A DNA stretch of 64,000 nucleotides from the NCBI RefSeq assembly GCF_020520425.1, contig NC_079491.1, positions 39,298,027 to 39,362,026 of the forward strand, in the 5' to 3' direction. Positions 1 through 64,000 of the stretch are shown here, in pieces. The notes beneath the pieces were generated by a model that saw only the letters and a program-made list of their open reading frames with translations, was not told the DNA's origin and ran no database searches. The stretch comes from Spinacia oleracea. Its lineage: Eukaryota; Streptophyta; Magnoliopsida; Caryophyllales; Amaranthaceae. How positions within the stretch are numbered: position 1 is the first letter of the stretch; each line of letters opens with the position of its first letter. A program made the translations under genes and the position numbers.

Positions 1-48
1 CCAATTCAAATAAAAAGTTCGCATATTCGGCTTAGTAGTACTATTTTA

Positions 49-77
49 CTAGAATAGGACCCGTGCGATGCACGGTC
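49..77 (-). repeat. Helitron-like 3' terminus
   Basis: Read on the minus strand, a six-base-pair stem (CCGTGC with GCACGG, 61-75) is followed about ten bases later by CTAG and then T (48-52). A hairpin followed by CTRR, with insertion between A and T, is the known layout of Helitron 3' ends. The body of the element would lie to the right, where a Copia element has since inserted. I could not find its 5' end. Confidence 0.5.
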
Positions 78-476
78 TACATAAATTAAAATTTAAGTGT
101 AAAGTTAAATTAATTTAGAAAAAAACATAGATAAATACGTAGATTTTTTTATTCATTTTTACGCACCACACATAGTTTCATGTTAGGTATAAGAATCAGT
201 TATTATCCTGTATTGTGAGAGACGTCAATTCTCAAGTGAACTGTTGAACCCGCTGGGTTGGTCCGATCGTTATAAACCCAAACTGTTAATAACTCGCAAG
301 CTGTAACCCAAGACCTGATCCTATTATATTCAACCCAAACCGATGGGAGAATATTAACCCGATTAAGATCCGAAACCCGATAACAAACCCGTTCCACAGC
401 AACCCGAACCGAATGGATCTGAAAGCCATTAATGACCAAATTCGTTTCAATCCAAACCGTTTGAACCCGAGGAAAA
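78..476. other. degenerate AACCCG/CCGAACC-rich repeat, left half
   Basis: No gene is seen. From about 240 the DNA is rich in irregular AACCCG and CCGAACC words. The same word style resumes after 10710, so the Copia element split one older repeat. Open frames here are by-products of the repetitive words and have no recognisable domain. Confidence 0.5.
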
Positions 477-1856
477 TGAAGGAAATAATGCCCTTGGTCC
501 AAGTATGCATTCAATGTTAAGTCTAATAAATGCGGTTCAGTATTAATTAACAAGTTAATAATTCAGTGAGATCAAGTGAGCTGAATGCCTGGCTAGAGGT
601 CGCTTCAGTTCAAGTGGAATTAATGATATTAATCCACAGCTTACTCTTGACTGAACCCGTAGGGTCACACAAATAGTATGTAAACGGATCAAGTATTTAA
701 TGGCATTAAATACTCCATCTATGGATATTCGGAATCGACGGATCTTGGTTCCAGTGGGAGCTGAGATCGTCAAAGGCAAGCAAATGAATACTCCGGAAAC
801 GATGATATTGCCGGAAACGGAAATATGGATCGTATCGGAAATATAAATATTATCCAAGTCGTAGATATTGCCGGAAACGGAAACATGGTACGTATCGGAA
901 AATATTATCGGAAATAGAAATATTGCCGGAATCGGAAATATTGCCGGAAACGGAAATATTGTCTGAATCGGAAATATTATCGGAATCGGAAAATAATTCC
1001 GGAAACGGAAATATTAAATATTTGTTCGAAACGGAAATTAATTCCGGAATCGGAAATATTAAATATTGTTCGTATCGGAAATGAATTCCGGAATCGAGAA
1101 TTTAATCGGAAGCACATCGTACGAATTAGCATCGGACGAGGCCTGCCAGACGAAGGCCCAGCACAAAGCCGGGGCCATCGCCCAGCAAGCCAAGCGCAAC
1201 AACCACACGCCAAGCATGCGACCAGGCCCAGCACAAAAGCCAGGCCCAGCCGAAGCTTGGGCGCGCGCGCGGGGCTGCGACGAGTGGGCTGGCGCTGTGC
1301 GTGGGCCGCAAGGCCTGCGTGCGGTGCTAGCGTATTACTCGAAGTGTGTTACTCGAATCCTAAAGCGTATAGAATTCGTTTAATGATTAAATTCCTAATC
1401 CTAAAAGATAAATTAATTAAATAAGAGTTCCACTAGGATTCTAATTTAATTAATTCGTATCCTAGTAGGATTCCAATTCTCTTTCCATACCCCTATAAAT
1501 ATGTGGCCTGGGTTCACAATTTATAACGAGTTTTAAAGTATTCAAAGTGAGTTTTTGAGAGAAAAATTCAGTCACATACCTTGCCTAAAAGTGCCGAAAT
1601 TATTAGTACCTTAAGGGCGATTCTAGTTGGTCAATCTTAAGGCGGATCCGGACGTGCTGTGGACTATCTACGGAGGGACGACACTTGGAGTCCTAAAGAT
1701 TTGTTCTTGTTCGGTTCGGGCACAGCTAGGGAAGGCACGCAACAAAGAGTATGCTTCTAAACTATGCTATATGATTATGTGTAAATAATATGTATTCCTG
1801 GCTTAATGGTTGTTTCCGCATGATTTATGAATTGTCATATGTATCATAACCTAACA
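477..1856 (+). repeat. 5' LTR of the Copia element
   Basis: 1,380 bp, TGAAGG...CTAACA, matching the 3' LTR nearly base for base. The U3 part holds many short CGGAAATATT/CCGGAAACGG words (about 780-1110), then a GC-rich block (1130-1330). A likely TATA region is CCCCTATAAATATG near 1490-1503. Open frames inside the LTR are not genes. Confidence 0.95.
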
Positions 1857-1857
1857 G

Positions 1858-1871
1858 TGGTATCACGAGCC
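1858..1871 (+). other. primer-binding site
   Basis: TGGTATCACGAGCC starts two bases after the 5' LTR. It resembles TGGTATCAGAGC, the complement of the initiator methionine tRNA 3' end that many plant Copia elements use. Confidence 0.75.
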
Positions 1872-4663
1872 TCTTATTATTTTCATAATCTAAATTGCAT
1901 AAACATGATTAAATATTACAAATTTGCAAGAATTAAAAGGGGTGATTAATTTTCGTAATTGTTAATTAATTGCAAATTGCGTTTATTTAATTATACGTAC
2001 GCAGTTTTTCGGCAGTTTCTTCGTTACTCAACCAAAATGAGTGATTTTTGTGTCAATTCCGCATGTAAAAGGCATTCTAAAATTTTGACAAAAATAGTAA
2101 TTTTCGGCCGAACCCAGAATTCTCAAATTCGAAGCCTAACTATGACTTTTCGAAGGTTTTAGTTTTTCGAATGCAAAATTTCGTAAATTTTAGATGTTAA
2201 ATTAAATATTTGCAATTCTTGTTGGTAAATCTTGAATTTTTGATTGACCTACTGTATATGTTTAACAAGTTTGAATGCCTAGCCTTGTTAATTATGCAAT
2301 CTAATTTGTAATTATGATTAATTTGTTGAAAATTAGAATAATTTAGAATTAATTTGATTTTCATAATTAATTATAATTTAATTAGATACCTATGATTAAA
2401 AACCACCATAAAAATTGTAATTTTATGATAAATTTTAAATTTTTATGACCTAGACTTGAATCCATGATAATCGGAAATCAATTGAAAAATAAATTTTCGA
2501 TTTTTCGCCCTAAAACTATGAAATTAATATTATTTATTAATTTGTCATTAATTTTAAGTATAATTTTTTTTAAAAATTTTATGCGATTCGTTCATATAAC
2601 TTGCACGCACAAAGCAATGGACGCTACGTGTTACCCTTAAGGGGTGTTGTATAGTGCGGGCATGTGACGACGAGCAAGGGAGCTCGTCGCCCATGCGGCA
2701 CGAATGCAATGAGCAAGGGCATGGTGCACGAGCACAAGGCAGCAGCCCTGCCTTGTGTCGTGGGCTATGAGCAATGGACAAATGGGCATGGGCGAAGGCA
2801 AGGCACGGCAGTCGCGTGTGGGCAGCAAGCGAGCTGCGCCACAACGCGCACTGCCTCGCGCAAGCGCGCGCAGCCTCGCGCGCAGCGAGCGCAAGCTCGC
2901 GTGCCACGAGTGCTGCGCCCAGCGTCGATGCCGCGCGCAGCGAGCGCTGGCTCGCACCAAGCGAGCGCTAGCGAGCGCGCACAGCATGCGTTGGCGAATG
3001 CACAAAGCGAGCGCTGGCCCGCGTGCAGCGAGCGCTAGCGAGCGAACGCAGCGAGCGCATGCTCGCGTGCATCGAGCGCTGGCGCGCGCGCAGCGAGCAC
3101 CAGCTCGCGCGATGGCTTGCGAAGGGTAGAAGCAGCAGCTATGCGACGCAGCGCATGGGCTGCGCGCACATGGCCAGCGATGGCTGTGTGCGTGTGGCCC
3201 ATGGGCGTGTGATGCGTGAGGTGTTTGCGTTGCGATTAGATCGTTTTGAAATTTTCAGTTTACGTAATTTTAATTAATTTTAAAATTAATAATTTAAATT
3301 ATTTTCTTGGATTTTAATTTTGAATATTATAATTATAATAAATTTTATTTATTCTAATTATTTTACTAAAATTAAAATCATGAATTAATTTAAATACGAC
3401 TGAAATTAAATTAAATTTTTTTGGATTCAATTATAAATTTATATAAGCTTTAAATTTTAATTAAATTTGTATGTTTCCGGTTAGACTAGAAATACATTTT
3501 TATGTTTAAAATTAGTAAAGCATATGAATTTATTGGTTTAAGTGGGAGCGCTTTTAGTCATAAACTCTTGATTAGGTCTACAAATCCTTAAGGTTAAAAC
3601 AACTTGATTAGAATTAATAAGGACTGAATAATTGGTAGATTATTGGTGCCCTTGATTAATTGCTGCAAATGTTTACGTGATGCATAATGTGTTTTACTAA
3701 CCAACTATGTGGGTCATTCATGATAATGAATGGGTGAATGGTATATATTGTATATGTACTGTTTTGCAGGTTATGAAGTGACTAGTATGGCCCAAATAGG
3801 ATAGAAAATATGGTCTACGTACCATTAATTTGAATGTAATTGGTCTAAAGTACCAAAGTCGTTTTTCAATTCAAATATGGTCTGCGTACCATCAAATAAT
3901 TGTAATTAGTTTTAATTATAGCTTATCCTATTTGAAGAAAATGGTGCCTCCCACGGAGATTTTCGAGACGGACTTTGAAGTTGAAGCTTCAAGATGAAGT
4001 CGGGCCATACTAGATCACATTTATCTTATGCATGCTTTAAGTTATTTATTGCTTTAAATATGTCTTAATTATGCATGAGATTGTGGCTTGATTATGTTGC
4101 ATGATTAAGGATTTTAGTTCACTTAAAATCTAACCAACATAGTAAAAGCCTTAAAGTTCCAAACTTAAAAATTGAGTTATAAGGTGCCATGCCAAAATAT
4201 ACACTTGCTTGGGTATCCTTTACATCAATCTAGTAATAGTTTTCGCTCAGCGAGGTGTTACTTATTGGTCCTAAAGGGGCAAGGTACACAAATAATTGTG
4301 AGTACATGTTAGTTTTGGTGAAACTCAACGATATAAGTAAGGAGTCCTTTTATGTCGTGGCAAAATCGATAGGTTTACCTAATAAGTTCTTAGACGTACC
4401 TATCAACCAAGAATAGTTTCTAGACTATTAGAAAAAGGCTTTTGCTTACCTAAGATGTTTTAGGATTAAGTCGACAAACTGTGCTTAGTTCTTCAATGAT
4501 TTTAGGATCTTGGAATCATTTTATTCACACCTGCCGGAACACATAACTTGAATAAAATGCTTAATAAACATTGAATTATGCATGTATGCTAGAATTTAAG
4601 TTTATTAAGAGAAACTGTGAATGGTTATTTATTTGTTAATTCTTTTCAATTGTAGTTTTTAAT
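1872..4663 (+). other. long non-coding leader of the Copia element, with GC-rich array
   Basis: About 2.8 kb lie between the primer-binding site and gag, long for a Copia leader. It is AT-rich except for about 2660-3230, a GC-rich degenerate array of GCAGCGAGCGC and GCTCGCG words. Overlapping open frames in several frames of that block are composition artefacts: none shows a domain. Confidence 0.7.
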
Positions 4664-7600
4664 ATGGCAAACAACAATTCATTCAACATTCGATCAATTC
4701 TCGAAAAGGAGAAGTTGAACGGGAAAAACTTCCTTGACTGGCAAAGGAACTTGCAAATAGTTCTTATGCAGGAAGAAAAGGAGTATGTCCTAGAAGAGGC
4801 GATGCCCGAAGCCGCAGGCGACGGGGTCACTCAGGCAGCCCTCAATCGTTGGATTGATGCCAACAAGGATGTGAAATGTCTAATGCTCGCCACCATGAGT
4901 GCGGATCTGCAGAAAACGTTCATCAACTCAGATGCTTTCACAATCATCAGTGAGTTGAAGAACATGTTCCAAGATCTGGCTCGAGTCGAAAGATTCGAGA
5001 CTCATAGGCAAATTCTTGAGACCAAGCTTAAGAAAGGCGAGCCCGTAAGTCCACATGTTCTCAAAATGATTGGACTCATTGAGAATATGAGTCGGCTGGA
5101 TCAGCAATTTTCTCAGGAAATGGCTATAGACACCATCCTCCATTCTCTTCATAGCGGGTATGATCAGTTCAAACTGAACTACAGTATGAATAGTCTGGAC
5201 AAAACGCTCACTGAGCTTCACGGTATGCTGAAGACCGCTGAAAAGACGCTCAAAAGTGATAAGCAGGATGTGCTTATGGTGCGTGGGGGCAAGTTCAAGA
5301 AATCTGGAAAGAAGAGGAATGCTAAGAAAGGTGGCAACAAGGCCAGCCCAACTAAGCAAACTGGCGCCAAATCTGTAAAGAGGAAGGTCAGTCAACCCAC
5401 TTCTGAATCTGAATGCTTCTACTGCAAGAAGAAGGGGCATTGGAAGAGAGATTGCTTGAAGCTAAAGGAAGATCAGAAGAACGGAACAGTCGTTCCATCT
5501 TCAGGTATTTTCGTTATAGACTGTATACTTGCTAATTCAACTTCTTGGGTATTAGATACAGGTTGTGGCTCACACTTATGTTCCAATCCACAGGGACTAA
5601 GAAGAAGTAGAAAGTTAAGCAAGGGTGAAGTCGACCTACGAGTGGGAAATGGAGCACGGATTGCTGCATTAGCTGTAGGAACTTACTATTTGTCGTTGCC
5701 CTCCGGGCTAGTTTTGGAAGTGGAAGAATGTTTCCATGTTCCAAGTCTTACTAAAAACGTCATTTCAGTTTCTTGCTTAGATGCTAAGGGATTTTCCTTT
5801 TTAATAAAAGACAATAGTTGTTCGTTTTATTTTAAGGAGATGTTTTATGGATCTGCTAGATTAGTCAATGGACTTTATTTATTAGATCACGACAAACAAG
5901 TATATAACATAAATACCAAAAAGGCCAAAAAGGATGATTCAGATCTCACTTATCTGTGGCATTGTCGATTAGGCCATATAAACTTGAAACGCTTAGAAAG
6001 ACTTCAAAAGGAAGGAATTCTAGAACCATTTGACTTAGAGGATTATGGTAAATGCGAATCATGTTTACTTGGAAAAATGACAAAGCAACCTTTCTCTAAA
6101 GTTGGAGAAAGAGCAAATGAACTATTGGGTTTAATCCATACAGATGTATGTGGACCAATGAGTACAAATGCTAGAGGTGGTTTCAGCTACTTTATCACTT
6201 TCACTGATGACTTCAGTAGGTATGGTTATGTCTACCTAATGAAGCATAAGTCTGAATCCTTTGACAAATTCAAGGAATTTCTGAGTGAAGTAGAGAATCA
6301 ATTAGGCAAGAAGATTAAGGCACTGCGGTCTGATAGAGGCGGTGAATATCTGAGCTATGAATTTGATGACCATCTGAAAGAATGTGGAATTCTATCAGAA
6401 TTGACTCCTCCTGGAACACCACAATGGAACGGTGTGTCGGAACGGAGGAACAGAACCTTGCTAGACATGGCCAGGTCAATGATGGGTCAGGCCAAACTTC
6501 CATTAGAATTTTGAGGACATGCACTAAATACAGTTGCACTCACTATAAATAGAGCTCCGTCTAAAGCTGTCGAAAAGACTCCATACGAATTATGGTTTGG
6601 AAAGCCTCCAAATGTGTCTTTTCTTAAGATTTGGGGATGTGAAGTATACGTCAAACGATTAATTTCAGACAAACTTCATCCAAAATCTGACAAATGTATC
6701 CTTGTGGGCTATCCAAAGGAAACAAAGGGGTATTACTTCTACAATACATCTGAGAACAAAGTGTTTGTTGCTCGAGATGGTGTCTTTTTGGAGAAAGATC
6801 ACATTTCCAAAATGACAAGTGGGAGAAAAGTATACCTCGAAGAAATTCGAGTCGAACAACAAACTCTAGAGAATGCTCAAGATGACATTCAGGATGAAAC
6901 TCAGAGATCTTTAGAAGAATCTGGTGAGAATCATGGTCAATCTAGAAATGTTACCCCGCGTAGATCGCAAAGATATAGATCTCAACCGGAAAGGTACTTA
7001 GGTATTTTGACGAACGAGAGCTATGACGTTCTATTACTTGAAAGTGATGAACCTGCGACTTACAAACAAGCTATGACGAGCCCTAGCTCCAAGCAATGGC
7101 AAGAAGCCATGCAATCTGAATTAGATGAAACCTTTTCACCAGTTGCAATGCTAAAGTCTATTCGGATAATGTTAGCAATCGCTGCATATTACGATTACGA
7201 AATATGGCAGATGGATGTCAAAACTGCTTTCTTAAACGGCGTTTTAACAGAAACTGTGTTTATGACACAGCCTGAAGGTTTTGAGGATCCAAAGAATGCT
7301 AAAAAGGTATGCAAGCTAAAGAAGTCAATCTACGGATTGAAGCAGGCATCCAGGAGCTGGAATATACGTTTTGATGAAGCAGTCAGTGACTTTGGTTTCA
7401 TCAAGAACGCAGACGAATCTTGTGTATACAAGAAGGTCAGTGGGAGCAAAATTTCTTTCCTAGTATTATATGTCGACGACATATTACTTATCGGAAATGA
7501 CATTCCTATGTTGAACTCTGTCAAGATTTGGCTTCGGAAATGTTTTTCGATGAAAGATCTAGGAGAAGCACAGTACATATTGGGCATCAAGATTTACAGA

Positions 7601-8458
7601 GATAGATCTAAAAGGATGATTGGACTTAGTCAAAGCACTTATATCAATAAGGTGCTTGATAGGTTCAAGATGGCGGACTCCAAGCGAGGCTACCTACCCA
7701 TGTCTCATGGAATGACTCTAAGCAAGACTCAGTGCCCAAAAACACTTGATGAGCGTAGACGAATGAATGGGATTCCATATGCATCATTGATTGGTTCAAT
7801 AATGTATGTTATGATATGTACACGCCCGGATGTTGCGTACGCACTCAGTGCTACGAGCAGATACCAGTCAGACCCAGGAGAGGCGCATTGGACTGCTGCC
7901 AAGAATATTCTGAAGTACCTGCAAAGGCACAAAGATGACTTCCTGGTCTATGGTGGAGATGATGAATTAATTGTTAAAGGCTATATGGACGCAAGTTTCC
8001 AAACCGACAAAGATGATTTCAGATCACAGTCTGGGTTTGTCTTCTGCCTCAACGGAGGAGCAGTAAGCTGGAAAAGTGCTAAGCAAAGCACCATTGCGGA
8101 TTCTACAACTGAAGCGGAGTACATTGCTGCACATGAAGCAGCAAAGGAAGCTATATGGCTAAGGAAGTTCATAGGTGAACTTGGTGTAGTCCCCTCCATT
8201 AAAGGACCAATAGCCCTGTATTGTGATAATAACGGAGCTATTGCACAGGCAAAGGAGCCTAGACACCACCAGAGAGTCAAGCATGTACTTCGTAGATTTC
8301 ACCTTCTACGAGAGTTCGTTGAAAGAAAAGAAGTCGAGATAAACAAGATTGGAACTGATGACAACATATCAGATCCATTGACTAAACCTCTGCCGCAGGC
8401 GAAGCACAACTCGCACACTGCAGCTATGGGAATCAAGCATATTGGAGAATGGCTTTGA
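4664..8458 (+). pseudogene. Copia gag-pol coding region (fossil)
   Basis: The domains follow the Copia order. A gag region is followed by a CCHC zinc knuckle (CFYCKKKGHWKRDC), an aspartic protease site (WVLDTGCGSHLC), the integrase zinc-binding motif (CRLGHIN..CESCLLGKM) and integrase core, the reverse transcriptase YVDDILL motif, and RNase H (YCDNNGAIAQA). That order separates Copia from Gypsy, which has integrase last. The region is recognisable along its whole length but carries roughly two or three breaks, so no functional polyprotein is claimed. Confidence 0.9.
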
Positions 8459-9324
8459 TGTCTCTGTTTAATGTTTTAAAGTTTTAGAGTTTAAATCTTT
8501 GTAAAACATTATTGGTTAATCATTCACAATAAATGAAAAGAATTCATTTTTCCATTTAATTTGTGGTTTATTAAATGATGAGTCCCTTCAATTTGACGAT
8601 ATATTCAAGATAGACTGTCAGGACCAGTCCTGTGACTAAGAAATTTCTATCAAGTGAACTTGAATGTCAAAGGTTGAAAATGGTCCCTAGTCGGAGTTTT
8701 CTATAAAATTGGACGCATAGAAAATGTTAGACGACTAGAATGCAAGATGACTAGTAGTTCTGTTTCTTGAACTATGTGGACATGGCAATGTCATAATCAT
8801 TTGCATAGATACTTACTTTGGGAAGACTAGTATCGGACAAGACCTATGAAACTTTACTGTAAGAGATGAAAATCTGTCATAAGTAAATTTCATTAAAATT
8901 ATTAGACACTAAATCCTCAATACCTGAATGATTTGAGATTACTTGTTTGAGAACTGGTTGCTTTGACGTTGACCAACCGTCGCACCGTAAAAGGAGGCTA
9001 TAAAGGCAACGCTCAGGTAATCACCTATCAAACGAAGTCTAATCTCAAGATCGCAAGATTGGGATTGTCCTCCCATAAAATCGGGATGAGATGCTTAAAA
9101 GTTGTACAAGGCCACTCGGAGAGCTAGAAACTGTGAAATGCATGGCCGTGCTCGGATGAATCATAGGCTATGATTATCTGTTTATTTGATCAGTTGAACT
9201 CTGAAACCGAGGAACACCTCTGGACATCATAAGGATGACAACTCTTACCTTATGTTCAAGAGCAAGCATCGAGCGACAAAGGAATTAGGAAATGCACACT
9301 TGTCCCTAAGGACAAGTGGGAGAC
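8459..9324 (+). other. 3' non-coding part of the Copia element with polypurine tract
   Basis: No open frame of note. The purine-rich run AAGGACAAGTGGGAGA (about 9308-9323) directly before the 3' LTR is the expected polypurine tract for plus-strand priming. Confidence 0.75.
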
Positions 9325-10704
9325 TGAAGGAAATAATGCCCTTGGTCCAAGTATGCATTCAATGTTAAGTCTAATAAATGCGGTTCAGTATTAATTAACA
9401 AGTTAATAATTCAGTGAGATCAAGTGAGCTGAATGCCTGGCTAGAGGCCGCTTCAGTTCAAGTGGAATTAATGATATTAATCAACAGCTTACTCTTGACT
9501 GAACCCGTAGGGTCACACAAATAGTACGTAAACGGATCAAGTATTTAATGGCATTAAATACTCCATCTATGGATATTCGGAATCGACGGATCTTGGTTCC
9601 AGTGGGAGCTGAGATCGTCAAAGGCAAGCAAATGAATACTCCGGAAACGATGATATTGCCGGAAACGGAAATATGGATCGTATCGGAAATATAAATATTA
9701 TCCAAGTCGTAGATGTTGCCGGAAACGGAAACATGGTACGTATCGGAAAATATTATCGGAAATAGAAATATTGCCGGGATCGGAAATATTGCCGGAAACG
9801 GAAATATTGTCAGAATCGGAAATATTATCGGAATCGGAAAATAATTCCGGAAACGGAAATATTAAATATTTGTTCGAAACGGAAATTAATTCCGGAATCG
9901 GAAATATTAAATATTGTTCGTATCGGAAATGAATTCCGGAATCGAGAATTTAATCGGAAGCGCATCGTACGAATTAGCATCGGACGAGGCCTGCCAGACG
10001 AAGGCCCAACACAAAGCCGGGGCCATCGCCCAGCAAGCCAAGCGCAACCACCACACGCCAAGCATGCGACCAGGCCCAGCACAAAAGCCAGGCCCAGCCG
10101 AAGCTTGGGCGCGCGCGCGGGGCTGCGACGAGTGGGTTGGCGTTGTGCGTGGGCCGCAAGGCCTGCGTGCGGTGCTAGCGTATTACTCGAAGTGTGTTAC
10201 TCGAATCCTAAAGCTTATAGAATTCGTTTAATGATTAAATTCCTAATCCTAAAAGATAAATTAATTAAATAAGAGTTCCACTAGGATTCTAATTTAATTA
10301 ATTCGTATCCTAGTAGGATTCCAATTCTCTTTCCATACCCCTATAAATATGTGGCCTGGGTTCACAATTTATAACGAGTTTTAAAGTATTCAAAGTGAGT
10401 TTTTGAGAGAAAAATTCAGTCACATACCTTGCCTAAAAGTGCCGAAATTATTAGTACCTTAAGGGCGATTCTAGTTGGTCAATCTTAAGGCGGATCCGGA
10501 CGTGCTGTGGACTATCTACGGAGGGACGACACTTGGAGTCCTAAAGACTTGTTCTTGTTCGGTTCGGGCGCAGCTAGGGAAGGCACGCAACAAAGAGAAT
10601 GCTTCTAAACTATGCTATATGATTATGTGTAAATAATATGTATTCCTGGCTTAATGGTTGTTTCCGCATGATTTATGAATTGTCATATGTATCATAACCT
10701 AACA
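9325..10704 (+). repeat. 3' LTR of the Copia element
   Basis: 1,380 bp, the same length as the 5' LTR and about 99% identical by eye, ending CTAACA just before the second GAAAA target copy. Confidence 0.95.
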
Positions 10705-10709
10705 GAAAA

Positions 10710-11393
10710 CCCGTTTACAGTACACGTTGTTTTAACGCGTAACCCGATTAATCCGAACCGTTTACAACCCGTAACCTATTTAATTCGAATCGTTTATACG
10801 GAGTAACCCATAACACTTTTAATCCCGCTATTGATCGTAAATTCTTAACACTTTTAAAAGTTAGTTATTGCCTTTGTCTACTAATTAAGGCCTCAAATAT
10901 TAGAATTTATAAACGTATTAAAAATTGTGATTTTATAATTTGAAATCGAATTCACCTGACCCGAAGTACAACCCTCTACCCATTTCATCCCGCTACTGAT
11001 TTATCCACATTGTATGAACCTATCGATAAAAACCTGAACAAAGATAAACTTGAACCCGATGTAACCGAGTCATGTTCAACCCGACCCATTTCAGAACCGA
11101 TATTAAGTTCAAATACTATCTCATCCTGTATTATGTTATCCGTACCCATTTTAAGTACCCGGCCAATCTCAAGTTTATTCTCTTGAAACCAGGTATGATC
11201 AAATCTATATATTTCATTAGATTTAATCAGTTCTGAGTCCAGTAAGTTAGATTTAATCAGTTCTGAGTCCAGTAAGTTTAAATAAGTTCAGATAAATTCG
11301 GAAAATTTATTTCAAATAAGGTGAAGAGAACGCATCTCCCCCTCCATTTTTCTTTGTTCTACTCACTTATTATATATGTGGTCAAAATAATAA
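10710..11393. other. degenerate CCGAACC-rich repeat, right half
   Basis: This continues the repeat interrupted by the Copia element. It holds a perfect 30-bp tandem duplication (11219-11248 and 11249-11278, unit beginning AGATTTAATCAGTTC). No gene is seen. Confidence 0.5.
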
Positions 11394-11402
11394 ATAAATA
11401 AA

Positions 11403-12786
11403 CGGATTTTTCATGAAATACCCTCGAGTTTTGGCGTAATTCACCAAATGCCCCTCGACTTTCAGAAATTCATAAAATACTCCTATTTCAATACTTAATG
11501 TACCAAATACCCCTATTTCAAAACTTAATGCACCAAATATCTTTAATGACGTCATCAAACCTATAATCAACCAATTAACGTCTAATTAACACCCCTAATC
11601 AACTCACCCATTAATAAACCTAATTAACCCATCCATTAACCCACTAACCCACCCATTTCTTTTTCTTTTCTCTCTCCCCTACCTTCTTCCATTAATCCAC
11701 CACTTACCTCTACTATCATGGCAGCCATGTTTATGAAATCCTCCACCTCCACCCTTGTCGAACAAGTACACAACTCCTACTCCTATATCTACCCATTCGC
11801 TTATTCAACTACTCCAAATTTCTGCAATTTGATTCTTTAGGAAAGATTTCTACTGCAAATCAGTAACATACTGTTCTAGTAGGTATAAGTTTCGGAGTAT
11901 GCTGCATATTATGACTTTTTGGTAACTAAAATATAGTTTTCCCCCTTGATCGATTTGTATACATGTGTGTTTTATTTATTTGAACCTAAAAATAATTCTA
12001 TAAAATCCTAGTCATCCCCCAACTTTACCTTTAATTGATATGCTTCTTTTTATCAATGCTCAACATTCTCATTGCTTGCTACCTTGCACTAGTTTTTCTC
12101 ATTGTTGACTCTCAGATCTGATACAAAGGGAAAGTTATCAGCCGGCTCGGTGCAAACCCTATAATTTTCCCCTCGCTTAGATCTTCTCTCTTCGCTGCTT
12201 TCACCATCTCCATCCTCCTCACCAAATTCCAATTTTAATTTCTAATTCGCCCAAAAATTTTGATTGATTTTTGCCGGAAATATTGATTAGAGATGCTAGA
12301 AAATCTGAGAATTACCGAAAATCAGCCGTTTGTTTGTATTTATAATTAATGGTGGTGGTCGAGCTGGTGATTTCCACCAACTACCGGTGGTTAAACCGAG
12401 AAACTCGGCGGAGCTGGAAGGAGGGACGGCGAGGTATCATAGTATGTTTGGTTAAAGGGGAAGCCGAAGGTGTGTGGGGAGACTTTTATGGCGGGGGCGG
12501 ATGAGAGGAAGAGGAAGGCGAGGAGAGAGAAAATGAGGGTGGATGTCGGTGAAATCATATTTCAGTGGAGGAGGGAAAGGAAGAAGAAAGGAGGTAAGAG
12601 AAAATAAAAAGTCATTAAGGGAAAAATGGGTTAATGGGTGGGTTAAGTGGATTAATTAGGGGTGATGACGTCATAGGGGTATTTGGTACATTAAGTATTG
12701 AAATAGGGGTATTTTATGAATTTCTGAAAGTCGAGGGGCATTTGGTGAATTACGCAAAAACTTGGGGGTATTTCATAAAAAATCTG
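11403..12786. mobile_element. Pack-MULE-like DNA transposon with long inverted repeats
   Basis: The ends match inverted: CGGATTTTTCATGAAATACC at the left and the reverse of CAGATTTTTTATGAAATACC at the right. The similarity runs on for about 125 bp and, with a gap, to about 250 bp. It is flanked by a 9-bp direct repeat ATAAATAAA (11394-11402 and 12787-12795), the duplication size typical of Mutator-like elements, although the sequence is low in complexity. The interior (about 12050-12600) is more GC-rich and looks like 5' gene DNA (CT-rich leader, short coding-like stretch), which is the Pack-MULE pattern. There is no transposase, so it is non-autonomous. Confidence 0.75.
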
Positions 12787-12795
12787 ATAAATAAA

Positions 12796-14407
12796 TAAAT
12801 GGTTATACTTTGTGGAGTATTTATGAAGGAAAGAAATTATGTTTGCTAAAATGCAAAAACCAAAGAAAACTCACATACCACATCACCACGAAGAATACAA
12901 TTTTATCTCTTTGAATGTCCATCACTCGTCGAATCACTACATATATATCCCCGTACGTATAATAGGGTGGAGACAGACAAATGCTCATTCAACTCGTTTC
13001 ACCGGCTTTATTATTATAATTGTGATATAAAATATTTTATGGAGATATTGAAGATAATAATATCATGGAATTGAGAATACTCCGCACTCGTAAATTCATA
13101 AGATTTCAGATATTAGTAAATTTATTCGGTGATAGTTTTCATATCTTATTGATGTGCTTCCAGTACATGTATAATTAGTGGGACAACTACGTACTTTTTA
13201 AAACGTTAATAACAAAAATTAAAGTAGCCAATAGAAAAGTATGTATAACACCTAATTGTTTTAGTTGTCAAATCGGTTTATATATTTTTCCATAAAAATT
13301 TAACATCGTACTTACAGTTAAAATTTGTAAGTTGTGCATCGCACGGGTCTTATTTTTTATATATGCAAAGATATTCATAATTTCATTGTATAAATGCGTG
13401 AAAATGTATCATGAGATTGTATAAAGGATTAAAGCAGTATGTATGTATATTAGTAATATTTCAATAATATTATTGTGTATAAAAGTAGTACACAAAATTG
13501 CATTTCAAATAAAATGTCCATGATACGTTATTAAGTAAAATATACTAAGATAGGATTATGTCAGGTAATACTCCGTATGATTAAGATATTATGCATGAGA
13601 TTGACTACGTAAAACATTGATGTACTTCATAGAATTTTGCATATTGATAAGTCGTTATTATGAAATTCAGTCAGCCTAATCTGACAATAATATATCTATT
13701 AATTAATTTATGTGTAATATATACTTTTTTATATATAATAATATAAACAAATAAAGGATATTTTTTAAAATGTTATATATTACATACTTATTATATATCA
13801 TATAGTACCCGTGAAACTCCACTATAAAGATATTTTTAAAAACATATGGTTCATTATAACATAAAGTATAAAATGTTTGCAATTATTGAAGTCATATATT
13901 ATCCATACGGGTAATATTGAAAAAGTTTACCAAACATTTAGATTATTACTAAAAGGATTTTTCATGAAATCCTCTGCAATTGCATAAGTTTATCTGCCTA
14001 ATATAGTACCCGTTTTAAAAAATAGATTCAGAGTATTTAGACTATTACGTTAAATCTACACTTATTTCACATTCAATAGTTGGATTATTACGTAATTAAA
14101 GCAATATAAATCATACTCCGTAATACTAGCTTATTCCACATTCAATAGTTGTATTTTTAGGTCGAATCTATATTTTAAAATGTTATATTATGTATAAGAT
14201 ATTATACATTATTAGTTATATTTGATCATTCTAAATTTGTTTGGAATCATAATTATTTAAGGTTAACCAAATAATAGATCATTATATTAGGAAACTCTTA
14301 TTAACTTTGACAAAGTAATAGAATTATTTTATTTTTAAAAATACTACCAAATGATAAAGTAGATTTGTAAAAGATATTGATTACCTTAAATAATTATTTA
14401 ATATATA
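12796..14407. other. AT-rich non-coding mosaic
   Basis: No gene is seen. At 13331-13352 the stem GTGC/GCAC followed by GGGTCTTATT resembles a Helitron-type 3' hairpin (plus strand) but lacks a clean CTRR end. GGATTTTTCATGAAAT near 13970 is a stray copy of the terminal word of the 11403-12786 element family. Confidence 0.4.
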
Positions 14408-14662
14408 CTACCTCCGTTTCAAAAAGATCTTTACAGTTACTATTTGCACGGACTCCAATGCAATATTTAACTAATACTATATCCAATTTCGTATGTGAAA
14501 AATTTATAAAAATTTGATATTCTGAAAATACATCCCGAGACCAATCTAACAAGATCTTACATGTAACGTTTTGATGTATATAATGGTGAGAATTTAAGGT
14601 CAAAGTTTTTATACTTTGGACACATTTTCCAAAGCGTAAAGAACTTTCTGAAACGGAGGTAG
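14408..14662. mobile_element. Stowaway-type MITE
   Basis: The inverted ends are CTACCTCCGTTTC...GAAACGGAGGTAG with further pairing inside (AAAGATCTTTAC with GTAAAGAACTTT). The flanks are TA on both sides, the duplication of Tc1/mariner-like Stowaway elements. It is about 255 bp with no coding capacity. Confidence 0.85.
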
Positions 14663-14688
14663 TATGTAAGTTAAAAAAAGTAAATAAA

Positions 14689-14792
14689 AAATACTAAAAG
14701 ACAGGGACACGTGTCAGTTTCATAGATAGTAAATACTAAAAGACAGGGACACGTGTCAGTTTCATAGATAGTACGTGCCATGTCTTTTAGTA
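14689..14792. repeat. 42-bp tandem duplication closing into a fold-back
   Basis: The unit AAATACTAAAAGACAGGGAC... occurs twice exactly (14689-14730 and 14731-14772). It is followed by an inverted partial copy, ACGTGCCATGTCTTTTAGTA (14773-14792), so that TACTAAAAGACA can pair with TGTCTTTTAGTA. Confidence 0.8.
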
Positions 14793-15387
14793 GGGCATAT
14801 ATATAGATATAGATATATATATGCTACTCAATAACTAATAGATTCTTATATATTTAAGGGAGTACGTAGTATAGTGCAAACCCTAGACAATCCAATATAA
14901 CTAATTAGTTGGTATCAGTTTTTTTATTGGCATATAGTTGTATAGCAATGCCCTGTGATTTTATATGGTATATGAATTTGGTTAGATCTATTAATTTTAA
15001 GTCTGCAGCCATTTTTTATTGCACTTAAATCAATAGTATACCAAATTCGTGTACTGTATAAAATCTTTTCTAGAATCAAAAGATTTGCTAATTATATTTT
15101 AACGTGTCTAATAATGTAAGTTTGCTACACACAAATAAAAAGTAGATTGAATATTCTATAGTAGATCATAGTAGATTTTATAATAGATTATACGGAGTAG
15201 TAGATTTTATAGGCTAATTGATCCGTGCACATTGAATATTCTACAGAAGATATAGTATATTGAATATTTTATAGTGAGTTATACCTAAAGTACATAACGT
15301 ATTTAATAATGTAAATTTGGTTGAATTTAGTTATAAAAAAATAATAATGCAAATGTTAGAGCAATTGACAAATAATCTACATATTGA
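14793..15387. other. AT-rich spacer
   Basis: No gene and no strong repeat. Short TATA/ATAG runs near 14800-14822 are simple sequence. Confidence 0.5.
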
Positions 15388-15484
15388 ACCCGTGCATAGC
15401 AATATCATTTTAAAGGATATCTTCATGTTCAATATCAAATTCATCATGTTCAATATTAAGCCTTTAAAATGATATTGCACGGGT
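15388..15484. repeat. inverted repeat ending in ACCCGTGC / GCACGGGT
   Basis: The left arm ACCCGTGC, then GCAATATCATTTTAAAGG, pairs with CCTTTAAAATGATATTGC then ACGGGT on the right. The loop holds two copies of CATGTTCAATAT. The outer CCCGTGC..GCACGGG words are the same type as the Helitron-like hairpins elsewhere in the window. Confidence 0.7.
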
Positions 15485-15749
15485 CTCGAATTTAGTGCTA
15501 TTGTAAAAATATCATTCTAGAATAACTTTTCATTTAGATTCTTATTCTATATGTTGAACCATAACATTTTAATATTTTATAGTAGTTTATATTGTATTGC
15601 CATCTAAATATTTCATAGTAGATTGCTAATTATATTTAATATCATCTGAATATTCTATATTAGATTGTGAAATATATTCTAACGTACTTACTTATGTAAA
15701 TAATATTAACAATTTAGTTTTTAAAAAAAATAATAAAATTATTACACAA

Positions 15750-15779
15750 GGGCACTTGTCAGTCTCAGACTGAGTGCCC
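15750..15779. repeat. 30-nt hairpin
   Basis: GGGCACT at the left and AGTGCCC at the right enclose CAGTCTCAGACTG, itself palindromic. TGTGTTTTAGTA follows, the same TTTTAGTA word that closes the fold-back at 14792, so the two are probably related element ends. Confidence 0.65.
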
Positions 15780-15789
15780 TGTGTTTTAG

Positions 15790-16170
15790 TAGAGTATATA
15801 GATTATATCCTAAAATAACATAATTTCCTATGCTTAATAGTAGGATACAATTATGCATAATATCATTAATATATATATCTTTGTAATATTTTATGACATT
15901 TAGTATAAATTAAAATTAGTCATCATTTTTTAAATTAAAATTGAGAACCTGAACGAGCTTTTGAGCGAGTTCATAAACAAACATGGACGAGTTATAAACG
16001 AACATGAATAAATTGTTCGCGGGCCTAAAAGAGCAGAACATCAAGTTATTAGAGCTATTATCATTTATTAAATGAGCTTAAATTTTTTGTTCAAACTCAT
16101 TTATTTATTAATGAAAGAGCTTTGACTGAGGTTTGACCAAGCTAGCTTGTTCACGAGCTGTTCACAAACA
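15790..16170. other. unclassified repeat with GAGCT and TTCACGAGC words
   Basis: Repeated GAGCT, GTTCACGAG and AACGAACATG words suggest an old DNA repeat. No domain and no clear ends. Confidence 0.3.
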
Positions 16171-17100
16171 TACTGATAGGCTAAAGTCGTATCACCTAAT
16201 CAAAGATAAACCTAATTCCACTTACCAGGTAACAAGGGAAGTCAGGATCGAATCCACGGGAAAATGACGTTCTTTCTATTACTAAAATAAGGTCTGGACT
16301 ATCGGGAAACAAGAGATTGATTTGATTTGAATAATAAAACTACAACTATATAAATCAGATATTAAAAGGTCTAGGGCATAGGTTCACCAATGAACAACAA
16401 TCCAGAATGATAAACAATATTAATAATCAATAAAACAGTTAATTAGACTAGCATGCTCTCAAACCGATACTAATCATAGACTTGAAATTAACAGGCTCTT
16501 ACTATGTATTAATCCCAATTCTACCTATTGAAACACGCCTAAATATAAATTGCATCTCTCGAATCTTAACTCGATATTGCTAGACTAATACAATAAGACC
16601 TGCGCAAATCCAATCGCATAGTAAGTGAAAGCAATCAATAGGAATTAACCAATAATACCAACAATCAACAATATTCAATCATCCCTTCATATTAGTTCAT
16701 GGATTCCCAAACCCTAGAATATAAATTACTCGGACATAATTGAAATAACCAAAACAATAATATTAATTGAAAACATAATTAAACTAGAATAATAAAGCAA
16801 AGAATGAATTAATACCTAATTGAAGAATGGTAGAATGAATGAAAGTTTCGAACTTTGATTGAAATAATACTAAGTGTTTGAATAATTTTGAGAGAATAAA
16901 CTAAGTGCAAAAATAAGCTAAGTACTTAATACTAGAAATTAAGATAGTCAATTAAAAAACTAAAGGCTTATATTTATAGTCTTGCCCTAAAACGAAACTA
17001 AAAACCGGAAATAAAAGCTAATACACGCATTAGGGGTTGTTGTCGCCTGATCAGGCAAAGGGCCGACCGATCGGGCAACCAGCTCGTAACCCGCGGTATC
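16171..17100 (-). mobile_element. possible LTR-retroelement remnant
   Basis: A non-coding block of about 0.9 kb, TGATAGGCTAAAGTCGTA...CCGATCGGGCAACC, in the style of LTR-plus-leader DNA of plant retroelements. There are no matching second LTR and no coding parts, so family and exact ends are unknown. It is treated as a fossil. Confidence 0.3.
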
Positions 17101-17265
17101 TATTAATTTTCATATTTTATATTCCAATTTTTTTTCCATATAAAAAAAGATAGAAATAAAAAAGAAATAAAGTTGATGTGTTTTAAAAAAAACAAAATTT
17201 GACGGAAAATTTTGCATAAGGAATTGACATGTGTCACTCTTTGTGTCTGTTTTAGTATAATGCAA

Positions 17266-17609
17266 TTAGTCTTATATGCACGCGGTGCGTGCGAATATAA
17301 GAAACATGTTTGTGTTATTACATTTAAATCTAAAATAACATGTAAAAAAATATAATATAAATGTGATGCATGCGAATATAAGAAACATATACGTTAGATA
17401 GAGTCGAACGCATATAAACAGATTGATTAAAGTGATAAGAATTTATTTAAGGGGCTAGATTGATTAAAATGCTTCTTTGGGATTTTGTATTGGATAGGTT
17501 GTCATTATATTCTCTATTCTATAAGTGTGGAGAATATTTTAGTAATATAAGGGGACACCAAAAGTGAATTTACTAAAATAACATCACCTCTTCACTTATA
17601 TAATAGAGA
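17266..17609 (-). mobile_element. small non-autonomous Helitron
   Basis: On the minus strand it starts TCTCTATTATATAAG with A before it (17609-17610). It ends with a hairpin (GCACGC/GCGTGC), about ten bases, then CTAA with T after it (17265-17269). This gives the 5' TC, 3' hairpin, CTRR and A/T insertion site of Helitrons in 344 bp. Related 5' starts occur at 61434 and about 63524. Confidence 0.75.
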
Positions 17610-17928
17610 TAGATTGATATGGTCTTGTTGTAAGGGTAAATATTTTAGGTACATGTAGGTTACGTTACAGGTTAAAAAAAAAGTATTTGACAGGTCCAAT
17701 ACGCTGGTATACATATTCTTTAATGGACAATATGTTGTGCTTAGCAATATGCAAGTAAAGGTGCAGTCCGTGTCCGTTCAGACGCCGTTGTCGTTGGCTA
17801 ACTTTAAGATCTGATTAGCTGGTTAGAATTATACATTGTCAAGTATAACATAAAATATAGTGCTCTGCAAAGAACAAGATGCAATATCAAAAAAAAAATT
17901 ACTACTGAAACTCCGAGATCTCTCATTC

Positions 17929-20007
17929 ATGGAGTGGCCTTTCAGTTTTCCACTTTGGTCCATTGTGCTCATATTTCTTCCAATTTTGGCCCTCCTGCAA
18001 AAAAGAAAACACAGCAGCAGGCGACTTCCACCAGGACCACGTGGACTACCATTAGTCGGCAACATGTTTGATCTAGGAACCATGCCACACCGCACCTTAG
18101 CCACACTAGGCACCAAGCATGGGCCCCTCATATGGTTAAGGTTAGGCAGTCAAAGGATCCTGGTCATTCTAACAGCCAAAGTAGCAACTGAGTTTTTCAA
18201 GCACCATGACCTCTCCTTTGCTGACCGCAATATTAACGAGACAATGAGGGTCCTAGACTATGACAAAGGTTCATTGATCTTAGCTCCATATGGGTCCCAC
18301 TGGCGAGTAATGAAGAAAATCTGTGTGATTGAGATGTTGACTGTCAGACGGATCAATGAAACTGCATCTGTTAGAGAGAAGTGTGTGGTTGATATGATAA
18401 AGTGGATACAGGATGCTGCAGGGAAAAATGATCAGGAGATTGAACTTGGTAGGTTTGTTTTCATTGCAGGGTTCAACTTGCTGGGGAACCTCTTGCTGTC
18501 CAAGAATCTCTTGGATCCAAGTTTAGAGAAAGGGTCTCACTTCTTTGCAGCTATGAATGGGTTAACTCAGTGGACTGGTCTTCCTAATGTTGCAGATTTC
18601 TTTCCCTGCCTTAAATGGCTGGATTTGCAAGGGTTAAAGCGGAAGACAACAAGAGACATGAGAATATTATTTGAGATAGCAGCACAATTCATCAAGGAGC
18701 GTATCCAGGAGAAGGAGATGGGAAGAGACAGTGCCAAGAGAGATTTTCTGGACGTGTTGCTAGATTTTGAGGGTGATGGAAAGGAGGAGCCTCAGAAATT
18801 ATCAGAACATCATATCACCGTTTTTATCTTGGTCAGTTTTTTTCATATACTTCTAGCTCTAAACATGTACTAAAACACAACCAAAACTAGGAAGCGAAAA
18901 GACAACAAATCCTTGGTAAAAAGAAATTACCACAAAAAAAATCAAATAATTTAGTAATTTTAGAGTGTAGACCTGGAAACACTTAGACGTACCTGATTCT
19001 GAATCACTAAGCAACCGCATTGCCACATCTAATCTTGTTGCTGCAAGATGCCTACTACACCTTACACTGTTACAGTGTTTCTGCATCCTTTACAGGACCT
19101 ATACAATGGTTCTAAAGTAGGAGTGTCTTGCAAACAGACATAAGACATAGTATCATACTATGTCTGACGGAGTACACATTACAGTACATTTGGGGGGGGG
19201 GGGGGGGGGGGTATCATACTATGCTTGACTGAGTACACATTACAGTACATGGTGTTTCTGCATCCTTTGCAGGACGTATACAATGATTCTAAAGTAGGAG
19301 TGTCGTGCAAACACACACAAGACATCTAGGCTGTAAAATTACTATCACTTCATGATTTCAGAATTTCACTGACACCCACAGGCGACTTTCAACAGGAGTT
19401 TTTCATGGCTGGTACAGAGTCAACAACTAGCACAATAGAATGGGCAATGACAGAGCTACTTGCAAACCCTGATTCAATGACTAAAGTCAAATCTGATTTA
19501 AATCAAATTGTAGGGCAGGAAAGAGATTTCAAAGAGGCGGATATCAATGACCTCCCATATTTACAGGCTGTGATCAAGGAAACACTGCGCTTACATCCTC
19601 CAACTCCATTCTTGGTGCCAAGAAAGGCGGTTGAAGATGTTAACTTCATGGGGTATGACATTCCCTGTGGCACACAAGTTTTTGTGAATGCATGGGCAAT
19701 TGGAAGAGACACAGAAAGCTGGAATGATCCATTGAGTTTCAAGCCTGACAGATTTATAGGGTCCAATATTGATTATAAAGGACAGCACTATGAACTAATA
19801 CCCTTTGGAGCAGGAAGAAGAATGTGTGCAGGGGTTCCACTAGCTCATAAGATGCTGAATCTCATATTGGGTGCACTACTGCATAATTTTGAGTGGGATT
19901 TAGAAAGTCATATGACTCCTGAGACGATTGATTGGGAGGATAGGATAGGGTTGACAGCAAGAAAACTTGCACCACTGAAAGTTATACCAAGGAAGCATAA
20001 GGTATAA
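17929..20007 (+). CDS. cytochrome P450, CYP76A-like
   Basis: A microsomal haem monooxygenase with two exons (17929-18831 and 19396-20007, both borders in phase 0, GT..AG), 504 residues, normal for the family. Visible parts: N-terminal membrane anchor (WSIVLIFLPILALL), proline hinge PPGPRGLPLVGN, I-helix AGTESTTS (Ser where AGTETT is usual), ExxR in KETLRLHPP, FKPDRF, and haem loop PFGAGRRMCAG with the Cys ligand. The intron falls just before EFFMAGTE, its usual place in this family. The start at MEWPF is chosen because the upstream in-frame ATG (17860) adds a basic, unconserved stretch. The sequence resembles CYP76A rather than the betalain CYP76AD enzymes. The substrate is unknown; members act on monoterpenoid, phenolic or related small molecules. 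No sign of damage. Confidence 0.9.
19076..19326. repeat. intron duplication around a 20-G run in the P450 gene
   Basis: Within the P450 intron, a word set of about 70 bp (TTTCTGCATCCTTTACAGG...) occurs near 19076-19147 and 19252-19325. A second set (GTATCATACTATG...) occurs at 19150-19189 and 19211-19250. A run of 20 G residues (19192-19211) sits between. The copies differ at several sites. Confidence 0.85.
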
Positions 20008-20329
20008 GTATGTGCAACTAAACTTCCTATGGACAAAAGTCGTTTCCATAAGATCAAACACTCATGTAGTCCCGAAAGGAAGGACACAATTTCCCTTTGG
20101 GGGTTGTCCCTAAAAGAACTTCTATTTCCTATAAATTTTTTTCTGTGTCTACTTTCAGTCTCTTATTCTACATTTAACAACGGTTATTGATCCCCATGTC
20201 AATTCCAAGTGTGAAGATCAACATAGAACCTAGGGAGTAGTAAACTAGGCAATCATGGTTTTACCAGGACAAATTTGAGCGTATCTAGTTGAGCTACAAA
20301 TCCAAACATGTTGACGGGCTGAAGATGCT
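20008..20329 (+). other. 3' flank of the P450 gene
   Basis: No further gene. This probably holds the 3' untranslated region; no single poly(A) signal could be chosen. Confidence 0.4.
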
Positions 20330-20490
20330 ATCATTCATCATTATCATTACCCCATTGCCTCAAAGAGGCTCCCGCAAGAAGCGAGGTAAGGGGGGGTCAG
20401 ACGTACGCAACCTTACCCCTGCAATTGCAGAGAGGTTGTTTCCAATTGACCCAAAAGCGATAACGGGACGACAACGGGACAACCATTTTC
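20330..20490. mobile_element. SINE-like fragment (Au-SINE style)
   Basis: Contains GCGAGGTAAGGGGGGTCAG, GTACGCAACCTTACCCCTG and GAGAGGTTGTTTCCAATTGA, a word order I associate with a widespread plant tRNA-derived SINE (Au-like). Ends and target duplication are not clear. Confidence 0.45.
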
Positions 20491-22066
20491 TACTTCATGG
20501 AAAGGAAGTGAAGAGGTTTTAAGAGCCATTTTGATTTAGTCCATTACATCCCACAACCAAAAGAACAAATGAATCTTTGGCTCCATCAGAAATGGGCTGA
20601 AAATGCTAGTCATACTAAAAAAAATACGAGAATTATTTGTCTATCTGGACATGGTCTACTTTCACTAGTTTTATTCTACTATCTAAATCCAAGTCCTCTG
20701 CATAAACTCCTGACCCTTTGTTTCAAAGTAGTATGTCTATGGTTTCTTCCTGTAAACAAAGTAACAACCAAAAACTTTCCGTATCATCTTTCACGTATTA
20801 AGTAAACAGATGACCAAATGTGGCATTGGCAAATGCACAAGCCCCCTTCAAAAGATAAAACTAAAGGCATGTAGTAAGACATTTCAACTTCAAAGCTCTC
20901 TGCAACATAATCTTTGATATTGCTCCATAAACTGCATTTCACTAGAAGGTATGTTTGGATGGTGGGCGAAAAGGGAGGGGGTGGGAGAAGTGGGTTTATA
21001 TTTTCCCTCCAACCTTTTCCAACTTTGGAACGATGAGGTTTATTATAAGAAAAAGGAAATTGGATCCTTCCATTCCTCTCCCCTTCTCTTTCTCCAGTCA
21101 ATATCCAACTAAAGGAAAATGGGTCTATAAATCCCCTTCCTCTAAGTTCTCTTCAAATTCTCTAATCCAAACACATTGTATATAAACAGCAACACTCAGG
21201 TCCTGGACAATCCAAAAGATCTCCAGTAACTGGAGTACTAACAACCAGGAGACCAATAACAAAGATGACTAGCTCTTTGAAAATTGCACTGCTCTTAAAG
21301 AGTACAATAATGATCTTGATGAGAAAAAACTTAACAGCAGTTCAAGTCGAGATATATGAGACTATAAGGAAGCCTCAGAAACACATTCTACCATCGATTG
21401 GCAAAAAGTCAGCCATTCTTTCTTCAGCGTAAAAAAAACTACCACCACCCAACATCCTACTATTTAAATTAAACATAAACTTCTAGTCCTTTCAAATGAA
21501 AGTGGCCTTTGGGGTGCACCCCCCACCCCACCCCCAACACACACAGAGAAAAAAAAAAGCCAAAAAAAAATATAAAAATACTCGCACTATTTGTAGTTTC
21601 TGCTATATTTTTAAAACAGATAGGGTGCAAAAATGCATAGTAGATGCCAGACTGATACTCTCACAAGGCAAGAAAAAAGAATCTCAGGTTTTATACAAAT
21701 ACTGAGGTTAAAGTTAAACATCGCACATCTCTTGTAAAATTTAAACTACGCTTTACAATAATTGATGAGGAAGAGAATATGGTTGCTATTGATTGGGAAG
21801 AAGAGGGAGGGGGGAAGAACAAGTTATGCAACCTAAGACATAATAAGCAATGTATAACTAGTATATAAAAGATGGTTAACTCATCTGCTATCTCCAATGG
21901 ATTCCTTGCTATGTGAAACAAAGGCTTCTCAGTACAAGCAAATCTGCCAAGGCCCTTTACAAATCTAACACTGACTCTTCCAGAAATCCAGCAAACTTGA
22001 ATACGCTTTTCTGTATGTGTACCACTATCATCAGAGAAACCGAGAAAAGTTTGCCCCCATAATAGA
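20491..22066. other. intergenic, no gene seen
   Basis: Between 20950 and 21180 the outer words GTATGTTTGGAT and ATCCAAACAC are inverted, hinting at a small MITE of about 230 bp. 21500-21570 is a C/A-rich simple stretch. The part nearest 22066 is the probable 3' untranslated region of the minus-strand DUF668 gene. Open frames here have no domain. Confidence 0.45.
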
Positions 22067-23779
22067 TTAAGCATTGCAAGCGACAGTATCTGTCTGAATA
22101 GCATACTCATCATAAACTCCGATACCACTCGCTTCCAAGAAAACTATCTCATTCACTTCTTTGCCAAATCTGTACAGGTAGTTCAAACCCAATAAAAGTT
22201 CTATAATTGCAGCTTCGGTCTTTGATTGGTTCGCAAAATACAAAGTCTGCACTAGAAGAAGATTCCCCCGAGAAACAATATGCTGCTTCTCATAATTCCT
22301 CTCAGAATGCCATCTAATTGTGTTATGGGCAAGAGGAGAAAGCCATTCCAACATTCTCGCTATTGCCAGACTCCATTCAGAAGCAAGGACAGAATCATGA
22401 GGTGAGGAAGCCAAGGATTTGGTGTATAGTTTTAGTCTTGCCCTCAACATGCTTCTAATGTTTGTTGTTAACATATTGTACAGATCTTCTCTTGCATCAT
22501 GGGCAATCAGGTGAGGTGATGAAGCAAGCTTTTCAATTAATATAATAATATTTGCATAATGGAGACTTAAGGCAGCATTTCCCAGAGAACATGGAGGAGT
22601 ATTTGACAATATACATTGTGAAAGATAAACGGAGCCGCTTGTGGGAAATGAGCTGTCACAAGAAGGATCCAATTTGTTTAACCTTCCATCTACATCACCG
22701 AAAGCAATAGCTGCGGAACTTGAAGGCCCAATGCTTGTTGGCATACAGCTCTTAACTACAGGAGGATTACTTCCACCAATCATGCATCCTTTAAATGGCC
22801 CTGATTGAGTAAATCTTTTTGTGTTTAAAAAGGGGAACTTTTTATGTTGGTTATGTACATGTTGATAATTCTGTTTCTGGTGCCTTTTGCTAGCTCTCCT
22901 ACTTCTAGATGGCAATCCCAGTAAAGAGCTTGACCTAACCAGAGGTCCTGAATAAAATAGAGAGGCATGATTTTCAGAGGGATAAACAGAAGATTGTACA
23001 AATGAGCGGCTCCGAAGCAGGGGTCCAACAGTAGGCTGGTCCCCATGCGCATGATTTCTGTCCAAAAATATCACTTGATTAATTCCAAGCAGAATTTTAA
23101 GCCTCTCAATTATAGTAACAAGGCACCTTGATAGAAGCTGCACAATGTAGTCATATGTCCTAGACCAGGGGGACATTTCTCGTAAGTTTTTCACCTCTTG
23201 ACGTTGCCAAATGACCTTTTGCTGAAATTCAAGCAATTTTACTCGATTGGTTTCTGGATTACACTGCATTCTCCTCAATGTTTGTTCAAGCTCCACCAAC
23301 ACTTCCATCTCTTGATGCAACTGTGCAGTAGCAGCAACAAATTTCTCCAATTTCTTAACTTTCTTCTCCATCTTCTTCCATTTATACTCCCATCCATAAG
23401 ATTCAATTGAGTTCTCTAAAGGGCTACTAAAAATATGGTCCAAATGGTGATATATAGGATTAGAGCACCTCTTTCCTAACCGAGTGACAGAGTGTGCAGC
23501 ATACCACAAATTCTCAACTATTTCTGCAAAAGCAAGGTTCATGAGAAATATTTCATCATCCGATACAAGTTTTAAAATCCCAGGCGAGTTAACAACATCT
23601 TCTCTCAACCGCGCAATATGGTTATCACCCAAACAATTCCACAGGTTAGCAACTTTGGACATCAAAGTTGCCACCTCAAATGCCAGGATTCCCATTATCA
23701 CTTTCTCAGAACGTGATCCATTTCTTCGTGAGGTCCCCCACAAACTACTAAACCAGGACTCTTTCACTCCAAGACCCAT
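22067..23779 (-). CDS. DUF3475/DUF668 protein (PSK SIMULATOR family)
   Basis: 570 residues from a single coding exon. The N-terminal domain (GILAFEVATLMSKVANLW) fits DUF3475. The C-terminal domain (LGNAALSLHYANIIILIEKL, then WLSPLAHNTIRW) fits DUF668. The middle has a lysine-rich helix (KWKKMEKKVKKLEKF) and a Ser/Arg-rich linker. Arabidopsis relatives (PSI1-3) act in growth and phytosulfokine-linked responses; the biochemical role is not known. The start at MGLGVKESW is used because the ATG three codons upstream lies in an intron acceptor (TTTGTATAG, then G-ATG), implying an intron in the 5' leader. No N-terminal Gly-Asn myristoylation pattern is seen. The giant MULE begins about 1 kb upstream of the ATG, next to the likely promoter. 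Confidence 0.9.
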   Translation of the reverse strand: MGLGVKESWFSSLWGTSRRNGSRSEKVIMGILAFEVATLMSKVANLWNCLGDNHIARLREDVVNSPGILKLVSDDEIFLMNLAFAEIVENLWYAAHSVTRLGKRCSNPIYHHLDHIFSSPLENSIESYGWEYKWKKMEKKVKKLEKFVAATAQLHQEMEVLVELEQTLRRMQCNPETNRVKLLEFQQKVIWQRQEVKNLREMSPWSRTYDYIVQLLSRCLVTIIERLKILLGINQVIFLDRNHAHGDQPTVGPLLRSRSFVQSSVYPSENHASLFYSGPLVRSSSLLGLPSRSRRASKRHQKQNYQHVHNQHKKFPFLNTKRFTQSGPFKGCMIGGSNPPVVKSCMPTSIGPSSSAAIAFGDVDGRLNKLDPSCDSSFPTSGSVYLSQCILSNTPPCSLGNAALSLHYANIIILIEKLASSPHLIAHDAREDLYNMLTTNIRSMLRARLKLYTKSLASSPHDSVLASEWSLAIARMLEWLSPLAHNTIRWHSERNYEKQHIVSRGNLLLVQTLYFANQSKTEAAIIELLLGLNYLYRFGKEVNEIVFLEASGIGVYDEYAIQTDTVACNA

Positions 23780-24798
23780 CCTATACAAACATATAAGAAC
23801 AAATTGAACTTAGTATCAACAACTATGTTATTTCTGTGAAGGTAACACATAAAATATGATACTTCAACAACTATGATATTCCCTAATACAGTGACTGCCG
23901 ATAAATGACCCTTACTAACTACTCGAAATGCCTACTTGCGGGTTATTACGCCAAGGTACTCTTGGCTTGTAGAATCCCTTTATATGTCTCCACATACAAA
24001 AACATAAAATGGGTGGAAGTAGCAACTTACTATCAATCAAAATATTTTTTTGTAAACACATCAACTCATATCCTAATACCCATTTTCCAACATTGGCCAA
24101 CAGAACAGATGGTCATGTAAAGCTCAAAGGGTTGCATTAACAAACTGGAAAAACCCGGAAATGGACGAGCATGACAAACAGAATAACAACCCAGTTGTGC
24201 CGAAATGACAAATTTGGCAATGCAAATAAGCTAGAAATCCAACTAGCTTCTAAACCATGATATCAATTCGAAAAAAATGAGCAAACTCAAATCCATATAA
24301 ATTCAATTTACAAAGGGGGCAAAAACAATTGAAAAAACAAAGAAAACCCAAATATCAACACCTCAACCCTTGCTCATAAATCAAATTAAAACATAAAGCA
24401 TTCAAACACACTAAATAAACACCATTATGAAGCTAAAACAGGCATAAATCTGAAATTAAACCAAAAATAGTACTAAAAAAGAAGTGGGAAAGAGACTAAC
24501 CCAGAAAAGAAAAAAACCGCAGGTGTTGTTGAGGAGAAAGAAAAAGGGATCGAAGTTCCGAAACCAGAAACCAGAAACCAGAAACCAAGCAACTGGGGTT
24601 ATCGAAACACAGATAGATGTGTGTGTTTGTTTGTGTGTTGTTTCGGATTATGAATTAATTATTGAAGAAGAAGTGAGTGTGTGAATGAGAGAGTGAGAAA
24701 TTCATGCTAACTTTTAAATTGTTGCGTTAAATTTGAAATGAAATGTCGTCAAATTGTAAGGACCCACGTCACCTCCATCTGTCTGTTAGCTTACCGTA
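23780..24798 (-). promoter_or_regulatory. 5' leader intron, leader exon and promoter of the DUF668 gene
   Basis: An intron acceptor lies at about 23781. A candidate donor GTTAGTC (minus strand) lies near 24495-24505, so the leader exon is roughly 24505-24700. That exon contains a short AGAAACC repeat (about 24557-24590, four units). The promoter is squeezed between the leader and the left end of the MULE at 24799. No TATA box was chosen. Confidence 0.5.
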
Positions 24799-24870
24799 GG
24801 TTGCTCGTACCATTTCTTACAGGAGGTTGTCTAAAACGATACTGGGTATACCATAACAATGGTATACTAG
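24799..24870 (+). repeat. left terminal inverted repeat of the giant MULE
   Basis: Starts GGTTGC. The inner 30 bases (24841-24870) begin ACTGGGTATACCAT and end AATGGTATACTAG, itself an imperfect palindrome. It aligns ungapped with the reverse complement of 50391-50462. Confidence 0.8.
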
Positions 24871-25947
24871 GGACAAGAAGGTAATTGTAAGTGGAGTAAA
24901 GGTGGGTGGCCCACCCTTAATCACCACTTCAGATATTTTGCAACTTCTCTCTCTAAAATTCTGTTCCAAAATTTGAATTTCAAAATTTTTTTTGACTTTT
25001 CAATTTATCTTTAATTTCTATTTTATAATTTACTGATTATTAATTTAATGTTATGTAAAAAATCAGGTGGTGGTTTCATTTTTACTGTTTCTTTCCAAAA
25101 TACGGTTCTTTCGTCTTCTTCCTCCTTGCGTGCTCTCCCGCTCAATTGATCTCCCTCCAAATTCTCCGTCAAGAACTGCCCAAATTCTCAGTCTCTCGTT
25201 AGAAGGTTAGCCACTTCGTGACTGGTTTCCAATTCATACAGTCCAAAAAGGGTGTTTGCCAGGGCGATTATATTTGGTGATATTTGTTAACTAAGGAACT
25301 TCTGAATTATTTTCCAGGTGAAGTTAATTTATTTCTGTATGAATTGTTCTTTAGTTCTTGTTTTGGTAATATTTTTTGTTTTCACAGTTTTTTGGGGCTG
25401 ATTTGATTTTTAGGGTTTCACCATTTTGTTTGACAATTGTGTTGCTGATGAATTGAAAGTGAATTTTTTTCACAATTATGTTCTAATTACTTGAAGTAGC
25501 TCTTGTTAATGGAAATTTAAGTGTATATTTAATTTAGTGATAAAGTAGCTATTTTTATGGAATTTTCATATTTGGGGTTAATTAGTGGTTAATTTGTGGT
25601 TATTATGCGAATTCTATACTGTGATGTTTGTTGTTGAATTACTTTCCAAGTCGAATTAAGTAATTTGATAAGCCTTCGTTTAGGTAAAGTTAAACTGATA
25701 TGAAGGGGTGCCTGATTAATGTTTAATTCGTGTGATGGCATGCTTTTAAAACTACCTTTGTTTGTTTGATTGTTGTTTGGTACTTGATCTGGTACCAAAT
25801 GGAAAATATTACATATTTTGATACATTTAGGTAAAGGATATATGATTTGGTATTTTCTTTGGAACCAAACCTAAATTATCAATGTGTTTGGTACTGTTAT
25901 ATCGAAGGTATGCATGGTATAATGATTGGTAAAATTGTATTTGTAGG
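24871..25947 (+). promoter_or_regulatory. promoter and leader region of the Ulp1-like gene
   Basis: A CT-rich block (about 25085-25205) resembles a plant 5' leader. TTGTATTTGTAG just before the first coding ATG is an intron acceptor, so a leader intron ends at 25946. Copies of TTTGGTAC or GTACCAAA lie at 25776, 25792 and 25887. Confidence 0.5.
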
Positions 25948-28900
25948 ATGGTTATCAAGGGACAAAGTGGTAGCAGCAGCAAACCTAGGGTGAGTGTCAC
26001 TGCTCTTTTTATGAGTGTATCGTATTTGCTGATAATTGATAGTATGTATATTGTTATACGTTTATTAACAAGATATGTATTTCAATATTGTTTTTAAGGA
26101 AAAACGCGTGGAAGTTGCTCGGAATAGTAAGCTAAAGGGCAAAGACCCTGTCGTCGATGAAGAAATGGAAGAAGATGAGGAAGGGCGATCGCTGTCTGGG
26201 GATGACAGTGAAGAATCTGTTTTTGACGGGGATGCATATGAAGATGTTGAAGATGATGAATATGAGGATGAGATATATGAGGACGAAGAATTCGAGGATG
26301 AATTATGCCAGAGAACAGTGAAACGTGCGCCAAAGAAAAGGCAATCTGCTAAAAGCAGGAGGGTTATTTCATACGATGAAGTAGAGGAGGAAGAAGATAT
26401 AGAAGACGAAGACGGTGAATATATGGATGGTGGGTATGAAGATGAAGGAGAGGATGTTGTTGTTCGCGTTCAGAAAAGAGGTAAGAGTTGGAAGGAGGTC
26501 GGGCAGAATGCTTTGAAGAAGAAGGCACATCTGCAGATGATGCGGAAGAGGCGTAGAGAGGATTATGATGATGTTGACGAGGGAAGGAGACCTGTGAAGA
26601 AGACGATACTTCCTGCGATGAAGCAGATGGGTAGGAAGTTTGATGAAACAGGGGTAGCAAAAGGAAAGCCCCCTGCAAAACAGAAGGCAATCAGAGGGAA
26701 TAACAGGAGGATGTTTGTGCGGGTATATAATTTTGAAATTTATTCATTGTTTTTAAGGATTTTTATGGTATAATAATGTTTTTTCTACGTAGTTGATGCT
26801 AATGTTTTTTTCATATTTAGGTACCGATTCCCAAACATCCTATGTCTAGGGGTGAGTATGCGAAGTTTCACAGCGTGGTAGTTGCTACTCAGCGGGCTAA
26901 TTGTGGCCGGAAGGTACTATTGATCCTTTATTTAAAGATGAATTGTGTATTTTGATTAGGTTTTGTCAGTTGATAATTTCAATTTTTTACTTAAACTATT
27001 ATGTGTAGCAACCAAGCGTTATCTGTCGCACGGATGCATTTTCTAAGATTATTGCTGCTTTTGATGAGTCAAGGAGAAGTTGCGTTAGGAAAATGGGTTT
27101 CGGGGGGATGTTGGATTTGAAAATATCCAAGCTACCTAGGCAGCTGTGCTACTGGCTGATGTCCCGGTTGGATGGGGGTAACAGTTACCTTGTTGGAGGG
27201 GACGGCCATGTGTTGCCGATAACTGCTTCCCATTGGGAATATGTATTCGGATTCCAGAACAACGGTCTTCCGGTGCCAGTGAAGGAGTCTGATCTTCCTC
27301 CAGGCACCCTTAAAGCGATGGCCCTCAAGTATGGTGAAAAGAATACATCAACCTCAAAGAGCACAATAATCATAGCAAAATCTGTAAAGGAATTGGCAGG
27401 GCCGGTTGACGGTGAAGGAAAGATAAAGCCCCTGGCTAATCAGCGTGATAGGGCCTCGTTCATGGAAAATTTCATGATTGTGTTGCTGGGGCAGATTTTA
27501 TGTCCTTCTACCGATGGGGGTAACATGTCTTTAAAATTGCTAGGTGCAGTTTCCGTGGCAAAGAATGCATCACTGTACAATTGGTGTGAGTTTTGTCACA
27601 CATGGCTTTTAGACTACGGAGACGCCTGTCAGCGGAAGATAGACCATCAGGGGTATGTCGCTGGGACTGGTGGTTGTGTGTTGTTTTTGCTGGTGCGTCT
27701 ATCTTACTGAAATATTTAATGTTTTAAATTATATAAAAGGTTAATACTGTTATTGTTGTGGTGTTAGTATCCTGTCTTATATTACAGTGCCTTACCTGAA
27801 AGTGGATTTGTTTTACAGATTTTCTACCTAGACCATTTATGCAGGCTCAAAGTCTGGACACAGGAGGAAGTGGATGAGGCCAAGAATCGGGATAGGAAAG
27901 CGAGTGAAGATTATGGAAGGATTACGGTGGGTAACTGGTTGTTAGTCGGTCGTATTTGTCATATTAAATTTTGTATTATCTAATCTGACTGAAATCTATT
28001 CCTTTTATAATCTTTCCAGACTGTTGATGTTGTGTACGGGGATCCTCATCCCCTTTACGGCAGGGAGGGTAGACGGTCTCCCGTAGTAGAGGTTGCTGAG
28101 ATGGTAGCACAGATGACTTCTTCAGAATGGAGACGCACCCTAGCTCAGGAGGTCACAGAGATGGTATGGGAAGTTAAACGCTTTCCTCAATTTTATGTTG
28201 ATGTTAGTGATTAATAGCCATAAATGTTTTAGGGTTTCAAATAGTACTCATAAATGTCTTTAGGTGTACCATATGAATGATATTGATGTTGTTTGGTACT
28301 CTCTGTAGTGGGATAATTTTCAAATATTGAGTGTTAGTGATAAACAGGCATACATGTGTAACTAGTAAAAAATAGTACTCACGCAGGTCTGGAGGAGTCA
28401 TGTCTGTGTGTATGAATTACATTACCTTTTTTTTCTGTTTAGGTTATGGGGCAGCTTGCTCCATTATTGCAAGATCGCCGGGGCGTATCCCGTGAAAGAG
28501 GAATGAGGTCATATCATGCTACCGATCATTTGACGATAGATGTTGATGGTGTGGCTATGCCGTTGGACAAGTCTGTCAATAAGGTGCTTACAGAGTTGGA
28601 TGCCGATGACGATTCCGATGTGGAGTTGCAACCGTCTGATGGGGGACGTGTATTTGTGGGCCCTCATGGGAGTGTGCCAGTTATGAATCCCCTAGACCCG
28701 GTCAGCCACGGTGATGTACCTTTGGTCCACACTGCTGTCAGCCACGGTGATGTACCTTTGGTCCACACTGCTGATGATTTTGGTGTAGTAGCAACTGACC
28801 CAGAAACAAGCAAGCACCCGGTCGACCAGACACATCAGCACGGACAAGTTCAAGCTGGTGACGGGCCACCTTCAGATGGAATGTCATCGGAGAAGGTGGG

Positions 28901-30826
28901 ACAGCTGGGTGTAGTTGAAGACAAAGAGGATGATGAAGACAATGGTGAGGAGAATGTTGAGGAGCCGGAAGAGCAGGATGGTGGCGTCAAGGATGGGGGG
29001 CCGAACAATAGGGATGATGACGATGATGAGGGACCGGCTAATGGTCCTGTGCAAGGAACGGTTGCAGCATCGCCCTTGGAGAACATCGCTCAAGAGAACC
29101 CCTCTGAAGATAAGAACAGTGAAGAGAACACCAGTCAAGATAACCCCACTGAAGGGAAGACCACTGATGAGAATCTCCAAACTGATGACCAAAAACGACC
29201 ACGGGAGAAATTGATCCTAAGGATTCCGAGAACAAACCCAAAAACACGCTATCGGCAGACGCGAGTACGAATGACAAAACTTGAGAGTGACGTAGTAGCT
29301 TATGTGGAGTCATACAATCCTAAAGGGAAAGAGCAGTACGTTCTACAACTTTTACTCATGTGACACTTAAGTACGTTGTATACACTAATGTACGTTGTAC
29401 ATTTATGTAATGATAATCACTTGTATCTGTATTTTATGTTTGCAGGGGGGCCATGCTTATCGAGTGTGATGGTAATGATGCAAATCGGATGATGTGCTAC
29501 TCGGTTGTGCATCCTAGGGAGTACGTGCATTCCCAGTACGTTCGGGCCGTTGCAAACATATACAACAGGGAATGGGCTCTGGAATACCCAACGAATTCTC
29601 GCAGAATCATGCTGGACTCCTCATTTGCGGTATGTTCTCCTAATATTCACCATTAATGAAATCAATAAAGTAAGCGTACGTGGTTGCTTAGTTTTTTGTT
29701 GTTGTGCTTTACAGTATCAGAAATTAAAGACGAGGGAAACATATGCTGGTCTGCTGAAGAAGTGGTCCACCCCTCTCCAGAAGATTGTGTCAGCTGATAT
29801 ATCTGTGGTAAGTCTAATTAGTCTTTTTACTCCATGTTTAGATGTCTGATTATATGCCAACAACATGTGTCTGACTATTTTCGGACTAATAACTGAGTGA
29901 TGAGGCCGTATTTTAAGGATTTGGAAATAAGTTCCTACATGCCTTTTACGTTGAATGATTGCTCTCTATTTGGTCAGTTCGGGATCTGTCTTCTTTTTGA
30001 GGAACGTCCTTGTACAATTTGTTATTTTAGTTTTTGGTGTATTAATTGTCCGCGACACACAGGTATGCGATTTGTAAGAATTTGTAATTATCATGTCCAG
30101 GTCTATGTTCCAGTTGTGGACAACGGACATTGGTGGTGTGTTGCTTTTGCACTGAAAGACCAGAAGATATGGTTCATTGACAGCATGTATACTAATCCTG
30201 CTTCCGAGCATTCTGGGGATGTTAAAAAATTGGTATCTAATCATGTGATATGTAGTTTTTACTTAGTTTTTACTTAACCTGGTTTGGTGGGAGTTTAAGA
30301 ACATTGACTTCACTCATTTTATTGTACTAACATAATACGGTCTCCTCATTCCAGATAGCAGCTGTGGAGTACGTTCTACATTGGAGGGACACGCAGTATA
30401 ATGCAGCTCTTGTTTGGAAGTTGAAGCAAATGCATACTTGGCCCTTGGACTCCATTAGCTTCCCTGACTACAACGACACGTACTGTTTATGCTACCTTTT
30501 CATCGTCGAGTAACCACCTTAAGTCTTACTGATATGTTTTGTTTGGCTTTGTAGTCATGCGTGTGGAATAGTAATGCTTATGGCTATCCAGGAAAGTGCA
30601 AGGGCATTTACAAAGACGATGCAAGTGGTAAGTCCTCTACTACTGTAACTGTAAGTGCTATACCCCCACACTATAAACTTACAGTTGTCTTTTCAAACTT
30701 GTTTTGGGACAGGGGGACATCAATGTAGCTCGGAAGGAACTGTTTTTGTCTCACTTGAATTCAGATTTCAACTCCTGTCGCCCGCTTCTTCCCCAAATCG
30801 TTGCAACCCACTGCCCAGTTCGTTGA
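25948..30826 (+). CDS. Ulp1-like (C48) cysteine protease gene of the MULE
   Basis: A model of fifteen exons and about 1,124 residues: 25948-25989, 26099-26722, 26821-26913, 27009-27692, 27819-27926, 28020-28163, 28443-29335, 29446-29629, 29715-29807, 29918-29972, an 11-nt microexon 30063-30073, 30101-30232, 30355-30479, 30555-30627, 30713-30826. Phases agree throughout; 29918-30073 is the least certain part. Order of parts: an acidic and a basic N-terminus (about 20-220), a domain resembling plant DUF1985 (MGFGGMLDLKISKLP), an acidic low-complexity linker with VSHGDVPLVHTA twice, then the protease. Catalytic His is in DNGHWW, Asp in WFIDS, Cys in THACGIVML. The oxyanion Gln usual six residues before Cys appears to be Tyr. 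Ulp1 enzymes cleave SUMO; substrate here unknown. It is read inward from the left end, where MuDR has mudrB. Confidence 0.8.
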
Positions 30827-32241
30827 TGTTTGGTCGTGCTTCATCTGCTAACGTTTAGGGTTTTTAACCGAGAAAACAATTGCACACTTATCTGGTCAAT
30901 TTTTGAAATGTGATTAACGCGTGAACTAAATCATAGTTGTTGTCTTTTGATACTCACATTATTCCTAGGAGATGGGATTCATTGCTTGCAGGTATGTTTT
31001 GTAAGTTTTGTGGTATGCTTTGTATCGTGCATTAAAGATTTACAATACGAGTTTGGTACGTGTTGTGGTACTTAATAGGTTGTTTGGTACCGTTATTAGA
31101 AAAGTCTGGGTACAATCTACGAGTTTGGTACAGCCTGAACTTTGTTCCGGCTTTACATGGTACCAAGCATAAATTGAGTACCAAACAAGATCAGATATGT
31201 ACCACACGAACATTAGTAATTGTTGCTACAAAAGTTGGATGATTAAGAGTTAGACAAAATAGTTCGCAAACACGGTGACCTCAGTAATCAAAATTTGCGG
31301 TGTTTATGAATTTAGTCAATAACTACTTTTCATTTCAGCAGTGTTTATTGTTATAAAGGATAAAAAGGTTATATCAAGTCCTAAGTCAGGTCCGACCCGT
31401 TCGACAGGCTGGTAATTTTGTATCGAAATACAATTTTGACACATTAGTTTTTTTAGATACATAAGTACTGGCACACGAGTTGAGATATTAAGAGTGAAAT
31501 TAACGGTTGCTACAAAACATTAAGTACTGGCACACGAGTTGAGATACATAAGTACTGGCGCACGAATTTCTACATTTTGTATAATTCATCCTGTAATCCA
31601 TCCAAAAAAACAAGAGCATTATATATATTTATGCAGATCGTGTGAAGTAGTTTCCATTATTAAGTAGTTTCCATTATTTAAAGCGAAGAGGGTAATACGA
31701 ATCATGGATTATATTATCCCCCGTTACCATTGGGTAATATGATTCTGGACGGTTCTTTGTAAATGAACTATTTAATTTTCGGTAATATTAATCATATGTT
31801 ATAAGGGTTACAGTTTGGTATACCTCTTCTATTTGATTCAGACTCAACTGAATACTAATATGAGATAAAAACGTACAATACCTTGGTTTGGTACATTATC
31901 AGCCGTAAATTGTCACCCGTTTGGTATCAAGTTCGGTAGTTGGGTTTTTATTGTGGTTAATTCTCGTTAATTTGAATTTGAAAATTGAAAAATGTGATCT
32001 TGTGTATTGTTTGTAGAGTAATCTGGAATCAACACATAAACATATGTTTAAACTAACCAAATCACACTTTTACATTCACACTAACCAAATCAAAGGAAAT
32101 ATTATGCTGAAGGAGGATGTCAAACACACAGGGTAATTAAAAAAATAACTAAAGCAATACATTTGTGAAATATGAAACAATCACACAGCTAACACTATGG
32201 CATTGAAATAATAGTATGCAAATGGCCAGACTTCCAGGACA
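30827..32241. other. MULE spacer rich in GTTTGGTACC words
   Basis: No gene is seen. 31052-31204 is the densest part of the motif set, with four exact copies and at least three near copies in about 150 bp. ACATAAGTACTGGC...CACGAGTTGAGATA is repeated imperfectly near 31459-31565. Confidence 0.6.
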
Positions 32242-32817
32242 TTACATGCCACCACACTGAATCCTCCAACTGTAGTTTGCATTCCCCACACTTGTGTCGA
32301 AATTATTGAAATCAATGTCACTCGATACATTAAGTAGTGGTTCCCTAGGGTTCCAGGTATTTGACCCTTCCCTCCACAGGTCACAGACGCACTTATATGT
32401 AAACCTTGTGTAAGTGCCATTTGTTTCTTTGTACTCTAGGGTTTCATAGTATCGAAAATTAAGGGTACGTACTCTTTCGGAGAATTTCCAATCAAAGTCG
32501 GGGCGGTAGTATTGATTGATCAATTCCATGGCCCACTTCTTGCATGCGAACACTGAATTAGCCCTAGTTGGCTTGTCCATCTTAGACCATATGACACCCA
32601 TTATATTAGCATCTCCGGCAACAATTTCGACGCTCTTGGACTTCGCACATCCGTGTTGGTCTGGTTCAACCACCGCATAGCCATACTTTACCGCGAGGTC
32701 GATCTCGAATTGTTGTATGAGGTCGTGTTTGCGAGCAGTTTTGTGTTGTTCCGTATAATCGAAACGGTAACGGTGGTTAGGACAAACTCTGGGGTAATAA
32801 TTTGGCGGAATTTCCAT
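32242..32817 (-). CDS. MULE cargo protein, 191 residues, copy A
   Basis: Unrecognised single-exon protein. It begins MEIPPNYYPRVCPNHRYRF and ends NYSWRIQCGGM. About 77% identical by eye to copy B over its full 191 residues without gaps. The stretch WSKMDKPTRANSVFA and several aromatic/charged blocks are unchanged between copies. There is no signal peptide or membrane segment. The start MEIPPN is taken from agreement with copy B; an upstream in-frame ATG belongs to a duplicated leader word (GTCTTCACAAAGCATTTC twice, about 32830-32882). A TATA box lies about 95 bp upstream. The open, gap-free duplication suggests selection on the protein. Function unknown. Confidence 0.75.
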   Translation of the reverse strand: MEIPPNYYPRVCPNHRYRFDYTEQHKTARKHDLIQQFEIDLAVKYGYAVVEPDQHGCAKSKSVEIVAGDANIMGVIWSKMDKPTRANSVFACKKWAMELINQYYRPDFDWKFSERVRTLNFRYYETLEYKETNGTYTRFTYKCVCDLWREGSNTWNPREPLLNVSSDIDFNNFDTSVGNANYSWRIQCGGM

Positions 32818-32912
32818 TTTCTCGAATGAAATGCTTTGTGAAGACAATGAAGTTTATGGAAATGCTTTGTGAAGACATTGAAGTTTATGGAAATAACCCT
32901 CACACGAAGTGT

Positions 32913-32921
32913 TATTTATAG
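32913..32921 (-). promoter_or_regulatory. TATA box of copy A
   Basis: CTATAAATA on the minus strand, followed by ACACTT, exactly as in copy B and at about the same distance from the ATG. Confidence 0.7.
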
Positions 32922-33460
32922 AGCGCATGTTTTAACCGTCACATAACTGCCACCTTATCCATTTAATAAAAAAAACACCCATATTTCGTTATGCTAACCT
33001 TACACTATTCCTTTAATTTGAAAAAATTATACCGTTGGTACCTCTGTCGCAATATAAACAGTACCAAACATGTGTTGTTCATTGGTTTGGTACTACTTTA
33101 CTCAATGGTACCATATGCCTACGGAATAAGGGTGATCGTAGACCATTCGACGAAATTATAACATGACCTTTGAAACTGTTAGTGTTATTTGTCGTTCGTT
33201 ATTGAAAACCTAATTACCATTATACAAATTTTAAAAAAATACTTCATTTTAGCAATCATAGTTATTAAACCAAATCACACCTTTACATTACAATAACATA
33301 ATCTAAAGGAGGATGACAAACACACCAAATCACACTTCACACTAGGGCATTTAAATAAAATTAAGCAAAACATAAGATGAAAAGAAAACAATCACACACC
33401 TAAAACTATGACATTGAAATAACAGAACGAAAATGGGTAGAGAATTCCAATTCCAAGACA
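32922..33460. other. spacer between the 191-residue paralogs
   Basis: No gene. It holds motif copies at 33061 and 33086 plus near copies GTTGGTACC (33034) and ATGGTACCAT (33105). Confidence 0.6.
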
Positions 33461-34036
33461 TTACATGGCACCACACTGAATCCTCCAATTGTAGTTTGCA
33501 TTGTTCCCACTTTGATCGAAATTATTGAAATCAATGTCACTCGGTACATTGAGCAGCGTTTCCCTAGGGTAGAAGAGATTTGATGCTTCCTTCCACAGGT
33601 CACAGACGCACTTATATTTAATCCTTGTGTAAGTGCCATTTGTTTCTTTGTACTCTAGGATCTCATAGTATCGAAAATTAACGGTACGTACTCTTTCGGA
33701 GAATCTGCAGTCGAAGTTGGGGCGGTAGTATTGATTGATCAGTTCCATGGCCCACTTCTTGTATGCGAACACTGAATTAGCCCTAGTTGGCTTGTCCATC
33801 TTAGACCATATGATACCCATTACATTCTCATCTCCTGCAACAATATCGACGCTCGTGGGCTGTTCATCACCGTGTTGGTCTGGTGCAACCACCGCATGGC
33901 CGTACTTTTCCGCGAGGTCGATCTCGAATTCTTGTATGAGATCTGGTTTGCGAGCAGTTTTGTGTTGTGCGACATGATCATAACGGTAATGGTGGTTAGG
34001 GCAGACGTTGGGGTATGCATTTGGTGGAATTTCCAT
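33461..34036 (-). CDS. MULE cargo protein, 191 residues, copy B
   Basis: Unrecognised paralog of copy A with the same length and start (MEIPPNAYPNVCPNHHYRY). The C-terminus ends NYNWRIQCGAM. Conserved between copies are WSKMDKPTRANSVFA, KKWAMELINQYYRP and LEYKETNGTYTR. The N-terminal Cys/His words (CPNHHYRYDH) might bind metal, but no known finger pattern fits. The gene lies in tandem with copy A, same strand, about 0.64 kb apart, each with its own TATA box, so they are separate transcription units. Function unknown. Confidence 0.75.
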   Translation of the reverse strand: MEIPPNAYPNVCPNHHYRYDHVAQHKTARKPDLIQEFEIDLAEKYGHAVVAPDQHGDEQPTSVDIVAGDENVMGIIWSKMDKPTRANSVFAYKKWAMELINQYYRPNFDCRFSERVRTVNFRYYEILEYKETNGTYTRIKYKCVCDLWKEASNLFYPRETLLNVPSDIDFNNFDQSGNNANYNWRIQCGAM

Positions 34037-34114
34037 TTTGCAAATGAAATGCTTTGTTGTGAAGAGATGTGAAGAGAGAATAAAGTTTTTGAATATCTCC
34101 CTCATACTAAGTGT

Positions 34115-34123
34115 TATTTATAG
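34115..34123 (-). promoter_or_regulatory. TATA box of copy B
   Basis: CTATAAATA on the minus strand followed by ACACTTAG, about 80 bp before the ATG. Confidence 0.7.
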
Positions 34124-34808
34124 AGGATTTGATGTAACGGTCACAAAACTGCCACCTCTTCGGTTTTATATTATTTAGATAATCAACCGTCACAATATAG
34201 ATAATCAACCGTCACAATATACTCACACTTACTGACGCCAACATTTACACTTAAGAAACCTTGTATCTTCTTCAAACTTTATATCTTCTTCAAACTGCTG
34301 ACCTTTGTTGTCAGTTATGATATTCAATTCGCGCGATTTTCAACCTAATACGCTTTAATATTTCAGCTTTATTAAAGACCCCCAAAGAAATTACCAGACA
34401 GCGTCCCTTCGTTACACTAAATGTTGACGAAAAAATAGGATTGTCGAGTATTAAGTAGCCCGTATGAAAATTTAGCGTAGTCGAGTACAAAGGCGTTATC
34501 GAAAATTACAATAAAATTACCCACAAATGGTAATTACACAATATGGTTCATTAAATAGTTGCAAACACTTAACATACTTGCAATCACTTATCATAAGACA
34601 CACTTACACACATCTGCAAAGCCTAATTTCATAAACAGAAAGACGCACTAACATTACACAGTTGTATACAATGACATCAATTTTTAAAATAACATTTACA
34701 ACTTACACTGCGTCACACTAACTTACTATTAATATGTACTACTTATAATGCTTCACACCTTACTTTAGCAAACATACGGAATTGCGTTAACGAATGGAAT
34801 AATCAGTC
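34124..34808. other. MULE spacer with a 22-bp tandem repeat
   Basis: AGATAATCAACCGTCACAAT(AT) occurs twice in tandem (34177-34198 and 34199-34220). No gene is seen. Confidence 0.7.
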
Positions 34809-35279
34809 TCACGGAGCAAGCGTAGGGGACTTGATACGCTCAATTCCTATATTAAGATCAATCACCCTTTGTTCTGCGTCGTCATATTGCTCAATGATTT
34901 CTTTCATATGGTCACAATGATCCCCATGACCACCGATACGCAGCGCCTGGTGTAGCGATGTAAAGAAATGACGTTGCATGGATTTGAGTCGATGTATATG
35001 TTCTTTGCAATTTCGTATCCCATTCTCCATTACCTTGTTCATTTCATCAACGCCTTGCTCCACATCGTCATACCTCTGTAGAAAATCTTTGAAAAGGGTC
35101 TTAGCCCGATTCTTCCCTTCCCACCTCATTCTTATCATTGTTGATTTTATGCAGTCACGTTGAGTTATTTTCGCTTCCTTGATTTGTTGCACCTTTGCAT
35201 TAATTTCTTCCATGGCACGTTCTTCCGCCGTGGGTCTATGAGGGACGCCAGACCATCTTGAGTTTGCGGACGATGCCAT
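34809..35279 (-). CDS. MULE cargo coiled-coil protein, 156 residues
   Basis: Small, highly charged, predicted mostly helical. It starts MASSANSRWSGVPHRPTAEE and then has heptad-like stretches (AMEEINAKVQQIKEAKI; YDDVEQGVDEMNKVMENG; EQYDDAEQRVIDLNIGIERI). No known domain, signal or membrane segment. The start at 35279 is preferred over the ATG ten codons upstream because the TATA box (35334-35342) would put the transcript start close to that upstream ATG. Coiled-coil proteins often dimerise; whether this one partners another MULE protein is unknown. Confidence 0.65.
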   Translation of the reverse strand: MASSANSRWSGVPHRPTAEERAMEEINAKVQQIKEAKITQRDCIKSTMIRMRWEGKNRAKTLFKDFLQRYDDVEQGVDEMNKVMENGIRNCKEHIHRLKSMQRHFFTSLHQALRIGGHGDHCDHMKEIIEQYDDAEQRVIDLNIGIERIKSPTLAP

Positions 35280-35333
35280 TTTATTATCGTATTTCTCCAA
35301 TACATGCACTCTATAAACGTGAATGTGTTCTCC

Positions 35334-35342
35334 TATTTATAG
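35334..35342 (-). promoter_or_regulatory. TATA box of the coiled-coil gene
   Basis: CTATAAATA on the minus strand, the same nine bases as before the two 191-residue genes. Confidence 0.6.
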
Positions 35343-35992
35343 AAGACGATCCCTGGGTCCGTCCTTATCCAAATAATGTGGAAATGAATAACTACCTTTA
35401 TTATTATAATGAAACTGCCTTTCTATATGTAACTACCCATCGGGGGTATGGTGCGCAATACCCGCCTACCAAACTTAAAAACTACCACGCCAAGTTTGTC
35501 ATTGTTTTATCCCCATAAAGTACCATTCCCAAGGTTATGCTGTCTCAACCTCCTAAATACAGAGTCCCAAACAATCCACACTCTCAACGATTGTTTATTA
35601 ACTAAACCTTTTGTATAACACATATATGTTTCATGTATTTATGGTCCAGGTGTGATACGGAGTATTTATAAGTGTGTATATAAATAAGTTTGTATTGTTT
35701 TGTTTGAGTACATACCGGTTTAAAAAGTATACGGGAATAAATCATTGTATACCAAACCTAGTTAATTGGTAGTTTGGGGTTCCAAACGTAAAGATTTGAA
35801 GTTCATTTACTAACTTATGTAAAAACGTTGGGAAATGTGAGTCACATTAATTACTTTCAACCACTGTAAGTAATGGCTATCAACTACCTGTTCTAGTATA
35901 ACTTCATTTAATCTTCTCCCTTTATACAAACTTATAGCCATAAGTGTTTTTCCCCTCACTCAAAAGCCAATTTCTCATTACTACCTTTTAGC
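35343..35992. other. divergent promoter spacer in the MULE
   Basis: It separates the minus-strand coiled-coil gene from the plus-strand endonuclease-like gene 1. It contains the near motif TATACCAAACC (about 35748). The open frame at 35258-35518 overlaps promoter DNA and is not supported. Confidence 0.5.
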
Positions 35993-37452
35993 ATGAAGAA
36001 ACTGAAGTCGATTTCGAGTAGGGTTGCGCAAAACCAGGTCTCTGGGACTTGCCAAAATTACCTTTCACATCCAAATTGTGTTTTTTATTTCAATCCACCA
36101 AAATCAACAAACGTCCCTGAGTTGGACTACAACAACACCTCGTACTACGTCAACATGGAAGACTTACAAATGCTTTTTCCGTTAGATGAAGCAATTAAGA
36201 CGGACTTGAATTTTCAAGTTACTGCTGTCATGGACAAATTGCCGTACACCCATGAAAATTTCCCTTGTGCCATCGTGGCAACAACTGAAGGGAATGCTGC
36301 TGCAGCTCACCGTCCTTTAATCAGAGACCAACCGCACATGCATTTGGGCTTCTGGAGGTTTCTCGACTGGTGCTCCAACCAACTGAGGGAACAACTTGAC
36401 TGGAAGTTGTACCCAACGGAGCTTCTTACAGTCGTTGACCCCGTCCCAGACATAGATGTCCAGGATCTACCAATTTATAACATCCCCGCCTTCGACGCAC
36501 ACATTTTCATTGCATCCTACTCAGACACTATTCACATTATGAGGGCGGAGGACTTTTTCTATAGCCTAAATGTCAGAGTGAGCCGGCGATTTTTTTGGGG
36601 CATGTCTCGTGCCTACACAGACATTTCTGTTGAGGGACAAAATAAATTCGAGGGGGTACCAAATACGATCCCACGCGGTTTGATTGTGTCAATATGGAAC
36701 GCTAAGTCCATGACAAGGCCATCATTCAAGGCGACATTCTTGGAACTGTTTGCAACCCACCACCCGGCTCTCTTGATTGTCACTGAAGCCAGGATAAGCG
36801 ACGAACACTGTCAGGAACTGATAACTACCCTACCAGGAAAGTACGAGAGTGCAGTGTTCGATAACATAGATCAGTGTGGAGGGGTGGTTCTTATGTGGCG
36901 CGTTAACGATCTATTCGTATCTTACAAAGAAGATGATTCCACGGCAGAAAGCGGGTTGTTCAACTTCACATTTGAGGTAAAAAGCGTACAACACCCCTCT
37001 TTCTACATACTCTACTTAGATTAAATGCCCTTTGAAACGACATTGATTACCTTTACATGAAATTTGACCTTAATCTGAGAGTTTAGTACCGTAATAAGGT
37101 CGAAAAGGGTTCCATTCCCGTGCATGTAGTTGTACCTTTCTACTACTTTTCTTAATAACTTTTACGAATGTGGTACCAAACACAAACTACACTAGTATCA
37201 TCTTTGCAATCCACCTTAATATTTCTGGACACTTTTAGATTGTGCGATGGCCTCTCCAAATTAATGTTGTGGGTAGGTAGCTAAGTAAGTCCAAGAGTAT
37301 ATAAGTTCAAATGAGGACGCACCCAATTATATTCAATACGTTTCCTAATTCGACGTCTACTATGTAACTCATACTTACAATTTTGTGTACAGCCGGTGGT
37401 TTACGTGTCAAGAAAGAAAAAAGTAGCCCGTACGTCGGAGTTGGGTCTATGA
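35993..37452 (+). CDS. MULE cargo: unknown domain plus truncated LINE-type endonuclease fold, gene 1
   Basis: Two exons (35993-36976 and 37393-37452, phase 0), 347 residues. Residues about 20-220 form an unrecognised domain shared by three genes in this element (HPNCVFYFNPPKSTNVPELD; FWRFLDWCSNQL; DLPIYNIPAFDAH). Residues about 225-320 (IVSIWNAKSMTRPSF; LLIVTEARIS; CGGVVLMWR) resemble the first third of the endonuclease-exonuclease-phosphatase fold at the start of plant LINE ORF2 (WNCRG; ETR; GGIWLLW). The Asn and Glu of the active site are present, but the later catalytic Asp and His are not included, so nuclease activity is unlikely. The short last exon adds a basic tail (VSRKKKVARTSELGL). 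The intron carries a motif copy (37173). The frame is open. Function unknown. Confidence 0.75.
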
Positions 37453-37979
37453 AGATGGCAAGGATTGAGGGTGAGTCAACTACAACAATTATAAACAACT
37501 AGGGTTCTTATTATATTGGTTTGTATTCGTAGTCGGCTATATTCTTATAATCAGTGTTGTGTAAGCTGAAGAATTAAATTCCTTAAGTGTTGTATTATGA
37601 TATATAATGTTAGAATTTGTATTAAATTGAACAAGGTTTATTTATTAGTAATGCTAGACTATCATGACAAATGTAATGTTAATAACATATTAATTGTGAA
37701 CTCATATAAATTCACATAAAGTACGAATTGGCTATTTGGTACTACCGTGTGTACCAAATACCGATTACATAGTACAAATACAGTCCTAGGGCCTTACTGA
37801 AAACGACCAAAAAATACAAGCTTTTGGGAGAATTTTGCAAACCTCCTAGGGCTAAAGTAATAACACTTTCAGAATAAAAAACATAAACTTACCGAGGACA
37901 CACCGATTACGTAATGTTTGTGTATCCCAAACCGCATCATTTGGTACCCATATTAGCGAAGTGTAGGTACCAATTAGCA
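37453..37979. other. MULE spacer
   Basis: Three exact motif copies (37735, 37751, 37940) and GGTACCAATT near 37963. No gene is seen. Confidence 0.6.
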
Positions 37980-39104
37980 TCAAATTTCTTCACTTGCGTC
38001 GCTGTTAGAACTATCGTACTCATCAGCTGAGTCAGGGTGAAAGTACACCATGTCCTCGTCGTGATAATATATCTTAGAACATCTCGAAGCGTAGGCCAGT
38101 TCCATCTGCTGATCGTAATGAGCAGGGTAGTTATGCGTAGAGTAAAAAGGGTTTTCAAGGAGTAAATCCAACTCACTCATCGTCTCCAACCCATTCAGAT
38201 CTATCATTTCGTTCTTGAAATGGAGGTAGTTGTCTTTATCGTAAGAGAGGTAGTAAAAAAGATCCTCGTTTCCGAAATTCATCCACTCGAACGTGGTCTC
38301 CCTTTCTTTGAAACCCATGTATTTCCGACCAAGCACTAGTAGGCCGAATGGACCCGACTCTGTCTCATGTACCTGTAACCTGTAATTGACCTCATCCAAC
38401 CACCCTTTCAAGGGCTTGAACATCTCAAAGAATTTGACAAGGTAGCGGTAGAAAAGATCATTTTCCATGCACTTAAGGATGATTTTTTTAAGTTTGTTCA
38501 GGTTAAAACTAAAAGCCATCTTATACGAATCTAGTAAGTAATATAAAAAACAGTACGCCTCTTTCCTGAAGCGTCTTGCACTAACTATCTTGAGAGGTGT
38601 GAGGTACGACCATTTAGGGTTGAAGTCTATTCCACCTATGGCTTCATCCCCGTTCCTAGACACAGCTGCCAGAAGGTGGGGGAAGACAAGGCTTTCAGCC
38701 CTTTTACGTACCGTGTGGATCCCGACGACGTCCTTTACGTCGCGTTGGCCGGAATCAGCCATGACCTTTAACACTTCGTCACTATCCATTACCTTGGCCT
38801 TTCCCTTCTCCCTGGCTGTATACCTCCTAGTCCTTGGTGTTTCTTCCTGTTCAGCTGCCTTGCCTTTTCCATGACTGCAAATATATTTACACAAATGTAC
38901 CATACCAAGCGATTTAGTACACACTCCGTATTAGTAAAGTACGATCGACATTAATAAACTAAAATAAATAGATGTCAATGGTGTAATATAAACATAAACA
39001 CAACAAAAAAGCCGTATTTATCACATATTTGTCTTTAACAGAACAAGGTCATACATTAGCAGAAGTTACCTTTTATTTTCTTTCCGAGTAGGACCACCCG
39101 CCAT
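37980..39104 (-). CDS. MULE cargo orphan protein, 309 residues
   Basis: Two exons: 39070-39104 (MAGGPTRKENK and two bases) and 37980-38874, with minus-strand borders AAAAG/GTAACT and TTGCAG/TCATGG in agreeing phase. The N-terminus is basic (SHGKGKAAEQEETPRTRRYT, then AREKGKAKV), a plausible nuclear signal. The middle (LVFPHLLAAVSRNGDEAIGG; FRKEAYCFLYYLLDSYKM) looks helical and globular. The C-terminus is very acidic and Ser-rich (HPDSADEYDSSNSDASEEI). I do not recognise the family. The layout of basic N-end, core and acidic tail suits a nuclear or chromatin factor, but that is inference. The first ATG of the long open frame lies inside the intron and is not used. Confidence 0.7.
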
Positions 39105-39567
39105 GACTGGAAGTAGTTTCTTGTTAAATCTCTATAGAAAGTTGGATGCAAAATGAAATAAAACCTAGGAATGCCTCATTTTAATTATAGAAGTACAGGA
39201 TAAGGAATGCAACAATGAATGATTACCTGTGTTGGTGGTTGGGGTTTAAGTCCAAGTACAACTTTAGTAAAGGGTAGTTGGCGTAACTAGAGTATATTAA
39301 TGAAAAGACATAAAATAAACTTACTTGTGTAATGTACTATTCACAAAAAATACGAGGAAAAAATACAAGGTCAAAGTATCTGAATTTGTATTGTTTATGT
39401 ATTATAAAATTTTAAGGGGAAATGCAATAACTACAGCGTACTTTAACACCAACGTCCGTAATTAAAGTTACCAGTTGCCCTACTTATCACTAACGACTGA
39501 CTGACTTGAGGTCCTCCCCTACAATCAAACCCGAAGTCCCCATATACTGTTAATCAAAGGAAGCCTA
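39105..39567. other. divergent spacer in the MULE
   Basis: It lies between the 309-residue gene (minus) and endonuclease-like gene 2 (plus). AT-rich, with no gene and no exact motif copy. Confidence 0.5.
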
Positions 39568-40939
39568 ATGCCAAAATCACCAACCCAAAACGTTTTAAAA
39601 CAATGTGTAAGCAATGAAACGTCCCCAACCAGGAACCTCCTATATCATCCTCGCGAAGCAATGTACTTCTCCCCGGCTGCGGGTTTGCGATATGAGTTGG
39701 ATATAAATCGTACCTTTTACTTTCAGACCTATGACGAGATCATAGGGGAAGAGGAGTGGAACCCCGTTGATAGGGACACTATCGTACGGGCAATATTTTC
39801 AAAAACATCGGACAGAGAAGGATTTCCCGGTAGGTTCATGGTAACGGAGAACAACCGTGTATTACCATTCCACCTCCCCACTCCCGAAGACTCGGGTGGT
39901 CGTATTCCAGCTGGTTTGTTAGCTTACATAGAGTGGGAAGCTAGGAGTAGGACCGAGTTTGAGGCGTTTGAGGTAATCCCTTATAAGTACTTACCTTTCA
40001 TTGATCCCATTCCAGTACTACATATTGACCAAACACCGGTATACATTGTACCAATCAAAAAAACCCCTATATTTTTTGGTTCTTACACCGATGGACTTCA
40101 TGTCATGAAAAACTCTAACTACATTCACTCAATTGACGTTGATGTCTTCTACCGTGAAGGGAACCTGTATAAAAAGGGTTACCACCATATTCACCTGGGA
40201 TCAACAGAACAATACGTCGGTCATACAACACCGACACTACTGGCAAAGGGAATGTTAGTGGTCATTTGGAATGCTAGAGGTGTAACCAGGCCTTCGTTCA
40301 AGGAACACTTCTATCGCATATTTTCCCAACTTACACCGTCCATTATCATCGTGACCGAGTCAAGAATAAATGAACCTCAACTACTGCTTATCGCACAAAC
40401 ACTGCCTGGGACGTACCAACATGACTTATTCGGTCCCGAAGGACGAGCCGGGGGTGTTGTTATGTTTTGGTCTGTCAACCAAGTCCAGCCATCGATTACG
40501 TACCGGCATGATCCCGTTTGTCAAATGGGGGGAGCAAAACCTAAACACCTTGCGTCGTTACAATTTCATGTAAGTGTCTTCCGTTTTACATAGACATATA
40601 GTATGAGATAAGGTTCCAAACGACGGTTTGGTACACAAACAATAACTACATGGTGTACCAAACCATTCAGTTTCGGCCATGCATTTTCGATCCATATAAA
40701 ACTGATTTGACCGAGAAAACACGTATTTTGGGGTATTACTATACCAAACGAGGGCATATAAAACACCAAATGTTTGATAGTGTACAAATGGGGGTTACAA
40801 GGGAGGAATGTATGTTTGTGGTTCATTGTAGCTCAATAATGTTTGATAAAACATATAACAATTTGTTCCTTTTATTCGTACGTAGGATGTGATCCCGGGA
40901 ACGACTTCCCGAGCAAAACGACGTCTATTGATGTGCTAA
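39568..40939 (+). CDS. MULE cargo: unknown domain plus truncated LINE-type endonuclease fold, gene 2
   Basis: Two exons (39568-40569 and 40886-40939, phase 0), 351 residues. Most diverged of the three paralogs, yet with the same order: LLYHPREAMYFSPAAGLRYE and DQTPVYIVPI in the unknown domain, then LVVIWNARGVTRPSF, IIIVTESRIN and GGVVMFWSVNQV in the endonuclease-like part, and a short basic last exon (TTSRAKRRLLMC). The intron sits at the matching point and carries two motif copies (40627, 40655). Divergence with a kept frame, splice site and tail argues for long selection. Active-site Asn (WNAR) and Glu (TESR) are kept; later catalytic residues are absent by truncation. Function unknown; a DNA-binding or decoy role is only a guess. 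Confidence 0.75.
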
Positions 40940-41149
40940 GCGTTGCAGACGGACAGACCCAATGAAAGGTAGTATTAGCTTTCCCTAATCCATAATAACT
41001 AAAAACAGTCCCCCAATTAACGCGAACAAAACTTACGGGAATACGACACACAGATGTAATTTACATACGAAATATATTGATGAAATTGTCCAACTCTTAA
41101 AATACGCTTTTTATTGATTATTACGATCTTTTACAAAGGAAACGTCGAT

Positions 41150-41518
41150 TTACTTTGGGAGGAGAAAATACACAAAAACTATAAGACAAACGACGAATAA
41201 TTTATACAACATCCAAATGCATGATTCAATCTTGTCGAGGCGGTGGAGGACGCGGTCCAGCCCAACATCAACAAGACGCGATGGCAGCATGTTTTCCCCT
41301 GTTATTAAATTGTGATCTTCAACCCACCGGAACCACCCACAAAATCGACATTTAAAATATAATTTATGTGGATTTGTGGTTGTCTGTGAAATCCTTAGTT
41401 CAGTTATGCAAGTGATGCATGTTGGACAACTGATCGTCTCGCACCAGAGCATCTTCCGGCCATCTACGCATCCCACGTTTGCCGGCGGTGACCTTAGGGA
41501 ATTAGAACTATGAGACAT
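41150..41518 (-). CDS. GRF-type zinc finger protein with C-terminal membrane segment
   Basis: 122 residues. The middle (CITCITELRISQTTTNPHKLY, split here as CITCITELRI and SQTTTNPHKLYFKCRFCGW, then FRWVED) fits the GRF zinc finger: Cys pair, conserved R-x-S, N-P, then Cys and an aromatic W/F-x-W. The C-terminal 25 residues (MLYKLFVVCLIVFVYFLL) form one hydrophobic helix. Many plant genomes carry such small GRF-plus-helix genes of unknown role (annotated as At4g04775-like). GRF fingers in other proteins bind single-stranded nucleic acid. It lies inside the giant MULE with its own TATA box, so it travels as cargo. Single exon, open frame. Confidence 0.75.
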   Translation of the reverse strand: MSHSSNSLRSPPANVGCVDGRKMLWCETISCPTCITCITELRISQTTTNPHKLYFKCRFCGWFRWVEDHNLITGENMLPSRLVDVGLDRVLHRLDKIESCIWMLYKLFVVCLIVFVYFLLPK

Positions 41519-41581
41519 TAGCCGGCGTTATTTAATTTTAAATTATTTAAAATGAGCTAGGAAGTGGCCAATTTCTTGTGG

Positions 41582-41590
41582 CTTATATAG
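41582..41590 (-). promoter_or_regulatory. TATA box of the GRF zinc finger gene
   Basis: CTATATAAG on the minus strand about 65 bp before the ATG. Confidence 0.6.
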
Positions 41591-41785
41591 CTGTGGTGGT
41601 CAAAGTCAAAGATTCTTTGACAAGCTTCCAACACTTTTGAGTTTTTACTGAGGGAGGCGGGAAAATTCCCGCTCAATGTTTCAAATTAATTTTGGAATTC
41701 TCCTATTACTACGTTGTTTGGGATAGGCCATTTCGTACGTTTGGGACCTTAATTTAAAATTATTTTTTAATGTATCGTATTTGTT

Positions 41786-41836
41786 ATTGGTTAATTAATC
41801 GTATTGGTTAATTAATCGTATCGGTTAATTAATCGC
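41786..41836. repeat. 17-bp tandem repeat, three units
   Basis: ATTGGTTAATTAATCGT three times in tandem, the third with slight changes, then two partial units to about 41865. Confidence 0.8.
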
Positions 41837-42604
41837 ATTCGTAAATTATTCGTATTGGTTAAGGGACTGAATGTGTACCCGGTCGAGAAGTCGCCCAAAT
41901 CTCATTTGGGTCTAGGGTTGAAAATCTAACGAATGACGGTATAAATCCGACAACGCTCACAAACCTTAGTAGTGTTAAGAACCCGATAGTTGATTTCAAA
42001 AATCCATTCAATCCGATTACCTTAGATTTACCTAATTCATTCACTTAGGAGGTAATTATCATTTTATAACCACATATGTATATAATTATGTAGTAATAGT
42101 CTTACTAAGTGTAATGTATGGTCGTATGTGTACAGATCGTGGTCATCATGAAATCATAAAATTTCAATTTTCGTATTTGCATAAATTAATAACACTTGAT
42201 ATTTTGAATATAAATATCAGGATAACATCATCGAACATCATAACATACGTAAATTAAGACAACCATGTACTCTTACATTGTTATATTGTTACGTAAACAC
42301 ATTTTATTCTAAGACGTGAGAATTTTCAATTTTAAACACATATTGTAAGACATAAACACATTATATTGTAAGACGTAAACAACCTATTAATGAGGTACTA
42401 ATACTAATAAAAGTTCACAAATGTAATCATTACATTTTATTACTAATATTGGGTTTGGAGTCATTTCAAATATGAGTTAACAATGTTCGGACACCCTAGT
42501 GTCGAATAGGTCACGGCAAATTAAAGACCTATAATATCCGACTTTTAACACATTACAGTACCCTACACCCTTTACCTTCAAACATATCACTAACTTGTAC
42601 ATAA

Positions 42605-43003
42605 CCCTAAATTCCGATTCTTAGTAGTCTACTGTTCCATACCGACAATATGAGTGTGCCAAACTACTTATGATAACGAAACCACATTTCCCTAAAATCC
42701 AATTCTTAGTGGTCTATTGTTACATACCGACAATATTAGTGTCCTACAAGTCATAGTAACTAACCCTAAAATCCGATTCTTAGTAGTCTGTTGTTCCATA
42801 CCGACAATATTAGTGTCCCAAACTACTTATGATAACGAAACCACATTTCCCTAAAATCCAATTCTTAGTAGTCTACTGTTACATACCGACAATAATAGTG
42901 TCCTATACAAGTCATAGTAACGACAACACATAACCCTAAAATCCGATTCTTAGTAGTCTGTTGTTCCATACCGACAATATTAGTGTCCCAAACTACTGAA
43001 TCA
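42605..43003. repeat. minisatellite with alternating unit types
   Basis: Five units starting CCCTAAAATCC at 42605, 42690, 42764, 42849 and 42934 (74-85 bp each). Two versions alternate: one with TGTTCCATACCGACAATAT, one with TGTTACATACCGACAATA. This gives a dimeric higher-order period of about 160-170 bp. Confidence 0.85.
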
Positions 43004-43346
43004 AACGAAAACATCACCAAAGTCGGATAAATTGTGTTCAACATTCAACTATTGATTTCACTCAATAATAAGAACAATTATGCAGATAACGTTAAATAGC
43101 AGTAGTTTGCATTTACTGGAAAAGTACTCTGGAGCGGTACCAAGTAATAAGATCAGTAAACCTGGTGGTACCAAACGACGTAATAACTTTTTAACCCACC
43201 TAGGTTGTTAGGAATTTATTTCACTACGTTTTTTCACCGACAACTTTAGTGTAGTATTCACTTCCCTTTATAGTTGACAACCTCCTTCCAGTGGGGACTC
43301 CTCAAACCAACCCACTTGTTTCTCCTTCTAGCTGTTCAAACCCTAA

Positions 43347-44681
43347 TTGTTTCCAAATTCTCCACCGGCAAACCTGCCAAAAATGGACAAAGGCAAATCT
43401 ATCCTTGTTTGTGATAGCAGCCGAACACTACTCTGCCACCCAAAAGCCATAATGTACTTCGAGCAGCCAAAATCTTCAAACGGGCCTGAATTGAACTACA
43501 ACACCACTTACTACTACATCGACGTCGAAGACGCAGAAAATGGTCTCCGTGTGCCGCACGCAATCAAAACTGACCTGAATATCCAGCTTTATTGTGCCGT
43601 TAGTAAGTTGCCTTACCACCCTGTTATGTTCCCTTGTTCTGTGATGGTCACCTCTGCAGGTAAAATCCTGCCTGCACACCACCCTTTAATTACGGACCAC
43701 CCTAATATGCATCTTAGGTTTTGGGCTTACTTAGATTGGTGTTCCAACCGGCTTGCTGCACAAGGGTCGTGGTTGTTGTACCCGAACAACCTCCTCGCTG
43801 TGGTAGACCCTAGACCAGCTGTAGTTGTGGACGACCTCCCTGTGTACAATTTCCCTGATTCCAGGAGCCACGTTTTCATTGCATCCAACGCTCATGCTAT
43901 TCATGTTATGAGTGTGGAACATACGTTTACTGGGGTGGAAATTACTGTTGTTCCAAGGTATTTTCAGACCAAACGACGGGCTTACACTGAGGTGTGCTTA
44001 GAGGGAAAGACTATGGTTGGGACGGAGGTTTCCGCCTTCATACCACGAGGTACGGTGGTCGTTGCATGGAACGCCCTATCCATGACCAGACCCTCATTCA
44101 GAGCCACCTTCTTTGAGATGTTTGCAAGGCACCATCCATCACTCATGGTCGTTACTGAAGCCCGAATAAGTAACAACGACTGCAAGGAGCTAATTAGCAA
44201 CTTACCAGGAGAATATCAATCCAAATGATTTGAGAATCAATGCGGAGGGGTTGTCCTTATGTGGCAGGGAAACGACTTGTTACCAAATTACAATGAATCT
44301 GATTTGGGTTCGGCCAACCTCCTGTTTACTGTCTTATTTGAGGTACTTCATTTAATTTCTTATTTCGGTTCCCAACGCTTTGTTTTACACCGTCTGGTAA
44401 TTCCATTAGGGTACCAAACAGGTATGCTTACTGCATTGGGTTGACTCCATAGTACCAAACAGGTGTACATAGTACTGCATTACAATGCATACCGGTATTT
44501 TATGGGTGAGTATGGTACCGTTATGGGTGAGTATGGTACCGCTACCGCTATTATTATGTCTCATACGAACTATGTAATGTAGACAATTAGAAAAAATTTA
44601 AGTTGATTGTAATCGTTTATTTGATTTATGCAGTCGGTGAAGCTCCAGAAGCAACCACTTGCGCGTAAACTGGAACTGTAA
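43347..44681 (+). pseudogene. MULE cargo: unknown domain plus truncated LINE-type endonuclease fold, gene 3 (interrupted)
   Basis: Two exons by analogy with its paralogs (43347-44342 and 44634-44681). Close to gene 1: LLCHPKAIMYFEQPKSSNGP, FWAYLDWCSNRL and DLPVYNFPDSRSH, then VVVAWNALSMTRPSF, LMVVTEARIS and CGGVVLMWQGND. A single in-frame TGA (44226-44228) follows GEYQSK; the same frame then continues with the conserved CGGVVLMW, so the gene is recently interrupted or the stop is read through. The short last exon again gives a basic tail (KQPLARKLEL). The intron holds two motif copies (44411, 44452). The start could also be the Met 12 codons later (MDKGKSILV). Confidence 0.75.
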
Positions 44682-44701
44682 GCGCCAGAGTCTGGAGCTA
44701 T

Positions 44702-44823
44702 TATACACAATTTTCCCCATCAGTGTGTGTGTAGTACTTATTATGTAGGGTGGTTTTTACCTATACACAATTTTCCCCATCAGTGTGTGTGTAGTACTTA
44801 TTATGTAGGGTGGTTTTTACCTA
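44702..44823. repeat. 60-bp perfect tandem duplication
   Basis: The unit TATACACAATTTTCCCCATC... (60 bp) is repeated once with no difference, just after the last exon of gene 3. A recent event. Confidence 0.9.
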
Positions 44824-45553
44824 TAGTATAAGAACTTAGTTAGGTACTAGCTTAACTACGGCGTAGTATTTATCGGCATAGTATTCATCACCATGACGTA
44901 TTTAGTTATTAGGTTTGGGTAGATTTTTTTATCCTACTTCTATGGCGTAATAGTAACAGGTAAGTTATTTGTTGTTGTTCAGACATTGCCTACCTTTAGC
45001 TCGTCGGAAATGTAATAGGTGTATTTTATAGTTTCAACCTAGGCGGCGCTGCCTTCCATGTAATATTTTGCGGATGATGTTTTTCGTATTACTAGTCTTA
45101 TTCTTGTTCTTCATACGTATTATTCGTCTTTATTTTTTAAAAAAAAGTACTGGTGTTACGACAAGATGTAGTACCCCTATAACTTTAACAAATAGTCGTT
45201 CTATAACAGATACCGCAAAAACACTAACACGAATACTGTAAAACATAGCAAACACGAAGTAGGGTACCAAATTACCGAATTATACATGGTTTAGTACATA
45301 GCAAACACGAAGTAATTCAGAGTTCTGTGTCAATTATGAAAATTCAGTTTACGAAAGTATCTAAAGTAACCTTATTTAAGTTACGACATCCTGTAAACCC
45401 CAAATTGGGTTACAAATTGAATCATATGGTTACAGAGGAATGCACATATGGTAACACGCCATAATTCAGACTTATTGGATGGAAGTCAATCAACTTCAAA
45501 TAACGTACCACAAAGGTAGATTTATTGGGTGGATTTCACCATGGAAATCAATT
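44824..45553. other. MULE spacer before the transposase 3' end
   Basis: No gene; one motif copy at 45264. It separates convergent genes (gene 3 on plus, transposase on minus). Confidence 0.5.
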
Positions 45554-48500
45554 CTAATTCTTCGTAAGGTCATGACAACCGAGCAGGTCTTGAGTGAATA
45601 CTGGATTACCACTGGCGCCATGTATAGAATGCGTTCCACACCCACCCTCATTGACTAAAAAACCCGGATTGGACTGCAACAAGTGTTTAATAGTTGGTTG
45701 ATAACTACGGTGATCCCCATGGGAGGTTTCGTTCACAACCTGGAAACTATGCCGGTGCTGGTTATGATTTGCAGGCATACAATGAGTCCCGACCTCTTGA
45801 TAATTTCCACCTATGTTGCTGCTGTTACTGGTGAAGTAACGAATGGAACCAGCATTCTGGGACATTTGCGACATCTGAGATATTTGCACTCCACTCAAGT
45901 TTTGCGACATTTGCACACCATTAATGTTCTGGGACATGTGTAAACCGGATAGGTTTTGGGCAATTGGACCACCAGATATGTTTTGTGACATTGATATACC
46001 ACAACGGTCTTGGGACAAAAGTACGTCACCACCCTCCGGGGTCATACGAATCCCACCCACAGACATGCGAATTTCTGTCTGTCCTGAGGGAAACAAATTT
46101 GTGGCAACAACTCCACTTACTCTTCCAGATGACTGTATACATGTCAAACGCTAATAAATACAAGCTAAATGTTGTTGACGGTTAATAAACATTTAATAAC
46201 ATGAGTGGTACAAAAGGACACGAAAAAAATCACCTGAAACTGTTGAACAGATACCCCATTGTTGTAGTTCTGCTGAGGGTATACCATAGTCCCCCCTTAC
46301 TTGCCCAGCCATTTGAGGCGGGTAATCAGCACTATACCCCTGGAAATATCACAAAAATCAATATTTGTTTAAATAGAATATCACAAACTCACAAACTCAC
46401 ATCAATATTTGTTTAAGTTTAATTTGTAGCGTATGTGATTCACTCACATATTGATCGTGGGATCCCCAACCAGGATGGAAGGTGTTTGGCGGCTGCACGT
46501 AGTTGTGTTGAGGAAGGCAAGTGTTCTGACAATTGCTGGTTTCTGGAAAGTCTTGTGGTACAACACTCTTGTTTTTCCTGACTTGCTTCCTTGCGGGGTT
46601 TTTATTCTCACCTGGTTGTAAAAATCTTTTTTCACGAGTCCTGTGAGCCTTTAAACCACCGCGCGGAACAGGATCTTTAACCATAATAGGGGGGGTAAGT
46701 GTGGTAGTATCATCCCCAACGCTGTTTGGAGGTTTGTTAACGGAGCCTGGTGTCGTAGGACCAACAATCGCCATCCTGTTCCCCCCGGAAGTCAGTGCAC
46801 CAGCTTCGTTATCACCAACTGCTGAAAGAGCATCACTCTCATCAAGACGTAACACAATATTCATAATACCTTCTATGACCAAATCCAACTTCTGCTCGGA
46901 AAGTGATCCACGGAGGGCAGCAGGTTCCACCGCATTCATAATCCGGTCATAGCGCTTAACTTCTTCTGTTTTCTCAGGATCATGATAAGCAACCTTCACA
47001 AGAGTGTGCTTGCGTTGTATATCTTTCCTCCATCGGTCAACTATATATCCAGCAGGCATATTTTCCACATCCTCCACGTCCAACACCTTAATGATGTGCC
47101 TACACATAATGCCGTGGCACTCGAAATGTTTGCAGTCACACTTTGCAAAAGAGGTCTCCTTGTTGAACATCACGACGTATATACGCTTCCGGCCTGCCAA
47201 AGATATTTCCTTTCTCAAGAACTTGGACCATACCCATACTTTGTCAGACACCGTATGCTCAACCTCCACATCAGAAACTACTTTCGAAGTAATAGGTGTT
47301 ACGTAACATACCCGCATACATTGGATCTGGACTTCAACGAACTTCGCATCCGTATATAGTTTCTGGAACTTCCTCTCCACAGCAAACTCTCCAACCAAAG
47401 ACCGAGTAAAACGACAGCAGTTCACATCAGCAGCTTTTTCATCATTGGCCCTAATTTCCATGGCCTTGCAGTACCTAGGAGCAAACTGATATAATCTCGT
47501 ATTCTTCTTCAAGTACCCGTCGAAGAAACTATTAATACTCTCAACCCTCTGAGTCGTCTGCATCCCCGCCCAAAAAATATGCTTCACATATGCAGGTATC
47601 CACCGCTGATTATACAACCCTATACATTTAAAAAAGGTCATTAGGTAAATTAACAACAAAGGAATTGAACATGAAAGACATTCTCACCAAAGACAATGCC
47701 ATATATGAAATACCTACCACATTGCACATGTAAATCAAATATTTATTGCAGTTTGGTACATAATTAAATGAAAACGTGTACCAATCCAAAATGTTATCGC
47801 GGTTTCGTATGATGTATACTTTACCATATCACGATTAGAATTAAAAGTAGTACCAAACCATGATAAATACCTACTAGCCACTTGTAGCTTTCCTTAGCCT
47901 CCTTCAGCTTGAAAGTTTCCACCACTTCAGCCCAACCTTCTTCGAATTCAACAGGGGTCAAACTGTTGTATATGACATTCTGTAGGGCAACTTTTATTTG
48001 GGGAAAATCAGTCATCGAACCCAATTTTCGGCTAAACTTCTGCATAATATGCCACATACACCAACGATGTCTGGTTTTAGGCATTGGCATTGCTATTCTA
48101 ATTGCCTTCCTCATAGCCGCATCCTGGTCGGTCATAATAGCAGCGGGAGCTTTACCCCCCATACAAGACAACCATGCCCTAAAGAGCCAAACGAACGTTT
48201 CCGCGGTTTCATGAGACACTAATGCACATCCAAGCAAAATTGTTTGCCCATGGTGATTCACCCCAACAAAGTTCGAAAATGGCAACTCATACTTGTTTGT
48301 CAAGTACGTGGAGTCAAAACAAACCACATCCCCAAAATACTCATACGCGGCTCTGCTACGAGCATCAACCCACATTACATCCTGCAACTTCCCTGTTTTA
48401 TCAAGCCGGTGGAGATAGAAATTTTTTTGATTATCCTTTGTCATTTTATCTAAATAATTTATCATTGCAACAGCATCCCCATCTCGTAGCCTCAATCGCA

Positions 48501-49476
48501 TCCTCCTATTCAAAATATTATGCACGTCTTTTTTCGTAAAACCAATATTCTCTACACCATTCCTTCTTCCCGCTAAGTTATTGAAAATCTGAGCCACAGG
48601 TGCACCTGAATCGTGATCATTTTCAATATGTTTCAGGATTGTCTGAGTTATTTTCCTGACTCGGAACATGGAAATATGGTTGGACTTGGAAGGAGTGGGA
48701 ATGTGGTTCAAATGTTCAGTAACAACACTCTTCACAACCCATAAATTCTCTTTGGTCCAAGCCCCATATAGCATAACAGGGCAACTACACTTCTTCGTCT
48801 TCCTCTTAAGAATTGGTTCCTCTGCGCAGGTAACTACCCTGCCATTCACCATCCGCTGGTATTTTGGCCTTCCATGACACTCACACCTCCAAACATAGGT
48901 CCTCAGGGAATTCGATTTGCCCGTTTCACTGTCTTTCACCCCGCTCTTATTCCCTCCCATACACACTACACCAAAACCTTGTTGCTCCCCATAGGATCAA
49001 AAATAGTTATTCAATGCTTCCCAATTAGCAAAAGACATTCCAACAGAAGGGGTCGGTAGAACGGGACCTTTGTTCCGCTTCGTAGGAGTTGTATACATAT
49101 CTGCGTTAATGGTTGAAACCCCATCTCCATCACCAGGGCCGCCAATGTCTCCATCCTCCATACAAGTAGTGTTTCGCCCCACTCCCATTTCTCCGGATTC
49201 ATCATAATTATCATCATTAACCTCATTCAGGTCATCATCATTTTCAATACACAATTCTTCATCTAATTCATCTCCTTCATCTAATGCTTCATCATAATCA
49301 TCCACAACATCATCCTCGTCATCTTCCCAACGTTCTTCACCAACTTCTACCTCCTCAACTCCCCCATCTTCAGACTCTACACCATCACCTACCCCATCAT
49401 TTTCGTCAAACCCATCATCACTACAATATTCCCCTACATCATCCAACAACTCTTCCTCCCCATCCAATTCAAGAAC
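45554..49476 (-). pseudogene. FAR1/SWIM-type MULE transposase, interrupted
   Basis: Exons on the minus strand: 47871-49476, 46448-47619, 46234-46339 and 45554-46132. Order: acidic N-terminus, FAR1-like zinc domain (WRCECHGRPKYQR; KKCSCPVMLYG), MULE DDE core (VVCFDSTYLTNKY and IMTDQDAAMRKAI with the two Asp, then RWCMWHIMQKF, FWAGMQTTQRVESINSFF), SWIM finger (CDCKHFECHGIMCRH), Gln/Asn-rich tail with MSQN repeats. It catalyses cut-and-paste of the element. Oddities: an in-frame TGA (48997-48999) within the FAR1-like domain, in a place where CGA (Arg) would fit; and the small third exon disagrees in frame by one base with the last exon near a run of six G. The first exon lacks an ATG; an upstream exon around 49939-50099 (MKPSNVEAGLTLCMV) is a damaged candidate. 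The intron at 47620-47870 holds two motif copies. Confidence 0.8.
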
Positions 49477-50390
49477 CTACATAATGAAATTTATTGTGTT
49501 TAATTTGGAGTATGGTACAGGATTCCGATACCAAACCTTAAAAATGTTTACCAATGAGTTCGTGTTCCCCATTGCCTTTTCCTCTTTTAACAAAATGTTT
49601 TCCGTAATTTCACAATTTATCAATAACAATACCCTAAATTTTATTCCAATCATCGTTGAGATCCTAATTATTATCCCAATCATCTTTATCCTAATTTTTT
49701 TCCCCATATTTCGTAACCAAATTCAAACCGTAATTTCAACATTACTCAAATTTATAACATGGATAATAAAAAAATTCATACCATAACTAATTCTCAGTCT
49801 CTACTCACTGAATTGAATGACCTCGTTTTAATAAATATTTCGAAATTATTTTTCCACTAATAGTTGAATGCATTTATTGTATGAAAAAATGAAATATTTG
49901 GTTTATTTACAACTAATTACGGAAACTTGGAAACATACCTGGTTTAAATGCAACCTCCTTTTGCTTCCAACCACTCCTTCACCCTCCTTAGAAGTTCTCA
50001 TTTCCGGCGCCTACCAATTTTTGGCCAACTTATCCACGCCTACTTCATGACAAACACCATACACAAGGTGAGCCCAGCTTCCACATTCGAGGGCTTCATT
50101 CATACGGATTTCAAAATTTTAATCAAACAAACCAGATCTGAAAAATGATTATGAAATTGGGGGAAGAAATTAAACAGAATAGAAATTAAAGTTTACGGAA
50201 AAAAATTATGCAAATAATTTCACCATTTTTGCCGCCTAAAATTTCAGCAGTGACATTGGCGCAATTGGGGAAATTTTCACTCTCTCTCTAGAATTTCACC
50301 AAAATTCCATGGCGCTAAGAATTAACCCCCATTTCCTTTTTCTTTTCTAACTAAAATGACCCCACTTCTGATTTTAGTATTATTCTATTG
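49477..50390 (-). promoter_or_regulatory. 5' region of the transposase gene
   Basis: It contains the probable first intron, a candidate N-terminal exon (49939-50099, donor CAG/GTATGT) that is not open throughout, and a CT-rich leader-like stretch (50276-50292). The near motif GATACCAAACC lies at about 49528. Transcription would start near the right terminal repeat. Confidence 0.45.
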
Positions 50391-50462
50391 CTAGTATACC
50401 ATTTAAATGGTATACCTAGTATACACAAAGACTTCCTCTTCTTACAGTAACTTTGTGCAACC
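50391..50462 (-). repeat. right terminal inverted repeat of the giant MULE
   Basis: The inner 30 bases (50391-50420) contain TATACCATTTAAATGGTATA, a perfect palindrome, and match the left repeat at 26 of 30 positions. Outward to GCAACC the match weakens to about half. Confidence 0.8.
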
Positions 50463-50502
50463 AGGGTATTTGGGTCACCCATTTTTCACAGCGTTAAAAG
50501 TA

Positions 50503-50878
50503 CACTTCCTCTGAGAGTGATGGATAGCTCAGTTGGTTAGAGCTTTGATCCCGGTTCCAGGTGATCTTGGGATCGATTCTCATCCCCGCCCTTGTGGCTC
50601 ATTTGCACCAAAAAAAAAGTACACTTCCTCTGTTATTTTTTTAAATGACACAATTATTTAGACACGTTTGTCAATGCATGATAACAAACATTATATTTTT
50701 AATTATGGATAAGAAATATTATAAAAAGTTGATATTAAAAAAAAAAATGTTGAGACGAATCTGATAAGACCCACACGACTATATTTTTTTCTTAAGTATA
50801 AATCACAAAAGGAAGTCAAAGATACTATGGGAATAGTGTCTAAACTCAATTGTGTCAAGTAAATAAGAACGGAAGAAG
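50503..50878. mobile_element. Stowaway-type MITE interrupted by a SINE
   Basis: The ends CACTTCCTCTGTTATTTTT (left, joined across the SINE) and AAATAAGAACGGAAGAAG (right) are inverted, with GACACAATTA/CAATTGTGTC pairing inside and TA on both flanks. About 258 bp without the SINE and its duplicated target. Confidence 0.7.
50514..50614 (+). mobile_element. tRNA-derived SINE with 18-bp target duplication
   Basis: A-box-like TAGCTCAGTTGGTTAGAGC and B-box-like GGGATCGATTCTC, the internal RNA polymerase III promoter of tRNA-type SINEs, end in an A run. The target duplication AAAAGTACACTTCCTCTG is exact at 50496-50513 and 50615-50632. About 100 bp. No tRNA acceptor stem can form, so it is not a tRNA gene. 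Confidence 0.85.
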
Positions 50879-51128
50879 TATTTTATTATTTTTATATGGG
50901 GGTTCTAAATGCATTAATCCCTGATTTGTTTTCGTGTACAGCCAGCTCTGGTTGTACCCCAAAACATGACGTGCCTGAATTGTTATTTTTTGTTTTTATT
51001 GTACTATTTGTTTTTATTATCTTTCATGTTTCTTCGGGAATTTATGTTCTTTTTTATATGAAAATTTTGGTATTTACTACCTTAAAAATACATCACTTTT
51101 TTATTTACTACCTTATGAAATTTTTATT
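50879..51128. other. short spacer, no gene
   Basis: AT-rich; the open frame at 50896-51132 is low complexity and unsupported. Confidence 0.4.
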
Positions 51129-51532
51129 TTAAATTACTACCTTAAACATCCAATATTTTTTTTTATTTACTACCACTTTACAGTTTTCACATTTTAAAAT
51201 TAAAATATCTCTTTCGTTTCTTAATCGTTTAAAGTGATCCAAAGTTCATTATTTTCTTTTTTCTATAGGGATTTCACCGAGAAGGACATTTCAAAACAAT
51301 TCGTTTGATACTTCATAAATATTTTAAAATTTTACAAGTAATATTTAATTCGTTTTACCTTTTACAAAATGTTAAAAGCAAGATCCTAATGGAATCCTTA
51401 CACATAAATGAGAAGATGGGTGTTGAATCACATAAAATGATTAAGAAACGAAAGAGATATCTCAATTTTAAAATGAGAAAACTGCAAAGTGGTAGTAAAT
51501 ACAAAAAATTTAGAACTCTAAGGTAGTAATTT
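51129..51532. mobile_element. fold-back element with TTTACTACC ends
   Basis: AAATTACTACCTTA...TTTACTACCACTTTACAG at the left is inverted at the right (CTGCAAAGTGGTAGTAAA...TAAGGTAGTAATTT). The arms pair on into ATATCTCTTTCGTTTCTTA. About 400 bp, no coding capacity. Extra TTTACTACC copies lie just upstream (51073, 51107). Confidence 0.65.
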
Positions 51533-51535
51533 AAA

Positions 51536-51656
51536 CGGTTTTTTCATGAAATGCCCCTGAGGTTTAACGAAATGCACCAAATACCCCTGTGTGTTTCAAA
51601 TCCCATAATATACCCCTATTTTTTCGTATTGTTCATAAAATGCACTTGGACTTAAC
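51536..51656 (+). mobile_element. terminal fragment of a MULE-like repeat
   Basis: CGGTTTTTTCATGAAATGCC and the following ACCAAATACCCCT words match the terminal repeat of the element at 11403-12786. It is cut off where the LTR fossil begins. Confidence 0.6.
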
Positions 51657-52205
51657 TGTTAGGTTATTGTACATATAAACGAATATAAATCATGCGGAAA
51701 TAACCATAAATGCCAGGATTCCAAATTAATTGCCACATAACAATTAGCATAATTTATATGCATACACTTTGTAGCGTGCCCTCCCTTGTTGCGCCCGAAC
51801 TGAACAAGAACAAGTCTTTAAGACTCCAAGTGTCGTCCCTCCGTAGAAAGTCCACAGCACGTCCGGATCCGCCTTAAGATTGACCAACTAGAATCGCCCT
51901 TAAGGTACTAGTAATATTCGGCTATTATGGGGCAAGTGTTTGGCTGAATTTTTGCCTAAATTCTTACCTTTGAATACTTGAAACTCGTCGTAAATTATGA
52001 GCCCTTAACTCATATTTATAGGCCATGGAATAAGTAATCGAATCCTACTAGGATACGAATTAATTAAATTAGAATCCTAGTAGAACTCTTATTTAATTAA
52101 TTTATCTTTTAGGATTAGGAATTTAATCTTTAAACGAATCCTATATGCTTTAGGTTTTGTATGTGAACACGAACTCTACACGAGCATGACCCGCAAGCGT
52201 GCAGG
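51657..52205 (-). mobile_element. diverged Copia LTR fragment
   Basis: Read on the minus strand it matches the 3' part of the LTR of the Copia element at 477-10704 (cadastral words GGATCCGGACGTGCTG, TTCCGCATGATTTAT, ending CTAACA) with many differences and gaps. There is no internal region beside it. An older, truncated relative of the same family; fossil. Confidence 0.8.
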
Positions 52206-52960
52206 CCATGGATCCATTCAACAGAGATGAGAGGAAGAGATGGTCCCACCGAGCGTGCCAAAATTTGTATACACAAATTTTCTAGGTTAGGAAAATAAAA
52301 TAGAAAATAATGTAACAAAGTAATTTTATTGATGTTTGAATGTTTGGGTACAATCTCTATATTTGACAGTTTACAAGAAAATAAACTAAGTCCTCTGATT
52401 TTGTTCCGCAGCTGACGGTGACACATGTATGACACCTGTATTTAGTTTTAGGGTGACATTCGTTTGATGACGTCAATCTGATTTAGAGTGACAGTTGTCC
52501 GATGGCGTCGATCAACATGAGTTTGAGTTTAGGGTGATGTTTGCTTGATGATGTCAACCTGAATTTGAGTTTAGCTAAGCAGTCGACGCAGATTTGGTGC
52601 GTTTATTGACTACTTTCAGAGAGAATTCCTAGAGAATATATGAGCTCTTCAAAATAATGAATGTCTGGTCCTAGCTACTGAAGTAGAAGAGCAGTATTTA
52701 TAGGAGATGAAGACTCCTTTATTGGCCTTGATAGGTTTGGGCTCGAGCCCATTTTGTGACTTGAGAGTCTTTAACCTGGTCCACTTGATTTGTTTATTTT
52801 GGGTTAACAATACGAACTAACCCAAAATTATATTATCCAAATTGTATTTGAGTAATTCGGATATTTAATTTAGGTGGGATAAAATAATTAAATGGATTAA
52901 TATTATGATATCGGTCCAAATTAATTAATTTAGTTCAATCGTAATACACTACAAATTTTT
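52206..52960 (-). other. unclassified repeat, possible LTR remnant
   Basis: It contains GGTCCCACCGAGCGTGCC near its left edge and an irregular repeat of AGGGTGACATTCGTTTGATGA, split here as AGGGTGACA and TTTGATGACGTC, near 52450-52560. No coding domain; ends not defined. Confidence 0.3.
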
Positions 52961-53448
52961 AGTGTCTATAGAGACACATATTTTATATAAATTTTTTTAA
53001 TGCATACAATTAGTCATTGGTAAATTTAAGTTAAATATTTTAATACATGCTAAAAGATGTTAAAATATTTTAAATAAAAATATGTTTTAGAGAACCTTGT
53101 TACAATATTTTTATTTTTATTTTAAACGGATTATTGTCATATTGTAAATATTGTGATATTGAAGTAGATTTTTAGTATAATTTTTTTAGTCAAAGATCTT
53201 GATGTATATATAGTATATTTCAACATGTTATTTTAATAGTTTATTTAAATAAAGAAATTTATTGACATAAGTAATAAGTATTTCGTAGTGTAATTGATTT
53301 ATTACCATAAGTAATTAGAAGTTTTATGTAAACATTATATGAAATATGTGAAATTATTTTATTTTAAGTTTAATTATTTATATTTAAAGAGAAGCGAACC
53401 ATGAAGTGATATTTGTAATCACCACGTTGATTTCCCTCTTTAACTATA
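52961..53448. other. AT-rich spacer, no gene
   Basis: No recognisable feature. Confidence 0.5.
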
Positions 53449-53712
53449 CCCCTTCCGTCCCAAAATACTTGCACCGTTTTGACTGGCATGCTTGGTATTA
53501 CACATCTTTGACCACCAATATACGAAGTATTTTAGTACATATCATAAAAACTTATAAAATATTAATAGGTTGAAAATATATATTAAGATGAAATCAATAA
53601 TATATTATATACCAACATTTCTTTTTATATACTATGAATAAAATAGGGTTAAAGTAAACTATGTGAATAGTGTAAAAGTCAAAACGGTGTGAGTATTGCA
53701 GGACATAGGGAG
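53449..53712. mobile_element. Stowaway-type MITE
   Basis: Ends CCCCTTCCGTCCC...AGGACATAGGGAG, with inner arms TTGCACCGTTTTGAC and GTCAAAACGGTGTGA paired; TA lies before the left end. About 264 bp, ends somewhat decayed. Confidence 0.75.
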
Positions 53713-53769
53713 AAATATAGATAGATGTAGATAATTTTTCCATAAAAAAGAAAAGTATTACTCCACGAA

Positions 53770-53807
<38 letters not shown>

Positions 53808-54700
53808 GAGGCATATTTGCTGAACTATTAGAGCGCCACCTAGGATTACTAATGGTTTCGGCCAATGAAAAATAAGATTTCTAATTTATTTTTGAATTAA
53901 AAAAAATCGGGTGCCACGTAGATAATTACTATTGATTTCGGCCAATGAAAAATAAGATTCGGCCAATGAAAAATAAGATTTCTAATTTAGAGTTATAGAC
54001 TCATGTGGAAACAGATATTTATAAAATATATATTTACAAAAAATAAATATAAAATATATATTAACAAATATTTAGATATATTATAAAAATATTAACGTAA
54101 CAAAGTCTCACATTCACTCCATTATATGCTTCATATGGCATTTCAATGGTGGAAACTCAAAGGGATAACTTTTTCTTTCATATATAGATTTTTAAATAAT
54201 ATGAAATACAAAATTTTGAAAATTCTAATCAAATAATGTTTTCAAGTTACATTAATGCAATATAACTCTTCAAGATAGATATTGAAAGTTCTAATCATAT
54301 TAAAATTTATAATTGATTAAGTCCTATAATTTGATCGTATTGTTCAATTCATAAGCCATACACAATCACATCTTTCACTTTTAATTTTGGTTATCAATGG
54401 CTACTTCTTTGATCCATGATTTAAATTCTGCTAGGAACGATTGAAAAATAAAAGTCTGTGTTTATATATATATAAACACAGACTTTATATGTATATATTT
54501 CCTGAAATATTAGAGCACCACATAGGAATTTATACGATTTCGGCCAATAAAAAATAAAATTTGTGATTTATTTTAGCTTTTAAAAAATTATCGCGCCACA
54601 TAGGTTAATACTGAAGGTGCCATGTAGAATGGTAGATATCTTAATAAATTTTGCTACATAAGCCAACCTAATATTATTATATGTAATTAAACGACTTTTT
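53770..54700 (+). mobile_element. Helitron-like 5' region(s)
   Basis: TCTAATATATATAT...AAAGGAGGCATATTTGC begins after an A, like the copy at 55475. It is followed by GCGCCACCTAGGA and TTTCGGCCAATGAAAAATA words. A weaker related block starts at about 54500 (ATTAGAGCACCACATAGGA). No 3' hairpin was located for this copy. A TA microsatellite (53776-53804) lies in its start. Confidence 0.5.
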
Positions 54701-55035
54701 AGAATTAACTAATTCAAGTGATACACATATAAGGAATTTGCAACTAATTAGCCAATAAAACTGTAGCTTTAAAATTATTGATTTTTATTGAAAATCAGAT
54801 TCAATTATATCCCCAAAAATAAGCTGAATTTAAAAGAAAAAAACAAAATTAGAGAACCAAATTATACGTAGATCCAAATAGAAAAAGTGTAGAAAGTGTA
54901 GTGGAATGCTCAAACTCCAATTAAAAACAATTGATAATGAATTAATAATAAAAGATAGAAATTTGGGTGCGGCAAGTTATCTAATCTATGAATATAAATT
55001 AAATTCAATATTTTTCTTCTAAAAGAAAAATTACA
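54701..55035. other. AT-rich spacer, no gene
   Basis: No recognisable feature. Confidence 0.5.
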
Positions 55036-55241
55036 AACTTTTATGTAAGGCGGTCTTACATAAAAGACCACCTTAGTGTCATATAAGTTAAAAAATGAAA
55101 TCAATTAGTTAAGCACTGAAACCAATTAGTTAAACAATAAAACTAATAAGTTAAAAACTAAAATTAATTAGTTAAGAAATGGAAACAATTAGTTAAACAA
55201 TCAAAGTGGTCTTTCCCGTAAGGCGGTCTTACACAAAAGTT
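55036..55241. mobile_element. small MITE with GTAAGGCGGTCTTAC ends
   Basis: AACTTTTATGTAAGGCGGTC...AAAGACCACCTT at the left pairs with AAAGTGGTCTTT..GTAAGGCGGTCTTAC..AAAAGTT at the right (arms about 40 bp). Between them is an irregular AATTAGTTAAACAAT array. The family is not certain. Confidence 0.6.
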
Positions 55242-55474
55242 ACCGAAGAAAAATTTGGTGTTGGGAATTTAACCTATTGTCAAATTGTGGATCTTTACAG
55301 AGCGATAAAATTAAAGAAATAAAATTCATTTTAAATTAAGAGATAGTAATATATCAAATTGTTAGTTATATGTGGTTACAAGATAGAATTAAAACAAAAA
55401 ATTATTTTTGCCTTAATACTCCGTAGTTGATAACTATATAGAATTAATATTTATATAGGACTTTTGTAATCTAA
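55242..55474. other. AT-rich spacer
   Basis: No recognisable feature. Confidence 0.5.
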
Positions 55475-56114
55475 TCTAATATATATATATAAAGGAGGCA
55501 TATTTGCTGAACTATTAGAGCGCCACCTAGAATTACTAATGGTTTCGGCCAATGAAAAATAAGATTTCTAATTTATTTTTGAATTAAAAAAATCGAGTAC
55601 CACGTAGATAATTAATTAGATGCCACGTAGATATTTAAATTAATTAATTAATTACTAATATATACAATTCCATCCAAAATCAAACTATCTAATAATTAAA
55701 AAATAAATCTAAAATAAAATTCATCCAAAATCAAACACTAATCTAAAATAAAATTCAATCCAAAATCAAACATTAATCCAATATTAGAGCGCCACATAGG
55801 AAATCTAATGGTTTCGGCCATTGAATAATAAGACTTCAAAATTATTTTTGAATTAAAAAGTCGAATGCCACGTAGATAAATAATTAGGTGTCACGTAGAT
55901 ATTTTTATTAATTAATTATTAATATTTCTTATATACAATTTCATCCAAAATCAAACACTATAATAATTAAAAAATAAATCTAAAATGAAATTCAATTAAA
56001 AATTAAAAAAAACCAATCTAATCTAATATAATATAAATACAGCAGTTGATATATATATAGGAGTTTTATTTTAACGTAACAATTTAATAGAAACCGTGCA
56101 CGGGCTAAAATCTA
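55475..56114 (+). mobile_element. non-autonomous Helitron, 3' end split by a Stowaway
   Basis: It starts TCTAATATATATATATAAAG after an A. Near the end the palindrome CCGTGCACGG (56094-56103) is followed by GCTAAAATCTA. A Stowaway element duplicated the TA inside the terminal CTAG: the G and the following T lie on the far side of it (56551-56552). It contains several GCGCCAC(A/C)TAG and TTTCGGCCA blocks. Confidence 0.7.
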
Positions 56115-56548
56115 CTCCCTCCGTTTCTTTTTGTTGTATCCGTTTCTATTTTAAGCGTTTCATATTGTTGTATCCATTTAGAATCTATTCTATTTTTGGA
56201 CATACATTTTATCCTAAAATACCCTTATATTTCTATCTAATTACCAAAATACCTAAAGATTCTACCCATATTTCCACCTAATTTTCCCCACCCATAATAT
56301 TTAATTCTTTTCTTTTCCCTTCCCCATATACCCAGTCTCTCATCTCCTTTATCACCCATCATTATCCCTCCTCTCTCTTACCTTATTTCTTTATTATTTT
56401 CTCACTCCTTTATTTATTATAATCTCTTACACCCAATCATTTCTCTTACACCCAATCATTACACTTATACCCATACAAACCAATATTCCAATTTTCTTAA
56501 AAACCACACCAGATTCCAAATGGATACATCAAAAAGAAATGGAGGGAG
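56115..56548. mobile_element. Stowaway-type MITE
   Basis: Inverted ends CTCCCTCCGTTTCTTTTT and AAAAAGAAATGGAGGGAG, with GTTGTATCC/GGATACATC next inside. TA flanks lie at 56113-56114 and 56549-56550. 434 bp, no coding capacity. It sits about 100 bp upstream of the RRM gene start and so lies in its promoter. Confidence 0.9.
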
Positions 56549-56651
56549 TAGTTATTACAATTTTCAGCTGAAAAACCTTTCCTGCAAACCCTAAACCCAG
56601 AATCACCGTTCCATTTTTCAGCAATTGTCCAGTAATCTAAACAATTTAACA

Positions 56652-59236
56652 ATGGCGTTTGCTCAGAATCTCCGTCAAATCTTCAGCAGAGCTTCATCTG
56701 CTTCCCCAATTCTTCAATCGCACCTCAATTCAATTCGCCTCAACTCCACGCTCACTTCTCCTAAGCTCTTCGTCAGCGGTAAGATAAAACTGTTTCATTT
56801 TCACAAATTTAATCTGGGAATATTAGGCATGTTATTTTCCTCCTATTAACCTACATTTCTCATTAAAGTGGAATATTTTCCTTTTCTTTATTTCTCTGTT
56901 TTTCCCCCAATTAATATGTCATATGTGGTTGTTGATTAGTGTCATTGCATTACTGAATCGTTGAGTACAATGATTTAATTTAAATGGTGATTCTTTAAAC
57001 ATTACCATCAATCGAGAGATTGTAGATGTCGGCTAGCTTAGTTGGATGATAATGTCTGGGGGTTGATACTCAAGATTGGGTTCAAATCCCGCCTACATTA
57101 TTGTCCTTTGTGGTTGGGGATTCAACAAATTTATTGATTGCGGTTTTGGGTTGGCTCATTCCATTGATGGAAAGAAAATAAGTCAAGTGTAGCTTAAACT
57201 CTTACAGCGTGGTTGGTAATTAGAAGTTGTCATTAATTTCAAATTTATGTTCTCAAGTAATCAAATTGACTTTTCATTTTCAATTGAGAAATTGAGAATG
57301 GTTTAAGATGATTTGGAGTTTGGAAAGGTAGACCACTTTTTCAATTGGCTATATTTGCCTGATTAGGAAAATGTAATTCAACATAGATTAGTAGTATATA
57401 TTTGCCTTTTGGTTGTTTGTTTAAGAAGGATTAATGGGCGGAAAGAAAGGTAAGATCTGGTTTTCTTCTTCTTCATTGATGGGATTAGTTCGGGTGCTGT
57501 TGGGCCAGTTGGCTATTGTCAATGTCAACTTTTGTTCAATTTTATTTCACATTGTCAATTAGAGAAGGCAAGGGACTGATAAAAATTTATTTGGACCTCA
57601 AAAAAGTTAGAAAACTAGCTTGGTTGTAAGAGATTGTGAATTTGCGATAGCAGTACAGCGCATTACGGTTACTCTATTAACATTGAAAATTAGGTGATTT
57701 TTAGGAGGTTCTTATCTAAGATATGTGAGAAGAGGAAATATTTTGTAGTTGAAGTACAATACTTGTCTGGAATTTAGTTTTGGGCACCGGGAAGGCTTGT
57801 CTATCTCTCTTGATAGAGTTAGTTCAGGATCTTATGTGTCTGTCATATCCTTCAGGTGTCAACATGGATTGGGAATATTGCACTGTCTATGTGGTGAAAT
57901 ACTGTGCCATTCCCTTTTCATATGTAAACTTTTGTGGGCACATTCTCGTGAATTAATGCTAGATAAAATGTTATAATGCTTTCAACCTCCTTGACAGTAG
58001 GTGTAGGTAAGCCAGGAGTTTTGAGCTTCTCAATTTCTTGAAAAGTCCTAGCCTTTTTATGATGTATTCCTGATAGCCTAAGAAAGGAATGTTACCTTAC
58101 TTTCAGCATAGCCAACATCAAAATAGAAGATGTTATCTCTGTTAAAATGCAGCGATTCTTATTTTTTTTAAGCACCACTTTAAATATCTGTACACCTTAT
58201 GACAGCGTGTACCAGGAGGAGGAGAGAGTTGTATTAATAGAGTTATTCGATGTTGACCTTTCCATGATGATCATATTAGTCATTTAGTCCTTATTTTTTC
58301 ACGACTTTCCTGGCTACCTGGGCATAAGGGCTCATTTGAAGATTAGCAAATGAGCTTTTGTTGTATGTTCTAGCTGCTAGTTCTATGTCTGACAGCTTGT
58401 TACACAATACAGAACCAGGACATTTTTGATCAACTGATCATTATTTTGATTCTCCTAATGTGATCTTGTGCTGTTGTTGACCGGATTTTCTGTTAGACTA
58501 TAAAGCAGCTTTTATTTTCAACTAATTAAACTATGTATAACATGTTAGTTGACCACTCACTAAAATAATGGAAAGGTGATATTTTTTTTCCCTATTTCCA
58601 ATAGCCCCAAACCAATCTAACTCCACTTATTTTAAGGACATTTTATCAATTGAGTAGGTGTTAGTTAACCACAAGTTATTTGTTTAAATAATTTTCTTTT
58701 TTCAAAACCTAATATGCCTATTTTTAGTACATGCCTGATTTCTTACATGCTATTACAAGGTGTACGCGTAAATGAATGCCTAATGGCATTTATTTAGGAT
58801 TGGGTAAAGTCAAAATTGAGAGTGTTTGTCTTTGGACTTTGTGGACAGGACTTAGCAGAATGACTACAGATGAAAAATTCACAGAAGCATTTGCTGCCTT
58901 TGGGCAACTTGTCGAAGGTATCTTTAAATTTCAATCAGTTTCTTGGTGTTTCTCTAGTTGCTAGCTAATCAATTATTTATGATGAATGCAGCAAAAATTG
59001 TTGTAGATAAACCTACAGGGAAATCAAAGGGATTTGGTTTTGTAACATATGCCACTGTAAAAGAAGCCGAGAAAGCACGTGCAGAAATGAACGCTAAGTT
59101 CTTGGATGGATGGGTTATCTTTGTCGATCCTGCCAAGCCAAGGGAGTCTAGACCGCCTCAACATGAGTCACGGGCCACACAGCCTCAACAAAGTGGTTTT
59201 TCTGTAAACAAGACTGTCGGATATTACAGGCAATAG
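56652..59236 (+). CDS. small RRM RNA-binding protein, organelle-targeted
   Basis: Three exons (56652-56778, 58849-58917, 58992-59236; splice phases agree), 146 residues. The N-terminus (MAFAQNLRQIFSRASSASPI) is rich in Ser, Arg and Ala and lacks acids: a mitochondrial (possibly plastid) transit peptide. One RRM follows, with RNP2 LFVSGLS and RNP1 KGFGFVTYA, ending LDGWVIFVDPAKPRE, then a short Gln/Pro tail. This matches plant small glycine-rich or organelle RRM proteins that help RNA editing or stability; the exact ortholog is not decided and no Gly-rich tail is seen. Intron 1 is about 2.07 kb and holds a SINE. The ATG at 56652 is used because the upstream in-frame ATG-like start lies in the leader. 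Upstream DNA is a Stowaway MITE. Confidence 0.88.
57028..57180 (+). mobile_element. tRNA-derived SINE in intron 1 of the RRM gene
   Basis: A-box-like TAGCTTAGTTGG (57034-57045) and B-box GGGTTCAAATCCC (57078-57090) at the usual spacing, then a non-tRNA tail of about 90 bp ending in GAAAGAAAATAAG. A target duplication was not made out. Confidence 0.7.
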
Positions 59237-59434
59237 AAGTCTACTTATTATTACAATCAGAATTTATTACAATGGATCATTAATTCCTGCTAGCATCTGT
59301 AGGTGGAGACATTTCAGGGCCTCCTTAAGAAAAGGAAAATCGCCTGCCCTTTTTCTTCCGCCTTCTCTTCGCTCTGGAAAATCGCCTACTGATGGTGACA
59401 ATTGATAGTAAGAAAAAAAATAGCAGAGCTTAAT
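59237..59434 (+). other. 3' flank of the RRM gene
   Basis: Probable 3' untranslated region, including a small duplicated word GGAAAATCGCCT (about 59334 and 59377). Confidence 0.45.
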
Positions 59435-60075
59435 CAGGCACGGCCCTAGGGGGTAGGCGAGGGGTGCGACCGCCTAGGGCCCAAGGCGAAAAGGGGCCCA
59501 AAATAATTGTCTATCCATTAATTTAGTACTAGTAATAAACAACGCATTAAATACACATGTTATTTCCTTGGCACATTGGTAGAAAGTAGATTCTAAAGTT
59601 TTGATATCTACTAGAGGTCTAGGGTTCGACTCAGTTTATGTACGTAGTATTTGACTTTTAGTACTCATTTCTAATTGATATAACTATATGTGAGCAACAA
59701 AATGCTTATTTGATGGACTATGGGTTTATAAGTTTTAAAATAGATAAGCATTTTAATGAAGACAAAATTAACTGATATTTTGATATGCTCAAAATGAACC
59801 TTTATTTCCAATAAATATCTCTTTACGCATATTAATTATCTTGTAATTAAGTGAGTATTTATTTTATTGAAATATTTCAAGAAATCGACTACAGCCGGAT
59901 TTTGAAATTCTAGGATCCTGCAAAGGAGATATAGTAAGTTTTTATTGATTTGAATTCAACAATATAATGGATTTCACAAAAAAAATAAATTATTTCAGTT
60001 AAAGACGTATTATTTGGGAAGGGGCCCAAATCCCTTATTTCGCCTAGGGCCCTCAAAATGTCAGGACCGGGCCTG
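59435..60075. mobile_element. non-autonomous hAT-like transposon
   Basis: Inverted ends CAGGCACGGCCCTAG and the reverse of CAGGCCCGGTCC, with GCCTAGGGCCC inside on both sides. A perfect 8-bp target duplication AGCTTAAT lies at 59427-59434 and 60076-60083, the duplication size of hAT elements. 641 bp, no transposase. Confidence 0.9.
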
Positions 60076-60083
60076 AGCTTAAT

Positions 60084-60586
60084 CCTTGCCATGTGTGGTA
60101 GCATATAGCAATTAAGCTTATAATCTCTTCTCGTTTCCTTGTATTTTACTCCGTACTTGATTACATGATTTGAAATACTTGATTCAAACATAAACTCCAA
60201 CTGAAGTTACCATCTCCATTAGTTGGATAGAAGAATGATTCCCCAAAGCTGTAGGTAAACCAGAGGCAAATTCACTAAACCACCACATGGATCATTGTAA
60301 TGGAAAAAGTCATAAAAGCAACTGAAAGAGATTAAGGAGTGTGTGGTTAGATGATGTTTGGGGTTAAATGAGAGGTTTGAGGCAAAACAGAGGTTTGGTT
60401 TATACCTCACTAAAACCTCTAATGAGATTGTGTGGTTGAGAAAGGATTGAAAAGAGTTTTGGATCCAAAAAGCTACTAATTGAAGCTATTTGGAGAGAGG
60501 TTTGTCATATTTGAGTGGGATTGACTCTTATATATCCTAAAACTGGTCAAAGTTTCTATCTTTTACCGAGTTTCTTGACACTTATA
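60084..60586. other. intergenic, no gene
   Basis: Irregular repeats of GAGGTTT and AAACCTC words near 60370-60420. The open frames have no domain. Confidence 0.45.
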
Positions 60587-61213
60587 GGAAAAATTTGTTA
60601 AGTACTACCTATGTTGTTAGTGAGTTTATCAATTACTACCTAGGTTGTTAGTAGTTGTCAATTAGTACCTTTATTTCTAACAATTAATGTCAATTGCTAC
60701 CTTAGTCCATATTTTGGCCAATTAATTCACTAATGACAACATAATTAACCCTTAATTATTATTTTTTGAGGAAAATTAACCCTTAACTATAATTTAATCA
60801 TCTTAACTAATTAATAAAAATTAAAATCCCAAAAAAAAAGTTTCCCAAAATTAAATCACCAAAAATATTTTTTTTTTAAAAAATCCTAAATTACCAAAAT
60901 TAAATCCCAAAAATATTTTGGGATTTTTTTTCGGGATTGATTATATTTGATTTTTTTTGTTTTTTTTTTTAAATTTTGGGTAATTTTTGGGATTTTCTTT
61001 GGGGGTTTAACTTTTATTAATTTATTAAAATGATTAAATTATAATTAAGGATTAATTATGATTTTATTAGTGGATTAATTGGCCAAAATATGAATTCGTG
61101 TAGCAGTTGACATCAATTATTAAAACTGTAGGCAATAATTGAAAACTTTTAACAACCTAGGTAGTAATTGACAAACTTCCTACCAACATAGTTAGTAATT
61201 GACCAATTTTCCA
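60587..61213. mobile_element. fold-back element with arms of about 170 bp
   Basis: AATTACTACCTAGGTTGTTAG and TTTTGGCCAATTAAT-type words at the left recur inverted at the right (CTAACAACCTAGGTAGTAATT type). The flank ACTTATA is present on both sides (60580-60586 and 61214-61220). 627 bp; long arms suggest a MULE-like MITE. The middle is runs of A and T with CCCAAAA/TTTTGGG. Confidence 0.75.
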
Positions 61214-61220
61214 ACTTATA

Positions 61221-61433
61221 GAGTAATAAATTATGATAATATCCTTATTAGTCGTTTTACCCAAATATTTTAATGAAAACGGCTAGTACAACCAACTAAT
61301 CAAACTAGTTAATGCAATCCCCTAGTAAATAAAGCTAATTATTTGTAACCAAATAAGACCTTATTCTAGGAGATATTAAATTAACTCAATTTATTTTGAA
61401 TTGATATTATGAACATAAGAACTGGGTATAGAA
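61221..61433. other. AT-rich spacer
   Basis: No recognisable feature. Confidence 0.5.
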
Positions 61434-61712
61434 TCTCTATTATATAAGGGAACTCTTGAGGTGCTTTTAGTAAATGGCCTTTTGGTGTTTCATATAGAAC
61501 AGTCAATAATTCCCTCAATTATTTCATAATTTAATAAATTAATGCCCCTATTAATTACAAAGTTTAAATTACTACTACATTAATTATAAAATATAAGAGG
61601 GAAAAAAATGAGTGTTTAAGTTGAAAATCAATCTATTATATTATGTTAAATTGCTAAAAAAAAATGTGTGAATATTCGTTAATTAAAAGTAATGGTAACA
61701 ATAGTATATGTT
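61434..61712 (+). mobile_element. Helitron-like 5' end
   Basis: TCTCTATTATATAAGGGAAC after an A resembles the start of the 344-bp Helitron at 17266-17609, including the following TTTTGGTGT word. It is cut off by the LTR at 61713. A second similar start lies near 63524 beyond that LTR. Confidence 0.5.
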
Positions 61713-63500
61713 TGTGAGGGGGTCGAAAAAGCACGAGGCTAATGCGTGACCTTGTCCCTCGTGGGCGTGACGTTGTCAGATCAAGTGTAATTGGATTTCC
61801 TGTGAGTTTACACCCAATCGACTAGTAATATAGGAGTCGCCATTCAGTTTTTAAAGACAATGAGAAAAACTGACAAAACCCGATGATCGTGACATAAAGG
61901 GAGTGCAATTATGTTCGACCACGACGGCCATAGGTTCCCTTGTGATCCCTGGTATGGGGATCGCTCAACGTACACCCGCAGGGCAGAGATTGAGAGTTCG
62001 GGGGACTGTAACTACCGAGAGGAATGCTCATCGATAACTCCAGAGGCAGGTTATCCTTACTAGCTCAGCATAAATAATTGAAGGGACATGCGTTAAACTA
62101 TTAAACTATTCTGAATTGATTTTAGCAATATGCAACACATAACACTAAATCGATCGTGATTATCTTATTTAGATTGATTTAAGGTACCTAGCATGATAAT
62201 TCAATTGTCCAAGGTACTCCCTCCGTGTTTTTTTGAGAGATACACTTGGCCGGGCACGGGTATTAAGAAGAATAATTGAATGAAATAAAATAATAAAGCA
62301 AGTGGGGTTGGATAGATATTTTAATAATTAAATAAGTGGGGACCATGTCATTTTGGTGGGTGGAGGGTGGGGTGGGTTTATGAAAATATTTGTTTAATAG
62401 GATGGTGGGTGATAGGGTATATTAGATGTATTATTTAATTAGATGGTGGGGTTGATAAGTTACTAAAAATGGCAAGTGTATCTCTTAAATAAATACGGCC
62501 GGAAAAGGCAAGTGTATCTCTTAAAAAAATACAGAGGGAGTATTATCTTATTAGGCGTGATAGATCAATCAAGTTAATAGTTTGACAATTTTATAAAAGG
62601 GTGATGAAAGCGATTAAATCATATGAGGGACACATTACAACACACCCTTGAGAGGTGCGTTACTGTTCTCAGAAAACTAACCACTTGGCTTTGCTATTTC
62701 TCCTTTTATTTAACGAATCTCGGGTTTTCAAGCAATGTTCCAGTATTTAGGCTTAATTCATCAGCTACAAGGGGCAGGACGCGTTCTGTTCGACTTTTGG
62801 GTCGATTGCGACAGAACGCCGGATCAATTTTGCAGGGTGAGGCTAGGCTTAAGGCTAGAGTCAATACTCAGGTTATGGAATTGTGTGTCCTTCACGTCGG
62901 TTTTGAGGCTGTATTTATAGGGAAAGAGTTTGTGGAAAGATAGATTTTAAGATACGAATCCAAAAAGAATCCGGGAATAAAACGGCCCTAGGCATTTTCA
63001 GCGCCCAGGGCTGGGCGCCAAAGATTTCAGCGCCCAGGGCTGGGCGTTGAAAATGTGATCTGGGCCGAGTTCTTGTCAGATTTGGACTCTTAGAACACGG
63101 AGCTTTTTGGGAGATTTATCCGAGTATTTTATTGCGTATTACTTATGATGGAATGCGTCTGGGCCCGTTACGAACTCTAGGTTCTTTAGGAATTTAGTTC
63201 ATACGTGACTCTTATTTTCGAATTATACCACGAATGCAAATTCTATCTCCTTTAGGATTTATGTTGGAGTGCAACACCTATTTCTGACAGGTTTCTATCT
63301 TTTATGACTTTGCCACTTTTAACAACTACCTTTTACGGCAGTTACTATTCTTAGCAGGTTTCTATAAATAGCAGTTTTGGCTGAAATAAAAGGGTGATTG
63401 AGATTCGTTATTTTATAGGAGATGCGTTGCCTAGTGGAGATTTATGTTCTCATCATCGTACCTTCCCTTTCGGGAATGGGGACAAAAGTAGGTGTCTACA
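61713..63500 (+). mobile_element. LTR-like fossil (solo or partial LTR)
   Basis: Begins TGTGAGGGGGTCGAAAAAGC and ends GTAGGTGTCTACA, so TG..CA. About 1.46 kb after removing a Stowaway insertion (62217-62540). No coding parts are seen, and there is no clear target duplication. A 22-bp word with AGCGCCCAGGGCTGGGCG occurs twice (about 62996-63046). Probably Gypsy-class, but the family is not certain. Open frames inside are unsupported. Confidence 0.5.
62217..62540. mobile_element. Stowaway-type MITE inside the LTR fossil
   Basis: Ends CTCCCTCCGTGTTTTTTTGA and the reverse of CTCCCTCTGTATTTTTTTAA, continuing GAGATACACTTG/CAAGTGTATCTC; TA on both flanks. The right arm word GGCAAGTGTATCTCTTAA is duplicated within it (about 62471 and 62507). 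Confidence 0.9.
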
Positions 63501-64000
63501 TCGTGGGAGGGGTACATAAATCTTTATACACAAATCTTTATTTTATAAGGGAACTCTTGAGGTTATTAATTGATCTTTTGGTGTCCCCTATAAAATAGTC
63601 TAAAATACCCTCTTTCACTATTTATTAAAAAATTAAATTAAAAAAATACAATCAACTAAAATAGTTTAATTCACTTTTTATTAGAATAATTGAAAATGGC
63701 ATAAATCAAGAAAAATTAATACTAAATCAAACTAATGTTATCTCAAGTTTGGTTGCACGTAAGATCATTTCTACAAACTAAGCACAAATCAAAGAATAAT
63801 TGCAAGTTAGATTTTTTTTTTTAAAGAAAAACAATAACCAATATTGACTTGAATTAATCAATCATAATTTTCAATCCAAAAACAAATTAAATAGACAAAT
63901 TCAATTATCATTATTCCAAATTTGCAATCAAAATTTGTGACTAAGCTAACTTTGGAGATAACATTAATTAAATACTCATAATTCACGTCAATCATCTGTT
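63501..64000. other. AT-rich DNA with a Helitron-like start
   Basis: TCTTTATTTTATAAGGGAAC near 63524 resembles the Helitron starts at 61434 and 17609. No gene is seen to the end of the window. Confidence 0.45.

Follow-up and report, generated by a model that had tools for sequence, protein, structure and literature searches.

A nine-base word clustered in helical phase through the non-coding DNA of a large MULE, a possible target code for an element-encoded anti-silencing protein

The element and its genes

The window, i.e., the whole stretch of 64 kb of DNA analysed here, is plant DNA to judge by its gene content and holds the reading frames of a Copia retrotransposon (4640–8458), a P450 gene with two exons (17854–20007) and, ahead of a MULE, a DUF668/DUF3475 gene (22067–23809). 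The MULE (Mutator superfamily) is 25,616 bp long and has inverted repeats at both ends (Table 1). Of 80 x 80 combinations of end positions that were tried, a single one gave a 9/9 match, the perfect target duplication TTCTTACAG. It abuts the 48-bp inverted repeats exactly, and the ends of the element are therefore placed at 24823 and 50438. With its 9 bp the duplication falls within the 8–11 bp typical of MULEs, and the MULE domain of the transposase (PF10551, E 3.5e-33) likewise bears out the assignment made in a preliminary description of this DNA. Most counts and phase tests were run with the ends set at 24830–50430; moving to the final ends lengthens the element by 15 bp without bringing in further exact sites. 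A scan of 24700–50700 against Rfam returned zero families at cut-off. All results refer to a single copy of the element, in which two genes carry in-frame stops.

Genes were modelled manually on the basis of their reading frames and simple splice scores, and the models are approximate. In addition to its MULE domain, the transposase contains a SWIM finger (26.6 bits vs a cut-off of 19.6, E 4.3e-6) and a FAR1-like N terminus that stayed under its cut-off (25.0 bits vs 28.1, E 3.1e-5). Removal of its predicted intron at 47620–47870 yields a continuous transposase frame. The Ulp1-like gene matched PF02902 weakly (16.2–16.3 bits, cut-off 20.7) and encodes peptide tandem repeats at 28701–28773 and 29079–29173; coding tandem repeats are found in the transposase gene as well. 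A profile of the three endonuclease-like genes reached only E 0.1 against exonuclease III, and structure prediction gave low confidence for these proteins (three sequences, mean pLDDT 38) as well as for the duplicated pair (two sequences, mean pLDDT 36), which is a recent duplication (dS 0.21, dN/dS 0.57). With exons or pieces as queries in place of a joined protein, Pfam detected neither DUF1985 nor DUF287 in the element. Pattern matches to relatives of the transposase numbered three in viral and seven in prokaryote contigs, none of which was confirmed.

Table 1. Positions of the element, its genes and the exact copies of the 9-bp word in the window
Feature	Position	Strand	Remark
MULE element	24823..50438	.	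Target duplication at inverted repeats, MULE transposase within
Target duplication TTCTTACAG, left	24814..24822	.	
Target duplication TTCTTACAG, right	50439..50447	.	
Left inverted repeat, palindrome GTATACCATaacaATGGTATAC	24823..24870	+	36/48 positions identical to right repeat
Right inverted repeat, palindrome GTATACCATttaaATGGTATAC	50391..50438	-	36/48 positions identical to left repeat
Ulp1-like gene, candidate reader	26093..30510	+	Exons approximate; Peptidase_C48 E 0.009, below cut-off
Duplicated gene, no kind assigned, copy 1	32245..32817	-	Protein 78% identical to copy 2
Duplicated gene, no kind assigned, copy 2	33464..34033	-	Protein 78% identical to copy 1
Reading frame without Pfam match above cut-off	34812..35333	-	
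Endonuclease-like gene 1	35993..36976	+	Contains the sole coding 8-mer
Reading frame of 316 codons, no Pfam match	37983..38930	-	
Endonuclease-like gene 2	39568..40569	+	29% identity to gene 1
Possible GRF-finger gene	41153..41524	-	Zn_ribbon_GRF E 0.63, below cut-off
Endonuclease-like gene 3, in-frame stop	43383..44342	+	50% identity to gene 1 as far as the stop
Transposase gene (MULE, SWIM, FAR1-like), one in-frame stop	45557..49476	-	Predicted introns 47620-47870, 46084-46611
GTTTGGTAC	25775..25783	+	5' of Ulp1-like gene
GTTTGGTAC	25886..25894	+	5' of Ulp1-like gene; second unit of decayed 70-bp duplication
GTTTGGTAC	28291..28299	+	Predicted intron of Ulp1-like gene
GTTTGGTAC	31051..31059	+	Spacer cluster
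GTTTGGTAC	31082..31090	+	Spacer cluster; 31 bp from 31051
GTTTGGTAC	31123..31131	+	Spacer cluster; 41 bp from 31082
GTTTGGTAC	31178..31186	-	Spacer cluster
GTTTGGTAC	31886..31894	+	Spacer
GTTTGGTAC	33061..33069	-	Diverging pair with 33085, 24 bp
GTTTGGTAC	33085..33093	+	Diverging pair with 33061, 24 bp
GTTTGGTAC	37173..37181	-	3' of predicted donor, endonuclease-like gene 1
GTTTGGTAC	40626..40634	+	3' of predicted donor, endonuclease-like gene 2
GTTTGGTAC	40655..40663	-	3' of the same gene-2 donor; converging pair with 40626, 29 bp
GTTTGGTAC	43168..43176	-	5' of endonuclease-like gene 3
GTTTGGTAC	44411..44419	-	3' of predicted donor, endonuclease-like gene 3
GTTTGGTAC	44452..44460	-	3' of gene-3 donor; 41 bp from 44411
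GTTTGGTAC	47751..47759	+	Predicted transposase intron 47620-47870
GTTTGGTAC	47850..47858	-	Predicted transposase intron 47620-47870

Abundance and placement of the word

The 64 kb contain the 9-mer GTTTGGTAC 18 times in exact form. All of these copies are within the MULE (10 plus, 8 minus), the 38.4 kb of flanking DNA having none, while 100 shuffles gave a mean of 0.52 copies and at most 4. Among k-mers with at least four copies it ranked first, both in the whole element and in its non-coding part. The preliminary description had started from the 8-mer TTTGGTAC/GTACCAAA, for which it gave 22 exact copies in the element; the count is 24 (12 per strand, from 25776 to 47857). Its expectation of about 0.8 was too low, since dinucleotide shuffling of the whole window (100 rounds) gave a mean of 3.0 (sd 1.9, largest 11) and a second-order Markov model predicts 2.4 in the element. 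The enrichment over shuffled sequence stands, with 27 copies observed in the window, and so does the claim of three copies outside the element (3850, 11500 and 12682). Those at 11500 and 12682 lie one in each arm of a single 112-bp inverted repeat. The 10-bp form GTTTGGTACC, earlier taken as a unit, has only four occurrences, and GTTTGGTAC is the word that matters. With up to one mismatch allowed, the element has 50 sites, of which 46 are non-coding, vs 7 in the flank, whose length is 1.5 times that of the element. Summed over the 27 one-mismatch words there are 32 copies where about 10 are expected, and the exact word predominates.

According to the hand-made gene models, in which 12,277 bp were scored as coding and 13,324 bp as non-coding, all 18 exact copies are non-coding (p 8e-6), in agreement with the earlier view that the word is concentrated in spacers and predicted introns. 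That every 8-mer is non-coding, as had also been claimed, holds for 23 of the 24; the exception, at 36656, lies in the frame of endonuclease-like gene 1. The exact sites are clustered: for 10 of the 18 the next one is no more than 60 bp away, compared with an expectation of 2.5 (p 0.0018). An exact site is present in nine of 20 non-coding segments, a number that rises to 12 when one mismatch is allowed.

Helical phase between neighbouring sites

Evidence beyond that of the preliminary description comes from the spacing of the sites. Where two adjacent non-coding sites carry zero or one mismatch each and lie within 60 bp of each other, the distances between them are 18, 21, 21, 30, 31, 33, 41 and 41 bp if they point the same way, 17, 17, 18, 27, 29 and 37 bp if they converge, and 13, 24, 24, 25 and 58 bp if they diverge. 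Neighbouring sites hold a helical phase with a period of about 10.25–10.5 bp, in which converging and diverging pairs each have a fixed offset. Such a pattern would arise if the sites lay on one face of the DNA and the centre of the bound protein lay off the middle of the word.

The phase was first spotted by eye in the site list and then tested in several settings, with uncorrected p values given per setting; the period was fixed at 10.5 bp and the offset was fitted in the jittered null as well. For sites with zero or one mismatch, p lay between 0/4,000 and 0.0025, by setting. With one copy of a 21-bp tandem repeat dropped, it was 0, 0, 0.0003 and 0.0040 at distance limits of 50, 60, 80 and 100 bp (3,000 jitters), and 0, 0.0017, 0 and 0.005 at the same limits when the period was scanned too. 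The optimum of a scan from 8 to 13 bp was 10.25 bp. Exact sites alone provide 5–9 pairs, for which p ranges from 0.003 to 0.20 depending on the distance limit. The phase persists when annotated tandem arrays are taken out and when a decayed 70-bp duplication is collapsed (0 or 1/5,000). Among 400 permuted words, 321 of which had pairs in sufficient number for scoring, one reached the phase value of the word, namely TTTGGTACG. This is GTTTGGTAC rotated by one base.

An independent check used 60 non-coding sites with two mismatches, which had played no part in finding the phase, with all parameters fixed. Half of them (30/60) have a strong site at a distance of 60 bp or less, compared with 12.1 expected for even placement. 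Relative to the strong sites, their mean cosine was 0.48 at up to 40 bp (29 pairs, 0/500 jitters) and 0.26 at up to 100 bp (68 pairs, p 0.008); 0/500 jitters was also obtained at up to 60 bp, and 0/3,000 without annotated tandem arrays. Pairs formed by two-mismatch sites alone were marginal (p 0.04–0.05 with fixed, 0.13–0.14 with fitted parameters).

Origin of the sites and alternative readings

Invasion by an unrelated repeat, considered earlier as a source of the words, does not agree with their surroundings: for sites separated by more than 1 kb, the flanks are identical at a mean of 13.8 of 50 positions, which is chance level (3,613 pairs, largest 25). A more sensitive comparison of distant sites gave weak flank matches for 33086/47850 (28 bp, 86%) and 31083/37940 (31 bp, 81%). 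Both of these matches take in the word. Local duplication has occurred, as four site pairs lie on the decayed 70-bp duplication at 25775–25894 and two variants of the word on the one 21-bp tandem repeat. Together with the weak flank matches, this is what speaks for the sites being functionless relics that a small repeat or short tandem duplications left behind. However, flanks of far pairs are at chance, the phase holds after the duplications are taken out, and tandem duplication does not give inverted pairs at constant spacing, which makes relics a highly improbable explanation. The anciently diverged endonuclease-like paralogues speak against chance survival of the word. Their synonymous sites are saturated (pS 0.74–0.84), and the DNA 3' of their predicted donors, which share the same protein position, aligns at the level of shuffled sequence (30 shuffles per pair); each of the three has one or two exact words 3' of its donor, as the preliminary description had noted for their introns. 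Thus, the words were presumably kept or regained, and neutral inheritance of a 9-mer over such a distance does not appear credible. A conserved second exon downstream of these donors was looked for and none was found, and the stretches are therefore unproven as introns and may be 3' flanks.

If the word is functional, it might be read by the host, e.g., by R2R3-MYB transcription factors, whose AC-element consensus fits GTTTGGTA. ACCAAAC matches this consensus, and the related ACCAAAT has 14 copies vs 6.3 expected. Against this, the other six variants of the consensus have 0–6 copies and in most cases do not exceed expectation, the dinucleotide before ACCAAAC is GT in 18 cases, AT in five and any other of the 16 possible in 0–1, and the flank is devoid of the 9-mer; host sites are thus in our view quite unlikely. 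A protein of the element could also read the word to another end, either the transposase, which would bind internal sites, or an ordinary activator that drives transcription of the element's genes. Enrichment, orientation and phasing would fit such a reader equally well, FAR1-type proteins bind DNA, and the transposase has its FAR1-like, if sub-threshold, N terminus. But the exact words keep far from the element ends (952 bp on the left, 2,580 bp on the right), the terminal repeats have just TGGTA in common with the word, less than the closeness that had been claimed for the terminal palindrome, and many sites lie 3' of genes, which would be odd for promoters. We consider this reading unlikely, if less so than host factors. 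The same distances disfavour internal transposase sites of the subterminal kind, another earlier suggestion; the nearest one-mismatch site is 902 bp from the right end. An RNA signal is disfavoured as well, because the words occur in both orientations relative to the genes.

A possible anti-silencing code

The best explanation, which we regard as probable with a considerable margin for error, is that GTTTGGTAC is the target word of an element-encoded, VANC-like anti-silencing protein. A self-recognition code of this type had already been proposed in the preliminary description, and the helical phasing adds support to it. Such a protein would bind clusters of the word cooperatively and keep the spacers and introns of the element free of silencing, and the element's genes would therefore remain expressed; since dense clusters are rare elsewhere, the host would be spared. 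Removal of methylation by this element may be part of the process. Among the candidate readers, the product of the Ulp1-like gene would come first because some Arabidopsis VANCs carry a Ulp1 domain (Kaonashi/KIU, in the available part of PMC13317346), at a chance that we judge to be somewhat below even.

A further-reaching version of the anti-silencing reading, which we hold to be doubtful, is that of a FAR1-type, Jittery-like MULE outside VANDAL with anti-silencing of its own, a two-way grammar and a reader without known VANC domains, perhaps an endonuclease-like cargo protein. In the two-way grammar, sites pointing the same way would lie at whole helical turns; the spacing would fall about 3.5 bp short of this for converging sites and exceed it by about 3.5 bp for diverging ones. 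If the anti-silencing reading is true, sequence-specific anti-silencing would not be restricted to VANDAL and would recur in MULEs of another transposase type, and the target code, which comprises the word, its density, the helical face and the way in which opposite orientations relate to each other, would be legible from a single genomic copy. It would also point to a way in which giant multi-gene MULEs can persist. With a 9-bp word, a fixed geometry and few candidate proteins, the reader should be findable by one binding screen.

Comparison with known systems

The specificity of VANC proteins is reportedly set by motif sequence, motif density and helical periodicity, as work by Sasaki et al. 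(EMBO J 2022) is said to have found; a periodicity of 10.25–10.5 bp is seen here. A search of the available literature for the word itself in four forms found nothing related, and in the accessible parts of the literature on MULE anti-silencing no comparable system outside VANDAL was found. In the available part of PMC5735166, VANC21 is described as binding a 9-bp word in intron, intergenic and terminal non-coding DNA of its own VANDAL and as bringing about a loss of methylation, and VANC6 as using a different word (in Arabidopsis, YAGTATTAY for VANDAL21/VANC21 and AGTTGTCC/AGTTGTAC for VANDAL6/VANC6). The element described here resembles VANDAL21 and VANDAL6 in being a multi-gene MULE with many clustered copies of an 8–9 bp word in its own non-coding DNA that is rare outside (PMC5735166, same part). 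Its Ulp1-like gene encodes peptide tandem repeats as VANCs do, a property shared by its transposase gene. In contrast, the word differs from those of VANC21 and VANC6, and according to the same source the targets of VANC21 form same-way tandem arrays, whereas the sites here run in both orientations with one decayed duplication. Moreover, the readers VANC21 and VANC6 contain DUF1985/DUF287 (PMC5735166), domains that were not detected in the pieces of this element that were searched. Kaonashi/KIU, as far as covered by the available part of PMC13317346, is likewise a MULE with a transposase and a Ulp1-like gene, but here the Ulp1 match is weak (E 0.009), no DUF1985 was found, the transposase is FAR1-like and three endonuclease-like genes are present in addition.

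With respect to the transposase, the FAR1-like N terminus (here below cut-off) and the SWIM finger resemble those of the Jittery group (group 36) in the available part of a MULE survey (PMC6446971), and FAR1 is found there in further MULE groups, too. The inverted repeats of Jittery span 39–292 bp, a range that takes in the 48 bp observed here, whereas its target duplication is 8 bp or unstated vs 9 bp here, and its row names no VANC-like gene in the passage concerned (PMC6446971). The combination of a 9-bp duplication and 48-bp repeats fits the VANDAL row of the same survey. Taken together, these features do not place the element in VANDAL, and its target code would work like that of the VANCs.

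Features within and around the MULE

Both internal copies of the terminal 9-mer, a short sequence of the MULE's terminal inverted repeats, lie in non-coding DNA, and one-mismatch variants (GTTTGGGAC and GTTTGGCAC) of the enriched 9-mer word recur through a tandem array. Outside the element, the 8-mer (a shorter form of the word) is present in each arm of an inverted repeat, in unrelated context. A tRNA-like SINE insertion, with a 17-bp repeat on both sides, is located immediately beyond the right end of the MULE, and the polyprotein frame of a Copia element is broken by a stop just before 6515.

Positions and properties of the features in the window
Feature	Position	Details
Copia element	471-9618	300-bp repeats at 471 and 9319, 98% identical
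Inverted repeat	11405-12784	112-bp arms, 96% complementary, separated by 1,156 bp
Terminal 9-mer, internal copies	31816; 46278	TGGTATACC/GGTATACCA
Paralogous genes	35993-44342	three
Tandem array	42597-43013	units of 85 and 159 bp
tRNA-like SINE	50497-50632	head at 50519; AAAGTACACTTCCTCTG at 50497 and 50616

The three endonuclease-like genes are old paralogues within one MULE and apparently new to description. A Pfam search of the three returned no match; towards the C-terminus they resemble the beginning of an endonuclease/exonuclease domain.
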